A stretch of DNA of 64,000 nt from Incurvaria masculella. Taxonomy: Eukaryota > Arthropoda > Insecta > Lepidoptera > Incurvariidae. Position 1 is the stretch's first letter; every line of letters starts with the position of its first letter. This document shows positions 1 to 64,000 of the stretch, in pieces. Below the pieces are notes generated by a model, which saw only the letters and a list, made by a program, of their open reading frames with translations, did not search any database and was not told where the DNA came from. The stretch spans positions 7,400,501-7,464,500 of the forward strand of contig OX335651.1 in NCBI GenBank assembly GCA_946894095.1, given 5' to 3'. Position numbers and translations under genes: made by a program.

Positions 1-1474
1 ACAATTTATCCTTTAATCGTTCCCTCATCCGATAATTCCACAGTACCTCTGATACTACAAAAACAATACGATCATTCTCATGCGACTCCCTCGTACTTCT
101 CTCAAGAAGTCGCCGCCTACGAGGATGCCATGGACCAGGGTGGTTTCATAATACCGTCATACCATGACCGAAAAAGAAAAAAGAACGCCTCTCCAAAGAA
201 AGATAAAAAATCCAACAAGCATTACCGTTCACGTAGCAACTCGTCCCATGCACGTTCAAGCTCGGAAAGCGATAATTTGCTCTCCAAGGATGCCCCTACC
301 TCAAACCAAAAACCTGACCCCAACCAAACAACTCCTAGCGTCTTGCTGTACAGGAGCTACGATAGGGCTCCCTTTGTAGTTCACGTGCAGCGGGTGGAAT
401 CCTCTCTGTCCTTAGGAGAAACCCTTCACCCGATCACCTTCGGAAAATTCCTGCAAAGGAATTCTTTTTCTGGGATTGTTCCCGGCGGTGTTAAGAGTGT
501 TGGCCGCAACAGAGTAGCAGTACAATTCAATTCTGTAGCCAATGCCAACACATTCTTGGAACATGAAAATATTGCCAAAGCAAACTACAAGGTATTTTAT
601 ACCCACCTATAACATCACCAGGCAAGGAATTGTGAAGGGAGTGCCGACTGAATGGACCCCGGAACAACTCTTGGAAGACCTCGAAGTGTCTGAAGGATTT
701 GGAAAAATTATCAAAACTCGGAGCTTGAATTATAAACAAGTTGTGGCTGGCGAAGTTACATGGAAGCCAAGTCAAACCATTGTCGTCACTTTCGACGGTC
801 AAAAACTCCCTAATCATGTTGTTTTAATGTATAATTTCCTCTCAGTGGAACTGTATAAGTACCCCACTGTTCAGTGCAATAACTGTCTTCGATTTGGGCA
901 CACTAAGATAGCATGCCGCTCCAAAACTCGCTGCTTCCGATGCTCCCAAGAACATGATGGTACAAAGTGCATCAATGAAAATATGGAAGCCTCTTGCCTT
1001 TACTGCCAGGGAAATCATTTTTCAACAGATAAAAAATGTCCCGAGCAAGAAAGGCAAAGGTCAATTAAATCTATCATGGCAGAGGACTCAATTTCATATG
1101 CTGAGGCATCAAGAAAAGTGCCCGCATCAAAAAAATCATTCGCTGATGTGGTCTCATCCCCAAAGACCCGTTCATCATATAAAAAAACTTTTACATTGCA
1201 GCCTCGAACTCGCACTCCGCTTGCGCCCGGATATGACAAAAAAGCCCATCAGGCAATAATAAATGATATGGCCCCTCCTCCGTCACAGAATGGATGCGGG
1301 TTCCCCAACACCCTCCCGAACTTCTCTAACTTTGACCTTCGAGCGCTGTTTTCAGCATTTCTAAACTTTATTTCCTCTCATAATCTATTACCGTCCAACG
1401 CTGCATTTAATATCCCCTCTCATTCACCCATTATCTCTGTTCAACCGGAACGAGACCGTTCTGCAATGGAATAG
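1..1474 (+). pseudogene. LINE ORF1 (gag-like, CCHC zinc knuckles), one frameshift
   Basis: This is the RNA-binding ORF1 protein of the LINE. The first part reads in frame 1 from base 1 (first ATG at 130) to a stop at 610-612. The homologous protein continues in frame 2 from about 596 to 1474. The switch lies at a four-T run (595-598): one T fewer would make the frame continuous through the residues KVFIPTYN. The C-terminal half has clustered CCHC knuckles, seen as CNNCLRFGHTKIAC, CFRCSQEHDGTKC and CLYCQGNHFSTDKKC. The N-terminal part is basic and serine-rich. The single shift could be a mutation or a homopolymer error. No other stop interrupts it. Confidence 0.8.
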
Positions 1475-4400
1475 CAGAAGTGTATCTCGAAAAAGAAATG
1501 AAATTATTTATCTCGTCAACAGGCATAAGCCTGTTGTGTTCGCTGTCTCTGAGACCAAGCTCAAGCCGAACGCTCGATTTCGAGTTCCAGGCTATGCAGT
1601 CCTCCGGGATGACCGACTCAATGGGTCTGGCGGCGCCGCTATGCTTGTTGATAAAAATAGCCCCTTTTTATCTGTTACCATTCCCCCTCACGGCGATGAC
1701 ATTTATGTCGTTGCGGTGAAGGTGAAGGGTATCACTTTTCTTTCTATATACATTCCTTACCCATCCCTTCTCACATTCATAGACTTAAAATTAATTCTTG
1801 AATCAATACAGAAACCCTTCGTAATCTTGGGAGATTTTAACTTCCACCATACGATGTGGGGTTCGCCTGACTGCGACTCTTTTGGCAACAGATTAGTTGA
1901 TTTGTTGGACGATTTAGATATTTGCATTCTCAATGATGGATCTCCAACCCGTCGATCCCCGCCAACAGAACGCAAAAGTGCTGTTGACCTTTCCCTCTGT
2001 TCTTCTGATATTTCTATGGGTCTGTCATGGCGCTCTCTGTGGAGTACTCATGGCAGCGATCACTATGTCATCCTTTTAACTCTTTCGTCTTTATACTCCC
2101 CGACCCCTAAAACACCATTATTAAAATACCGCCTGGGCGACGCCGATTGGGCACTTTTTAGAACCGCCGTCGACCACTACATTGCTGAGCTGCCTGCGGT
2201 TACTCCGGAAGTGGTCTTAACTTGCTATACCCACTTTGCCGAAGCCCTAGTCAGGGCCGCGGATAAATATATCCCACTTAAAAGCACAGATCCCAACAAA
2301 CCATCCTCGCCTCCTTGGTGGGACCGCGAGTGTACTCAAGCTATTCGATCACGTGGTAAAGCAGAAAAACTGTATGACGAAAAAATGACTATGGTTAACT
2401 TTCTAGACTTACAGAAAACCCAGGCAAAGACTAAGCGGCTCCTCCAAAAGAAGAAACGCCTGGGGTGGCAGGGTTTCTGTGGCTCCATTTCGCCATCAAC
2501 TCCTTCAACTCTGGTCTGGTCAAACATACGGAAGTATAGGTCTTCCTGTGCGGATGATAATAGCTCTAGAGCTGAATCATCAACATGGTTGGACACTTTT
2601 TTTGATAAACTGGCCCCGCCGTATGTTACCCAGCTCCAAGATCTCACAACTCCTTATCTCTCCTTGTCCTCCGACCCTATGGATTCTCCATACACCCTAC
2701 GAGAATTGAATATCGCCCTGGAACACGTTAAGGATTCAGCTCCAGGCATCGATGGAATCCCATACTCTTTTCTCCGTAGGTCCAGCGTAAAAACTCTTCA
2801 ATACTTCCTGGATATTATTAATACGGTAGTTGATACTGGATTAATTCCCATATCCTGGAAAACACAAATAATCATACCTATTCTAAAACCTAGGAAAGAT
2901 CCAAATGATGGATCATCTTATCGCCCTATTGCTCTTTCATCAACCCTACTAAAAACCACTGAGCATTTAATCAAGAATCGACTAGAATGGATTATGGAAA
3001 GTAGAGGACTGCTGGCTAAAAGCCAGTTTGGATTTAGGAAGGGTAGAAGTACCATGGACAGTCTCAGCGTATTTACTACTGATATCAGACTGGCCTTTAG
3101 CCAGAACAAGTCAATCGTTGCTGCCTTCTTGGACGTATCAGGAGCTTATGATAATGTGCTTCTCTCAGTTCTCAAGCACAAATTGGCCAAATTGGGAATG
3201 CCAGCAAATATGATCAACTTTATTTTAAATATACTCTCAGAAAGAATTATCTTGCTCCGAGTTAATGGGGTTATGTCAGACCCTAGAAACATTTGGAAAG
3301 GCCTTCCTCAAGGGTCAGTCCTTAGCCCTCTCTTATACAACATTTATACTCACGACCTTGATAATTCACTCCATTGTTTCTCGAACATTCTCCAATATGC
3401 AGATGATCTACTTATATACTCTACACATACCTCTATTGAAATAGCTGCCTCCTCCATAGCCCATTCTATCAGATCATTAACTTCATGGCTAACTGCTCAT
3501 GGTTTGGAGTTATCTGCTTCCAAAAGCAGTATAGTAGTATTTTCAAGAAAACGACTTCGCCCGCATATAAACATTTTATACCAGAATACGCGAATTCCTG
3601 TCCAATCTGATGTAAAGTTCCTGGGCGTTATCCTCGATTCTAAGATGACGGGAGCTCTCCATGTTGAACACACAGTTAAGAAATGTGAGAAGAACATTAA
3701 CATCCTTCGAAGTTTGACGGGAGTGTGGTGGGGAGCTCATCCTTACTCCCTCAAACTTCTCTACAATGCTCTTATCCGCAGCCACCTGGACTATGGGACC
3801 TTCCTACTAGAGCCCTCAAATAAAACCTCTCTGGTAAAACTAGATCGTATTCAAACCAAATCATTACGCATTATCACAGGGGCAATGGGTTCCAGCCCGG
3901 TCAATGCCCTGCAAGTGGAGTGTGTGGATCCTCCGCTTAATTTAAGACGTCAATATTTATCGGATAGGTATTTATTTAGAATTAGTCAATTCTCTGATCA
4001 CCCCATATTCCCTAGATTGAATTTGCTCTCCAACTATATCTTAAACAGTATATATTGGTCGAACAAACAGAAACCAAGACTTATTGTAAGTTTTGACAGG
4101 TTAAAGGATTTAGAAGCCCCTACCCATCGCTCTCCATGCTTGCCTGTGTACGGAACGAATTTCGAGGCTGTACTTGTAAGACCAAGAGTTATTTTGGACT
4201 TCGGCTTACACAAGGATATGCCACACGCAGAAGAGTCTTTAAAACGCATACTCAACCAATCCTGGCAAGGATTGCATGTCTTGTACACTGATGCCTCCAG
4301 ATTAACTCCAAATGGGAATGTTGGAGCTGCTGTATTTAAACCGGATACTAAGGACTTCTTGCGGGTTATGTGCCCCCCTGAGACGTCGGTTTACACTGGC

Positions 4401-5057
4401 GAATGTCTTGCGCTCCTCGAGGCTGTAAGATTCGTGTCCCTTTCTGATGATTGTTTTGATAGAACAATAATTCTCTCTGATTCCCGTAGTTCTCTCGAAT
4501 CCCTTCTACAAAATCCTTTTCACTGCAAAGTTCATAATAATATTATTTATTGCATCAAAAGTATCCTCATTACACTTGGACAAAAAGAAATAGTATTTGC
4601 TTGGATTCCCTCACACTCCGGCGTCAAAGGCAATGAACGGGTAGATGCCCTTGCCAAGGAGGCCGTTATGTGCGGTGACAAAGTACCATATATTAATTTC
4701 CCTTATGACCTAGTAGCTCTCTCAAAATCTTTCCTTGAAAAATCTTGGTCGCATGAGTGGGTCCTGTCCAGCCGTTTGAAGGGGACACATTACGCCAGAA
4801 TCCAGGAGTTTATTCCTGCAAAACCTTGGTTTTTCAAGATAAATGTCAGCAAGAAAGATACCTCGGTCCTATGCCGCATGAGGATCGGTCACTGTTGCAT
4901 CCCAGCCCTAGCTCCAAATTCTCCCCCCCTTTACGTAGCTTTACCCTCCTTGAAAATTCCTCTTCCTACTAATATCGAAACTATTCTCTGCACTAGAAAT
5001 ATGCGTGTTATCAGATTCATTTTAAAATTTATTAAATTAAACAATATTAAACTTTAA
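1455..5057 (+). CDS. LINE ORF2: endonuclease-RT-RNase H
   Basis: This polyprotein carries out target-primed reverse transcription. An APE-type endonuclease comes first: SETKL supplies the catalytic Glu, then GDFN, AVDLSL and SDHY. The reverse transcriptase follows, with the fingers motif RPIALSSTLLKTTEHLI, the palm sequence PQGSVLSPLLYNIY and the catalytic YADDLLIY. RNase H is last, with LYTDAS, TGECLALLEA, ILSDSRSSLES and SHSGVKGNERVD, so all four acidic positions are present. The frame is open to about 1455 but has no ATG there. It overlaps the end of ORF1 (stop 1472-1474), so reinitiation or read-on translation is likely. The C-terminus after CRMRIGHCC is oddly short: the usual C-terminal CCHC finger is missing, which suggests an in-frame deletion near 4900-4950. 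Confidence 0.9.
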   Translation, partial: TVLQWNSRSVSRKRNEIIYLVNRHKPVVFAVSETKLKPNARFRVPGYAVLRDDRLNGSGGAAMLVDKNSPFLSVTIPPHGDDIYVVAVKVKGITFLSIYIPYPSLLTFIDLKLILESIQKPFVILGDFNFHHTMWGSPDCDSFGNRLVDLLDDLDICILNDGSPTRRSPPTERKSAVDLSLCSSDISMGLSWRSLWSTHGSDHYVILLTLSSLYSPTPKTPLLKYRLGDADWALFRTAVDHYIAELPAVTPEVVLTCYTHFAEALVRAADKYIPLKSTDPNKPSSPPWWDRECTQAIRSRGKAEKLYDEKMTMVNFLDLQKTQAKTKRLLQKKKRLGWQGFCGSISPSTPSTLVWSNIRKYRSSCADDNSSRAESSTWLDTFFDKLAPPYVTQLQDLTTPYLSLSSDPMDSPYTLRELNIALEHVKDSAPGIDGIPYSFLRRSSVKTLQYFLDIINTVVDTGLIPISWKTQIIIPILKPRKDPNDGSSYRPIALSSTLLKTTEHLIKNRLEWIMESRGLLAKSQFGFRKGRSTMDSLSVFTTDIRLAFSQNKSIVAAFLDVSGAYDNVLLSVLKHKLAKLGMPANMINFILNILSERIILLRVNGVMSDPRNIWKGLPQGSVLSPLLYNIYTHDLDNSLHCFSNILQYADDLLIYSTHTSIEIAASSIAHSIRSLTSWLTAHGLELSASKSSIVVFSRKRLRPHINILYQNTRIPVQSDVKFLGVILDSKMTGALHVEHTVKKCEKNINILRSLTGVWWGAHPYSLKLLYNALIRSHLDYGTFLLEPSNKTSLVKLDRIQTKSLRIITGAMGSSPVNALQVECVDPPLNLRRQYLSDRYLFRISQFSDHPIFPRLNLLSNYILNSIYWSNKQKPRLIVSFDRLKDLEAPTHRSPCLPVYGTNFEAVLVRPRVILDFGLHKDMPHAEESLKRILNQSWQGLHVLYTDASRLTPNGNVGAAVFKPDTKDFLRVMCPPETSVYTGECLALLEAVRFVSLSDDCFDRTIILSDSRSSLESLLQNPFHCKVHNNIIYCIKSILITLGQKEIVFAWIPSHSGVKGNERVDALAKEAVMCGDKVPYINFPYDLVALSKSFLEKSWSHEWVLSSRLKGTHYARIQEFIPAKPWFFKINVSKKDTSVLCRMRIGHCCIPALAPNSPPLYVALPSLKIPLPTNIETILCTRNMRVIRFILKFIKLNNIKL

Positions 5058-5355
5058 TTATTAACCTACCCATAGAAGTTAATTAATATTGTGTATTTAT
5101 TTTCTACCTGGCGCCTGCTCAATGGTATTGATTATTTATTTTTGACACATTTTATACATCATAGAGCTCACGAAAGTAACCTAATAAATCAACACTAAAT
5201 TCAAAAATCCTTTTTAATTTCTACATTTATTCCGATTATACCGTGCTTTGCTTTTACTCGACACTGGCAGAAATACGCAAAACTCAAGCGTGATTGCCAA
5301 AAAGGCTAATCCACCAGCCTGGTGTGAAGCCTTTAAAGAAGAAGAAGAAGAAGGT
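5058..5355 (+). other. LINE 3' UTR and GAA-rich tail
   Basis: This is the AT-rich noncoding end of the first LINE. It finishes in a GCCTTTAAAGAAGAAG repeat tail. No other gene is visible here. The exact 3' border is uncertain because no clear target-site duplication could be matched at the missing 5' end. Confidence 0.6.
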
Positions 5356-5467
5356 TGTCATATCGTTGTTTTGCGTGAAATTTTGTGTTAATTTCTCGAA
5401 TCTTGTCTGTTGGGGACTTTTGAAGATTTTTTTAAATATTTGGATGTAATTCATACCCAATAAAACG

Positions 5468-6554
5468 ATGGATATCTCTTTGGAAATCCGCAGCAAGGTG
5501 ATTGCTCTTTCAGAGCACACATCTACGAGTCAAAGACGAATATCTGAGGAATGTGGCATATCATTAGGATCAACCAACGCCATCATACGGCGGCACAGAG
5601 AATCTGGTTCAATTTTACCGCAACGAGAACAAAAGCCGCGGCAAAAGAAAAACTACCAAGAAAGATGACACCATTTTGATTCGCAACAGTAAAATTAACC
5701 CACACAAAACAAGTGACGACTTACAAAAGGAACTTGCAGCTTCTGGGACAATTGTGTACGCATCTACGGTACGGCGAAGACTCTTGTGTAATTATGTAGA
5801 CCTCTGTATATTTGCACCACAAATAAATTTCTGATTCTGATTCTGATTCTGATTCTTGGAAAGTGGACGAAAAGCTAGAAGACCCTTAAAAAACAGTTTC
5901 TTACAAAAACCATGAAAAAAAAAAAGGATAACATGGGCACAAAAATATAAGCTCTGGACTTCCGAGGATTGGAAAAACGTTTTATTTTCTGACGAGAGTC
6001 ACTTTTTTGTCCAGGGTATGCGTTACCAATTCGTTCGCAGGGCAGACGGAGAACCACTTTCATCAGCCCATATTCAACAATTGGTGAAACATCCTGTCAA
6101 GAAAATGTTTTGGGGTTGCTTCTCATTCTATGGCACTGGAGCATTAGTTCCGATAACAGGAATGATGAATAGTGTAAAATACATCGAAGTTTTGAAAGAC
6201 AGAATGTGTCACGAGCTGAACAAAATTCCATCCCAGACTCCAATATTTCAACAAGACTTGGCTCCTTGCCATGCTTCCAAGTTGGTTAAGAAATTCTTTG
6301 CCGACAACAACATTACATGTTTGGACTGGCCTGGAAACTCACCAGATTTAAATCCCATTGAAAATTTATGGTCAATCTGTAAAGCAAGGCTTAGAAAAAT
6401 GGACTGCACTACAAAAGAAAAACTCATAAATTCTGTAATTGAGGTATGGTACAGAGACCCGAAGATCAGTGAAAACTGTAAAAACTTGGTGGAATCAATG
6501 CCGAAGCGTATACAGATGCTACTCAAAGCTAAAGGAGGCCATATAAAATATTAA
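5468..6554 (+). pseudogene. Tc1-like transposase (DD34E), broken
   Basis: This was a transposase for a cut-and-paste Tc1/mariner element. The start at 5468 gives an N-terminal helix-turn-helix region (residues 1-60, including RRISEECGISLGSTNAI). The frame is lost near 5640, is interrupted by a small insertion at 5787-5858, and resumes at about 5870. From about 5940 to 6554 the catalytic core is intact: SDESHF (first Asp), FQQDLAPCHAS (second Asp) and NSPDLNPIENLW (Glu). Thirty-four residues lie between the second Asp and the Glu, the DD34E spacing of Tc1. At least one more one-base shift lies near 5890. It cannot make a functional enzyme as it stands. Confidence 0.88.
5787..5858 (+). mobile_element. 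Short retroposon 3'-end insertion with TGATTC tail
   Basis: This is a 72-bp piece ending in (TGATTC)n inside the Tc1-like transposase. TCTTG occurs at 5782-5786 and again at 5854-5858, consistent with a target-site duplication. Removing the insertion and one TCTTG would rejoin the transposase reading (RRLL then ES-GRKARR). It looks like a heavily 5'-truncated LINE end of the kind that terminates in TGATTC repeats. Confidence 0.65.
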
Positions 6555-7403
6555 TTTATGAGCTTAAATAAATGTTGTGTGATTTTCATGAATAAAACCA
6601 TTATTTGACCAAAATTACCACTGTTCAGATTAATTTGCACAAGGGTGTAGTATCGTAACGCAAGTATACTACGCGAAAATACCATAATTTTATCTTCTTA
6701 TCTGACGCTCTTTTTTATTTATTATTCGGGATTGGTGAGCGGGGTTTTTATGCTCATTTCGATGTTTTTAATTTATTCAACGACCCCATTCAGCATAATT
6801 GGCTGCACGTTTTTTTTTGGTCCTTCTAAAACATTTTTCCAACAAAGTTTCCGACGGTAGCATACGTTTAGACAAGGTAGTATATTTTTGATCTCCGAAG
6901 ACAATAATTGCTCACAGGTAAGAATCTCATGACTAGACCCGCAGGAAGTAAATTCTGTGCACAAGGAGAGGGGATGTGTGTGTGTTTTTGATTGTGGCTT
7001 GTGTAGCGTTGCAAGTAGTTTACATATAAGGTTTGTTCGGGCAAAGATGAGTCCATCCCGTTTCGTCTTGTCTATGTCTCCGCCTATGTAATGTCGAGCA
7101 TACTGCTTGAAGGCATTCGGTGCAAGGAGCGATCTAGCTAACAGAATGACAGTTCCTTGTACCTACTTCAGCCGCTTTCGCAGACGTGGAGGTGGAATAC
7201 GGAACCGGAGCAAGATGTATGAAAACGAGTTAGTAAGATGAAAGTGAAACGCTTTCGCATGACGTCATCAAACATAACATAAGTCTTGTCATTGCACTTT
7301 TATTAGAATAATTAGATAGGGACAGCACTCGGCTGACTCGTGGCTGTCATTTCATGAATACGAAAGCGTTGTCACCAGTGACTCACAGTTGAGAATCTCA
7401 TGA
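6555..7403. other. Intergenic; Tc1 right end and MITE remnants
   Basis: No gene is seen. The first about 90 bases are the 3' flank of the Tc1-like element; TACCACTGTTCAGATTAATT near 6617 is a plausible right-end remnant, with no matching left TIR found. At 6911-6940 and 7345-7405 are pieces of a dispersed repeat with the GAGAATCTCATGAGTA end motif, which also occurs at 11805-11912 and 43585-43740. Confidence 0.5.

Positions 7404-7405
<2 letters not shown>
7321..7405. repeat. MITE-like repeat, copy 1 (TGAGAATCTCATGAG family)
   Basis: The segment contains GTCATTTCATGAATACGAAAG followed by CACCAGTGACTCAC and GAGAATCTCATGAGTA. The same blocks in similar order are seen near 11820-11905 and 43605-43735. 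The minus-strand LINE tail starts immediately after it, at 7404. Confidence 0.55.
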
Positions 7406-7435
<30 letters not shown>

Positions 7436-7436
7436 G
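7404..7436. repeat. (TAA)n microsatellite, LINE 3' tail
   Basis: Roughly ten TAA units immediately follow ATGAG. On the minus strand this is the (TTA)n terminus of the LINE that ends here, so it is a retrotransposition tail rather than an independent microsatellite. Confidence 0.8.
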
Positions 7437-7920
7437 TTTATTGCACGATAAAGTGTACAAAAGGTAGAGCTTAATGCCTAAAGTCATTTTCTACCAGCCT
7501 ACCTTACAATATTGAGAACAGAAAAGGGTAGGCGCAAATAACAAGAGAAAAAAAAAACAGAACATCTATACAACACATTAAATTTTAAGTACTTAATTAT
7601 AACACATATAAATAATAATATATATATAAACTGCCTATATCTATAATAACTACTTATATAATACAATATATTAAACTTATAAAATTATTACAAATATATA
7701 CGCATAATACAATCATATTTTACATATTAATACATACATACACTAAATAATATAGCATAGATAAATACTTTCACAGTTAGTAATAATGAAACTCACCAAA
7801 CAGTGGGTAAAAGGTGAGATTTTACGATTTTAGCAGATACTCTTTCAGGTGCGAACGAAAAATCTGGATTGTAGGACACTGTCGTAACTCCAGAGGCAAT
7901 TGGTTCCATGAACGTGCTGC

Positions 7921-10761
7921 TTAGACGGAAAAAGAATCGCTATAGAAAGTAGAAGAATGTGAAGGAATGGAAAGAAGAAGATTGTCTACTGATCTTAATG
8001 GAAGGCCATGTGAGGAAAGGAAAGTAAAACGATCAAAAATATATTTAGGGGCGGAAGGATGATTTAGGGTGCAGTAAAGAAGACACAGGACATGGGATTT
8101 CCTACGACGACGAATGTCGAGCCATTTGAGGCGAGACCGGTATTCAGTAATGTGATCGTACTTGCGCAATCCAAATATGTATCGAATGCACAGATTAAGA
8201 AGCCGGTCTAACTTATTCAAAAGGTCTTCATTGAGGTCAAGATAGCAGATATCAGCATAGTCTAAAATAGGAATTAAAAGAGATTGGGCTAACATAGTTT
8301 TAGTGCTAAACGGAAGGAAATTTTGCAGGCGTTTGAGAGAGTGCATGCTTGCAAACATTTTCCGGCTAACCTCACCAACCTGCTTATTCCAGGATAAAGT
8401 GTCATCAATGTAGAGACCCAGGTTTTTTACAAATTTGACATATGGGATGGAAACCCTGTTAAAAACTACACTGGGTATGGGGAGCAAGTTTAGTTTGGTA
8501 AGAAGTTTCGGGGACCCAATTATAATTGCTTGCGTTTTAGCAGGGTTAACGATGAGTCCGAATTTCTCAGCCCAAGATTGAACGGTGTCTAAGTCTCTGT
8601 TCATGCATGAAACTGCTTCCACAACTTCTTCAGAGTTGAAGTGCCTGTAAAGCTGCAAGTCATCAGCGTAAAGATGGTAGGGGCACAGAAGTAAAGAAAC
8701 AATAGTGTTGATGAAAATCGAGAATAATAAGGGTGAAAGTACACCGCCTTGGGGAACGCCAGCGGTGGTAGAACACCAGTCCGAGCAGAGATCGCCAGCT
8801 CGTACACACTGACGTCGCCCGTAAAGGTAGGAAGAAAACCAGTTTAAGACAGGTTGAGATATATTGAGGGAGTGGAGAATTTCTAAGAGGATATCAAAAT
8901 CAACCGAATTGAAGGCACTGCTGAAATCTAGTAGTACTAAAAGTGTCAACTGACGATTATTCATTCCAAAGCGAATGTCGTCGGTGATTTTAACTAATGC
9001 AGTGGTAGTACTGTGTGATGGACGAAAGCCAGACTGTAGTGGGTCGAGAAGTTGGTTTAACGTGAGATACTTGGACAGCTGATGGTGGACAACCCGCTCC
9101 AATACTTTGGACAAGAAAGGTAAAATCGAAATGGGACGATAGTTGTTGAATTCGGTAGGGTTGTTGGTTTTTGGCAGCGGAATAACATAAGCCATCTTCC
9201 AAGATTCAGGAAAAGATTCTGATATGAGAGAGAAATTGACGATATGTGTGAGAACAGCTAAAATATTATCTAATATAGGAATATATAGATCTCGACTCAT
9301 GGAATCAGCACCGACGGCCTTGCTCAAAATGGAGAGAATGATTTTTTTAATTTCAGACTCCGATACGGGTGTAAAAATGAATTCTTCCACCTTAAGGGGT
9401 GGGACTGACCGCAGGGATCTAATGGTGTCAGCTTTGACGCTGGAATCCATATTGACTGGAGAGGCAGAGAAATGGGAATTAAGGGCATTGACATCAATGA
9501 AAGGGGTGCTATTACAGTCTGACTTTCCAATACCAAGGGTACGAAGAAATCTCAACAGATTATTGGGATGACAATGTTCGATAGAATCACTTATATGGCG
9601 GCGTTTTGCATCCCTACACATCTTGTTGCACTGATTCCTTGCAGCCTTGAATTTAACGTGATTTTCATCGCATGGTTGACGCTTGTACTTCCGTTTCAGA
9701 GCATCACGCTTAGCCATCATTCGCCTTATGCAATCATTCAGCCAGGGAGCAGGTAAGTGTTTCATTCGAACCTTGCGAATGGGAGCGTGCTGGTCATATA
9801 ATTTAACAATATTGTTGTTTAGCGATTGAACTTTTGTTTCAATATCGTCAGAGACATACAGAGGAGACCAATCAATGGCATCAGCATCATTTCTCAGAGC
9901 CTGCACATCCATGCGACCGAAACTACGTTGCAAAAGTATTTTAGGTTTTAATTTTGGAGGCTTTACCTTATAGGATACATATATAAGATCGTGGCGTGAA
10001 AAACCAGGGGCAGAAAACTGACCATGACTATGAACAAGATCAGATCGAGTTGTGAGCACTAAGTCAAGAAGAGTATGGGATTCAATGGTATGATATGTGG
10101 GATTAAGTGGAAGTATGTCTATATTTACAGATTTGGTTAATGATAGGAGTTGCCGAGAGCGTGAGTCATCTTTCCTTAGACATGTGTTGAAGTCACCAAG
10201 TATGACGACATGATCATATTCAGGGATGTACTGCTCAAGAATCTGTTCAAACTTGTTGAAATAATTTATTCTTGGGGGACAGTAAAATACACCAAGAAGG
10301 ACTTTGACATGATGAAAATTTAATTCAAGGATTAAAAATTCAGCCGATTCAGAATATTCGGTAGGGGATTTGGAAACAATTTTGAAAGTAATATCACTCC
10401 TGAGATAGACAGCAACACCTCCCCAACCCTTTAAAGTGCGGTCATTACGTATGAGTTGAAAGCCGGGTAAGGAATAAGCAGTGGATGGTAGAGTTGGTTT
10501 TAAAACAGTTTCAGAAACCAAAACTGCATGTATATGTGGACTGGTGAATGATGTAAGTAGGTCGGGGTAATGGGCAGGTATGCTCTCGGCATTAATGTGA
10601 CACACATTAAAATTATTTGCCAATTCCAAAAACGTGGTTTCCAGAACTTCTCCTAAATTTGGAACACTGGAGAAAGAATCTTCTGCATCGCTAAAATTAT
10701 CTGCTGTTGACGAGGATGAATGAACAGAAAAAAAGGTATCTGAATCTGAGTCGGCGGACAT
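7921..10761 (-). CDS. LINE ORF2: endonuclease and reverse transcriptase
   Basis: The frame is uninterrupted, about 946 aa from the ATG at 10759-10761. After a Ser/Asp-rich leader of about 45 residues comes an APE-type endonuclease: NVCHINAES, SETVLKP, VILGDFNTC, LLDLVLTT and the final RHDLIYV. The RT follows, with NNYRPISILPFLSKVLE, QSGFRPSHST, GVPQGGVLSPLLFSIF and the catalytic YADDLQLY. The thumb and C-terminal domain run to a TAA at 7921-7923. There is no RNase H. All key catalytic residues are visible, so this copy may be young. Its partner ORF1 is truncated, which makes autonomous activity unlikely. Confidence 0.9.
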   Translation of the reverse strand: MSADSDSDTFFSVHSSSSTADNFSDAEDSFSSVPNLGEVLETTFLELANNFNVCHINAESIPAHYPDLLTSFTSPHIHAVLVSETVLKPTLPSTAYSLPGFQLIRNDRTLKGWGGVAVYLRSDITFKIVSKSPTEYSESAEFLILELNFHHVKVLLGVFYCPPRINYFNKFEQILEQYIPEYDHVVILGDFNTCLRKDDSRSRQLLSLTKSVNIDILPLNPTYHTIESHTLLDLVLTTRSDLVHSHGQFSAPGFSRHDLIYVSYKVKPPKLKPKILLQRSFGRMDVQALRNDADAIDWSPLYVSDDIETKVQSLNNNIVKLYDQHAPIRKVRMKHLPAPWLNDCIRRMMAKRDALKRKYKRQPCDENHVKFKAARNQCNKMCRDAKRRHISDSIEHCHPNNLLRFLRTLGIGKSDCNSTPFIDVNALNSHFSASPVNMDSSVKADTIRSLRSVPPLKVEEFIFTPVSESEIKKIILSILSKAVGADSMSRDLYIPILDNILAVLTHIVNFSLISESFPESWKMAYVIPLPKTNNPTEFNNYRPISILPFLSKVLERVVHHQLSKYLTLNQLLDPLQSGFRPSHSTTTALVKITDDIRFGMNNRQLTLLVLLDFSSAFNSVDFDILLEILHSLNISQPVLNWFSSYLYGRRQCVRAGDLCSDWCSTTAGVPQGGVLSPLLFSIFINTIVSLLLCPYHLYADDLQLYRHFNSEEVVEAVSCMNRDLDTVQSWAEKFGLIVNPAKTQAIIIGSPKLLTKLNLLPIPSVVFNRVSIPYVKFVKNLGLYIDDTLSWNKQVGEVSRKMFASMHSLKRLQNFLPFSTKTMLAQSLLIPILDYADICYLDLNEDLLNKLDRLLNLCIRYIFGLRKYDHITEYRSRLKWLDIRRRRKSHVLCLLYCTLNHPSAPKYIFDRFTFLSSHGLPLRSVDNLLLSIPSHSSTFYSDSFSV

Positions 10762-11376
10762 CAATAGTTATAAGTATATTATATGCTAATACTTAAATAA
10801 ATAAACTATATATATAAATATATTAGACTAAAATAGATAGATATATAAATTTACAAACTAGCAATATAATCCTACAAAATATCAATTTACAATTTTCCGC
10901 CAAAATATGTAAAGTTAATGGTGAAAAAATAATTCTACTACAAAAACAGCAAACCTGCACTAAACACAACAGATAAACTAACAGTAAATAATGAAAAATA
11001 TTAAAGTTTTGAAAAGTGAAAAAATAAAATAAAATAAATAAAAAAAATACAGTTTACAGACAACAATACAATGCCCAACACAATAATATCGGATGCCAAA
11101 GTGTTGTTAAATAAGTGTAGCTAGTGGGAGCATACTGACATTTTACGAATATTGCTGTCCTTGTTCTTCCGTATAGATTAGAAGGGTACATAACTAATAG
11201 TGTGTGGAAGTTAACAGGAACACAATCAAAGAAAATAGACAGATGGTCAAATGTCAGAATTGACAGTAACATCAAATCAAAACAGCAATCGCGAAAATAT
11301 TGAAAGTTTACTGATTTTGAGCTAATGAAAACAAAAATGTATCATTCAGTGCACTGCTGTGCAAAAATATCGTAAC
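10762..11376 (-). other. AT-rich spacer between LINE ORF1 remnant and ORF2
   Basis: About 615 bases of very AT-rich sequence on the LINE minus strand separate the ORF1 stop at 11377 from the ORF2 ATG. No protein-coding signal is visible. Confidence 0.5.
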
Positions 11377-11709
11377 TCAGGGACGAGCAGGCTTTTTAAC
11401 GCGCACTTCACGAGTGAGACCAAGTCCAACGGGCTCCTTTGAGCCTGCAACGACTGTCTTCACCGCAGCCACGGCAACAGCAGCCGGCAGCACATCACCC
11501 GCGGTCACAGACGCCCCAGAAGAGCGTGCCTCCGCCGACGCCGGAGTTAGGCGCTGCAGTTGAGATACGGAGCGTACCCGCTGCTTGGATCCATCCGGGA
11601 GTAGCACGACAACACATCCATCCTGCGTCCAGCTTTTAGACATGCCAAAACTTTTCCGTGCTTCCAGGAAGATACGGTGGCGGCCTTCTGTCAGGAACTC
11701 CCCTGTTAC
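11377..11709 (-). pseudogene. LINE ORF1 C-terminal remnant (FP-C-like domain)
   Basis: The open frame on the minus strand begins after an in-frame TAA at 11710-11712 and ends at 11377. It reads EFLTEGRHRIFLEARKSFG, then MSKSWTQDG, LLPDGSKQRVRSVSQLQ and an Ala/Val-rich C-terminus. The pattern of FLEAR, then SWTQDG, then a short basic strand and SVSQLQ resembles the FP C-terminal domain found in ORF1 proteins of many LINEs. Its position just upstream of ORF2 on the same strand supports that. It is 5'-truncated. The domain name rests on pattern memory, so the call is moderate. Confidence 0.5.
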
Positions 11710-11804
11710 TTAAATATCAGACATCAAATCGTTACCCCCTGTAACGGACAGTGCAGGGCGGGATGGAATCATCTTTGCCCAAACAAACACTGTACCAAAC
11801 ATGG

Positions 11805-11912
11805 GGTCTATAATGAGATTCTCACCTGTGAGTCACACCACTTTCGTACTGATGAAATTACGTGAGTACGAAAGTTACTTACAAGTAAGGATCTCGCGAG
11901 TAGATAGGCTGA
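11805..11912. repeat. MITE-like repeat, copy 2
   Basis: The segment has GAGATTCTCACCTGTGAGTC, then TTTCGTACTGATGAAATTAC and ACTTACAAGTAAGGATCTCG followed by CGAGTAGATAG. It shares its end motif and the TTTCGTACT/GAAAT core with copies at 7321 and 43585. The two ends are inverted relative to each other, as expected for a small TIR element. Confidence 0.55.
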
Positions 11913-13730
11913 GCGAGAACATTCGCGCGAAATCTACAATAAGGTTTGCGTTGTCTTCTCCATTGTTCCACATTATTGTGTACGGAGTGAATCACCCTCA
12001 AGGCCACCGCATAAGGCATTGGCAGTTGCAAGGAAAACGTGTGGCGTCTAGGGTAAGAAAGATTGTCCGTTACAGAACGGAATTGGGCGGAACGGCTCCA
12101 GAGCTACGAAAAAAGTGCAGAGATGACCGTCACTTTGACATTGCACAAACTCAATCCTAATCTCACAAGGTAAACGCGCGGAACCAAGCAATTTCTATCT
12201 AAAATCATTATAAAACAACTTAAATTCCAATCGATACGAAATTCCACTCGAAATAACCATGGAGGTGAAGAAATTACAGGAGAACGGATGGAACTAAAAA
12301 TGTCGACACCACAATTGTACCGCAGGGGGCGTTAAAGCCGGGTTTGGCTCTAAGTGAATACATCATTACGAATGAAGAACAACCATCTGGTTTATTGAAA
12401 AATAGTTCTAATCTTAATAAGTTTTCCTACCAATTTGATAGCCTTAAATTTGGATCGTTCTCCCTTATGATGCATTATGTGTATGGCGATATAATGTTGT
12501 AAGTCGCGTTGCATCATTTTTGTGCGCTCGTATGGAAATTATTTCTCCATATAGACTAGGAGGTGGCAACAAAAATGGTAACGATAACGTAAATGGCTGA
12601 AACCAGGTTCACAGGATAAAGACCAGCCCTGTGAAGCTAAATGTGTCGGTCTGCCTGCTCCAAGAGGTTGAGTTACCTAGATAAGGCGCCTGAAAAAGTA
12701 ATTATCGTGATAAAAAAAATGATGAGGTAAATGGCTGCAAATAACGAAGCATGAAAGTAACAGTACATACTTGCTAGGTTATACCAAAACTGACAAATGT
12801 TTAGTTGCATTTCATAGTTATAGGCGATTTAGGTTACAGCTATAACTTTTGGTATTAATGTATTTAAATGTATTTAATTATAAAACTGACTGGTTATTGT
12901 TGTATAGAGAGATGCATAAAGGAATGATTCTGAGCAATTCTGAACCGTTTTAATGGTCAGGTACTCGGAACCTTGATTCGGTTCTTAGCCAAATGTTATT
13001 TCTTGCTCCTTTTTGCACCGAATGGCTCTGTTCGCTTTTGTCAAACTACATAAAGAAAAAAACAGCACGCATCTATTTTTCTGCAAAGTTTGATGGAACC
13101 GAACGCAAGAAAGCTTTTGCTTTTATGAGTATATTATACAGCATACCTAGGAGTCATCAAATCAAATTTAAACAAGCTCCATAACTCTTCAATGCTCTGT
13201 AAATCGCTGGTAAGGTGCCTTGCTAAGTCTGGTTTCGCGAGGTGAGGTGGATTTGGCTTTTCTGAGCAAAGGTGCGGTCTCTCGGCACAGCCACTCATAA
13301 CGGTTTTTCATAAAAAAGAAACAATACATTCCACACATTAAATTTTAATTAAAACTAGATGTAGTACAGAGCGCATCACCCTCAACGCCACAGCAGGCAT
13401 TGGCATTTGCAAGGAAAACGTATGTGGGTCAAATTCTAATGTCACACACATTAGAATTTGACCCACCTCGGTCATATTAAGTCGGTTTATAGAATAAAAA
13501 GAAATATTTGAGAAATGAGAGCTACGTTTGTGCGTTTAAAAACAAAACGTACAGACGTAGGTCTCAGTTGATTCATTTCATGTGCATAATATCAGAAATA
13601 TATTTCTTAATGTGGCTGAGGAATCGGGCACGACCCATTTGTGTGGAACCTGATCACCTCATTATCCTCTTAAGGTGACGCCGTTTGTACAGATCTTGCA
13701 AAGCACTGATGAAGTAAATCAAGGCGACTC
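11913..13730. other. Noncoding; 3' flank of zinc-finger gene with local repeats
   Basis: I see no gene. Near-identical blocks occur twice: CACCCTCAAGGCCACCGC with GGCAGTTGCAAGGAAAACG at about 11995-12050, and CACCCTCAACGCCACAGC with GGCATTTGCAAGGAAAACG at about 13378-13420. The second is followed by a perfect palindrome (13424-13466). Part of this stretch is probably the 3' UTR of the minus-strand zinc-finger gene. Confidence 0.45.
13424..13466. repeat. Perfect 19-bp inverted repeat, 5-bp loop
   Basis: The left arm GTGGGTCAAATTCTAATGT and right arm ACATTAGAATTTGACCCAC are exact reverse complements around CACAC. If the zinc-finger transcript reaches this far, it could form a strong hairpin in the 3' UTR. 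It could equally be a transposon-derived foldback. Confidence 0.85.
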
Positions 13731-13856
13731 CTAGTGTGAACCAGAGGCTGCGAGCTCGCCGCAATTCGCAGCCAACTCGTGTCTCTTGAGATTGCAGTCA
13801 TAGGCGAACGTCTTGCCACACCACTCGCACGCGTGTGGCTTTTCCGCAGTGTGCGT
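13731..13856 (-). CDS. Zinc-finger gene last exon: end of finger 14, finger 15, stop
   Basis: THTAEKPH completes the finger-14 linker, and CEWCGKTFAYDCNLKRH then ELAANC makes a C2HC-type finger 15. TAG is at 13731-13733. The acceptor is TTTGCAG. This exon is conserved even though it lies after the in-frame TGA in exon 14. Confidence 0.82.
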   Translation of the reverse strand, partial: THTAEKPHACEWCGKTFAYDCNLKRHELAANCGELAASGSH

Positions 13857-16800
13857 CTGCAAATGAATAAAACAGTGACAAAATTACATTGCTTTATTCA
13901 TGCAATAGAGGAGAGAAGGGTCAAGAAATCCAAAATTGTATTATTTGTACTCAGAAATGATGTAGATAAGTTCCTACCCACCTATCTTTTACGAATACAA
14001 CAGAATTTGACATCTAATGTAGAATGTCTTATTTCCAAGTGTCTTCGGCGTCAAGTCACTTGGCTACCGAGGCTCTCACATTTGCAACTGCCAGTTGCAA
14101 ATGTGAGAAAAGAACAAACGGGCAAAGCTCGTCTTGCCAGGGACTCCGGCTCCAGGCAGCGCTTGTCGATCATGGTTATCTATCGACTCACCCTGAAGTG
14201 GTTGGTGAGCGAGTGCTTGTGGGCGAACTGTCAGCTGCAGACGTCGCAGGCGAAGCGCTCGCCGGCGGTGTGCGATCGCGCGTGTCTCGCCAGGGACTCC
14301 GGCTTCACGAAACGCTTGGGGCACTCCGAGCACTGGTGCGTGCGCTTGTCGGCCTCCACGTGGGAGCGTGCGTGGATCTCTAGGGTCGACTTGTGCTAAC
14401 GGACAGGAAGGTGACTTTAAAAATTGCAGATCGCGTTTAGGAAGAGAGAGCTTAAAATTATGAACAGTAGAGTATCACTAATCCAGCACTATTAAGAACG
14501 GCCCGTAAGCAGTGTTCCCCATACAAACGTAGTTTACTAATCATTTGAAAAACACTGTTCCGATTTGCTTGATATTTAGTATCTAATATTCTACAATTAA
14601 TATCTGTGTCTGCACGTTTTTGTTTTGCTGAAGAGAGAATATATGAAGAATATGAAGAAAGACATACAAATTTTATTTTCTCTGTTGTGTGACACAGGAT
14701 ATATTTTTTCGAAAAAACAAACACGTGCAGACATATATATTTGTACGGGCACACCTTAAAGACCAGGGCTGCTGGATTATTGGAATGTTCGGACATTACC
14801 TACGCTATTTTGATCACAAATCATTAGTGCAGCAGAAGATACATGTTTAACAGAGAATGCAGCAGCGATCATATAAGCAGTAAGTACCTGCTTATATGAT
14901 CAAGCTGAGGAAGGAACACGTGCAGAGAGTGGTGGCGTAGGGTTCCGTAGTACTGAAATGCTGGATTAGTGAGACTACTCCATGATGACCAGAATATCAA
15001 TAATTAATTTATCTGTAGCCATTTCCATAAATGTTCTTACACTTGGCTTTGAAAAATATATACTAAACTGCTTTGAAACACTCTTTTCTTGAGTGAGTCG
15101 TTGAAAACTGTGCCTCATTGTTATAGCCAAATTTTAGAGAGAGATTTTAGAATAGAATTCAGATATAATTTATTTTAACACGTTAACACCATGTAGGTCA
15201 ACGGTGATCCCGAAAGAGCGCTAAATATGTTTAAGACACTGTAATACATCACCGGGCACCATTATATGCATTACCAGCATCATCGACTTTTGGTCGATTA
15301 ATTTCATTCAACAATGTCTCCAAAATGCAATAATTTATAAATTCATTATTACCTTAAACCAGTTACCACAGTATTCACATATGAAGGATGAACGCGATAG
15401 AGGGAAGTCCTTGCCAGTGTGTTTCTGTCGGAAGTGTTGCCAGTACATTCCCGTCGATGACATAATTTCCTCGCACTGTAATCAGAAAAAAAAAGAAGTC
15501 AGTTTCTAACAACAAAGATTGCGTAAGTTTAATGCACCCATGTTTTTACACTGAGAAGGGAACGAATTCACAAGTCCCATTTTGTTATCGGTGTGGCAAT
15601 ATTAAAATACGTAATAGTACTAAAGATGTAACAGTATGCCATCGCTCCTGGTTCCCATCCCGTCCTTACCTCCCCTTAGTGTGATTGGCATCTCTAACCC
15701 CACTTCTATTTCCAATCATTATGTGGGTGGGGTATACTTACGAGGCGATAAATATCAAAATACTACAATTACCCTGTCATTCGGGGACTAAAAACTCATA
15801 AACACTCATTTTTGATACATGTCGATACGTCACTTCAATACTTGACACTAAATACATTCATTTCCAATAACTAGATCACTCTGTAAATTTCTTTTGTCAT
15901 CCTTTCGCCACACATGTCCAAACCATCTTAACAAAACCTTCTCAATTCTCGTCACTGTATATATTCGTTCAGTTGACAATATTATATATTCTCTCACCCA
16001 ACTCATGTGTGAACTTGTCCTGCAAACTTTCCGCTAGGTGTCCTGACATAATTGTAAAGTTTATGTGCTCCAAGGCCAGCAAGTTTGTTATCACGAACAA
16101 AGAGGATGACTAACTCCAAACATTATAACTCGGGAACTGTTTCACTTCCAAGAACTAGATCAATCTGTTATTGTTTCATCATTCTATCGCCACCTATTCG
16201 CTCTACATGCCCAAAGTATTTAACATACCCTTCTCCATTCTCGTCACTTTATATTCTTTTAGTTGACAATAATGTGGAAATGATCCCGAAATGTTTCCTT
16301 GGCACTCCTCTAAGCTTCCTGATAATGACATAATCCAAGAGTTTACAATTTTGTAGTCACCAACATAGAAAGAAAGTCAAGAAAAATATAGTTTATTTTG
16401 CACATATACACATACAATAGTTATAATTAAGAAATTTGTTCTAATTACAGTTTACGTTGGAATAGTAAATATCTAGCAGTAGTGTGCAAAAATGGCCATG
16501 GCTCGGCATGCCAGGGAGGTACGTAAATTGCCCTGCCTGGCGCTAGAGGAGGATGAGGGACGTGCGAACTCGCCTGCACACACTGGGTGGGGAAGAGGCG
16601 CGCGGCGCTATCGTAGCGCTTGCTGCGCTTGTGCTGATCCTTGTGGTGACGCTTTAGCTCGGCGCTGCTCGAGAACCTCTCGCCGCACACCCGGCAACCG
16701 TTTCTGGGAAAACGTGAGCATTGACAGCCTATTTATCATTTAGCCGTGAATTCATTGGGTTTTTGCCCATGGCCTCTATGTATATCTTACTATAAATCTA

Positions 16801-19800
16801 ACCTAACCTTACTTATCTTACTCATTGTACCTAATCTAACCTAACCTACCTAATCTTACTCACTGTACTAGAAATAAGCTTAACATACAATGTCCTGAGA
16901 ACACAGACTAGCCAAAACTTCAAAGAGCTTGATTCACAATAGTGTTATATTGTACAATAAATTACCTTCAGTGATAAGAAATTTGAGTTGCGAAATAAAA
17001 TAAAATCAGTTCTTAGTGGTAAATTGTATTATAATATAAACGAAGCTCTCTCTGATAAAACCCTCTTTTGCGATTTAATATCATAAGACCAGTACATATT
17101 TATGTACCGTACTTTATTATAAGACTTTTTTTATTTTAATACTACACTGGTGGCGGTTTAAACCTACTGGTTTGATATTAATAATCCAACTCGCGGTAGT
17201 GGTACTTGAGTACCTCTCTCAAGCCCATGCTCTGTTCGTCTTGTAAGCACAGCCCGCTCATTCTAGGTCATGGTATGTGGTTTGACTGAACAACATGGAA
17301 GTTGGTACGGTACACACACATATCTTATCATTGAGGTGTTTATGCTATCCACTTTGTTGTAACTCGCCACCAGGTGGCCTTGCAGCATATCCACTTCTAT
17401 ACCGTGAAACCGATCGACAAGAATATTGGTTTAAGGTGGGCCTTCCAGCTCAACTCCCCATATAAACGTGGAAAGAAGATCATGCCCATATTTCTTGTCA
17501 GAGATCCATAATTGTTCTCAAAATAGCTATATTTCTGTCTGTCTTGGTCTGATGACAGTTGGCATTGTAAAATTGTGTTTGGTTTCTAAGTTATAAGGTC
17601 CGAAAGTTCGAATTTTTCGCGCGATTTATACAGTAACTTTGCAGGTGGATTACTCAACGATAAAATAAAAACATCTTCAACTAAAAATTATAATCAATTT
17701 GGTTTTTGTTAGATTTTTGACTACAGCAGTCGTGGTTTACTTTTAGCTATAAGTCGTTTTGCAATAAAAATTTTGGTAAATCTTGATTGATTGAGCACGG
17801 ATAATATTTTCATGATCACATTTTACCGAGCTCCGAGAGCCGGCAACCTAAGCAAGTGTTTTATATACCAGCAGCATTAAAATGTTTGCTGTGGAAACTG
17901 GTACACTCACAGCGCTTGCTTCTCGTGTTCATGCTTGGGCGAGATGAGTATGTGTCGTGTCCACGCCGCCGCCGACGCGAACTGCACATCACACGCGTCG
18001 CAGTACGGACCCGCCGCCTCCACCTGCTTCGCCGCGTCCGAGTCTTGCTTCACCTGCAGCAACCACTTTGTACACTCACGGCGTTCGCTTCTTGTGTTTG
18101 ATAACTCACCACATCACACAACCATGGAACTATAAATACCAGACCAGTATCTTACCAAATGCATTTTTTCGGCGTGGTGGTACAAGCCCATCTTGCTGAC
18201 GAAGGACTGGCCGCAGTCGCCGCAGATATGTTGCGATGGATGCTTGATTCGAAGATGACTAAGATGCGTTGACATCTTCCTGAAACAAGCACCATGTCAG
18301 CCATGTTGGCAAATAGCGAAAACCTTGGCGGGGCGCACTGAATCTAGCAGCAATTTACACTCACACAATAACGATTCTAAAATCTGTTTTTGAATAGTAT
18401 TGTGAATTTGCCATAATAGTTAACATTCGACCTCTCACCTAAACAATCGATAAGGGTTTTCAAATCTATGGAGAAAGTTGGCATTGAGCGAACTAACATT
18501 TGCGAGTCTGAGTTTGATTTGACAGCTTACTCATCGCTGCCGTAAATACGTTGTCGTATACGCTGAATCCGCGTTTTCATACAAATCCGTGGTAGTCCGA
18601 GTTCGATTTTGACAGCTTGAAGAAGTAAAACCACGTAATAAGTAGTAAAACTTGCATGGGTTTGAAAATTTTACGTAACTTCGAAATTCCGTAAATGACG
18701 GTCGGACAAGTTGGACTACGCGCTCTGTACCTGCAGTGAATATTTTTCCTACGCTACTTGCCCAGACTTAACAATTCTCCCTTGTGTCGAGTTTCAACAA
18801 TAATTAAATTTAATTGTATTGCAATTGTTCTAAAGCACACAGTATGTGTACATGCATACAAGTTATGACATTTCCCCTTACTGTGGGCAGAGATGATAGA
18901 TGATACATGTGGTATTCTCTTCATACATGCTCTTCGATTATTATTTCTGGCCACGCTAATTTATTTTCGGCCACCCAGGCATGCCAGGTTCACCCCCCTG
19001 ATTCCGCTCTGTAAATTTGCTGTCACTTATTCTAACATTCTCCATCTTTGTCACTACATTTCTTGTAGCTTACAACTTTTACTATCCCAACTGTTTAATA
19101 TCTTGTCTGGCAACCCTACTCTGCATAGTTTCTTTAAGGAACGCTTGCTATTGCATTTATACTTTACACTAGCACTTTGTGTTTAGGTTTTTTTAAACGG
19201 GTAAGAAAATTGTTGAAGTGGTCAATACGGTAATGGTGATGTTTATGTTACGATTAAAACCCGACGTTGGGCACATCTGCCTGGCAGATCCTGACATGCA
19301 TTGGGCACATACACACGCAACGACCATCACCAATAATAAACCATAGCCACATTCATTAAAATATATTTGCCAATGTTAGTGCTATAGTAACTTATAATTT
19401 TCCACTCACATAGTTGTTGCGCCGCAAATGTGACAAGTGTAGACGACGCCACGATGCCAGGCGAAGTGCTTCAGAGCTGTGGCTCTGCAACGAATGATGG
19501 TTTCACTACAGTCATTGCACATCATAAATATATTTATGTTATATCTTCATAATAAAGGCAGTTAGATCTTTAGTATTGTGGAAAAATTAAGGGCAATTTT
19601 TTTTATATAACTAGATATGGTCGGCTAATACCACATCTACTGTTGCGATATTAGCCCCAAACACCTCACGGAGAACTTTCCTATGTTGCACGACGAATCC
19701 CGCAGTCGCCTCTTATGATATGCTCAGAAAGAAATGCAGTGGGAATACTCATATTATTTTTAAGTGCCGGAACCCACGCATTATGAAAGTCCAATCATCC

Positions 19801-22800
19801 AGTCAAAAGGGTGTGCTCTTTCTTCTAGAAAACAAATTGATTTAAATCTTTCGCGTGTTCGTTTTGACTTTAAGAAATGAAGCCCAAGAAGCCTAGGAGC
19901 ACCTTTAGGGGCAGCATCACAGTGCTATGATGTGATAGTTTTGGTAACGTTACGCATTTGTTCCAGTCGACGTGGCGGGCCCTTGTCAGCCTATCCGACT
20001 CACCCTTCTTTGCAGCAGCTGAATGCGCAATGTGTTTTGGCAATTACTCAGCACGACAATATTAACTTTAAAGTGTGTGTTGAAGGAAAAAACCATGACT
20101 GCATGATTCAATCCAGGATTTCAACCTTGTTAATTTTAGTTCACATAAAAACTCAGAAATAAGAACGAGACAGTATAGTACAGTGGCTTACCGGTTGTAG
20201 CAGACGTGAGAACAAGCGTTGCAAGTGTACTTCTTCATGTGGTTGCAAGATATGTGCTTGTAGAGTTTGCGGCGCGTCCTGACGCGGATCTTGCATATGT
20301 CACACTCAAGGGGACCCGATGCCTGAGGTAAGGGAAAACATTAGTATAAAGATATTGTAATAAACACTATAAAAGGTAATAATATGGAGGCTAGAGTCCG
20401 ATGTTAGTAACGTATTGATTTTTTTTGAGTTTTTGTCGTTGTATTTATTTATTTTTGGTGTTGTACAACAGTAATTTTAATCAAATAGAAAAAAAAACAG
20501 CAATAACATATTCACACACAAAGTTAAAAAAGAAGTAATAAACTTTCAACAAAAAAATTATAATAATAAGAGAAACAAAAATACGATCCAATTTTCTATG
20601 AATAAATTTTTTTTATAGAAAATTGGTAATACTGAAAATTAATAATGCTAATTCAATCGGATTTCTTTTCCAGCTAAGATTCTTGCTATTTCTTCTTTTC
20701 TGTAATTGCTGAAATGATATTGATAAAGATAAAATATGACAAAGTTGAGTATACTGCCCGTGGATGATTGGGAAACAATAAGTATTCTTGGGAGTAGATA
20801 GCTGGAGATATGGAACAGCCATCATCCAGTGTGGAGCTCCTAGCAAAGAGGCCCACCGAAACCAGGTACACCGAGTATAACAGAATGACTAACAAACTGA
20901 CCGGATCATGCTTGAGCATGTGGTTGCTGTACGGTTTTGGCTCGTTGAATGTCTTGTAACACAGCGTGCACTTAAAGCGGGCCGAGCTGTAGCCATCCTC
21001 GTTCTGTCTCTCGTGAATTACCGCCATCATTTGTTCCTGGAATAGTTAAAATGGGTATTGTAAACCATCTTTACTTGTTCTATAAGCATCACTTACATCA
21101 GGTAATATAAATGGTAACTTTGGGAAGTCTTTTGTGGAAGTGTTTTGTGTTTTGTGAAAGAACTTTGTAAAGCAGACAGTGGTCTGTCAAACGTGCGCCC
21201 AGCACCATTTGAAAATTAAATGCATGAGATAGTTCGAAACATTGACCACAAGGACCCTGAAAAATAACTGTGGTAAGCCAATATCAGACAATAGTTTAAA
21301 CACCCACAGATTTTGAATGGTTCGTAGCCTAGTGGCGCGGGGACTAGCCTAGTGTACGAGAGGTCTGGGTTCAATTCCTCGCCCCGACATGCACCACTTT
21401 CTTTCTCTTTCTGAGTTTGATAAGTGCATTTCGTCACGAATGCGAGGAGCTCCATGATTCGGAATCCATGTCCAACTGTAATGCCCGGATTGGATTAAAA
21501 GATGGCCGAAACGGCAATAAAAAATTGTCCGCGTTTTCCATCCAGTTCAATGTAGCCGTGCTCATAAAGGGAAGGTCACCTAATTCCTTTGGGAACGTGA
21601 TGTATTGGACTAATATCATAACGGTAGTAGTGTGGTATTAGCCATCCATGTCAGGTTAAATAAAAAAAAAACAGAACACTCAAATCAGTTATAAAAAAAA
21701 TATCCGTTTTTCATCCCAAGTCATTTTCTTTTGGGTATGTTCTTCATTAAAAGAATACTTATTTATTAATTTATTTATAAAGGTTTGCCAACAGGTTGAC
21801 ACATTTACATTTACGTTTATACATCACATATTAAATATAACAGTGTGCAGACCCAATAACAGGCAAACACAAGCTGCATGTAAAGAACGGACATATTGCA
21901 ACACTAGCTAGGGTTCAGACGAGCGGGGCGACAACAAGAACGCGACGAGTCAAAAAGTGACCCCGCGCGGCAGTGAAGGCGGCGGCGCGGTGGGGTGGTG
22001 AAGGCGGAGGCGGGATGGACAGTCCGGTGGTGGAGATGACAACTACGCGTCGTCGGCGTCGCGCCGCTCGAAAGCAAACCCGCCAACTTAAACGTAGAAC
22101 AATTTAAAACAGAGAAACAGGGTAAACTTTTTAAGTAATAAAAAAAAAAACGTCAAGGGTGTCATCATCCAAAAGCTCATATTTCCAAATTGGAAAGCTG
22201 TGATGTACTGATGGACAAACAAAACGCCATGAAGAATATATAGAATAAAATTGTCCACGTTTTTCATCCAGTTCAATGTAGCCGTGCTCATAACGGGAAG
22301 GTCACCTAATTCCTTCGGGAACGTGGTGTATTGGGCTAATATCATAACGGTAGTAGTGTGGTATTAGCCATCCATGTCAGGTAAAATAAAAAAAACAGAA
22401 CACTCAAATCAGTTATAAAAAAAATATCAGTTTTTCATCCCAAGTCATTTTGTTTTGGGTGTGTTCTTCATTAAAAGTATACGTCAAGAGTGTCATCATC
22501 CAAAAGCTCATATTTCCAAATTAGAAAGCTGTGATGTACTGATGGACAAACAAAACGCCATGAAGAATATATGAGGGTTCTTAGTGACTAAAGATAAAAA
22601 TAAATTTCAGCAATGCTTTTAAATGTAACTGGACATGGATGGCTCACACAACACCTGAGCCTGTAGTCCCAGTTGTCTCCTAAATTGGCGTTTACGGCAA
22701 ACCGATCGACTAGCGTTTCCAAATGTATGAAAAAACTGAAGAGCGCGCGCAGTGGGCGTTAATCGAAATGACATTTGCGAGTCCGAGTTTAATTTGACAG

Positions 22801-25800
22801 CTTACTCAACGCTGCCGTAAATACGTCGACGTTGCCGTTTACGCAGACTCCGCGTTTCCATACAAATCGGAAGTCCGAGTTTGACTTTGACACTTCAAGC
22901 TGTCAAAGTAAAACCACAGAATATCTAGGATAAACTTGTATGGAGTTGACGTTTTTACGGAAAAGGCCAGTCGATCGGTTTGCCGTAAACGCCAATTTAG
23001 GTGAGAACTCAGACTGACCACTCTGATGTCACGATTTTAGTCCAACACACCTCATGGGAACTAGGTGCCGTGCTAAATCCTTCCTTATATTGCACGGCTA
23101 CATGGAACTGGATGGAAAATATGGAAATATCGTTCATTCAAAGTGATGGTACCAACCGAGGCGGGTTTAGCCCTACCACCTAGATTTATGTGGCATCAGA
23201 AACACAAAATGTTTCTTACAACATGTATTCTTTTTAAGTGGCGAAACCCACACAGCACTATAGCAGAACTTAGGTATCTATGGTTGCAGTGAATACATCC
23301 GGGCCCCTTGGAGGTATAGAGAGTTCACAAGCAGAGAATCGGCAGGTGGTCACCCTATCGCGCCCCGCCAGCATTGAGCGTTTCACTTTGCGTCAAAACT
23401 CTCCCGTCCCAAAAATTGTGTGAAGGTTTGTCTGCACCTGGGTCAGAATAACCGTCGTGGTGTTGAACTCCTCTGTCTTTACAGTCTTCACTTTCTTCCC
23501 CTTCTTCTTCTTCTTCCTCCGGAGCAATGCGGGCCCTCTGCTCTCGTGCACGCGGAAGTGATGTCGCGCAATCTCCCTACACAAGATGCTTGTCAGTTCA
23601 ATCTAATTGATTATTCCAGAGCAATTTTATTATTGCAACACTCATTTGGAACATAGAGACATGACCGATAAAAACCAGTTAAGAAGTAAGTTCAAATATA
23701 TTAATAAATAAACTCACTCTTTTTTTATGGAACAGGTCATGAATAACCAACACCACAACTACGTCACAATAGTTGGTGTGTCTCCTAAAATAAAAAGGTG
23801 ATATGCCAGATCTTTTCTTATATTGCACAGCTATGTTGAACTGGCTGGAAAACACCTACTAGTGGAATTGTGGCTTTAACAATCTTTCGATCATTGCGCT
23901 AGAAACCCGTGACAGAAGCTTCTTTTTATTATTAAATCCCACCAACCTCCATCCGGTTGATAGTGGCACGTATTTGCATACACACCTAGTATAAGAAACC
24001 TTGGAGCAGATGTTACATATGTACTTCTTGGTGTGATGAACACTAATGTGGATTCGGATGGCGCCCCGACTTTTGAACCTCATCCGACACGCATCACACT
24101 CGTAATCACCTTTACTCTAAAAGAAAAAACAATACGTTATATTCTCAAATTCGTATATATTCCTATTCCTTACTATTCCTCAAATGGAAGGAGTTATCGA
24201 GCATCATACAGTATGATCCTAGCATAATTCCTTCCCCACAAATATGCACTCTTGATTGATTGATCAATAATAGTGATTTGTAGAGTCACATGTGCAGGTG
24301 AGGTAATATTTTAAAGTGTTCAACAATATATTATGTTGCCTTACACAATTGTCGCTAAAGATAACTATCTTTTTGTTCAATGTGTATACTTTAGTCTAAC
24401 CGGTGATGTACAAGAAACATGTCTACAGGCATAGTCACCATGCGGCTTGCAACACTAGTAGCGATATAGAGTTCTATATAAACTAGCCGTTAATCAAACC
24501 TTTAGGTTTAAGATTAGCAAAGGGTAATAAAATTTGTCAATACAACTAGCAGCAGTTCAATTCTCCTTTGATGATCCCTGTCCTGATGATGTTTTACATT
24601 GACTTGCTTGTAGGTCACTTACTGGATCATGTTTCATTTGATGCCTCTTGAAAGCTTTCTCATCCTTAAATGCTAGGAAACACGCCGAACAAATCATATG
24701 GGACCTTTTGAGCTTTACTAGTTTTTTCCTCTTAGAGTAAACTTTCTTAGCCTCCTCCTGCGAAAAATAAAATATCTGCTGAGCCAAGTGATTAATTAAT
24801 GTCCATGTAAAACAATGTCTTGCAAGCTTACCGATCCAGGGTAAATGATTGTCCTAATAAGCCAGCAACTAGCTTGGAATTTAAAATTTTAACCTAGTAG
24901 GCCAGCCGCTAGATTCATGTGGTGCTAATTATTAGTTAGCATCCAATCCAAGTTGAATAAATAGGATGGCATTCCATTTTTTAAGCTGGTGAGCCACTTA
25001 TTTGCTTATTTACTCCTTGTTTTGAAAATTAGCTACATGTGTATAGCAAAGATAGTACAAGAAACAATGCGATTTAAATAAGAATAGGACGGGGCTTGTG
25101 ACTAACTTCACGTGAATTTGCACGGAAAAGTACGGTCGGAACGTTCGCACGGGTTTACACGGGAAACATTCGCTTCAATATCAAAGGAAGCCTGACGCTT
25201 TTTTCCATTCATCAGAATCGAGGTTCGATCCGAATATGTGCGTCTACATGCTTTTGCGTTTCCTTGTTTTGTAGCGGCTCTGCCTTGCCGTGACAGCAAC
25301 CACTAGACAAGAACACACGATTCTACACTGTAGTATTACTTTGAGTGCCTGTCGCAGAATATACAGTTAAAAGAGTAGGGGGGCTGTTCTTTGCTATCTG
25401 TGTTTATCTGTTTTCTGTGTATTAGTTATTATGTGTTTGTTTTGGGTGTCCTCGAAAGTGCCTCAGTTGCATTGCATTATTAGTTAAATTTGTTTGTTAT
25501 CGCATTGTTTAGTGTTCTTTTAATATCTGTTCTTCAAATAAATATTTAGTTAAAACAAATTATTTTGTCTAAGTGTTTATTAAATATTTTTTGTAGAAAC
25601 TTTTTTGCACTCCGTACTGAAGTTTGTGAAGTGAAGTGAGAGCTTTAACAGTTTGACATTCAAAATGGTGGTGGTCTCCGTCCTATTCTTATTTGAATCG
25701 CATTGTAGGCTATATAATAAAACCAGTGCTATCATGGCTTCATATTACGAGCTTTGTGACACCAGAGCTGGTAGTCTCAGTTCTCACCTAAATTGGCGTT

Positions 25801-28770
25801 TACGTAGCTTCGAAGTTCCGTAAAAACGTCAAACTCCATACAAGTTTTTACTAGATATTCTGTGGTTTTACTTCTTCAAGCTGTCAAAGCCAGATTCGGA
25901 ATTCCGATTTGTATGAAAACGCGGAGTCGACGTAAATGGCAACGTTGAGTAAGCTGTCAAATCAAAGTCGGACTCACAAATGTTAGTTCGCTTAACGCCC
26001 ACTGCGCGCTCTACAATTTCTCCATACATTTAAAAACGCCAGTCGATCGGTTTGCCGTAAACGCCAATTTAGGTGACAACTGAGACTACCGGCTCTGGAC
26101 TCAAAATAAAATTAATTGCCGCAATGTCATAGTGTTATGAAGAAATGAAGCCACACTTTAGAATTATCTTGATAAGTGATTTAATTTGTGTTCAACAAAA
26201 TTATTCAATAGTCTGACATGGTTTGAAGATCACATTGAACTTTGAGATTCAAACTTAACTTTGTTGCTAAAAAATATATCCTTGAAACCAGTTTTGTGTC
26301 TACATTTCACGGTATTAGAAAATGAATGAAATGAAATATCTAAAAACAAATGACTTACAGGTGTCAGTAAAATTTCGGTGGCCCTAAAATGTTGTGATGT
26401 CGTAGTGCACAGAACTTTTTTCCGTTTACGCCCCTTCTTAATAACTGTGTTGCGGTCCTTTCTTCGGTCGCCCGACACTTTCGACTTCATCCTTGCAATC
26501 GGAAAGTCATCGTCCAGCTGGAATGACCTCAAGTTTTGGGATCCAGTCATTGTGTCATCGAATTCAAACGAGTGGTTGTCATGTGGATCAATGGCCGGAT
26601 CATCGATTTGAGCATCGGCTTCATCTTCAGATTTTATGTCATTGAGTAAAGATGGCTCTGGTAGATGGATTTCTGCTTCTTCAAGTTCAACTTTTTCAAA
26701 TTTAATTATGCCCGCATCATTCATAATTCCGTTTTCAGGTATTTTAATGAATCTGCCTGCACTGTCATGCGTGGAAAAAAGGCTGATCTCTGAGAGAGCG
26801 TAGGTGGATGTTAATCCATTCTTTGATCGGTCGATTTCATTGAGTAGATGCTCAGACAACTGAAATTTAGAGGTGAGGTTAGGTAGAGCATAGGGCATTG
26901 TACACAAATAAACATCTTGCAAAAAAAAAAAAATTATGTACAGCCAGCAGGATTTCATTGCTAAAAATTACCAGAAAATATATTTACTGCAAAGATAACC
27001 ATACTTAGAAGTTTTTTGCAGCAAGACCGTAGACGTAGAAGTAGGCAACATTTAGCTTCTCGATGCCTAGGGGTGATATATTTCATACTTCACGCTGGTA
27101 AGGGATGCACACAAACGTGACTACCCATGACAATGGGGGAGGAAGGGGTCAGTGTTACAGTACAGAAACATAAAAAAGTTTAAAGTTTTAGTATTATTAT
27201 TTACTTTTATAAATATGATCATGTATTTAATATTAATAAATCTTAATCCACGTCCTCAGAAGGCAACGACTAAGTGTGCATTATATTTCGGGCTTAAACC
27301 CTACCACCTAGTAGGTGAAGAGGATCTACACTTTTACATGGGTTCCGAACCATGGAACAGCGTTATGAAGTATGTTATTATAAAATGTTAAAATATTTTA
27401 GCATAAAATATATGAGGTTCTGTCATTTATCTTTACTCAAATGACAAAACACAGTAGTTTAGGCAGTGCTCACCACATTATGCGTGCTGTAGATGTTCTG
27501 TAGCAGTTGATACGCTCGCTCACACTTGCGTCGGAACATGTCTATCTTCTTTAGAAGTGCCGTGCACTCCCAACACAGCAGTTCGAGCACTTGGTCGTCA
27601 ATCTGAAACTTAATACTTCATATTTATGGTTAATTGTTAATATATAGTAGATTTCTTAACACCCTGTACATTGTGCAACACTACTAATATTCATCATTTA
27701 AACACTGTTTGCTTCGTGACAGTACAAGCGCAATTGGCTTGTGCTTTGGTCCTTGACAAATACTGACTTTTTTAGGGTCCTGTCCGACAAAGCGAAAGAA
27801 GGGACCCTTTTATCCTGGCTCTGGTGTGGGTCGGTCACAAGCATTTCATCCCGAATTGTTCTCCTATGTTTGTAAATTCACATTTATGAAATTTCATTAA
27901 ATTTTTCTAGTTGTGCACCAACTAATTACTTTTGTTCAAAACGTCGTTCTTTTTGAAAAAAGAGCTAGATTTATGGACCACTCATTTATGGAAACTGGTA
28001 TGAAATTGCCAAATAATCATAAGCCGAGGGTGAATTTCTTACATATCCAGCAGTGACGGGACCCTCGGTGCGTGATCAAGTTCACACTTGATCGTTTTTT
28101 ATTTATCGAACTGGACATGGATGAGAGCGGCATTTAATTCATAGAGGCAAAAAGCAGCCTTCCCTGGCTGACTTTGATTTTCATACTTTACAATAAACAT
28201 TTTTGAAATTCTTTGAAAAAACATTACACCTAAATATGAGTCCAAGGCGCAATTGCAGCATAGCTGACACCGCACATGTACCGATACAGTACAACTTATA
28301 TATGATAGCGAAGCATAGTGAGTTGTGTGAGTTGCGAAAAAAAATCTTCTTTATGTGCATGAATTTTATTCCTTTTTGGAAAAAAAAAACTGAACAGAAA
28401 ACACGTCAATTATATCATTGCCACTTCGACCTCTTTCATGAAATGCAATAAATATTAACATCCCAGGCAGGATTAACACTACCACTTAGCAACGAAGAGG
28501 AACTACAGTTTCACGTGGAATCCGATCATTCATAACCCAACATTGCAAAGAGTTGCTTAACCTAGATGATAGAACGACAAGGTATCGCGCCACTGGGCTG
28601 GCTGGGGCCAACTTGGTGTATGGTAGGTTTACTTTTCCGATACAAAAATGGAAGTCACACACCCCTTGTTTCCTAGATAGTATTCGGTAGGTCTGCAGCA
28701 CGCCACAGTCCTTCATATTGTGCATACGCACGTTGGTAGCGAGGCACACCGCACACGCATAGACCTGCAT
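13731..28770 (-). CDS. ZAD and C2H2 zinc-finger protein gene, 13 exons, one in-frame TGA
   Basis: This is a probable nuclear DNA-binding regulator of the insect ZAD zinc-finger family. I assembled 13 exons on the minus strand: 28770-28663, 27602-27474, 26859-26359, 24757-24623, 24116-23986, 23576-23438, 21036-20902, 20322-20192, 19484-19410, 18279-18156, 18053-17911, 16703-16574, 15475-15353, then 14395-14192 and 13856-13731 (15 segments counting the last two). Every junction keeps phase. Seven fingers are split by introns and rebuilt with C-x2-C-x12-H spacing, which is strong evidence for the splicing. The product is 777 codons: ZAD at residues 1-79 with CAVC and CWEC, an acidic linker, then 15 fingers. 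Codon 723 is TGA, inside finger 14. The first exon may lie further upstream. Confidence 0.85.
14075..14107. repeat. 15-bp perfect inverted repeat in intron
   Basis: CTCACATTTGCAACT and AGTTGCAAATGTGAG flank a GCC loop. It shares the GGCAGTTGCAA core with the repeats at about 12020 and 13400. It lies in the intron between exon 14 and the last exon. Confidence 0.8.
14115..14165 (-). pseudogene. Decayed copy of zinc-finger exon segment
   Basis: GCCAGGGACTCCGGCT and the flanking GCGCTTG match the finger-13 coding bases at 14285-14320 (KRF-KPESLAR region), with divergence and small indels. It lies in the intron just downstream of that exon, so it looks like a local partial duplication. Confidence 0.6.
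14192..14395 (-). CDS. Zinc-finger gene exon 14: fingers 12-14 with in-frame TGA
   Basis: There are 68 codons in phase 0. HKSTLEIHARSH completes finger 12, and CSECPKRFVKPESLARH with ARSH is finger 13. Finger 14 starts CDVCS, then reads TGA (14231-14233), then QFAHKHSLTNHFR. Both splice sites (CCGTTAG acceptor, GTGAGT donor) and the rest of the finger are intact. The stop is therefore a single lesion (CGA to TGA is the simplest explanation), a sequencing error or a real truncation. Confidence 0.85.
14468..14979. mobile_element. MITE with AGTATCACTAATCCAGCA ends
   Basis: The left end (about 14471, AGTATCACTAATCCAGCA) is inverted at the right end (about 14959-14979, TGCTGGATTAGTGAGACTAC). Inside is a perfect 14-bp palindrome, GATCATATAAGCAG with a 7-bp loop (14867-14901). 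No coding capacity is seen. It sits in an intron of the zinc-finger gene. Confidence 0.6.
15353..15475 (-). CDS. Zinc-finger gene exon 13: end of finger 11, start of finger 12
   Basis: There are 41 codons in phase 0. CEEIMSSTGMYWQH with FRQKH completes finger 11, then CEYCGNWFK starts finger 12. The acceptor is ATTACAG and the donor GTAATA. Confidence 0.84.
15845..16350 (-). pseudogene. Two tandem fragments of a LINE C-terminus
   Basis: On the minus strand both halves (about 15845-16075 and 16115-16350) encode decayed versions of the LRWFGHV / KYFGHVERIGG motif typical of the C-terminal tail of RTE-like LINE ORF2. The two halves are similar to each other, giving a local duplication of about 270 bases. 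They lie in the intron between zinc-finger exons 12 and 13. Confidence 0.5.
16574..16703 (-). CDS. Zinc-finger gene exon 12: finger 10, probable GC donor
   Basis: It is 130 bp. Finger 10 is CRVCGERFSSSAELKRH with HKDQH. The exon must end after CVQ so that the next exon's first residue completes C-V-Q-C of finger 11. At that point the donor reads CAG then GCGAGT, a GC-AG intron. If unspliced, the frame runs to a TAA at 16445 with an AATAAA-like signal just beyond (about 16390 on the + strand as TTTATT), so an alternative 3' end is possible. Confidence 0.75.
16740..17900. other. Intron 11 of the zinc-finger gene, no gene seen
   Basis: AT-rich intron. CTAACCTAACC-type runs at 16796-16860 are too irregular to be a telomere repeat. 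Nothing coding is visible. Confidence 0.5.
17911..18053 (-). CDS. Zinc-finger gene exon 11: finger 9
   Basis: It is 143 bp. A charged lead is followed by CDACDVQFASAAAWTRH with a long His-His gap (ILISPKH, x6). It is GC-rich compared with its introns. The last codon is split CT|A across a GTGAGT donor. A near copy of this exon's 3' end and donor lies in the upstream intron at 18070-18099. Confidence 0.82.
18156..18279 (-). CDS. Zinc-finger gene exon 10: end of finger 7 and finger 8
   Basis: The first G completes ATG (Met). KMSTHLSHLRIKH ends finger 7, and finger 8 is CGDCGQSFVSKMGLYHH with AEKMH. The donor is GTAAGA. Confidence 0.84.
18419..18690 (+). mobile_element. MITE family M1, decayed copy 1
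   Basis: It shares ordered blocks (CATTTGCGAGTC, TTTGATTTGACAGCTTACTC, TTGACAGCTTGAAGAAGTAA) with the copies at 22656-23023 and 25762-26098. The terminal repeats are poorly preserved. Confidence 0.65.
19410..19484 (-). CDS. Zinc-finger gene exon 9: end of finger 6, start of finger 7
   Basis: It is only 75 bp. It completes finger 6 (ATALKHFAWH) and starts finger 7 (CHICGATT-M). The acceptor is TTGCAG and the donor GTGAGT. The phase (one base in, two bases out) fits both neighbours. Confidence 0.82.
19500..20190. other. Intron with a dispersed repeat fragment
   Basis: Bases 19613-19790 carry GGCTAATACCACATCTAC and TTAGCCCCAAACACCTCACG, a member of the ATGGCTAATACCAC repeat family that is repeated at 21528-22385 in the other orientation. 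No gene is seen. Confidence 0.45.
20192..20322 (-). CDS. Zinc-finger gene exon 8: finger 5 and start of finger 6
   Basis: It is 131 bp. Finger 5 is CDICKIRVRTRRKLYKH with ISCNH, then CNACSHVCYN-R runs into the next exon. The acceptor is CCTCAG and the donor GTAAGC. Confidence 0.85.
20588..20626. repeat. AT-rich inverted repeat
   Basis: CCAATTTTCTAT is inverted as ATAGAAAATTGG around a T-rich 15-bp loop, inside an intron. Possibly a foldback element remnant. Confidence 0.6.
20902..21036 (-). CDS. Zinc-finger gene exon 7: finger 4
   Basis: There are 45 codons in phase 0. The finger is CTLCYKTFNEPKPYSNH with MLKH, ending in HDP at a GTCAGT donor. Same length and end as exon 4. Confidence 0.85.
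21322..21527 (+). mobile_element. tRNA-derived SINE
   Basis: It has an RNA polymerase III A-box-like TAGCCTAGTGGC at about 21325 and a B-box-like GGGTTCAATTCC at about 21367. A non-tRNA body follows. This head is typical of lepidopteran tRNA-derived SINEs. It lies in intron 6 of the zinc-finger gene. The 3' border is uncertain because another repeat follows directly. Confidence 0.7.
21528..22573. repeat. Direct repeat of a dispersed element (two copies)
   Basis: The block 21528-21758 (TTCAATGTAGCCGTGCTCAT, GGTCACCTAATTCCTT, AACGGTAGTAGTGTGG) recurs almost unchanged at 22249-22480. A second block, GTGTCATCATCCAAAAGCTC to CGCCATGAAGAATATAT, occurs at about 22150-22240 and 22482-22573. The interval is therefore an interleaved duplication. 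A GC-rich patch (21900-22085) separates the copies. All of it is intronic. Confidence 0.7.
22656..23023 (+). mobile_element. MITE family M1, copy 2
   Basis: The terminal inverted repeats share CCTAAATTGGCGTTTACGGC at the left and its complement at about 22980-23002. The body matches copy 3 in reverse orientation. It is noncoding and lies in a zinc-finger gene intron. Confidence 0.75.
23035..23240 (+). repeat. Dispersed repeat, inverse copy of the 21528 family
   Basis: The segment CACGGCTACATGGAACTGGA with GGGAACTAGGTGCCGTG is the inverted, diverged form of the block at 21528. A further piece lies at 23795-23860. Confidence 0.5.
23438..23576 (-). CDS. Zinc-finger gene exon 6: end of finger 3 and Lys-rich linker
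   Basis: The first base completes an Arg codon, then EIARHHFRVH finishes finger 3 with exact x12 and x3 spacing. A strongly basic run (RRKKKKKGKK) and a Thr-rich linker follow, ending LTQ before GTGCAG. Read-through past the donor would give a stop at 23393, a possible alternative short end. Confidence 0.8.
23986..24116 (-). CDS. Zinc-finger gene exon 5: finger 2 and start of finger 3
   Basis: It is 131 bp and ends with two bases of a codon. Finger 2 is CDACRMRFKSRGAIRIH with ISVH. It ends with CNICSKVSYT-R, completed by the next exon. The acceptor is TTTTAG and the donor GTGTGT. Length and layout match exon 8 (20192-20322). Confidence 0.85.
24623..24757 (-). CDS. Zinc-finger gene exon 4: finger 1
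   Basis: There are 45 codons in phase 0. It carries one complete finger, CSACFLAFKDEKAFKRHQ with MKH, after a Lys-rich lead. It ends in HDP at a GTAAGT donor. Its length (135 bp) and HDP end match exon 7 (20902-21036), which points to an internal duplication. Confidence 0.85.
25065..25705. mobile_element. TIR element, 28-bp ends, 641 bp
   Basis: The left end 25065-25092 and right end 25678-25705 are inverted copies with one mismatch (they begin CAATGCGATT and share AAATAAGAATAGGACGG). No ORF of note lies between them. No clear target duplication is visible by eye, so the superfamily is not assigned. It sits in intron 3 of the zinc-finger gene. Confidence 0.7.
25762..26098 (-). mobile_element. 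MITE family M1, best-preserved copy
   Basis: TIRs of about 40 bp are nearly perfect: GGTAGTCTCAGTTCTCACCT at the left and its inverse, with one or two mismatches, ending at 26098. The 337-bp body has no coding potential. It lies in opposite orientation to the copies at 18419 and 22656. Confidence 0.8.
26359..26859 (-). CDS. Zinc-finger gene exon 3: acidic linker with basic patch
   Basis: There are 167 codons in phase 0, bounded by a pyrimidine-rich TTTCAG acceptor and a GTAAGT donor. The sequence is rich in Asp and Glu (for example KSEDEADAQIDDPAIDPHD) and ends with a basic patch (KKGRKRKK) that could act as a nuclear localisation signal. No fold is recognisable, as expected for the linker between ZAD and fingers. 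An upstream acceptor candidate near 26925 would add about 22 residues. Confidence 0.75.
27474..27602 (-). CDS. Zinc-finger gene exon 2: second half of ZAD
   Basis: There are 43 codons between a TTTCAG acceptor and a GTGAGC donor, phase 0 at both ends. It reads LLCWECTALLKKI, then FRRKCERAYQLL. CWEC is the second Cys pair of the ZAD and the following amphipathic helix is typical of the domain. Confidence 0.85.
27610..28660. other. Intron 1 of the zinc-finger gene
   Basis: No gene is seen. A GGGTCC-flanked segment (about 27775-28065) resembles a common lepidopteran repeat. Bases 28455-28545 and 27285-27365 share a GGCTTAAACCCTACCACCTA-like block. Confidence 0.4.
28663..28770 (-). CDS. Zinc-finger gene exon 1: first half of ZAD
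   Basis: It begins MQVYACAVCLATN, giving the first Cys pair (CAVC) of a ZAD domain, and ends ILSRKQG before a GTGTGT donor. ATG is at 28768-28770. The bases TGCAG right at the start also form an acceptor (TAAATGCAG then GTCTATG), so this may be an internal exon whose true start is upstream. ZAD domains mediate dimerisation in insect zinc-finger proteins. Confidence 0.75.
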
Positions 28771-29743
28771 TTACGTAACTGAGAACGGAAGATTCTGGTA
28801 AAGTAGCTTAGAGGAAAGAGAGAAAGAACCTCAAGGGCAGTTTGTTGGGAGATGAAGCAAACTATGGATCAGTGTATTATATTCTTTGCTATGGGCAGTT
28901 ATAATAATATATTTATTACAATAAGGACTGCACACTTGAGGATTTGAGGTATGGGTTGATAAAATAACGTATTACACTTCACTTGAACTCGGACAAACTG
29001 CTCAATTCACTTCCCTACCAAACAACTATCAAACAGCGCAGAGCTACTTTTCCGAACTCAAACCAATACCAAACGAAAAACAAATTCGCTATGTACTTCA
29101 AAACGTAGAAGATAATCTCACGCAGTAATATTATATTATCTATGATAATCTCCAGCGACTTCTCCGAACTCTTTGATTTCAAATTTTTTTTGTTTGTTTA
29201 TCCAATGGACAGGCAAAAGCTTTTGCTATACAGCCTTCTCTTTATTGTATCTTATGGATTGTAGTCCATTCTGGAGTATCATGTTGTTAAATATTTTCTA
29301 TTGTCTCATATATATATAGAAATATGGGTTCAAAGTTGGTCGGTTGACCTAATATCTTTTTCAGGTCGAGCGGGATTTTTTTCTCTTTCTTTGTATGTAA
29401 TTTCTCTTTGATTTCAAAACCGCTGACAACCACAGAATATATAATATGCTGATGGATAGACAAAAAAACCACCACATATACAATTTTGGTAATAGGCTTT
29501 TTTTTCAGCCCTAACGTCACGCCGTCGACACTCCTCGTCGGTGTGAGATTCAACGTCGCCGCAGCGGCGGAACGCGGCGCGCTCCGAAACGTCGCTAGGG
29601 TTATCACTCGACACAATGGGGATATTGAAATAAAACAGACTGTACGGAATTATTAATATTTACTCTATGTTCTTTTTTCATGTTCACATTATCATTCGTT
29701 TAACATTTAACAATAAACTCTTTATAAATAGCTTACATTATAA
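28771..29743. other. Upstream of zinc-finger gene; GC-rich patch at 29510-29605
   Basis: Mostly AT-rich. The stretch 29510-29605 is sharply GC-rich (GCGCGCTCCGAAACG, GCCGCAGCGGCGGAA) and lies about 750 bases upstream of the first recognised zinc-finger exon on the minus strand. It could be a promoter or noncoding first exon. The open frames across it lack an ATG and any recognisable domain. Confidence 0.35.
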
Positions 29744-30323
29744 TAGTACGAGAGCGGACCGTCGTCAACCCTACGTCATCGAGTAACACCATGGGACCCA
29801 TTTGTGGTTGTGCGGATTAGAATAGGCTTCCTAAAAATACTAGGTTGCCTGACCAAAACCTGGAACGTTTTGTGCAGTAGGTAATATTAAATCACTTTTT
29901 TGGTAGAATTTAACGTCATCGAGTAACAACATGAGACCTAGCACAATCGGTAAAGGTCATCAAGAAAAGCTAAAAAAAAGTAGGTTGGCTCGTCCTACCC
30001 TGGCACGTTCTGAGGTTGGCCGGTTTTAAAATGTCAAAAAATTAAAAAAAATACGTCATCGAGTAACAAGTTGACAATACCACCATTCGATAGTCCTATG
30101 AACATGCCTCATAAAAAAATTAGGTTGGCTGCCCTCAGCCTGGCACGTTTCCTACGCGGCCATGTTGAACGTCGGATGCGCCCAGTTCTTATATTCATCA
30201 ATTGTTAAATTAATATAATATAACAGTTTTGTGATATGTCTATCTATAAACAGTGATGTTTTTATTGATCAGAACTCATCTTGAATAGGTTAAAAAAAAA
30301 CAAAATGAAATATTTGTGATATA
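29744..30323 (+). repeat. Left TIR of element A, three 140-bp units
   Basis: ACGTCATCGAGTAACA occurs at 29773, 29913 and 30053, exactly 140 bases apart. AGGTTGSCT (29842, 29982, 30122) and TGGMACGTT (about 29861, 30001, 30141) keep the same 140-base step. The TIR is therefore three diverged tandem units followed by a unique AT-rich tail. Confidence 0.85.
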
Positions 30324-30439
30324 GGTATTGATCGATTGCGTGATATTAGGGCATTGTCGTATCTAATTATTAACTAAGTTTAACTCAAGTTAACTTTAGA
30401 TTATGATGCACATAGTTCCGCATACTTGAAGAGTAAAAA

Positions 30440-31240
30440 CCGGAAGTTTCATATACATATGCTTTCGGAATCTATCGTATGGATCATTCCACGTAGGGAA
30501 TCGAAACTCCAGTCAGCCCATGCCTACGGCATTAGAGGCGCACGCTTTAAGTTCTGCCACGGCCCTCGTTATTACAAAATTTTAATCAGATTGAATGTAA
30601 ACATAACGTAATGAAGATGACTATTGTCATAATAAAATAAATCGCCACAAAACTTAAACCCATAAGTGAAGTATCTCAAAGTTACTATTCTTTAATTCAC
30701 ATGAATTTAGGGTAAATATTCTAGTGTATATTTCCATTCTTTAAACATTTCAATGTATATGTTTTTGCCGGGTCTATACAAAAGTACATGTCCACATCGT
30801 CACTCACATATTAAGGAAGTTTAGTAAGCTTTGGCGTCACTCTCTTTTCTTTACTTACGTATCTCTTTTATTTTATCATAAACAAGTTGCAATGTATCCA
30901 AACCGAAGCGGAATTTTAAATTAACAGCTCTTAAGTCGTAGGTATAGTTTAAATAATACCTGAAAAGCTCTGTAAAATATTTATGTTTTAGTTATAGAAA
31001 ACATATACATTTAAATGTTTAAAGGATGGAAATAACCATGAATATTTAACCTAAAGTCATGTGAATACAAGAATAGTAACTTTTTGGCGATTTATTTTAT
31101 TATGAATATTAAAATTCTTCATTACATCAGGTTAACATTCAATCTAATTTGAATTATGTAATGAGGAGCTCCGTCGCAGAATGTAAAGCTTGCGCCTCTA
31201 ATGTCGTAGGCATGGGCTGACAGGGGTTGAAGAAAGGACC
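30440..31240. repeat. Inner inverted repeat of element A
   Basis: The segment about 30500-30765 (CAGCCCATGCCTACGGCATT, AAATAAATCGCCAC) returns inverted at about 31000-31235 with about 235 bases between. The same palindrome exists in copy B (about 56680-57420). No function is apparent; small open frames in it are mirror images of each other and are not convincing genes. Confidence 0.65.
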
Positions 31241-31479
31241 TTAAAGCGATGCACACTCCAGTGGCAACAAGAAAACATTTTAAAACCTGTGTACGATTTA
31301 GTCCTTCTGATGAGTCTAGTGTTAGATCCAGAATTAATACTATTATTTCTGTCATGAACTACTATAGTGACCTGTAAACAAAGAGACAAATTACAAAACC
31401 TTATTATTCTTACAGCTAAAAAAAACGACATAATATTAAACCTTTAAATGCTACCACCTCCAAAAAAATAAGAGTACAA

Positions 31480-33090
31480 TGGTTTGAGAACAGTCAGTCA
31501 ATCCGTCAGCGTGTTTGCGACCACTGCGGGACATACGCCTCTCCAATCCTTCTCCAGTCCTTCCGGCCCTCAGCGGTACGGACCCACAGCTTTCCCCGAC
31601 GCACTTGATGCCGTCTTTTCACCTGGCGGGTGGTCTTCCCACACTCCGTTTGCCTGTCCACGGCCGCCAGTGTAGGACACGGTTACTCTAACGGTTGTCG
31701 TCTCGTCGGCTGACGTGACCAGCCCTCTCATAACCGGGAGGACGCACTGGTCATATGTTCGGGTCTTTAAATTTTGCGAAAGGTCAGACCTCAGAGCGAA
31801 TTTAAGCTTTCCGAAGGCAGCCCAACCCAGTTGAATCCGTCGCTCAACCTCCAAAGACAGTCCTTGTATACCAAGCCGCAGGATTTGACCGAGATAACGA
31901 TTTGTCCTCCCGTCATACCCTCAGTCGCCATGACCTTGGTTTTATCCCGGTTAATCTTCAGACCTACCTATCGATGCTTTATAAAGGTCTTCCAGCATTG
32001 TTTGAAGCTGAACTCGGGATTTTGACAAAAGAACAATGTGATCGGCGAAGCGAAGATGACTGAGGAAAATATTCATTAACGTTGATACCCATGTTGTCCC
32101 ATTCAAGCGTCTTGAACACATATTCCGATGCGCTTGTGAAGAGCTTGGGTGAGATCACATCTCCCTGCCTAACGCCTTTAGCAAGAGGGATGGGTTGGGT
32201 ATTTTAATGAAGCCTCACAGTCATCGTCGCGGACCGATACAGATTTCGGAGTACCTCGAACGCCTGGTGATCGATTCTACACCTCAGGAGGGAGTTTTCG
32301 ACAGCCCATTTTTCAACTGAGTCTCGTAAAGGACTAGAAAAGAAGTGGAAGGCTACAAAGAGCGGCTTGTTGTACTCCTCGTACTTCTGCACCACTTGTC
32401 TCACAGTAAATATTTGATCCATTATGCCGTATCTTTTCCTGAACCCAGCTTGCTCACGAGGCTGGTACTGATTCAGCCTCTGTGTCAGCCAACTCGTGAT
32501 GACTCATGAAAAGACCTTGTATACGTGGCTTAGAACTGAGATAGGTCGATAGTTCTTCAACTTCGCCCTATTTTTTTGAGAACTGCATTTGAGAATTGCA
32601 CAGTGTTTGCAGTTCCTTCAAGATGGGTCTCCCGCCAGACTTTAGCAGTTCCATCGTTATCCCGTCCTCATCTGGAGCCTTATGTTTTTTTAGTCCTTTC
32701 AAAACAGCCTTTATCTCATAGACACTAATCTCCGGCAGATCCTCGGTGTAGTATCTAGTGAGCGGCGCACTCCTATCAGAGTCGAGTGGTTTGCTTGGGC
32801 TCGGGGCATGAATTGCTGCGGAGTACAATTCGTCATAATTTTTTACCACCGCCTCAAGTATATCGTCTTTTTTGCAGTGACAACCCTATCCGCTCGCTTG
32901 GGTTTTGAAATTTAGTTAGCGCCGGTAGAGAAGGCACGGGAAAACACTTTACTGTCTCGATTTTCCTCTATAACGCGCTCAACCAACTTCATGTTCCCTT
33001 GGTGAATATCGCTACGGGATATGGTGCGTAACGTGGCAATCCGCCGACGTACCAAAGTAGTCGATATTGGACACCGGGTGGCTAAGCTAG
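31480..33090 (-). pseudogene. RTE-like LINE fragment (minus) in element A
   Basis: From right to left on the minus strand, pieces of reverse transcriptase are recognisable: LKGLKKHKAPDEDGITMELL near 32700, then KWAVENSLLRCRID near 32280, then the C-terminal VERRIQLGWAAFGKLKFALR near 31820. Frameshifts and stops are frequent. It faces a second copy in plus orientation that starts at about 33090. Confidence 0.7.
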
Positions 33091-35365
33091 CTAGAAGGAG
33101 GAGTACAACAAGCCGTTTTTTGTAGCCTTCGTGGAATACGAGAAGGCGTTCGACTCAGTTGAAAAATGGGCCGTCGAAAACTCCCTCCTGAGGTGCAGAA
33201 TCGACCCCCGCTACATCGAGGTACTCCGAATTCTGTATCGGTCCGCGACGATGACTGTGAGGCTCCATGAAAATACCCAACCCATCCCTCTTGGTAAAAG
33301 CGTTAGGCAGGGGGATGTGATCTCAAATCAAATAAAATCAAAAATATCAAATCAAAATATTTTTATTCGCAGTGATTACATTACAATATTAAGAATTTGC
33401 ATAACAGATTATAATATTGATACCAATCATGTGAATTCGACGTTTTACACAATAATATTAAAATAACTTAAATCGTAGAAAGATTTGTCAAGCAACCATG
33501 TACTTAACTTCTTTTTAAATCTTATGTTAGTTTCTTCTCGCAAGTCTCTAGGTAGCTTATTATACATATTAATACTATTGAAGTGGACACCCTTCTCAAA
33601 TTTTGATGTTGAGTGTGCAGCTTGCTGGATCACATTTTTATTTCTCGTCGAATATCCGTGTTCAAAATTATTATATAATTCCGGGTAATTTCTCACATAA
33701 AAAATAGTTCTTTGTACGTACACATCATACATAGTATGCAATTTTAGGTTTTTAAACAAAGGCGTGCAAACAAGTGCGTCCCATTTAGAGTGTGTAATTA
33801 TCCGAATTGCTTTCTTTTGTAGTCTAAATACTGAAACCGCTTCCCCTGAAGAACCTCAGAACTCAATGGCATTGGTCATGACAGAGTATAAATAACCGAA
33901 GTAGGCACTCTTCAGGGTATCTAAGTCACAGCATTTAGACAGGGTTCTGAGGCAATAACAAGCTTTTGTTAATTTATCACAAACATGTTGAATGTGTTTG
34001 TCCCATCGTAACTTTTGATCCAACGTGAAGCCTAAGAATATAATAGATATTGCAAACGTTATGAATTCATCGTTATATTCGATAAACATCTCATCATTAA
34101 TTTCATGTTTAATATTTTTCATCTTAAAATGTACACAGTGTGTTTTAGCACTATTTAACATTAACCCATTTGCTGCGAACCATTTACCCAACTCCTCAAT
34201 TATTTTTGTTCTTTTTGTAAGGAGTGTTTCAATACTTTTATCAGTAACAATTACATTTGCGTCGTCAGCGTAAATTACTATGATTTCGCGAGAAGCACTA
34301 GCATAGTGTCTTTTGCAATGTCATCAATAAAAATAATAAACAGCAATGGTGCCATGATTGAGCCTTGAGGTACTCCGTAATCGGTTTCAAATAATCGTGA
34401 TACAGAGTTATCGAAAATACCATTTGTTCTGTTTTTATATCTTATATTTACGTTACTTTCTCACCGACATTTTCTCACCCAAGCTCTTCACAAACGCATC
34501 GGAATATGTGTTCAAGACGCTTGATGGGACAACATGGGTATCAACGTTAGTGAATATTTTCCTCAGTTATCTTCGCTACGCCGATCACATTGTTCTTCTG
34601 TAAAATTCCCGAGTTCAGCTTTAAACCATGCTGGAAGACCTTTATAAAGCATCGATAAAGGTAGGTCTGAAGATGAACCGGGATAAAACCATGGTCATGG
34701 CGACTGAGGGTATGACGGGAGGACAAATCGTTATCGACGTAGAAGTGATCAAACAGGTTGAAAAGTACGTATATCTCGGTCAAATCCTGCGGCTTGGTAT
34801 TCAAAGACTGTCATTGGAGGTTGAGCGACGGATTCAACTAGGTTGGGTTGCCTTCGGAAACCTTAAATTCGCTCTGAGGTCTGACCTTCCTGAAATTTAA
34901 AGACCCGAACATATGACCAGTGCGTCCTCCCGGTTATGACGTACGGGTGTGAAACGTGGACTCTGACGGTCGCCGTTGTCCAAAGGTTAAAAGTTGCCCA
35001 GCGAGCAATGGAGCGAGCCATGCTGGGAATATCGCTACAGGATATGGTACGTAAAGAGGCAATCCGCCGACGTACCAAAGTAGTCGATATTGGGCACCGG
35101 GTGGCTAAGCTCAAATGGCAGTGGGCTGGTTACGTCAGCCGAAGAGACGACGACCGTTGGAGTAACCGTGTCCTGCACTGGCGGCCGTGAACAGGCAAAC
35201 GGAGTGTGGGAAGACTACTCGCCAGGTGGGAAGATGAGATCAAGTGCGTCGGCGGAAAGCAGTTGTTCCGTACCGCTGAGGGCCGGGAGGACTGGAGAAG
35301 GATTGGAGAGGCGTATGTCCAGCAGTGGACGCAAACACGCTGACTGACTGACTGACATTGCGAAA
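33005..35365 (+). pseudogene. RTE-like LINE fragment (plus) in element A, interrupted
   Basis: The plus-strand reading gives EYEKAFDSVEKWAVENSLLR near 33140, is interrupted at about 33330-34470 by another LINE fragment, and resumes with LYKASIKVGLKMNRDKTMVM near 34640, MTYGCETWTL near 34940 and RRTKVVDIGHRVAKLKWQW near 35075. The end is marked by GACTGACTGACTGAC near 35341. It is head to head with the minus copy. Confidence 0.7.
33330..34470 (-). pseudogene. CR1/Jockey-type LINE 3' fragment in element A
   Basis: On the minus strand the thumb and C-terminal part of an ORF2 is recognisable: GKWFAANGLMLNSAKTHC, IIFLGFTLDQKLRWDKHI, AIRIITHSKW and FKKKLSTWLLDKSFYDL. It has several breaks. The same insert, better preserved, is at 54830-55650 in copy B. 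Confidence 0.75.
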
Positions 35366-35369
35366 ATTG

Positions 35370-36220
35370 TACCCATTTTCTCGAAGCACAGGGCCCATTT
35401 CGGTGAAGATATGGTCCTTGTCACACAACCGCTGTGCTCTGAGTCTCAATGCTCTTGCGACCGATTCCAAATGCACCGGAGCATGATGCGAAGTAGCTTG
35501 TAGACAACGATTTGTGTGTGTCGGCTTGCGGTACACTGTGTGGCTTAGAATTCCATCCAATCGTCGAGCAACAAGTACTTCCAAGAACGCCAAAGTGCCT
35601 TCCTTCTCACAATCTACTGTATATTTTATATTTGTGTGAACCTAATTAAGATGAGAGATGAAAGCGTCGAGTGATTGGCGACCATGTGACCAGATTGAAA
35701 TCACGTCATCCACGTACCGTACCCAAAACATTGACTTAAGAGGTGAAGTTTGCAATGTGCGGTGTTCCAGCGGTTCCATGAAAAGGTTTGCCACCACTGG
35801 TGTCACTGGTGTTCCCATTGCTACACCTTATCGCTGAATGTAGTATTGTCCGTTCCACAGAAAGTATGTCTTAGTGAGACAATATGGCAGGAGCTTGACG
35901 CACTCAGTGTCGATGTCGTTGCTGATGACTAAGTTTCTGATGATGTCGAGGGACTCTTGGACTGGTACGTCTGCATACAGCGACTCGACGTCAAAGCTCA
36001 CTAATAGATCCATGCATGCCAACTTCACTGTAGACAACAATTCCACAAAAAGGGCCGAATCTTTAACGTAGGACGACGTCTTGCCAGACAGGGGTTGAAA
36101 TATTGAGGCGACATGTTTAGCGAGGAGGTAGGTAGGAGCATTTATCTGGCTGACTTTTGGTCGAAGGGGGTTCCCGTCTTTGTGAATTTTAGGAAGACCG
36201 TAGAAGCGCTACCACCGCAT
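35370..36220 (-). pseudogene. Penelope-like element RT fragment in element A
   Basis: The minus strand reads SFDVESLYADVPVQESLDI and CLTKTYFLWNGQYYIQR, with a decayed continuation toward FLEVLVARRLDGILSHTVYR. The SFDV-SLY-VPV motif and the later YRKPTHT motif are those of Penelope-type reverse transcriptases. Stops interrupt it. Confidence 0.75.
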
Positions 36221-36389
36221 TTTCGCTACCACCTCGACCCACACTTACACTACTTACGACCACGGCGAGTCTAGTTGTCAGTCGTCTGCTGCGTACGAAC
36301 GTGGCGGACAACCTCCTTGACAACGGGCTGAACGATTAGCTCGATACATCGGCGAATGTCTACTCCCGCCGCGTGAAAAGCCGTAACAT

Positions 36390-37330
36390 TTTTCAAATAT
36401 ATTTAACGACCACGGTAATCCCAAAAGTATCACAAGTAAGGTTATTTCTTTAGTTATAGCTGAAGATAGATCATTTGCTGTATTTAATACTTCACAATTC
36501 ACATTACGTATTTGGGTCCCCAGTGCATTAAACTCGTTTTACTGTCATTTAAACGTAGGTTATTGGCTTCACACCATAATTTAAGTGAGCTATGAAAGCT
36601 TGTATTAAGGACTCCCGTAGTTCTGATATACGATTCTTTCAAATTGATGATTTGTCATCAGCAAATAGAATCATATCATTATCTGTTGCGATGCAGCTTG
36701 AAATATCATTTATAACAACATATAAAACCACGGTCTTAGAACTGAGCCCTGCGGTATACCCATGGTGATTTATTCTACATCAGATATAGTACCGTTTACT
36801 TCACAATTTTGTTGTCTATTTAATATAAATATATATTATTTACAATTACCTCATTTATTTTCCCTAACACCATAAGTGTTCTAGTTTTCCTGGAAGTATT
36901 TTGTGATCTACACAGTCAAAAGCTTTTGATAAATCACAGAAAATGCCGTAGGTGCTCATAGATTTAACCAGAGAAGTTAAAATAGATATTAACATCAAGG
37001 CAATGGCATCTCCTGTTGACCTACACTTACGAAATTGATTATAATTAATAACACTGTGAATGTAAGGACACAGGCCGATAAATTTCAACATCATTATGAG
37101 ATCCGTTTTTAAGCAATGGTATTACCCTAGTAATTTTTAATAAGTCTGGAAATGTGCCATCTTCAATACAATTCTAAGAGGTTCTATAATACTGCCCAAT
37201 ATGGACTTTAACAGATTAGTAGATATGTTCCATAAACCTTGCGGTCCTTTGGACTTAAGGTCTGTTACTTTTTGAATCTCAGAACAGCTAACAGATTCAA
37301 AAGTGACAGACTTCTTATTGCGTGGTAAAA
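36390..37330 (-). pseudogene. Decayed CR1/Jockey-type RT fragment in element A
   Basis: On the minus strand CRSTGDAIALMLISILTSLV and STYGIFCDLSKAFDCVDHKI represent RT palm motifs. They are similar in layout to the LINE at 58178-60006 (KSTNDAIAKLLKLILASL; LFCDLSKAFDCVSHDI). Many stops. Confidence 0.65.
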
Positions 37331-37462
37331 ATATTTTGAGTTCCTCTAATGCGAGATTTACAATTTATTGGATGTATTTAGTTGTATGTATATATTGCGC
37401 GACAGAAGAAAAATATTTGTTGAAATTAAATTATTTGCAACCATTGCACCCAATCAATCAAT

Positions 37463-38043
37463 ATATCACAAATATTTCATTTTGTTTTTTTTTTACCTAT
37501 CCAAGGTGAGTTCAGATCAATAAAAACATCACCGGTTTATAGATAGACATATCACAAAACTGATATATTATATTAATTTAACAATTGATTGAATATAGGA
37601 ACTGGGCGCATCCGACGTTCAACATGGCCGCGTAGGAAACGTGCCAGGCTGAGGGCAGCCAACCTAATTTTTTTATGAGGCATGTTCATAGGACTATCGA
37701 ATGGTGGTATTGTCAACTTGTTACTCGATGACGTATTTTTTTTTATTTTTCGACATTTTAAAACCGGCCAACCTCAGAACGTGCCAGGGTAGGACGAGCC
37801 AACCTACTTTTTCTTAGCTTTTCTTGATGACCTTTACCGATTGTGCTAGGTCTCATGTTGTTACTCGATGACGTTAAATTCTACCAAAAAAGTGATTTAA
37901 TATTACCTACTGCACAAAACGTTCCAGGTTTGGGTCAGGCAACCTAGTATTTTTAGGAAACCTATTCTAATCTGCACAACCACAAATGGGTCCCATGGTG
38001 TTACTCGATGACGTAGGGTTGACAACGGTCCGCTCTCGTACTA
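37463..38043 (-). repeat. Right TIR of element A
   Basis: This is the inverse of 29744-30323 with scattered differences, including the three 140-bp units (ACGTCATCGAGTAACA read on the minus strand). It ends CTCGTACTA, followed by TAA. Confidence 0.85.
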
Positions 38044-38215
38044 TAAGAAACTAAACATTATATAAACTATTTATACGTGGACATTATTTTTAAGCTATGT
38101 TAAGGTACATTGGTTACATGAATTATGAATCAAATATTGGGTACATTCAGGAGTTAACAAATACTTTATAATTCAGCTTTTTATCTTATAAGCGTTATCT
38201 TTAACGTTCGTTCGT
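38044..38215. other. 3' flank of the THAP transposase gene
   Basis: A short AT-rich stretch between the right TIR of element A and the transposase stop (38216-38218). Element A inserted here within about 170 bases of the gene's end. Confidence 0.5.
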
Positions 38216-41200
38216 TTATAAGTTCGAAACTTTCATATATTTTCTACATTTCCTGTTTGTTTTGTAAAGCCTATTGTTTTGCCTAATGCTTGAAAATATT
38301 CTAAAACGAATAAATAGTTTTTTTAAATACATTATCGGAAAGCATACACACGGCAAGTCAAATTTTTCTTGGTCCAATAAGCCTAACATGGTTTTTCCGA
38401 TATTTTCGGCCCAATCTTTCTGAGGAAAAGTGGTTACAAATAATCTCTCCATATTTCCTACGAAAGTTATAATACTATCTGGTGGGGTAATCAGACCAGA
38501 CTGTGATATATTATCTTTGTTATATTGCTTATAATATGTAAATAGACTATCCTTACTTAAATTTACAATGTCACATTCTTTACCGACATATTTTAAAAGT
38601 TCATCGCAAACATGTTGTTCTAAACATTTTCTCATTAAATACCCGGCTACATACACAAGAGCATTTTTTTGAGGCAAGTCAAAGCGATAATCTTGCGTAC
38701 CTACTTGCAGAGATATTTGCTTATTTTCTAAACTATGTTCGTCTTCTTTTGCCAAATTTACGGTCTTCATGTAATCTTTCACTTGAAATAACATATTCGC
38801 CAGGTCATCTTCGCAATTTCCCTGTTTTTCATGGTTTAAAATATTTACAAGAAATAGTTTTCGGAATGCCCTATTAAATTGTACTGGCGTGGGCTCGGTG
38901 CAATCTCCTCCTTGTTGTCTGATCCGACCAAAGAAGTTTTCTATGCAATCCTGGTTTAGGTTTCGGGTTAAAATAAATGAATAATTTTGTTCTTTGAGGT
39001 CTTCAAAAAGTGACATAATGGATTTAATTGTTATAACGAAGCCTTCGATAAAATTAATTTTTGTCGAAATTTCATCAGCACAATCTTTTGGAGTTAGTTT
39101 TAAATTTTCAAAGAAATGTATAGATTGCGCGAAGGAATCTTTTTGTACTTGATTTCCTTGATATGCTCTTTTAAATAAATAATTATTTCTAACCGATTTA
39201 GAGTTAAGTAAGTCAAATAAATTGTTAAGTTTAATCACTAACTCTACTGTCTCTAATGCTTCTGGTTCAATTAATTTGGTTGTTACAAACATATTCATAG
39301 CTGAGGCAACCGTTGCACTAAATACTTGCGTTGCTAATTTAACTTTCATTTTTGAAAAAATATTGGGTCGAATATGTCTTTCAGTCAATTTTGGCATTAA
39401 CCTCAACTCGTTCTTGCAGTCGCTTTCATATATCTGTTCAATATATTTCCATTTGGCCACTTTGTCACCGAAATGGAAATCATACTTCATAAGATTATTT
39501 CTTGCACATTTTATTAAATGTAATGCATCAAAAATATAATATATACGTTTCCCATTTATTTCAAAATATGTTTTATTGGTCGATACTTCTCTAGTTTTGG
39601 AAGCGTTCAAAAAATCGGACCCCAAATCGGAAACAAAAGTTCTTACGTCGAAACCTATGTCCAACAACACACCTATTGTTTTGTCAACCCACTGCATTAA
39701 TTGTGGATAATTCTTACATTCGGCAGTAAGAGCGTAAGCAATCGGCTGTTTCCATGAGAAGAAAATCCCACGAAGAACGATAGTGACCGAGTTTTTGGCT
39801 GGAAACTGGGAACATACTTGATCAATTTCATGGAGGCCATGTATTTTGTCGTTACTTATATCATAAAAAAGGTTAGTTTTAAGTGACATTCCATCTATAC
39901 AGATTGAACAGATTTTTTCTTTTTCATTCATTTCAGACACTTTGTGACTCAAAGCTTTTAGAAAATGATTATTAATTCCAGTAGAAATTGGAATTTGCAT
40001 TCTCTGCAGTGTCCTTATGGACGGAAAATTGAGAAAGTTATCAAAAAATCGATACGCTCGTGGACTACAAAAATACAAGTTGAGGCAAAACATTTTATAT
40101 TCAAGTGTATACCTATTCCCTTTATGCTTGTTCTTGAGTTGTAATTGGCATTTAACAAGATTTGCAGTATTTTCATTTAAAAACTCATCACATGCTTTTA
40201 TAAATGTATCACGAGATATCGGTTGCTTTATTTCCTCTTCGATTAGCTTGCATTTTTTTTTACAGTCTTTTAATTCAAATTTTAATTTTCTTTTCCTCGG
40301 TGTATTTGAAGAGAGCGCTGAAGAAGTTTGCGTTGAAGTTTCATATTGATCCTCTGGAGCCCTTTCTGTGGTCATATCAGTTTGTGTAGCATGATATGCT
40401 GTAGGAGTTATAAGTGACCCACTCGTTTGTGTAGCACTGTTGTTAAAAGCTAAAACAGATTGTTCTTGAGATGGTGTTGAAGACAAACCTGTTACTAACT
40501 CCTGCATTGAATCATTGCATGGCAAATTCAAATTTGGGAAAGCGCCGTTCTTTAAAATTCTTCTGAGCTCTATATGTTCTCCGCCAAAGTGATCCGAGCA
40601 GACCCGGTGCAGGGCTTTGCCTTTCTTGAACTTTTCGATTAGATCTTCCCGACCAATCGCTTGCAACCACGACATCCATCTGTAACAAACCAAGGTAAAT
40701 ATTACCCTTTTTGTAAAACTTTACTGAACAGAAATACAGAAAGAGAAGAATGTGAGCTAATAAAAAACGTGTTAAAATGTGTGTGCTTTAGAATAAAACC
40801 AGTTGTATGGCTTGCAGCCCGCTTTAGAACAATAAAGTAAGAGTTTTTGTTTTTTCTGTTAACGCCGGCCGGGTCGTGTGAAAGTTGCAATTACATGGCC
40901 CTATTGTATGTATCTCAATTACCTAGTTCGGTAATGAAATTATTTTCATTTTGTCGTAATGTCGTCAATGTTTCAAACGTTTACAAGCAAGTAGCTATGA
41001 GGTAAATAAAAGAAATTTGGGCACTTGAAAATTCGAAAGCCCATGGGCACCGCCCGTGGAAGACCACTTTTCAGGTGGGACGACGACATCAAGTGCGTAG
41101 GCGGAAAGCAGTGGTTCCGTACCGCTGAAGGCCGAGAGGACTGGAGGAAAACTGGAGAGGCGTTTGTCCAGCAGTGGACGCAAACACGCTGACTGACTGA

Positions 41201-42240
41201 CCATATTCTCCGAAAGCGAAATTATTTATTAATGAACTTTGGCTTCTATGTGTCTATTATCCTAATTTAAAAAGACGTGTGGCACTCGGGGACTGCCGCG
41301 GTAAAGCTATTGCATAGCATTTTGTATCAACTTATGCAAACAGTAACCCATCTCGAACCTGACTGCTCCCAGAGATCCTATACATTGATAAAATACGCAC
41401 ATAAATCGGGTTAGTGGTTCGCAAGTTATAAGAATTTAACACTCTCTACTCACCCTTCAGGTAATGAAGCGTTATATTATGTAGCCTATAAGTTTTGAGT
41501 AGATTCAGGCTAGACGTAGATACAATCCGCATCTAAATCGAGTAATTGGTTCTCAAGGATTTTACCAAGTAGTCCTAAAGTTGCAGGAAATACCAAGCCG
41601 TACTCCCCCCCCCCGCACCCGCCCCGCCCCCGGCCCCGCTCCCGCCGCCGCCCCCGGCCCCGCTCCCCCTGGTGTGGGGAGCGTGGGTTTTTTTTCGTTA
41701 CGGAATTCCCCGCGCTCAAGGCCCTCGATAGAAGCTATGCAATAGCTTAATAAAATAATAATTATTTAACTAAATTAAATATGCAGTGGTGGCCCCATAA
41801 TTAAGAACGGTGCAATAAGTAGATGAGTAGGCCAGAATGAATCATCCCGAAATCGGTCACAATAAAGTATTAGTTAGAATTTTACCAGTATTTATGGTAC
41901 GCAGGTGGCTAATCCTCTTTCCTGGAATAACAAGCTACTTATTGAAAAAAAAAACATAATTTGTGAAGAAAGACCAAATAAACCACTACCAAACATACAT
42001 TATCTACAAAAATTCGCACCGTTCTTAATTATGGGGCCACCACTATAGATAGGTATTTCTGGAATGAAATATTCACCTTGCAATAAAGCTAGGAAGTACC
42101 TATTAAGTAACCTCATAATAAATGAATGTGAACGGTTCGACTTACCTTTTTTCTTCGGAAGGAAACTTGAAAAAGCTTTTTTCACTCGTCTTCTTTGAAT
42201 TATTGCAGCAGCCAAAGACGCAACAAGAATTTCCCCCCAT
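38216..42240 (-). CDS. THAP-domain P-element-type transposase, two exons, 852 aa
   Basis: A DNA transposase of the P superfamily, or a domesticated THAP9-like protein. Exon 1 (42240-42146) starts MGGNSCCVFGCCNNS and ends AAAAAAG before GTAAGT. Exon 2 (40679-38216) follows a TTGTTACAG acceptor, and the junction gives KRWMSWLQAIG in frame. Together they build a full THAP zinc finger: Cys6, Cys11, VCSDHF and the AFP motif. A Gln/Thr/Ser-rich region and a basic coiled segment follow. The RNase H-like catalytic part has CIDGMSLK (Asp near residue 294), FVSDLGSDF, DALHLIKCARNNL and the conserved NQDCIENFFGRIRQQGG near the C-terminus. There are no stops or frameshifts. No P-type terminal repeats were found by eye. 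Confidence 0.9.
41030..41205 (+). pseudogene. RTE-like LINE 3'-end fragment
   Basis: The block from GGAAGACCACTTTTCAGGTG through GGCGGAAAGCAGTGGTTCCG to CGCAAACACGCTGACTGACT matches the same 3' end seen in elements A (about 35200-35345) and B (about 51880-52030, inverted). It is a solo 3' fragment. Confidence 0.7.
41308..41747. repeat. Inverted-repeat element with GC tract insert
   Basis: AAGCTATTGCATAGC (about 41308) is exactly inverted as GCTATGCAATAGCTT (about 41733). Between them lies a low-complexity C-rich tract. Confidence 0.55.
41604..41672. repeat. C-rich low-complexity tract
   Basis: Nearly 70 bases of almost only C and G, with many CCCCC runs separated by one to three bases. On the minus strand, which is the transcribed sense of the THAP gene intron, this is a G-rich run with clear quadruplex potential. 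Confidence 0.85.
41785..42044. mobile_element. Mariner-type MITE with perfect 29-bp TIRs
   Basis: 41785-41813 and 42016-42044 are exact inverse copies (AGTGGTGGCCCCATAATT followed by AAGAACGGTGC). The 202-bp interior is noncoding. AGTGGTGGCC ends resemble Tc1/mariner TIRs. It is located in the THAP gene intron. Confidence 0.85.
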
Positions 42241-42660
42241 TACTTAAAATGAGGAACAAATCGCACACATAATCACTCCAAAAAATCACCACGTTGAAAA
42301 ACTATGCACGTCGAATAACTCGGAGAGTACCAAACTGGCGCGAGGTTGGACAGTCAGTGACAACCTTTGAACGCAATATTCCCGGGAAGACACGGACTCG
42401 CCCCGCGCACTCCGCGCACCCCCGCACCACGCACACATAGCCGCTAGCACACGCATAGAAATACACTCATAAGTGTCGCTTCTGTTACGCTAGTTATTTA
42501 TTCGGTGCTAACGTTCCTAAAATCGGATATTGTAGAGATTGATGTTTTGTACGCGTGCGCGCACAGTTGAGAGCATATGCGCCGTGTACGCTGTCAGATG
42601 GCGCGCTAATTCCCGTTTAATTAAATGTACGTGTACTAAATCTCATCTAATTCGGATGAT
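42241..42660. promoter_or_regulatory. GC-rich 5' flank of THAP transposase gene, possible promoter
   Basis: Upstream of the ATG at 42238-42240 the sequence becomes CpG-rich (42390-42440 and 42550-42610) in contrast to the AT-rich surroundings. This fits a promoter region, but no TATA box or initiator can be assigned with confidence. Confidence 0.35.
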
Positions 42661-45027
42661 TGGTTGAAGAGTTATGGAGGAACATACATACATACATTCA
42701 TACATAGCCACAAATGCAATATTATATCTTGATGGTATCACTAAATTTCACATGGCAATGGGGGTAGAAAGAAATTTTGAATTATTTTCTATTTTATGCA
42801 AGAGAAAAATCCTTATCCTACCTACCTACTCCCAAACTGTTACTTTTCGAACCAACCTCGGTGCAGCAAGATCAAACTCACCATAAAACTGGTTAATGTT
42901 GCAATCAAGAAGAATTGTACAAGAATTCAATCATCAAGGATTACGAGAGTAGCTGCAGTGCCATTCAGTGCTCAGTACTCTAACGTTCAAGCAAAGGTCG
43001 ACCCTGAACCACAAGGTTTTGTCAAGGAAAACCAAATCAAGAAGCCGACAGGAGAACCACTCCCTGGATTATTTGGAGGTAACGATTAAAAGAAAATGTA
43101 TACAGTCCACTCCCTTTTCTAAACATCCAAACGAAACACATACATACATACAGAAATGATTTCTAAAAATCGTCAATTTAGTTTTAGTATCATACATAAA
43201 GTCTACAAACGCAGTATCTTAGAAAACAAAGCAAATTACGCCATGAACACCCCTTACAGAATTATTATTAGTATATAGATATAAAATAAAACGCGTCACT
43301 TTCGCGCGCTCTTTATCCACAGTAACGACTTAACCGTGTGCGAAACTGCAAAAATGCGTGCTCTCTTTACTGTCATTCGACGATTTCACTTGTTTGCCAA
43401 ATTATATCCGTGGTATTCAAAGTGGGCGGACTAACTTTAGTACGTGGATTATTGCCAAACCGGTTTTTGTATGTTTAGTCCAGTGCAAATTCCGTACTAA
43501 GTTTTGACAAGTTCATTCTCAATACGACTGTGAGTCAAGAAAAATCCTACTTTTTTTACATAGAGTTTGACAGCAACGTCATGGGAATCTGACCTATGAG
43601 TTACTGGTGACTCACCGATGAGTGACAACACTTTCGTACTCTTGAAATGACAGTCACGAAACATTTTTTTTGTGACTCACCAGTGAGTTACCACGTACTC
43701 ACCTGTGACTTACAAGTGAGAATTTCATGAGTAGATAGCCAGAGGCGGTGCAAGATTTAAAGATGAAATAAAACATGTTTTTTTGTAAAAAGCATGGAAA
43801 AAATATTTAGTTAAACTAGGCATCCGTCACTCCGAAATACCTACTCGAAATTAACCTCGCTCAAAACTTTAAAAATACGAAATCAGTAGGGGCCGCCGTA
43901 TTCTTTGGTCACTGCCGCTGCTGCCACAGAACATATAATATCCTGCTGCTGCGTGCACACGCTCGCAGGGTTTAGTCCATCAGTCACGGAACGCGCACTT
44001 ATTTCATTTTTATTTTTTATTCGACACTCTACCTAGGTATATTGGATGACACTGTTAAATCACTTTGGTTTGTTTCACAGAATAAACCATGAATTCAAGT
44101 ATTATTTTTGTAAATCGTATCTATTTTTGCTGTGTGTTATTATCTGTCAAATAATTTTCTGTTCTGTAGCTGTAAAATCGAAGTTTTAAAATTGTTTTAA
44201 AAAACTGAAATCACTGAGATTTCAATTCGAAAATAAACGGAGATTAAGATTATTTTAATGATTAGTCAATCATAAAAACCGAAGCAGTAACAATGAATCC
44301 TATGACGTAAGTAATTTATTTACTATTTGACTTCGCCACTAGTTAAATGGTGCAAATTCGCAAGCATGCCGACATTATTCTTAGCTTTTTCCATCTTGTA
44401 AGGTTATGTCCGAAGCATCTTAAACATCGTAAGCTTTCATCACGTCTACATATACGTGATAAAAGCTCCTCTGGCTGAAGTAGAATCAGGATGAAGCACT
44501 GCGTTGCAGCATTAGTGCTCCATTTGATAGATAATATATGTGGGCTGATTAAAAATACACGGAATAATATAATATTGTACAATATTTAAATACAGTGGTA
44601 TCCATTTATTATGACTCCGTCTATAGATATTGGCCAACTGCTTAATTCAAGTAATAGTGGTGTAAAGTTTGGTTTTAATTTAGAATTAACACATTTAATG
44701 CCAGGGTTTTGTTATAGAGCAAATGCGGTGGCCACCATACGAATTGAAAAAGACGAATTATTTCATCCTGGCACCACCTTTTGCAAATGATGTAGTCAGT
44801 GCCATGAACGGATTTGTTCGTCGACTAGTTAATTAATTTTCTGGCCCCATGATAAATAATCTTATACCTGGTGCCATCAACGAATTATTTCGTTTTGTAC
44901 CTAAACTCTGAGTGATCTCTTTCCGTTTGAAGCGCCAGCACCTACCTATTTATCATCCTCAACAAACCGAGCTGAAAATACTGCTGCTCTCATAGAGCTC
45001 TTTTAGAAAATATGTTAACAAAACCTT
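42661..45027. other. Intergenic; MITE copy at 43585-43740
   Basis: No gene is recognised. Short ACATACATACAT runs occur near 42685 and 43140. At 43585-43740 lies another member of the GAGAATTTCATGAGTAGAT repeat family. Short open frames here have no recognisable features. Confidence 0.45.
43585..43740. repeat. MITE-like repeat, copy 3
   Basis: It contains TTTCGTACTCTTGAAATGAC, GTGACTCACCAGTGAGTTAC and the terminal GAGAATTTCATGAGTAGAT. It is the longest copy of the family seen at 7321 and 11805. Confidence 0.6.
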
Positions 45028-45552
45028 TCAATAAATGAGAATAGGAATTAATTTGATAACATTAACAAATGAAAATTTTAAAAACATGAAAAAGAAAAAA
45101 AACGAAGACATAAGGGTTAAGAGCCAAGATGAAAAGACTTCGTCCAGCGGCGACACGTACGGTAGTGTTCCCATCACGCTTGCTGCATTGCCCCTCTGGA
45201 TAGCAATGCTCAGTCTTTGTGTTAAATAACTTGCTGCCATTTTGTCTCCTGTTAAGTCAATTATTTTCTTTCCGATTTCATAAATAAAGGATTTGGCGCT
45301 CTCACACCACGGGCCGAAGGTCTCAACCGCGAAAGGAACAAATAAATAATTTTGATCGGTTATTGCCTGGTATTTTTTTATTTTTAAACTTGCTGCTGAC
45401 TTGGCAGCCGAACCTACTTTTGATGCTGAGTGTGTGACGTGTGAGGGGGCCAATGTGTCCACACATGTGGCATCCCAAACGAGAGATTTGCCCTCTGACC
45501 AGGGAACTAGGGTCATCCCGTCTAGCCGTTTCCCATCATAACAGTGTGGCAC
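45028..45552 (-). pseudogene. Retroelement-associated ORF fragment
   Basis: The minus-strand frame has no ATG at its start and ends in hydrophobic, F-rich noncoding-like residues. The part GMTLVPWSEGKSLVWDATCV, then FVPFAVETFGPW and IQRGNAASVMGT is a conserved module that I recall from the C-terminal ends of invertebrate retroelement polyproteins. Lys-rich, truncated at both ends. The family name is uncertain. Confidence 0.5.
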
Positions 45553-45969
45553 TGTGGTTTCTTAAATGAGCTCTATACTTTAATTTTCGTATTGTAAATC
45601 TAACTATGTTTATGTGCTTGTGTATAAAATAAAAACAGTACGTGAAGTATTTTACAGTGATAGTGCCATTATCTAGTAAAATCAACGGTGAAAAATTGTT
45701 TATAACCATTGTTTATAATCACGACATCGTGACATAATCAATATATTCATCAAGTGTTGTTACCTGCTTATTCAACCTAATTTGGTTCAACCTAAGCTAA
45801 CCAAAGTGATGTCTACTGACAATAAATTTTAAAACCATCGTTTTATTGTGTGGAAATAAGTGAAGTTTGATATTAATGTTTATAATAAATTTTGATGGTA
45901 TCCACACACATTCACATACTCGCTCTGTGAAACTCATATGAGCTATATTTTTGTACCAACTCTTAACGA

Positions 45970-46049
45970 CTGAGATAGGCTTGAGGTGTAGAACATCGGA
46001 TTGCACACAGGGGTCTTGAGTTCAATACCTCTGAGAGACTTTTTTTTTT
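45970..46049 (+). other. tRNA-like segment with T10 terminator
   Basis: There is an A-box-like TAGGCTTGAGGTG, a B-box-like GAGTTCAATACCT about 45 bases later, and a run of ten T residues (46040-46049). This resembles a tRNA-derived pol III unit (SINE head or tRNA pseudogene). No clean cloverleaf can be drawn. It sits 60 bases upstream of the LINE ORF1 ATG. Confidence 0.35.
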
Positions 46050-46110
46050 ATATCGACTTATTATTTTTTATTCCTGATTGATTAAAACCTATTATTTTTG
46101 CATAATCAAT

Positions 46111-48184
46111 ATGTCTACGATGTCAACACGACGAAAGAGGTTAGAAAATACGGTAAATTTGGACAATAAAAGACCTGTTACCTCGACAAAAGACATGGAT
46201 ATTATTAAATATTTACGAAAAGAGCTAGAAAAAAGTCAAAATACAAACCAACAGTTAATAATTGAAAATGAGGAGAGTGCATTGGAATATAAGAAGTTGC
46301 TAGAATATAATTCATCTCTGAAATCAGAATTAGCTGAGTTTGACATTGCCATCTCTGACGCTTGGGCCGAGCGTGATATGCTGCGTCGGAAATTAGATGA
46401 AAGCCACGAAGAAAATGAAGACTACGAAAATGCATTAGCACTTATAAAAGAACTGGAAGAAACAATTACTTTATTGCAGGAGATCCACAATAACCGGCAA
46501 GAAACACAAGAATCGTTTTCACGCTTAGTTCCTGTTTCGCCGCGAACTACCTCTAAAGCTGCTCCTTCCTCGCAAAAACCGAGACAAAAAAAGGGTCATG
46601 GTCACCGAAAAGGTATTCGTTGGCTCATTACCATACACCGCAGGAGCCTGCGAAGGCTACGAGCCTCTAAAATCTTAGGTGGAATTAGCTATATACGGGA
46701 GCCTGATAACACGGCCCGGTTATGTACATGCAGTGGTAAAAACTCGCCAGCATATACAAACACCGCCACGAGTATTGTAGAGGAGAAGATTGGCACCGCA
46801 TTTACTGAGCCCGCTACACCCGCGCTAATGAGTGCTGGTACGTTAGTTTCACCTGGCCTGATAGCCACTTCTGCATCTGCTGACCTAGGTCAGCTGGATG
46901 CTGCCTTGACTGTTGCTGTGAAAGAGCGAATAAATACTGCGTCGTCTGGACATCGGGATACCACCGTGCCATGCGTGGAACTGCAAGTTGACATGAGTGA
47001 TCCCACTGCCATGGCTGCTGTTGACCCCGCTGGCCCCATGTGCGCCCCAGAAGGCGTCTCCACCGCTGTCACCTCAACTGGAGCACATGGTGGCGCTCGT
47101 GCCCTGGGTAACCTGGCGGGTGCCCTCACGGTTGCCCTCACCACTGCCTACAACGATGCCACGGCTATTTTTTCACCTATCCCTGCCGTGACTACCGCTG
47201 CTAGCGCTGTTGGTGCTGCTGGTGTCTCGACGGGAGTTGCGGCTACTTATGTTGCTGCCACCGCCAACTCTACCGTTGGTGCAACTCATAAAGTCTCCGA
47301 CGCGCCCTGTACAAGAAAAAGTGTTTGCCTCCCGGTTTTTCCCAGTGCTTCCAATGAATATGTGCTTGGTCCTGTCACAAAAAATGACAGGTTCCTAGGA
47401 TTTAAAAAAAATGTTAATATTGTGTGACGAGTATGGACGCAACTTATCTGGTGCCATAAATTTGAAACAAAATGTGAATAAAAAAGTCAGTTCTTTTTGC
47501 AAGCCAGGTGCAGGATTAGAAGAAGTAATAAAAAACCTAGACAACCACTCAAGAAATTTAAATGAAGGCGATGAAGTGTCAATAATAGCAGGATGTGCCA
47601 GAGCAAACCTTAACCTTACCAAGCACATCAAAAATATACGCTTAGTGTCAGAAAAGTGTCAAGAAAAACAACTCAAACTGTACATTAGTTCGTTAGCATA
47701 TGTACGTGAATTGAAGCATTCTTATCATCTCGACGAAGTGAATAACATAATACACAAAATAAATAACAAAATCTATGATATGGCCTCTAGTATCCCTAGT
47801 ACTATTTTCCTGGATCTAAATAAATTAGACTCTGATTGTTATTGCAGTAAAGGTATCATAAATACTAAGGGAACACAGAATCTGTCAGATCTGTTAACAA
47901 ATGGCAATGACAACCAACAGATGTCGAATCTCAGATTTATATCATCGGAGATGTACTTGTCCCCAAAAACTTTATTATTATCAAGGGTAACTGATTGCAC
48001 AGACGATGTCATGCCTGATATAAATAAATCTAGTTTTATAGTCGCTAACCATAAGAATGCGACGATAGTAAATAAATCAAAACGCTGCAAGACTCTCAGG
48101 CAAACCAAAATATCAGAGTTCATAAACCTTAAGGCTACACATATTTTTTTAGGAATAGATCTGACATCACAGATAAACATGTGA
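46111..48184 (+). pseudogene. LINE ORF1: coiled coil, Ala/Thr-rich region, esterase-like domain; one frameshift
   Basis: The first segment (46111-47427, frame 1) starts MSTMSTRRKRLEN. It has a long heptad-rich coiled coil to about residue 150, a basic patch and an Ala/Thr/Val-rich tract (about residues 215-400). The second segment (from about 47411, frame 2, to 48184) opens with LILCDEYGRNLSGAI and has DEVSIIAGCARANL, a layout like the SGNH-type esterase domain in ORF1 of some CR1-type LINEs. The frame changes at an eight-A run (47403-47411); one A fewer would join them. Mutation and homopolymer error are both possible. Confidence 0.7.
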
Positions 48185-49224
48185 TACATGAAGCTAGATT
48201 TCGGAGCAGAAATACTGACCTTATAGTAGCACATCAGAATGTGCAAGGACTTCGAGGCAAAGACCTTCAACTCGATATATGTCTCAGTGAACACAACATC
48301 GATGTCTTTTGTATCACTGAATCCTGGCTTGATGCCAATGAAATTAATATATTTAACTTAAATAAATATTACATACCAAGTAGTAGCAATAGAAAGAATT
48401 TTATAAGAGGCGGTACTTTGATAATTGTGAAAAAGTTTTTGAGAGCAAAAAATAGGCCTGATATTGTTAATAAGTCAGTAGAAAAGGTGTTTGAGGCTAG
48501 CTGCGTAGAGTTGGACAACATGATTGTGTTATCAGTATACCGATCTCCCTCAGCTGCTCTCGATGTTTTTTGTGAGAAATTAGATGAGTGTTTAGGAATA
48601 TTAGTGAAAAATAATTATAAGAGCATAGTGATTTGTGGGGATTTCAATGTACAGTTCCCGCTAAATAAAGAAGACTCTCATGATTTATCGGACATTATGA
48701 ACAGCTACCTGCTAAAGCAACACATTTTTGAACATACAAGAGTTACAGAGAGTTCAGCGACGTGCATCGACAATATATTCACTGACATTAAAGTAACAAA
48801 AGCCATGATAATAAAAAGCATTAAGTCTGACCACTACGGTCAACTAGTGGCTTTTAAATTGGGTAGTCGTAGGGAAAAAAAAGAAACATGAAACAGATAA
48901 GAGTTGTAACAGACGCCAATATATTACTTCTCAAAAGAGACCTTAAAATAGAATTTCAATCAATGAATTTAAATGTTAAAACTTTTTTTAATACCATAAT
49001 AAGATTGACAAATGCTTACTTGCCACTTAAATATATAAGGAAAGATAGTAATCATACAACATTTGGTAACTGGGCAACTAAGGGCATACGGATATCAAAA
49101 AATAAAATGTTCCTACTGTATGACTTATTAAAAATATGTAAAAAAGATCATTTGCGAAAATATGTATCGAACTATAGCAAAATATTTAAAAAAGTTACTA
49201 TCCTGGCAAAGAAGCTATATCTTA
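48181..49224 (+). pseudogene. LINE ORF2, 5' part: endonuclease; one frameshift
   Basis: The APE-type endonuclease shows VAHQNVQGLRG, ITESWLD, VICGDFNVQFP, CIDNIFTD and SDHYGQLV. There is no ATG at the start of the frame; GTG 48181 follows directly on the ORF1 stop (48182-48184). Near 48876-48884 an eight-A run coincides with a switch from frame 1 to frame 3, and the protein continues from 48888 as KQIRVVTDANILLLKRDL. It is cut at LAKKLYL by element B. RT motifs continue at 58178. Confidence 0.8.
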
Positions 49225-49805
49225 TAGTACGAGAGCGGACCGTAGTCAACCCTACGTCATCGAGTAACAACATGGGACCCATTTGTGGTTGTGCGGATTA
49301 GAATAGGCTTCCTAAAAATACTAGGTTGCCTGACCCAAACCTGGAACGTTTTGTGCAGTAGGTAATATTAAATCACTTTTTTGGTAGAATTTAACGTCAT
49401 CGAGTAACAACATGAGACCTAGCACAATCGGTAAAGGTCATCAAGAAAAGCTAAAAAAAAGTAGGTTGGCTCGTCCTACCCTGGCACGTTCTGAGGTTGG
49501 CCGGTTTTAAAATGTCGAAAAATAAAAAAAAATACGTCATCGAGTAACAAGATGACAATACCACCATTCGATAGTCCTATGAACATACTTCATAAAAAAA
49601 TTAGGTTGGCTGCCCTCAGCCTGGCAGGTTTCCTACGCGGCCATGTTGAACGTCGGATGCGCCCAGTTCTGATATTCATCAATTGTTAAATTAATATAAT
49701 ATAACAGTTTTGTGATATGTATATCTATAAACCGGTGATGTTTTTATTGATCTGAACTCACGTTGGATAGGTAAAAAAAAAACAAAATGAAATATTTGTG
49801 ATATA
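49225..49805 (-). repeat. TIR of element B (left in window)
   Basis: ACGTCATCGAGTAACA recurs at 49254, 49394 and 49534, again exactly 140 apart, as in copy A. The sequence then runs into the AT-rich inner part shared by all four ends. Confidence 0.85.
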
Positions 49806-49879
49806 TTGATAGTTTGCGTGCAATGGTTGCAAAAAAAATCATTTCAACAAATATTTTTCTTCTGTCGCTCAAGATACAA

Positions 49880-50800
49880 CTAAATACATCCAATAAATTG
49901 TAAATCTCGCATTAGAGCAACTCAAAATATTTTTACCACGCAATAAGAAGTCTGTCACTTTTGAATCTGTTAAAGTCCATATGGGGCAGTATTATAGAAC
50001 CTCTTAGAATTGTATTTAATATGGCACATTTCCAAACTTATTAAAAATTACTAGGGTAATACCATTGCTTAAAAAGGGATCTCATAATGATGTTGAAAAT
50101 TATCGGCCTGTGTCCTTACATTCACAGTGTTATTAATTATAATCAATTCGGATTTCGTAAGTGTAGGTCAACAGGAGATGCCATTGCCTTGATGTTAATA
50201 TCTATTTTAACTTCTCTAGTTAAATCTATGAGCACCTACGGCATTTTCTGTGATGTATCAAAAGCTTTTGACTGTGTAGATCACAAAATACTTCCAGGAA
50301 AACTAGAACACTTATGGTGTTAGGGAAAATAAATGAGGTATTTGTAAATTATATATATTAAATAGACAACAAAATTGTGAAGTAAACGGTACTAAGTCTG
50401 ATGTAGAATCAATCACTATGGGTATACCGCAGGGTTCAGTTCTAAGACCGTGGTTTCATATGTTGTTATAAATGATATTTCAAGCTGCATCGCAACAGAT
50501 AATGATATGATTTTATGTGCGGATGACAAATCATGAATTTAAAAAAATCGTATATCAGAACTACGGGAGTCCTTTATACAAGCTATGAACTCACTTAAAT
50601 TATGGTGTGAAGCCAATAACCTACTTTTAAATGACAGTAAAACGAGTTTAATGCACTGGGGACCCAAATACGTAATGTGAATTGTGATGTATTAAATACG
50701 GCAAATGATCTATCTTCAGCTATAACTAAAGAAATAACCTTACTTGTGATACTTTTGGGGTTACCGTTGTCGTTAAATATATTTGAAAATTAATATGGCT
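49880..50800 (+). pseudogene. Decayed CR1/Jockey RT fragment in element B
   Basis: It reads NQFGFRKCRSTGDAIALML and STYGIFCDVSKAFDCVDHKI around 50140-50290, then GIPQGSVL near 50420 with many stops. It is the counterpart of 36390-37330 in copy A. Confidence 0.65.
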
Positions 50801-50959
50801 TTTCACGCGGCGGGAGGAGACATTCGCCGACGTATCGAGCTGATCGTTCAGTTGTCAAGGAGGTTGTCCGCCACGTTCATACGCAGCAGACGACTGACAA
50901 CTAGGCTCGCCGTGGTCGTAAGTCATAGGTGTGGGTCGAGGTGGTAGCGGAAATGCGGT

Positions 50960-51850
50960 GATAGTGCTTCTACGGTCTTCCTAAAATTCACAAAGACGGG
51001 AACCCCCTTAGACCAATAGTCAGCCAGATAAATGCTCCTACCTACCTCCTCGCTAAACATGTCGCCTCAATATTTCAACCCCTGTCTGGCAAGACGTCGT
51101 CCTACGTTAAAGATTCGGCCCATTTTGTGGAATTGTTGTCTACAGTGAAGTTGGCATGCATGGATCTATTAGTGAGCTTTGACGTCGAGTCGCTGTATAC
51201 ACACGTACCAGTCCAAGAGTCCCTCGACATCATCAGAAACTTAGTCATCAGCAACGACATCGACACTGAGTGCGTCAAGCTCCTGCCATATTGTCTCACT
51301 ACGACATACTTTCTGTGGCAAGGACAATACTACATCCAGCGAGAAGGTGTAGCAATGGGATCACCAGTGACACCAGTGGTGGCAAACCTTTTCATGGAAC
51401 CGCTGGAACACCGCACATTGCAAACTTCACCTCTTAAGTCAATGTTTTAGGTACGGTACGTGGATGACGTGATTTCAATCTGGTCACATGGTCGCCAATC
51501 ACTCGACGCTTTCATCTCTCATCTTAATTAGGTTCACACAAATTTAAAATATACAGTAGATTGTGAGAAGGTAGGCACTTTGGCGTTCTTAGAAGTACTT
51601 TTTGCTCGACGATTGGATGGAATCCTAAGCCACACAGTGTACCGCAAGCCGACACACACAAATCGTTGTCTACAAGCTACTTCGCATCATGCTCATTTTG
51701 GTGCATTTGTGTGGGTGCATTTGGAATCGGTCGCAAGAGCATTGAGACTCAGAGCACAGCGGTTGTGTGACAAGTGTGTCACACAACCGCTGTGCTCTGT
51801 GTGTGTGTGAATATCTTCACCGAAATGGACCCTGTGCTTCGAGAACATGG
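50960..51850 (+). pseudogene. Penelope-like element RT fragment in element B
   Basis: GLPKIHKDGNPL is recognisable near 50970, SFDVESLYTHVPVQESLDI near 51175, GVAMGSPVTPVVANLFMEPL near 51350 and the catalytic RYVDDVISIW after an in-frame stop near 51448. TVYRKPTHTNRCLQATSHHA follows near 51640. This is better preserved than in copy A but has at least two stops. The GIY-YIG domain is not seen. Confidence 0.8.
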
Positions 51851-51859
51851 GTACAATTT

Positions 51860-52455
51860 TCGCAATGTCGGTCAGTCAGTCAGCGTGTTTGCATCCACTG
51901 CTGGACATACGCCTCTCCAATCCTTCTCCAGTCCTCCCGGCCCTCAGCGGTACGGAAGCACTGCTTTCCGCCGACGCACTTGTCTCATCTTCCCACCTGG
52001 CGAGTGGTCTTCCCACACTCCGTTTGCCTGTTCACGGCCGCCAGTGTAGGACACGGTAACTCCAACGGTCGTCGTCTCTTCGGCTGACGTGACCAGCCCA
52101 CTGCTATTTGAGCTTAGCCACGCGGTGTCCAATATCGACTACTTTGGTACGTCGGCGGATTGCCTCTTTACGTACCATATCCCGTAGCGATATTCCCAGC
52201 ATTGCACGCTCCATTGCTCGCTGGGCAACTTTTAACCTTTGGACAACGGCGACCGTCAGAGTCCACGTTTCACACCCGTACGTCATGTCATAACCGGGAG
52301 GACGCACTGGTCATATGTTCGGGTCTTTAAATTTCTACGGAAGGTCAGACCTTAGAGCGAATTTAAGCTTTCCGAAGGCAGCCCAACCCAGTTGAATCCG
52401 TCGCTCAACCTCCAAAGACAGTCCTTGTATACGAAGCCGCAGGATTTGACCGAGA
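51860..52455 (-). pseudogene. RTE-like LINE C-terminal fragment in element B
   Basis: The minus strand reads MTYGCETWTLTVAVVQRLKV, RRTKVVDIGHRVAKLK and the GACTGACTGAC-type end near 51870. It continues on the other side of the inserted LINE at 54540-54830. Confidence 0.7.
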
Positions 52456-54530
52456 TATACTTGTATTTATTTATTTGTATTTATTTATTTATTTATTTAT
52501 TTGACAAATACATACATTTTACATAACAGGAAACCAAGGCGTAAAATGTAGCAAACTTAATTTCAATATGGAAGAAAAAAAAAACAGACATTTAATTAAC
52601 TATGGATGAGTTAACTTTCAAATAGCCTTCCAAAAATGTCGTGCACACTCTCTCAAACGTCCTTCTCAGATTTACAAACACATCACATTCAGGTGTTGAC
52701 AGATGCATCGCATTGAACAGCCTCAGGACGAGACATATGGGCGACCAGTAGTGAGAGCGGGTGCGCGTCACGATCTCGGCAAACAAACGTGCGTTCCGCC
52801 GTCGAGCGTAACCATCAGGCACGTTCAGTGCTAGTACCAGCTGTAGTAAAGCTTGCGAATCAACTTTCCCAATCAGAATTTTGAAACCAAACAGCATTAA
52901 TGCCCGGGATCTCCGAAGTTCAAGTGAGTTGAAGCCCAGAATCCCGAGTAAAAATGCTGTTGGGTACATATAAGGGTAATACCCGTTTATCTGAGTATAT
53001 AAAAATCTCAGGAACCTTTTTTGAATTTTCTCCAGCATGAGAATATAGTGATCCTCATGTGGAGACCAGACAATTGCCCCCGCTTCTAGCTTAGATCTGA
53101 CAAGCGTATTAAACAATAATTTTAGTGCGATCGGATCCTTAAACTCTTTGGCATTTCGCAGTACGAAACCCAGCTTGCCAAATGAGGCTTTTGTTAATGC
53201 TCGTATGTGAGGATTGAAGGTGAGGTGTGCATCAAAAACAACACCGAGGTCTTTAACTTCTGTCGCCCTGGGAATTCCTTTAGCACCCAGGCGGTAGTCG
53301 TGCATCAGTGGTGTGAGTGAGCGAGTGTATGATGCTACTATACACTTTTCAGGATTAAAAGCTAGTTTGTTTGTGATGCTCCACTGATACACTACATCAA
53401 GAGTACGTTGAATAACCTCGCAATCAGCTTCATCCTTAATACGTAAGAATAGCTTCAAATCATCAGCATATAGAAGACAGGACACCAAGCTTGTCAACCC
53501 TACAATGTCATCAATCATTATATTAAAGAGGAGACTAGACAGGACTGAACCCTGACTTACTCCTGATCGGGTATTATAAGGTTCAGATTCGTAGCACCCG
53601 TACCTTACATACTGGCGCCGATCTCGTAGGTATTCAGCGAATAATACTAGAAGCTTAGGTGTGAAACCTGCCGTACTGAGTTTATGGAGTAGAATATCGT
53701 TATCAACTCTGTCGAATGCTTTTCGGAAGTCCAAGTACACCACATCTACTTGTGTATTTTTGTCCAGACTCTCAGAAATATAATGACTGATGACTAGCAA
53801 GTTTGATTCGACAGAGCGCTTTCGTGTAAATCCATGCTGTTCCTGTGACATGTAGGGTGCAGTGCCCTCATAAATGTAACTGTGTAAAATCGATTCAAAA
53901 ATCTTGGCAGCAGCTGAGAGCACTGCTACCGGTCTATAGTTCTCCGCATTTGATTTGTCGCTACCCTTAGGTATCGGAGTTACTCGTGTCACTTTCCATT
54001 GCTGTGGATATACACCCGACTCGAGAGCTAGGTTGAATATATGGAGGAGAGGAACACTTACAAAATCGGAAGATCCTTTCAACACATAGCCAGGAATACC
54101 ATCAGGACCTATCGCACTACGTGACTTGAGTTGTCTGAGAGCGAGACAGACATCCGCACTCGTGATAGTAGCTATATTGACATAGCGACTACCGCCCGCG
54201 TCTCCACCCGCACCCGTCCCTGCCCGCTGCGCGACAACCGGGTCCAGTATTGGAATGTTCGGTAAGAATACGGATTGAAAGAAATTTGCAAAGGCTTGAG
54301 CGGCAGCCGGACCTCGGTGAGGTACGCCCTGCTGAGATATACACGGTTCAAAACCACCTTTAGAATGTAAGCTACGCACATACCCCCAGAATGTCTGTGA
54401 GTTTTTTTGAAGCTTTAATTCTGCAGATCTAGTGTACTCTGTACGTAACATAGCCATTTTAACTTTTATTTGACCTCGCAAAGCACTAAAATTTTCGTAA
54501 AAACGTACTCTTCAACCTGTTCGATCACTT
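52456..54530 (-). mobile_element. 5'-truncated LINE inserted in element B
   Basis: A minus-strand LINE end with an AAATA-repeat tail (52460-52505). It interrupts the RTE-like fragment (GACCGAGATATAC at the left, ACGTACTCTTCAACC at the right) and is absent from copy A. It therefore inserted after A and B separated. Confidence 0.8.
52592..54481 (-). CDS. LINE ORF2 partial: reverse transcriptase, 629 aa
   Basis: An uninterrupted frame covers the RT region through the C-terminus; the endonuclease is missing because of 5' truncation. Motifs: NAENYRPVAVLSAAAKIFE, QEQHGFTRKRSVESNLLVI, VYLDFRKAFDRVDNDIL, SGVSQGSVLSSLLFNIMIDD and the catalytic LLYADDLKLF. There is no RNase H. The intact frame suggests a recent insertion. 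Clade: CR1/Jockey type by motif order. Confidence 0.85.
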   Translation of the reverse strand: MRGQIKVKMAMLRTEYTRSAELKLQKNSQTFWGYVRSLHSKGGFEPCISQQGVPHRGPAAAQAFANFFQSVFLPNIPILDPVVAQRAGTGAGGDAGGSRYVNIATITSADVCLALRQLKSRSAIGPDGIPGYVLKGSSDFVSVPLLHIFNLALESGVYPQQWKVTRVTPIPKGSDKSNAENYRPVAVLSAAAKIFESILHSYIYEGTAPYMSQEQHGFTRKRSVESNLLVISHYISESLDKNTQVDVVYLDFRKAFDRVDNDILLHKLSTAGFTPKLLVLFAEYLRDRRQYVRYGCYESEPYNTRSGVSQGSVLSSLLFNIMIDDIVGLTSLVSCLLYADDLKLFLRIKDEADCEVIQRTLDVVYQWSITNKLAFNPEKCIVASYTRSLTPLMHDYRLGAKGIPRATEVKDLGVVFDAHLTFNPHIRALTKASFGKLGFVLRNAKEFKDPIALKLLFNTLVRSKLEAGAIVWSPHEDHYILMLEKIQKRFLRFLYTQINGYYPYMYPTAFLLGILGFNSLELRRSRALMLFGFKILIGKVDSQALLQLVLALNVPDGYARRRNARLFAEIVTRTRSHYWSPICLVLRLFNAMHLSTPECDVFVNLRRTFERVCTTFLEGYLKVNSSIVN

Positions 54531-54539
54531 CTACGTCGA

Positions 54540-54830
54540 TAACGATTTGTCCTCCCGTCATACCCTCAGTCGCCATGACCATGGGTTTATCCCGGTTCAT
54601 CTTCAGACCTACCTTTATCGATGCTTTATAAAGGTCTTCCAGCATGGTTTAAAGCTGAACTCGGGAATTTTACAGAAGAACAATGTGATCGGCGTAGCGA
54701 AGATGACTGAGGAAAATATTCACTAACGTTGATACCCATGTTTTCCCATTCAAGCGTCTTGAACACATATTCCGATGCGTTTGTGATGAGGTTGGGTTAG
54801 AAAATGTGGGTGAGAAAGTAACGTAAATAT
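54540..54830 (-). pseudogene. RTE-like LINE fragment, continuation in element B
   Basis: This is the part of the RTE-like fragment 3' of the LINE insertion on the + strand. It matches about 34480-34780 in copy A in reverse (GTATCAACGTTAGTGAATAT; GGTATGACGGGAGGACAAAT). Frame broken. Confidence 0.65.
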
Positions 54831-55650
54831 AAGATATAAAAACAGACTAAATGGAATTATCGATAACTCTGTATCACGATTATTTGAAACCGATTACGGA
54901 GTACCTCAAGGCTCAATCATGGCACCATTGCTGTTTATTATTTTTATTAATGACATTGCAAAAGACGCTATGCTAGTACTTCTCGCGAAAACCATAGTAA
55001 TTTACGCTGACGACGCAAATGTAATTGTTACTGATAAAAGTATTGAAACACTCCTTACAAAAACAACAAAAATAATTGAGGAGTTGGGTAAATGGTTCGC
55101 AGCAAATGGGTTAATGTTAAATAGTGCTTAAACACACTGTGTACATTTTAAGATGAAAAATATTAAACATGAAGTGAATGATGAGATGTTTATCGAATAT
55201 AACGGTGAAGTCATAACGTTTGCAACATCTACTATATTCTTAGGCTTCAAGTTGGATCAAAAGTTACGATGGGACAAACACATTCAACATGTTTGTGATA
55301 AATTAACAAAAGCTTGTTATTGCCTCAGAACCCTGTCTAAATGCTGTGACTTGAATACCCTGAAGAGTGCCTACTTCGGTTATTTATACTCTGTCATGAC
55401 CTATGGCATTGAGTTCTGGGGTTCTTCACTGGAAGCGGTTTCAGTATTTAGACTACAAAAGAAAGCAATTCGGATAATTACACACTCTAAATGGGACGCA
55501 CTTGTTTGCACGCCTTTGTTTAAAAACCTAAAATTGCATACTATGTATGATGTGTACGTACAAAGAACTATTTTTTATGTGAGAAATTATCCGGAATCAT
55601 ATAATAATTTTAAACACGGATATTCGACGAGAAATAAAAATGTGATCCAG
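54830..55650 (+). pseudogene. CR1/Jockey-type LINE 3' fragment in element B
   Basis: It reads GVPQGSIMAPLLFIIFINDI near 54900, then VIYADDANVIV, GKWFAANGLMLNS, an in-frame stop near 55130, LGFKLDQKLRWDKHIQHVCD near 55240 and WDALVCTPLFKNLKLHTMYD near 55490. Better preserved than its counterpart in copy A (33330-34470). Confidence 0.78.
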
Positions 55651-55654
55651 CCAG

Positions 55655-56500
55655 CTGAAAAATGGGCTGTCGAAAACTCCCTCCTGAGGTGTAGAATCGA
55701 CCACCGCTACATCGAGGTACTCCGAAATCTGTATCGGTCCGCGACGATGACTGTGAGGCTTCATTAAAATACCCAACCCATCCCTCTTGCTAAAGGCGTT
55801 AGGCAGGGGGATGTGATCTCACCCAAGCTCTTCACAAGCGCATCGGAATATGTGTTCAAGACGCTTGAATGGGACAACATGGGTATCAACGTTAATTAAT
55901 ATTTTCCTCAGTCATCTTCGCTTCGCCGATCACATTGTTCTTGTGTCAAATTCCCGAGTTCAGCTTCAAACAATGCTGGAAGACCTTTATAAAGATAAGT
56001 AGTAGAAAGATAGGTAGGTCTGAAGATGAACCGGGATAAAATCAAGGTCATGGCGACTGAGGGTATGACGGGAGGACAAATTGTTATCTCGGTCAAATCC
56101 TGCGGCTTGGTATACAAAGACTGTCTTTGGAGGCTAAGCGACGGATTCAACTGGGTTGGGCTGCCTTCGGAAAGCTTAAATTCGCTCTGAGGTCTGACCT
56201 TTCGCAAAATTTAAAGACCCGAACATATGACCAGTGCGTCCTCCCAGTTATGAGTGGGCTGGTCACGTCAGCCGACGAGATGACGACCGTTAGAGTAACC
56301 GTGTCCTACACTGGCGGCCGTGGACAGGCAAATGGAGTGTGGGAAAACCACCCACCAGGTGGAAAGACGGCATCAAGTGCGTCGGGGAAAGCAGTGGGTC
56401 CGTACCGCTGAGGGCCGGTAGGACTGGAGAAGGATTGGAGAGGCGTATGTCCCACAGTGGTCGCAAACACGCTGACGGATTGACTGACTGTTCTCAAACC
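55655..56500 (+). pseudogene. RTE-like LINE fragment (plus) in element B
   Basis: It reads EKWAVENSLLRCRIDHRYIE near 55660 and RRIQLGWAAFGKLKFALRSD near 56135, ending with a GACTGACTG run near 56483. Frame broken. It corresponds to 31480-32310 in copy A. Confidence 0.7.
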
Positions 56501-57594
56501 ATTGTACTCTTATTTTTTTGTAGGTGGTAGCATTTAAAGGTTTAATATTATGTCGTTTTTTTTGCTGTAAGAATAATAACTCATCAGAAGGACTAAATCG
56601 TACACAGGTTTTAAAATGTTTTCTTGTTGCCACTGGAGTGTGCATCGCTTTAAGGTCCTTTCTTCAACCCCTGTCAGCCCATGCCTACGAGATTAGAGGC
56701 GCACGCTTTACATTCGGCGACGGAGCTCCTCATTACATAATTCAAATTTGATTGAATGTAAACCTAATGTAATGAAGAATTTTAATAGTCATAATAAAAT
56801 AAATCGCCACAAAGTTACTATTCTTTTATTCACAGGACTTTAGGTTAAATATTCATGGTTATTTCCATCCTTTAAACATATAAATGTATATGTTTTCTAT
56901 AACTAATACATAAATATTTTTACAGAGCTTTTCAGGTATTATTTAAACTATACCTACGACTTAAGAGCTGTTAATTTAAAATTCCGCTTCGGTTTGGATA
57001 CATTGCAACTTTGTTACGATAAATTAAAAGAGATACGTAAATAAAGAAAAGAGAGTGACGCCAAAGCTTACTAAACTTCCTTAATATGTGAGTGACGATG
57101 TGGACATGTACTTTTGTATAGACCCGGCAACGTTGCGTATATATTTATAGAAAACATATACATTGAAATGTTTAAAGAATGGAAATATACTCTAGAATAT
57201 TTACCCTAAATTCATGTGAATTAAAGAATAGTAACTTTGAGATACTTCACTTATGGGTTTAAGTTTTGTGGCGATTTATTTTATTATGACTATTAAAAAA
57301 TCTTCATTACGTTATGTTTACATACAATCTGATTAAAATTTTGTAATAACGAGGCCCGTGGCAGAATTTAAAGCGTGCGCCTCTAATGCCGTAGGCATGG
57401 GCTGACTGGAGTTGCGATTCCCTACGTTGAATGATCCATACGGTAGATTCCGAAAGCATATGTATATGAAACTTCCGGTTTTTACTCTTCAAGTATGCGG
57501 AACTATGTGCATCATAACCTAAAGTTAACTTGAGTTAAACTTAGTTAATAATTAGATACGACAATGCCCTAATATCACGTAATCAATCAGTACC

Positions 57595-58174
57595 TATATC
57601 ACAAATATTTCATTTTGGTTTTTTTTACCCTATTCAAGATGAGTTCTGATCAATAAAAACATCACTGTTTATAGATAGACATATCACAAAACTGTTATAT
57701 TATATTAATTTAACAATTGATGAATATAAGAACTGGGCGCATCCGACGTTCAACATGGCCGCGTAGGAAACGTGCCAGGCTGAGGGCAGCCAACCTAATT
57801 TTTTTATGAAGTATGTTCATAAGACTATCGAATGGTGGTATTGTCATCTTGTTACTCGATGACGTATTTTTTTTTATTTTTTGACATTTTAAAACCGGCC
57901 AACCTCAGAACGTGCCAGGGTAGGACGAGCCAACCTACTTTTTTTTAGCTTTTCTTGATGACCTTTACCGATTGTGCTAGGTCTCATGTTGTTACTCGAT
58001 GACGTTAAATTCTACCAAAAAAGTGATTTAATATTACCTACTGCACAAAACGTTCCAGGTTTGGGTCAGGCAACCTAGTATTTTTAGGAAGCCTATTCTA
58101 ATCCGCACAACCACAAATGGGTCCCATGGTGTTACTCGATGACGTAGGGTTGACGACGGTCCGCTCTCGTACTA
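57595..58174 (+). repeat. TIR of element B (right in window)
   Basis: The inverse of 49225-49805. It contains the three 140-bp units on the minus strand (GTTACTCGATGACGT repeats) and ends CTCGTACTA before TTA. Confidence 0.85.
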
Positions 58175-58177
58175 TTA

Positions 58178-60006
58178 GTTATAGGATAGCCAATTCCAAA
58201 GATAAAATTAAGATGACATGGCAAATTATAAAAGAAGAAACTGGAAAAACCATTGAAATGAAAGAATCAGAAATAAAAATAAAAACATTTAACAACAAAA
58301 TCATTACTGACAAGCCGCAAATAGCAAATATTTTTAATAATTACTTCTCCTCTAAACCGATTCGCCTCACTCAACATCTAAAATCAAGCTCATCAATGGC
58401 CCTGGAGCATGTTTGCTCGTACACTGCTAGAAAAACAGAAACAGTTACCTTTGAACCAGTATCTTATAATGAAATGAAATTAATATTAAAGCACATCAAA
58501 GCAAAACCATCATGCGATAACTGGCAGATGTCCACAATATTGCTTAAAAAAATCTCAACCAGCCTAGTTAGCCCTTTAGTCACGATTATAAATGAGTGCT
58601 TGGATGGAGGGGTATTCCCAAACATATTAAAAATTGCTAGGGTTATCCCTCTCTTTAAAAAGGGATGTCATGAGAGCGTAGTTAACTATAGACCGGTTTC
58701 TCTTCTGCCGGTGATTAGCAAAGTGTTTGAGAAAGTTATCGAATCTCGCCTTTCAAAGTTCTTAAATAAAAACCACATCATTAATGAGAGACAGTTTGGC
58801 TTTCAAAAAGGTAAGTCAACAAATGATGCCATAGCAAAATTGCTTAAATTAATTCTCGCTTCACTGGATCAATCACTTTATACTCATGGCTTATTTTGCG
58901 ACCTATCTAAGGCATTTGACTGTGTCTCTCATGACATTCTTCTGGCTAAACTCGAACACTATGGGGTAAGAGGTAAAGAATTAGATATCTTGAGGTCTTA
59001 CCTAGAAAACAGAAGTCAAATTTGCGACTTAAATGGGGAAAGATCAGGTACAGAGATGGTCACAATAGGAGTCCCACAGGGGTCTATACTGGGTCCTCTG
59101 TTATTTCTCATTTATATTAATGACCTCTCTGGTTGCGTACACAAAGAAGTTGAAACTATTATGTTTGCAGATGATATTACGTTTATATTAAGACAGAACA
59201 CGTTCAGTATGCAACAAGAATGTCTCTCTGATGTTATGAAATCCCTGAGTGCTTGGTTCGAGGCAAATAATCTGTTGCTTAATATTAATAAAACCAACGT
59301 CATGCATTTTGAACTAGGCCCACGGGTACGTGAACTGAATTGCTCAAATGGAACTTCTTTAAAGGAAATTCTGCTAAATAACGCTACGGAAATTTCATTT
59401 TTAGGTATTGTAATAGATGACAAACTAAAATGGAAAGCACATATAAATAAAATCGCAGGAAAGCTCAGCTCTGCTTGCTACGCGATAAAAAAAATAAGAG
59501 AATTATGTGGATTTAAGACAGCTAAAATGATATATTACGCATATTTTGATAGCGTGATGTCGTATGGTCTTTTGTTCTGGGGTACCGCTGCAGATGCTAA
59601 CAGAATATTCGTTCTGCAAAAACGAGCAATTAGAGCTGTTCTACAAATTCCAGGGAGAGAATCTTGCCGTGAAATATTTAAAGCAAACAATGTAATGACC
59701 TTAGCAAGTACTTATGTATTCCAGAATATTATGTATGCCAGAAAACATCTAGCTGACATGCCCTTGAACTGCGAAGTGCACAAACATGACACCAGGAATA
59801 AACATAACATTCAAGTAGGTAAACACAGGCTAGCAAAAATATCAAAGAGTTTTGTTTGTAACAGCCTCAAGTTTTATAATAAATTGCCAGGTGATATTCG
59901 CACCCTGGGAGAGTTTGAATTTAAATCAAAGATTAAGTCTATTTTAATTAAAAAAAGTTTTTACACAGTTCAAGAAGCACTTAATCTTAAAACATTTACA
60001 GATTAA
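58178..60006 (+). pseudogene. LINE ORF2, 3' part: reverse transcriptase
   Basis: It continues the ORF2 interrupted at 49224; the first residues after the junction are SYRIANSKDKIKMTW. RT motifs: NYRPVSLLPVISKVFEKVI, RQFGFQKGKSTNDAIAKLL, LFCDLSKAFDCVSHD, GVPQGSILGPLLFLIYINDL and the catalytic IMFADDITFI. The C-terminal domain runs through FWGTAADANRIFVLQKRAIR to a TAA at 60004-60006. No internal stop is present in this half. The gene is a pseudogene only because element B and two upstream homopolymer shifts break it. Confidence 0.88.
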
Positions 60007-61388
60007 TTCAAATTATTGTGATTTCGTTGTTTTTAATTTTGTATTATTGCTTAATGTTTTAATTAGAATTGTGTTACTCAAACACTGTGTATATTGAGTT
60101 GTTTGTGGTTAACTGATTATATTGCTGAAATTATTGTAGTAGAAATTCCTGTATACTGTCATTTTTATCTTTTATATCTATATCTTATACTATGACGTTA
60201 ATAATAATAATAATTATACACTATTTGACAAAGCCTCTTTACAGCTGCCACTATTGTTTCCTTGAATGTAACCTATTTTTTTAATCATTGACAAAGCCTA
60301 TTTACAGCTGACGATGTTAAAATGTTAGTCTACCAATGAGTCGATCTCTTTCCATTGGACAATCTAATAATTAATGTATTCTTTTTTATCTGACTCTCTA
60401 TTTATGACAAGGCCTCTTTACAGCTGATGATGAAAGTAAAACTTTATAATAATAGACATGTTTATATGATCTGAGATGTATAGTAGTAGTGATCTAGTGT
60501 AAAAATTTGTATGTTACTTCTTGCAACCATCTGACGTATCTGAGTGTATGTAATGTACCTATAGGATGAATAAAAATGAAATGAAAATGAAATGAAATTG
60601 CGTGAAAGGTTGGGTTCCAGTATGGATGGAATGTTTATCGAGGCAAGTGCGCGTCTGATAATCTCGTTTAACATTGTATGACGTGGAAATCGGCCAGCGC
60701 TTCTGCTACAATAAAGCCCATGCAACCCATTGACCTCCACATAACTTTTATAAATAACTTTTTTAATGAGTGCATTGTTTATTTGAGGTGCCAGCCCACA
60801 TTTCTTATTCCGTTCTCAGGCGCCAGAGCCCTAAATTTTCTTACAATGTGTCCACAAAAAGTATGAAAAACTACAAACTATTCATTGCTGGCACCTGGAT
60901 AGCAAGGCCAGATGAACTGTATCGTTTCTGGCACACAATGTGTTAATGAGGGCTGTAGTATAAGGAGGATTTAGAAGAAGTTGCAGGTAGCTGGGACTGG
61001 TAGGTGACGGTCTAAGGAACTACATATTATCAAAAATAATGTTTTGAATGAGACTTATACTTTTCGAGAGTCCATGTCTTCTATAAATTAAGATTTAGTA
61101 TTTCTTTAAAAACCATATGGAATTGCTTTTTTTGCACCCTAAATCACTATCATCGTGACCTGGGCGCATCGTGTTTTGCTGAAATATGGTTAGGTTAGGT
61201 CAGGTCAGGTCAGGTCAGGTCAGATCTAGGGGGCCGAATTTTTCAGTAATTTATTTATTTACAAAATAATGCATAGATATAATAGTCTTATATTTTTTTA
61301 CAATAAGTAAACTATATGGGTAACCAATAGTAATAAGTCTAATACATCTTGCACTTAAGATTGTATTTCCTTGAGGCTCCAAACCTAC
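60007..61388. other. LINE 3' UTR, then RBMX2 upstream region
   Basis: 60007-60600 is the LINE 3' UTR. It contains three similar GACAAAGCCTATTTACAGCTG-like phrases (about 60230, 60292, 60407) and a GAAAT-rich tail. 60600-61388 shows no gene. A short AGGTC repeat lies at 61190-61225. The RBMX2 promoter is probably here, but no element can be named. Confidence 0.5.
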
Positions 61389-61396
61389 ATGAACAG
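61389..61396 (+). CDS. RBMX2: RBMX2 exon 1, proposed (8 bases)
   Basis: ATGAACAG followed by GTATGA. Joining it to the acceptor TTTTGTAG at 61452 gives MNRNVKNVLKLSEQEL, which resembles RBMX2 N-termini (MN, then a basic helix). The intron would be 56 bases. The alternative is an upstream first exon not recognised here. Confidence 0.45.
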
Positions 61397-63617
61397 GTAT
61401 GACCTCATCAGGCTGTGTCTTCTTAATTGTATAACCTTAGTGCCTTTTGTAGAAATGTTAAAAATGTGCTGAAGCTAAGCGAGCAAGAATTGAAAAGCGG
61501 CGGCGGCAAGAGTTCCTGGCATGACCAGTACAAGGACAGTGCTTGGGTGTTCATCGGCGGTCTGCCCTACGATCTCACTGAGGGCGATGTTATCTGTGTC
61601 TTCTCACAGTGCGTCATAACTAACTCTCATAAAATCTAATATCTGGTGTCTGTCTGTCTGTTCGTCTGTCTGTCTGTCTGCTATGTTAATGCTAAATTAC
61701 CAATAAATTAAATCATATTTGGCCGACTTCGGCTGAGAATTCTGTACCAAAACAAACCTTCGTGGATACACACACACATGTAATCATATCTTCGTGCTGC
61801 TTTCCCGGAGGGATAGGCAGAGATGATTGAGCGCCATACGGTACGATCACAGCACACCTATTTTGCTTTATCTACACATACAGAATACAAAAGTACAAAC
61901 AAGTGCATAAAAAGAAGTTGATGAAAAAAACTTACTATTTACGTCAGAAGTTCATTTGTTAGGTTATTTTTAACCATAGAAATTAATATGGTACAGCTTG
62001 GCCCAACCTTTTTGGCCGGTCTAAATACACGCCGACCAAGCACTGGGTTTTTCATTTCATTTATATAAACTCTTTGGTAGTCAAACTACACTTAGTTACG
62101 TCACAAACTGATATGCGGCTACTGAAGCGGATTCAATCAACTCAGTAAAGAAGGACCCACAAAGAAACTTTACTGGTTTACATAACATATTATTTACATC
62201 CACAAATATGAAATACACACTTAGATCTAATTGCGATTATATTTTGATGTAATTACTTGACGATAATCAGGTTTATTTTTTTGTAGGTATGGAGAAGTGG
62301 TGAACATAAACCTAGTGCGTGACAAGGACACAGGAAAACAGAAAGGGTTTTGCTTCCTTTGTTACGAAGACCAAAGATCTACGATACTTGCCGTGGATAA
62401 CCTGAATGGAACCAAGGTAATTAATTTTTTTCCTTAGACCAATTTTCAATTATTCTCAGATGTTTTTTAACCGACTTCAAAAAAGGAGGAGGTTCTCAAT
62501 TCGTCTGTGTGTTTTTTTGGGTTCCGTACCCAATGGGTGCCAACGGAATCCTATTACTAAGCCTCCGCTGTCCATCCGTCCGTCTGTCACAGGGCTGTTC
62601 TCATTTACCGTAATAGGTAGGCAGTTGAAATTTTCACAGTGTGTATTTATTTTGCCGCTATAACCACAAATAGGTAAAATTTCAAAATAATAAAAATTAA
62701 AGGTAAAAAAAACAGATTTTTTGTGGTTAATCTTGTGCGATGATACGGAACCCTTCGTGGGCGAGTCCGATTCTTTTTGTATGTATGTTACTCGATATCT
62801 CTGCAAATTGTCAACCAATTTGAATTATCTTTTTCTCATCAGTGAAGGGTGGTCCTTTAATAAATTTTATGAAAGAATAATACTACCCTTAGTGATTGAA
62901 GTCGGTTAAATGTTTTTTAAAACGGTTTTTTTTTATGATGATATCACAGTCAAGTACATATCTCAGAACATGCAAACCATCTCCGCATCCCACAGAGAGG
63001 TTTCGCTGAGATAGATAGCCATTGTAGACTTCAATGACCCGGTAGGCAGATGTTGTTCTGCCACAGTCCTCGATAACAGCGCCACCTAGCGGGTCCAACT
63101 GCAGCTAAGAGCCATCCAGATGACCCCAAAGTACAAGATTATTATATACATTATTATTAGTAGTTATTAGCAGTCCCAAAATGTTCATGATCTACTTTTG
63201 GGTTTTAAAAATATAAAAATCACAATACCAATATATGAAATAACTATGTTTACCCAGCACAGGAGACAAGTCTTATTTTTATTTTATATTTTATAATTTT
63301 ATACTTATTTTATAAATATCTATTTATATATTATATTTATTTTATAAAATATTTTATAATTAAAACCGATTGGTTTTACCGGATGCATTGCTCTGTAGAT
63401 CTTGGGCCGAACAGTTCGCGTAGACCACTGTAACGACTACAAAGCGCCGCGAGAAAGCAAAAAGAACCCGGTGGACGAGGAGACGGCCCGGCTCCGCAGC
63501 GAGGGTTGCGCTCCACCCTCCCCCGCCGCGCCACCGCCCGCACCCGCCGGCGAGCTCGTGCTTCCGCCGCGGCTGCCCATCAGGGACCCGCCTTCGACAA
63601 TCAGAGACGCAATCAAG
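61389..63617 (+). CDS. RBMX2: RBMX2-like spliceosomal RRM protein, 5' exons (partial)
   Basis: A homologue of RBMX2 (yeast Ist3/Snu17), an RNA-recognition-motif protein of the spliceosomal RES complex. Proposed exons: 61389-61396 (ATG AAC AG), 61453-61608, 62287-62416 and 63399-63617, continuing beyond the window. All junctions keep phase: AG|A, CA|G and phase 0. The protein has the RBMX2 signature SSWHDQYKDSAWVFIGGLPY, DLTEGDVICVFSQYGEVVNI, then RNP1 KGFCFLCYEDQRSTILAVDN and GRTVRVDHCNDYKAP. A Pro/Ala-rich tract follows (about residues 130-155), and the predicted C-terminal Lys/Arg-rich tail is outside the window. The tiny first exon with a 56-bp intron is the least certain part; the usual insect start is MNPLT. 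Confidence 0.88.
61453..61608 (+). CDS. RBMX2: RBMX2 exon 2: start of RRM
   Basis: NVKNVLKLSEQELKSGGG, then the KSSWHDQYKDSAW signature and RNP2 (VFIGGLPY). It ends FSQ with CA|GTGCGT. Confidence 0.88.
61650..62280 (+). other. RBMX2 intron 2
   Basis: It has a CTGT-repeat run (61645-61682), a fragment containing GGAGGGATAGGCAGAGATGA near 61805 that recalls RTE-type repeats, and otherwise nothing coding. Confidence 0.5.
62287..62416 (+). CDS. RBMX2: RBMX2 exon 3: central RRM
   Basis: The first G completes the Gln codon, then YGEVVNINLVRDKDTGKQKG, FCFLCYEDQRSTILAVDN and LNGTK. The acceptor is TTTTTGTAG and the donor GTAATT. It contains RNP1 (KGFCFLCY). Confidence 0.92.
62465..62915. mobile_element. 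Nested repeat in RBMX2 intron 3 (AACCGACTTC ends)
   Basis: The outer element has TTTAACCGACTTC at the left and GAAGTCGGTTAAA at the right. Nested inside it is a GGGTTCCGTACCC / TACGGAACCC element (62519-62753). Both repeat types are common in lepidopteran genomes. Noncoding. Confidence 0.65.
63090..63360. other. AT-rich part of RBMX2 intron 3
   Basis: Runs of TATTTTATA-type sequence from about 63275 to 63360, no gene. Confidence 0.5.
63399..63617 (+). CDS. RBMX2: RBMX2 exon 4: end of RRM and Pro-rich linker
   Basis: There are 73 codons in phase 0: ILGRTVRVDHCNDYKAPRES, DEETARLRSEGCAPPSP, a Pro/Ala tract and DPPSTIRDAIK before GTAACT. The exon is strongly GC-rich compared with its introns. 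Confidence 0.9.
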
Positions 63618-63654
63618 GTAACTATTGAGGCTGATTTATTTACCATCTTTCTGA

Positions 63655-64000
63655 CAAGGCGCAGGTGAGGTTTTGCGTGGAGTATTGCTAGCATTTGTGG
63701 GATGACACCTGGCTTGCTGTGCTTAGCTCCCTGGATTTGATACGTCGGGCCGTGCATCTCATCGACGATCCCAAGGTATCTTAGAATTTAGAGGGCCTAC
63801 AACTCCAAAGGGATGTCTCTCTGTATTCTACCGTCTTTACTGTTACAGGAAATCCACCCGTTAACTGCCGACATTCCAAAAATCAGAACCAACCGATCCT
63901 CTAGGCCCTTTATCTATAGGGTCGGTAAATTGTGGGATGCACTCCCTGCCGAGGTATTCCCCCAAAGTACAACCTGAGGTCCTTCAAATATGATGTGAAG
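63655..64000 (+). pseudogene. Decayed LINE ORF2 C-terminus
   Basis: The plus strand gives VRFCVEYC-HLWDD, LDLIRRAVHLIDDPKV and LQLQRDVSLYSTVF with stops between, the layout of the C-terminal domain of CR1/Jockey-type ORF2 (EYCSHLW, RRA-RLI, R-VASL). It lies in the intron after RBMX2 exon 4 and is cut by the window end. Confidence 0.6.

What the first reader, a model, noticed from the sequence alone, without database searches (positions are those of the whole stretch)
29744..58174. A family of giant, transposase-less mosaic TIR elements (copies A and B)
Two elements of 8.3 and 8.95 kb share identical termini (TAGTACGAG...), TIRs of about 580 bp, and 3-bp TTA/TAA duplications, and carry the same internal patchwork of RTE, CR1/Jockey and Penelope-like fragments in the same order. 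The shared order shows that the mosaic moved as a unit. No transposase is recognisable inside, so they look non-autonomous and mobilised in trans. A MITE-like unit that grew by accumulating retroelements and still transposes at 8-9 kb would be unusual. Classification is open: a TTA duplication suggests PIF/Harbinger, but the termini do not settle it.
Basis: partly seen in the sequence, partly recalled or inferred. Interest (0 to 1): 0.88.

Follow-up and report, generated by a model that had tools for sequence, protein, structure and literature searches.

The report
Giant retroelement-stuffed passengers of Academ transposon
In this moth or butterfly genome, hundreds of DNA transposons, mostly 6-9 kb long and filled only with junk pieces of other mobile elements, appear to be moved around by an 11 kb relative that still encodes the cutting enzyme, which suggests that a transposon can swallow other transposons and keep on jumping.

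Summary
Observation confirmed. A (29744-38043) and B (49225-58174, inverted) are whole transposons: 580-bp inverted repeats, 3-bp target duplications, unrelated flanks, one internal patchwork. The host genome (552 Mb, Lepidoptera-like) holds 528 such ends, about 264 elements; the 47 paired on contigs C1-C3 are 6.0-11.2 kb. Eight other fetched copies differ from A by 0.01-0.10%, two of them identical over 8300 bp; other subfamilies, B's included, also have near-identical copies. Growth by insertion is visible: an older subfamily (2 copies) has the empty site of a retroelement fragment present in all 22 other mosaics compared, and B's lineage gained a further 2-kb LINE and still multiplied. PIF/Harbinger fails: 24 of 26 elements have exact 3-bp duplications, but only 7 of 24 are TTA/TAA. 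Two 11.24-kb elements with the same ends (99.8-99.98% alike where read; TSD TTT, TTG) encode a DDE-transposase-like fold joined to an XPG/FEN1-fold nuclease, one in an uninterrupted 1463-aa frame: the AcademX pattern. Mobilisation in trans is inferred, not shown. The kind is known (non-autonomous transposon); size, nesting, recency, a 140-bp array of conserved boxes, and no copy under 6 kb among the 47 are unusual.

The parts
29744..38043 (+). Copy A, 8300-bp mosaic element
   Evidence: eight other fetched copies with 1-8 mismatches each
29741..29743 (.). TSD of A, left (TAA)
38044..38046 (.). TSD of A, right (TAA)
29744..30323 (+). Left inverted repeat of A; three 140-bp units, 16-mer at 29773, 29913, 30053
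37462..38043 (-). Right inverted repeat of A; 16-mer at 37719, 37859, 37999 on the - strand
29744..30765 (+). Left part shared with the 11.24-kb transposase-bearing element (89% over 1028 columns; outer 440 bp 98%)
37438..38043 (+). Right part shared with the 11.24-kb element (93%)
30505..31229 (.). Imperfect palindrome (arms of about 150 bp and 88 bp)
   Evidence: partly present in the 11.24-kb element
31493..32993 (-). RTE-like reverse-transcriptase fragment, arm 1 (3' end at 31493; 5' limit approximate)
   Evidence: clade name from recalled motifs
33098..35356 (+). RTE-like fragment, arm 2, interrupted by the next feature
   Evidence: clade name from recalled motifs
33326..34472 (-). CR1-like LINE fragment inserted in arm 2, 5-bp duplication TCTCA (33321-33325 and 34473-34477); site empty in L048 and L049
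   Evidence: clade name from recalled motifs
35363..36383 (-). Penelope-like RT fragment (limits approximate)
   Evidence: RVT_1 in the B equivalent; name from recalled motifs
36618..37037 (-). RVT_1 part of a further CR1/Jockey-like fragment (whole fragment about 36400-37400)
   Evidence: name from recalled motifs
49225..58174 (-). Copy B, 8950-bp element of the B subfamily
   Evidence: L017 0.02% different; 9 of 47 paired elements on C1-C3 are 8950 bp
49222..49224 (.). TSD of B (TTA)
58175..58177 (.). TSD of B (TTA)
49225..49805 (+). Inverted repeat of B, its right end
57595..58174 (-). Inverted repeat of B, its left end
52460..54503 (-). 5'-truncated Jockey-like LINE nested in B and L017, and in no other of the 22 elements aligned; 639-aa RVT_1 frame, A/T-rich tail
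   Evidence: clade name recalled
55650..55654 (.). Junction of the 1304-bp deletion (A 2577-3880) seen in B, L017, L024 and L027
46078..60006 (+). CR1-like LINE interrupted by B (46078-49224 and 58178-60006): the empty-site test

Best explanation
A and B are non-autonomous members of an AcademX-type DNA transposon family. The founder was an Academ element that kept about 1 kb of its left end and 0.6 kb of its right end and lost the transposase gene; its middle filled with nested retroelements (RTE-like copies in opposite orientation, Penelope-like and CR1-like pieces). A protein made by the rare full 11.24-kb element (two copies found) recognises the 580-bp ends, probably through boxes repeated at a 140-bp period, cuts out and inserts the whole 6-9 kb body, and leaves a 3-bp AT-rich duplication. 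Later insertions (a CR1-like piece, then a Jockey-like LINE in the B lineage) were carried along, and several lineages have multiplied very recently. Shown: the ends, the duplications, the empty site of B, the order of these insertions, the number of ends, the near-identity of copies, and elements with matching ends that encode transposase-like and nuclease-like folds. Inferred: that this protein moves the mosaics, that the boxes are its binding sites, and how the founder lost its gene.
Confidence: 0.88

Rival explanations
1. PIF/Harbinger elements, as the first reader suggested from the TTA/TAA duplication.
For: A and B show TAA and TTA; TWA MITEs are common in Lepidoptera (PMC9033116 passages and tables; PMC2997013 passages and section 5).
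Against: TTA/TAA in 7 of 24 duplications only. The transposase-bearing elements with the same ends encode other folds. TIRs of the PIF/Harbinger MITEs tabulated in PMC9033116 are 13-84 bp, though that survey only took elements up to 800 bp.
Confidence: 0.02
2. Tc4/Tc5-like elements of the Tc1/mariner group: fold-back ends and TNA duplication at CTNAG.
For: Long inverted repeats; B sits in C-TTA-G; Tc4 is known from arthropods (PMC11071193 passages).
Against: 17 of 24 duplications are not TNA; the partner protein is unlike.
Confidence: 0.01
3. The copies are not insertions but segmental duplications, or were made alike by gene conversion.
For: Near-identity across contigs; three sites in the TIRs where both ends of A agree against both ends of B suggest some homogenisation.
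Against: The 10-bp flanks printed differ at each site, 24 of 26 have exact 3-bp duplications, and B has a tested empty site. Conversion up to but not past the tips would be odd. Longer flanks were not compared.
Confidence: 0.03
4. The mosaic is a trapped stretch of retroelement-rich host DNA between two Academ ends, not a growing element.
For: Most of the middle is retroelement debris, and I found no duplications for the oldest pieces.
Against: The left 1 kb and right 0.6 kb continue the 11.24-kb element beyond its inverted repeats, and at least two later insertions entered the element itself. For the oldest core (RTE arms, Penelope piece) capture remains possible.
Confidence: 0.2

Closest known systems
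Academ superfamily, AcademX lineage (Kapitonov and Jurka 2010; Kojima 2020; seen only as citations in PMC4455052 and PMC10045372 passages)
   Same: 3-bp duplication (AcademX 3-4 bp, PMC10045372 passage), a DDE-transposase-like fold and an XPG/FEN1-like nuclease fold in one protein, inverted repeats, reported from Lepidoptera (PMC5704228 passage).
   Different: 11.24 kb against a mean of 5565 bp for curated bivalve Academ elements (PMC10294476 passage); 540-580 bp internally repeated ends; hundreds of retroelement-filled non-autonomous copies.
Galileo (P superfamily, Drosophila)
   Same: Long inverted repeats with repeated transposase sites (PMC3688188 outline and abstract); long-TIR copies are non-autonomous.
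   Different: 7-bp duplications (PMC3573991 passages); P-type protein; no such nested mosaic in the passages I saw.
Muta1 and other MULEs of Aedes aegypti
   Same: Long TIRs with subterminal repeats; non-autonomous copies with foreign interiors (PMC5225508 passages).
   Different: 8-9 bp duplications; interiors heterogeneous rather than one inherited mosaic.
Rice MULE with a nested MITE, 107 copies
   Same: A DNA transposon that went on multiplying after another element inserted in it (PMC3903597 passages).
   Different: There one 274-bp MITE in a transposase-bearing element; here kilobases of retroelement layers in an element without a transposase.

Membership tests
Academ (AcademX) | 3-4 bp target duplication | tested here: met
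   24 of 26 elements exact 3 bp; rule from PMC10045372 passage
Academ (AcademX) | DDE-type transposase in the autonomous relative | tested here: met
Academ (AcademX) | XPG-type nuclease in the same protein | tested here: met
Academ (AcademX) | Sequence relationship to a named Academ transposase | not tested
   No Repbase sequence was available; PMC7165386 not held
PIF/Harbinger | TWA target duplication | tested here: not met
   7 of 24 are TTA or TAA
Tc4/Tc5 | TNA duplication within CTNAG | tested here: not met
   7 of 24 TNA
P superfamily / Galileo | 7-bp (Galileo) or 8-bp (P, recalled) duplication | tested here: not met
   3 bp in 24 of 26
Mutator-like (MULE) | 8-10 bp duplication (PMC5225508 passage) | tested here: not met
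   3 bp in 24 of 26
MITE | Short element (up to about 800 bp, PMC9033116 passage) | tested here: not met
   47 pairs on C1-C3: 6048-11241 bp, median 8300
Non-autonomous DNA transposon | Shared ends and duplications, no transposase, transposase-bearing relative in the genome | tested here: met

The most novel reading that the evidence does not exclude
The nested retroelements are not dead weight but are needed: with 580-bp near-perfect ends a short element would fold on itself, so only copies with kilobases of filler between the ends stay stable or can be synapsed by the transposase. Insertions into the element would then help it, and lineages with new filler (such as B with its LINE, 9 of 47 paired copies by length) would be favoured. 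No copy under 6 kb among 47, beside an 11.24-kb master, is what this predicts; descent from one large founder predicts it too, and copies without intact tips were not counted.
Probability: 0.2. Interest if true: 0.85.

Novelty: new variant of a known kind. Interest (0 to 1): 0.62.

Why it matters
It gives a time series of one transposon growing by nested insertion while it keeps moving (empty-site copies, filled copies, copies with a further LINE), with a probable driver gene found in only two copies. That makes two open questions testable in one genome: how large and how foreign a cargo a eukaryotic cut-and-paste transposase tolerates, and how retroelement fragments spread by riding on DNA transposons. 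It also shows how a duplication seen in two copies (TTA/TAA) can mislead classification, and gives Academ an apparently recently active member with a visible end architecture.

Tried and rejected
PIF/Harbinger and Tc4/Tc5 were candidates until genome-wide duplications were read. The P-type transposase beside A (38216-40720) was considered as the mover and dropped: that superfamily makes 7-bp or 8-bp (recalled) duplications, and the 16-mer box occurs nowhere in the window outside A and B. A 750-bp insert in L048/L049 looked like a transposase remnant; it has no Pfam match above cut-off (one weak Nudc_N row, E 0.047) and reads like a nested Harbinger-type insertion with a TAA duplication (my reading). 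End patterns found nothing in viral or prokaryotic contigs. Rfam at gathering threshold and ARAGORN found nothing in the window. Foldseek gave ORF1 no match at E 0.001. Literature listings 28, 29, 34, 35, 36, 41, 47, 48, 83 and 91 showed no description of this family that I could recognise; I saw titles and the starts of abstracts (up to 20 rows of each), and passages or sections of the papers named in this report, not whole papers; 41 papers, 20 listed, these 20 all by the 9-base term. The 39 other sites come from the 40 best matches to A's own tip and lean to A-like ends; the 100 ends are simply the first in contig order. Six of those 100 stayed unpaired; two of the six are the damaged copies L022 and L026.
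Full report
WHAT WAS CHECKED. A (29744-38043) and B (49225-58174, opposite strand) share termini TAGTACGAG..., inverted repeats that align over 582 bp at 97.25% within each copy, and unrelated flanks; similarity stops exactly at the tips. A global alignment gives 226 differences in 6807 aligned bases (3.3%) in one order, with a 1304-bp segment missing from B, a 2044-bp segment only in B, and smaller indels. The window is lepidopteran-like: most named relatives of the P-type transposase beside A are moth and butterfly proteins. Between the inverted repeats the only Pfam match in six frames of A is RVT_1, in broken pieces. From recalled motifs in the translations I read RTE-like fragments in opposite orientations, a CR1-like fragment, a Penelope-like fragment and a further CR1/Jockey-like fragment; these clade names come from no call.

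TARGET DUPLICATION OF B. A is flanked by TAA, B by TTA. B lies in a LINE reading frame. With B and one TTA left out, a 726-aa frame runs across the site. Of the 120 relatives listed (of 7839 found), 106 span the site and 105 of these align without a gap; with both TTAs kept, 0 of 106 do. So B is an insertion with a 3-bp duplication.

THE GENOME. The host genome became searchable (552,006,686 bases, 31 contigs; the window is C11:7400501-7464500). The pattern TAGTACGAG, 15-25 bases, ACGTCATCGAGTAACA occurs 266 times forward and 262 times reverse, against 0 and 0 for the reversed control: about 264 elements, by inference roughly 2.2 Mb or 0.4% of the genome. The first 100 listed ends (contigs C1-C3) form 47 pairs and 6 single ends; lengths run from 6048 to 11241 bp, median 8300. 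Nine of the 47 are exactly 8950 bp, the length of B. A further search with a divergent tip (41 matches) shows pairs up to 13.5 kb (lengths worked out by hand from its places).

COPIES. I fetched 20 other sites at 10 kb and 19 at 1.45 kb, all from the 40 best matches to A's tip (the fortieth is A itself). As far as they were read, all 39 carry the mosaic body. L009-L013, L015 and L016 are 8300 bp with 1-7 mismatches to A, L014 is 8281 bp with 8; L009 and L015 show no difference over 8300 bp, on different contigs with different duplications. Other near-identical sets: B and L017 0.02%, L020 and L021 0.01%, L019 and L026 0.04%, L024 and L027 0.10%, L023 and L025 0.35%. Between subfamilies the distances are 1.3-5.9%; the highest, L020/L021 against B and L017, probably include poorly aligned inserts. 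Of the 19 short stretches, L033, L036, L037 and L041 match the first 1.4 kb of L017 at 99.9-100% and belong to 8950-bp pairs.

DUPLICATIONS ACROSS COPIES. Exact 3-bp duplications flank 24 of 26 elements examined: 23 listed (from which I left out L022 and L026) and the C16 element. L022 and L026 have one altered tip each and no duplication. The 24, on the genome's forward strand: TAA 4, TTG 4, TTA 3, TTT 3, ATA 2, GTA 2, and TAT, TGT, TTC, GAA, AAA, ACA once each. TTA or TAA account for 7. This goes against the TWA rule of PIF/Harbinger and the TNA rule of Tc4.

THE ENDS. Each inverted repeat holds three units at a 140-bp period. The 16-mer ACGTCATCGAGTAACA is exact at 12 places in the window, all in A and B; allowing 3 mismatches adds none, against a mean of 0.54 in shuffles. 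In A's left end 53 of 140 positions agree in all three units in register, against a mean of 9.3 and a maximum of 23 in 2000 shuffles. Over 44 ends of 22 elements all three 16-mers are exact in 43, AGGTTG[GC]CT in 43 and CCTGG[AC]ACGTT in 42; one L027 end is shifted by one base. The left outer 440 bp are more conserved than the 601-960 stretch: 1.8% against 10.1% between the C3 element and A (p 4e-7). Of 17 such comparisons, not independent of each other, 14 have p below 0.05; L049 with B, L028 and L048 do not. Between A and B the outer 449 bp of both ends differ at 17 of 898 sites, the body at 203 of 5638 (p 0.007). I read this as constraint on recognition sites; homogenisation between copies may contribute.

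GROWTH BY INSERTION. In A a CR1-like piece lies in RTE arm 2 between two copies of TCTCA; arm 1 shows the uninterrupted sequence. All 22 mosaics of the first set (A, B, L009-L028) have the filled site; L048 (7351 bp, duplication ACA) and L049 (7740 bp, duplication TTG) have the empty one. L048 and L049 differ from the others by about 10% (aligned blocks mostly 87-96% identical) and root the body tree by my choice. They have two inserts of their own, a 750-bp Harbinger-like and a SINE-like piece, named from reading the sequence. A 5'-truncated LINE with a 639-aa RVT_1 frame entered the B lineage later and was multiplied with it (B and L017). So the element moved before the CR1-like insertion, after it, and after the LINE insertion.

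THE PARTNER. The pair of ends at C3:25165858-25177098 encloses 11,241 bp (duplication TTT). Its inverted repeats are 538 bp at 97.8%, with the three boxes at the same places on both ends. With the six mosaics compared it shares about 1 kb on the left (88-91%) and about 600 bp on the right (91-94%), and none of its interior except a SINE-like repeat found in L048/L049. Two overlapping frames of 861 and 637 aa correspond to parts of one protein, up to about 1500 aa long, in relatives: 120 of 140 relatives of the first frame were listed, 44 of these 120 also match the second, and in the 25 printed the order is the same. In the C3 copy the frame is split once. A second copy, C16:755308-766549 (11,242 bp, duplication TTG), is 99.8-99.98% identical in the three stretches fetched and has an uninterrupted 1463-aa frame; the rest of it was not read. 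In one search (36 matches) the next long match is 38% identical; shorter fragments reach 41-68%. Pfam has no match above its cut-offs for either frame.

MECHANISM. Shown: discrete transposition of the mosaics, its recency, the nested order, and elements with the same ends that encode transposase-like and nuclease-like folds. Inferred: supply of the protein in trans from the full copies, binding at the boxes, and cut-and-paste with later copy gain.

NOVELTY. Non-autonomous DNA transposons with foreign interiors, and elements that multiply after taking an insertion, are known (PMC5225508 passages; PMC3903597 passages). What is unusual is one inherited, retroelement-filled body, 6-9 kb in nearly all pairs measured, in some 260 copies, very recent movement of several subfamilies, and no short copy among 47. 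The simplest account of the size is descent from one large founder; a need for filler between long inverted ends is the bolder reading and can be tested. Literature listings 28, 29, 34, 35, 36, 41, 47, 48, 83 and 91 (open PMC papers) showed no description of this family; Repbase and subscription papers were not searched.

Noticed in passing
38216-40720: Long open 834-aa P-superfamily transposase frame (THAP, TNP-like RNase H and GTP-binding insertion domains), its end 172 bp from A's right end.
   Followed up: partly
G000 C1, C4 (two), C18, C19, C20, C26 (two): Eight places with a 1533-aa open frame distantly like the Academ partner (25% identity in ORF2), near-equal scores: perhaps a second, higher-copy autonomous Academ-like family.
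   Followed up: no
G000 C14:16638264-16638543 (L055): Two element tips meet head to head and share the bases TA: an insertion at a tip or an aberrant transposition product.
   Followed up: partly
L048 about 1122-1882 and 5723-6021; L049 about 1121-1873 and 6121-6410: A 750-bp Harbinger-like insert with TAA duplication and a SINE-like insert, not in A, B, L018, L020 or L028.
   Followed up: partly
C8:23219375-23232915: A pair of ends 13.5 kb apart, the largest seen; interior not read.
   Followed up: no
L050+L051 about 2657-5800: Upstream of and at the start of the transposase frame, short frames repeat a similar peptide (...QDK/QEK...), as if a 5' exon had been duplicated.
   Followed up: no
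41785-42044: About 260-bp MITE-like unit with 33-bp inverted repeats at 97%.
   Followed up: no
1365-5057 and 7921-10767: Two long LINE frames (1230 and 948 aa, endonuclease and RT), and a DDE_3 fragment at 5916-6554.
   Followed up: no
TIR positions of about 327-365 in A and B: Three sites where both ends of A agree with each other and differ from both ends of B: a hint of end-to-end homogenisation within an element.
   Followed up: no
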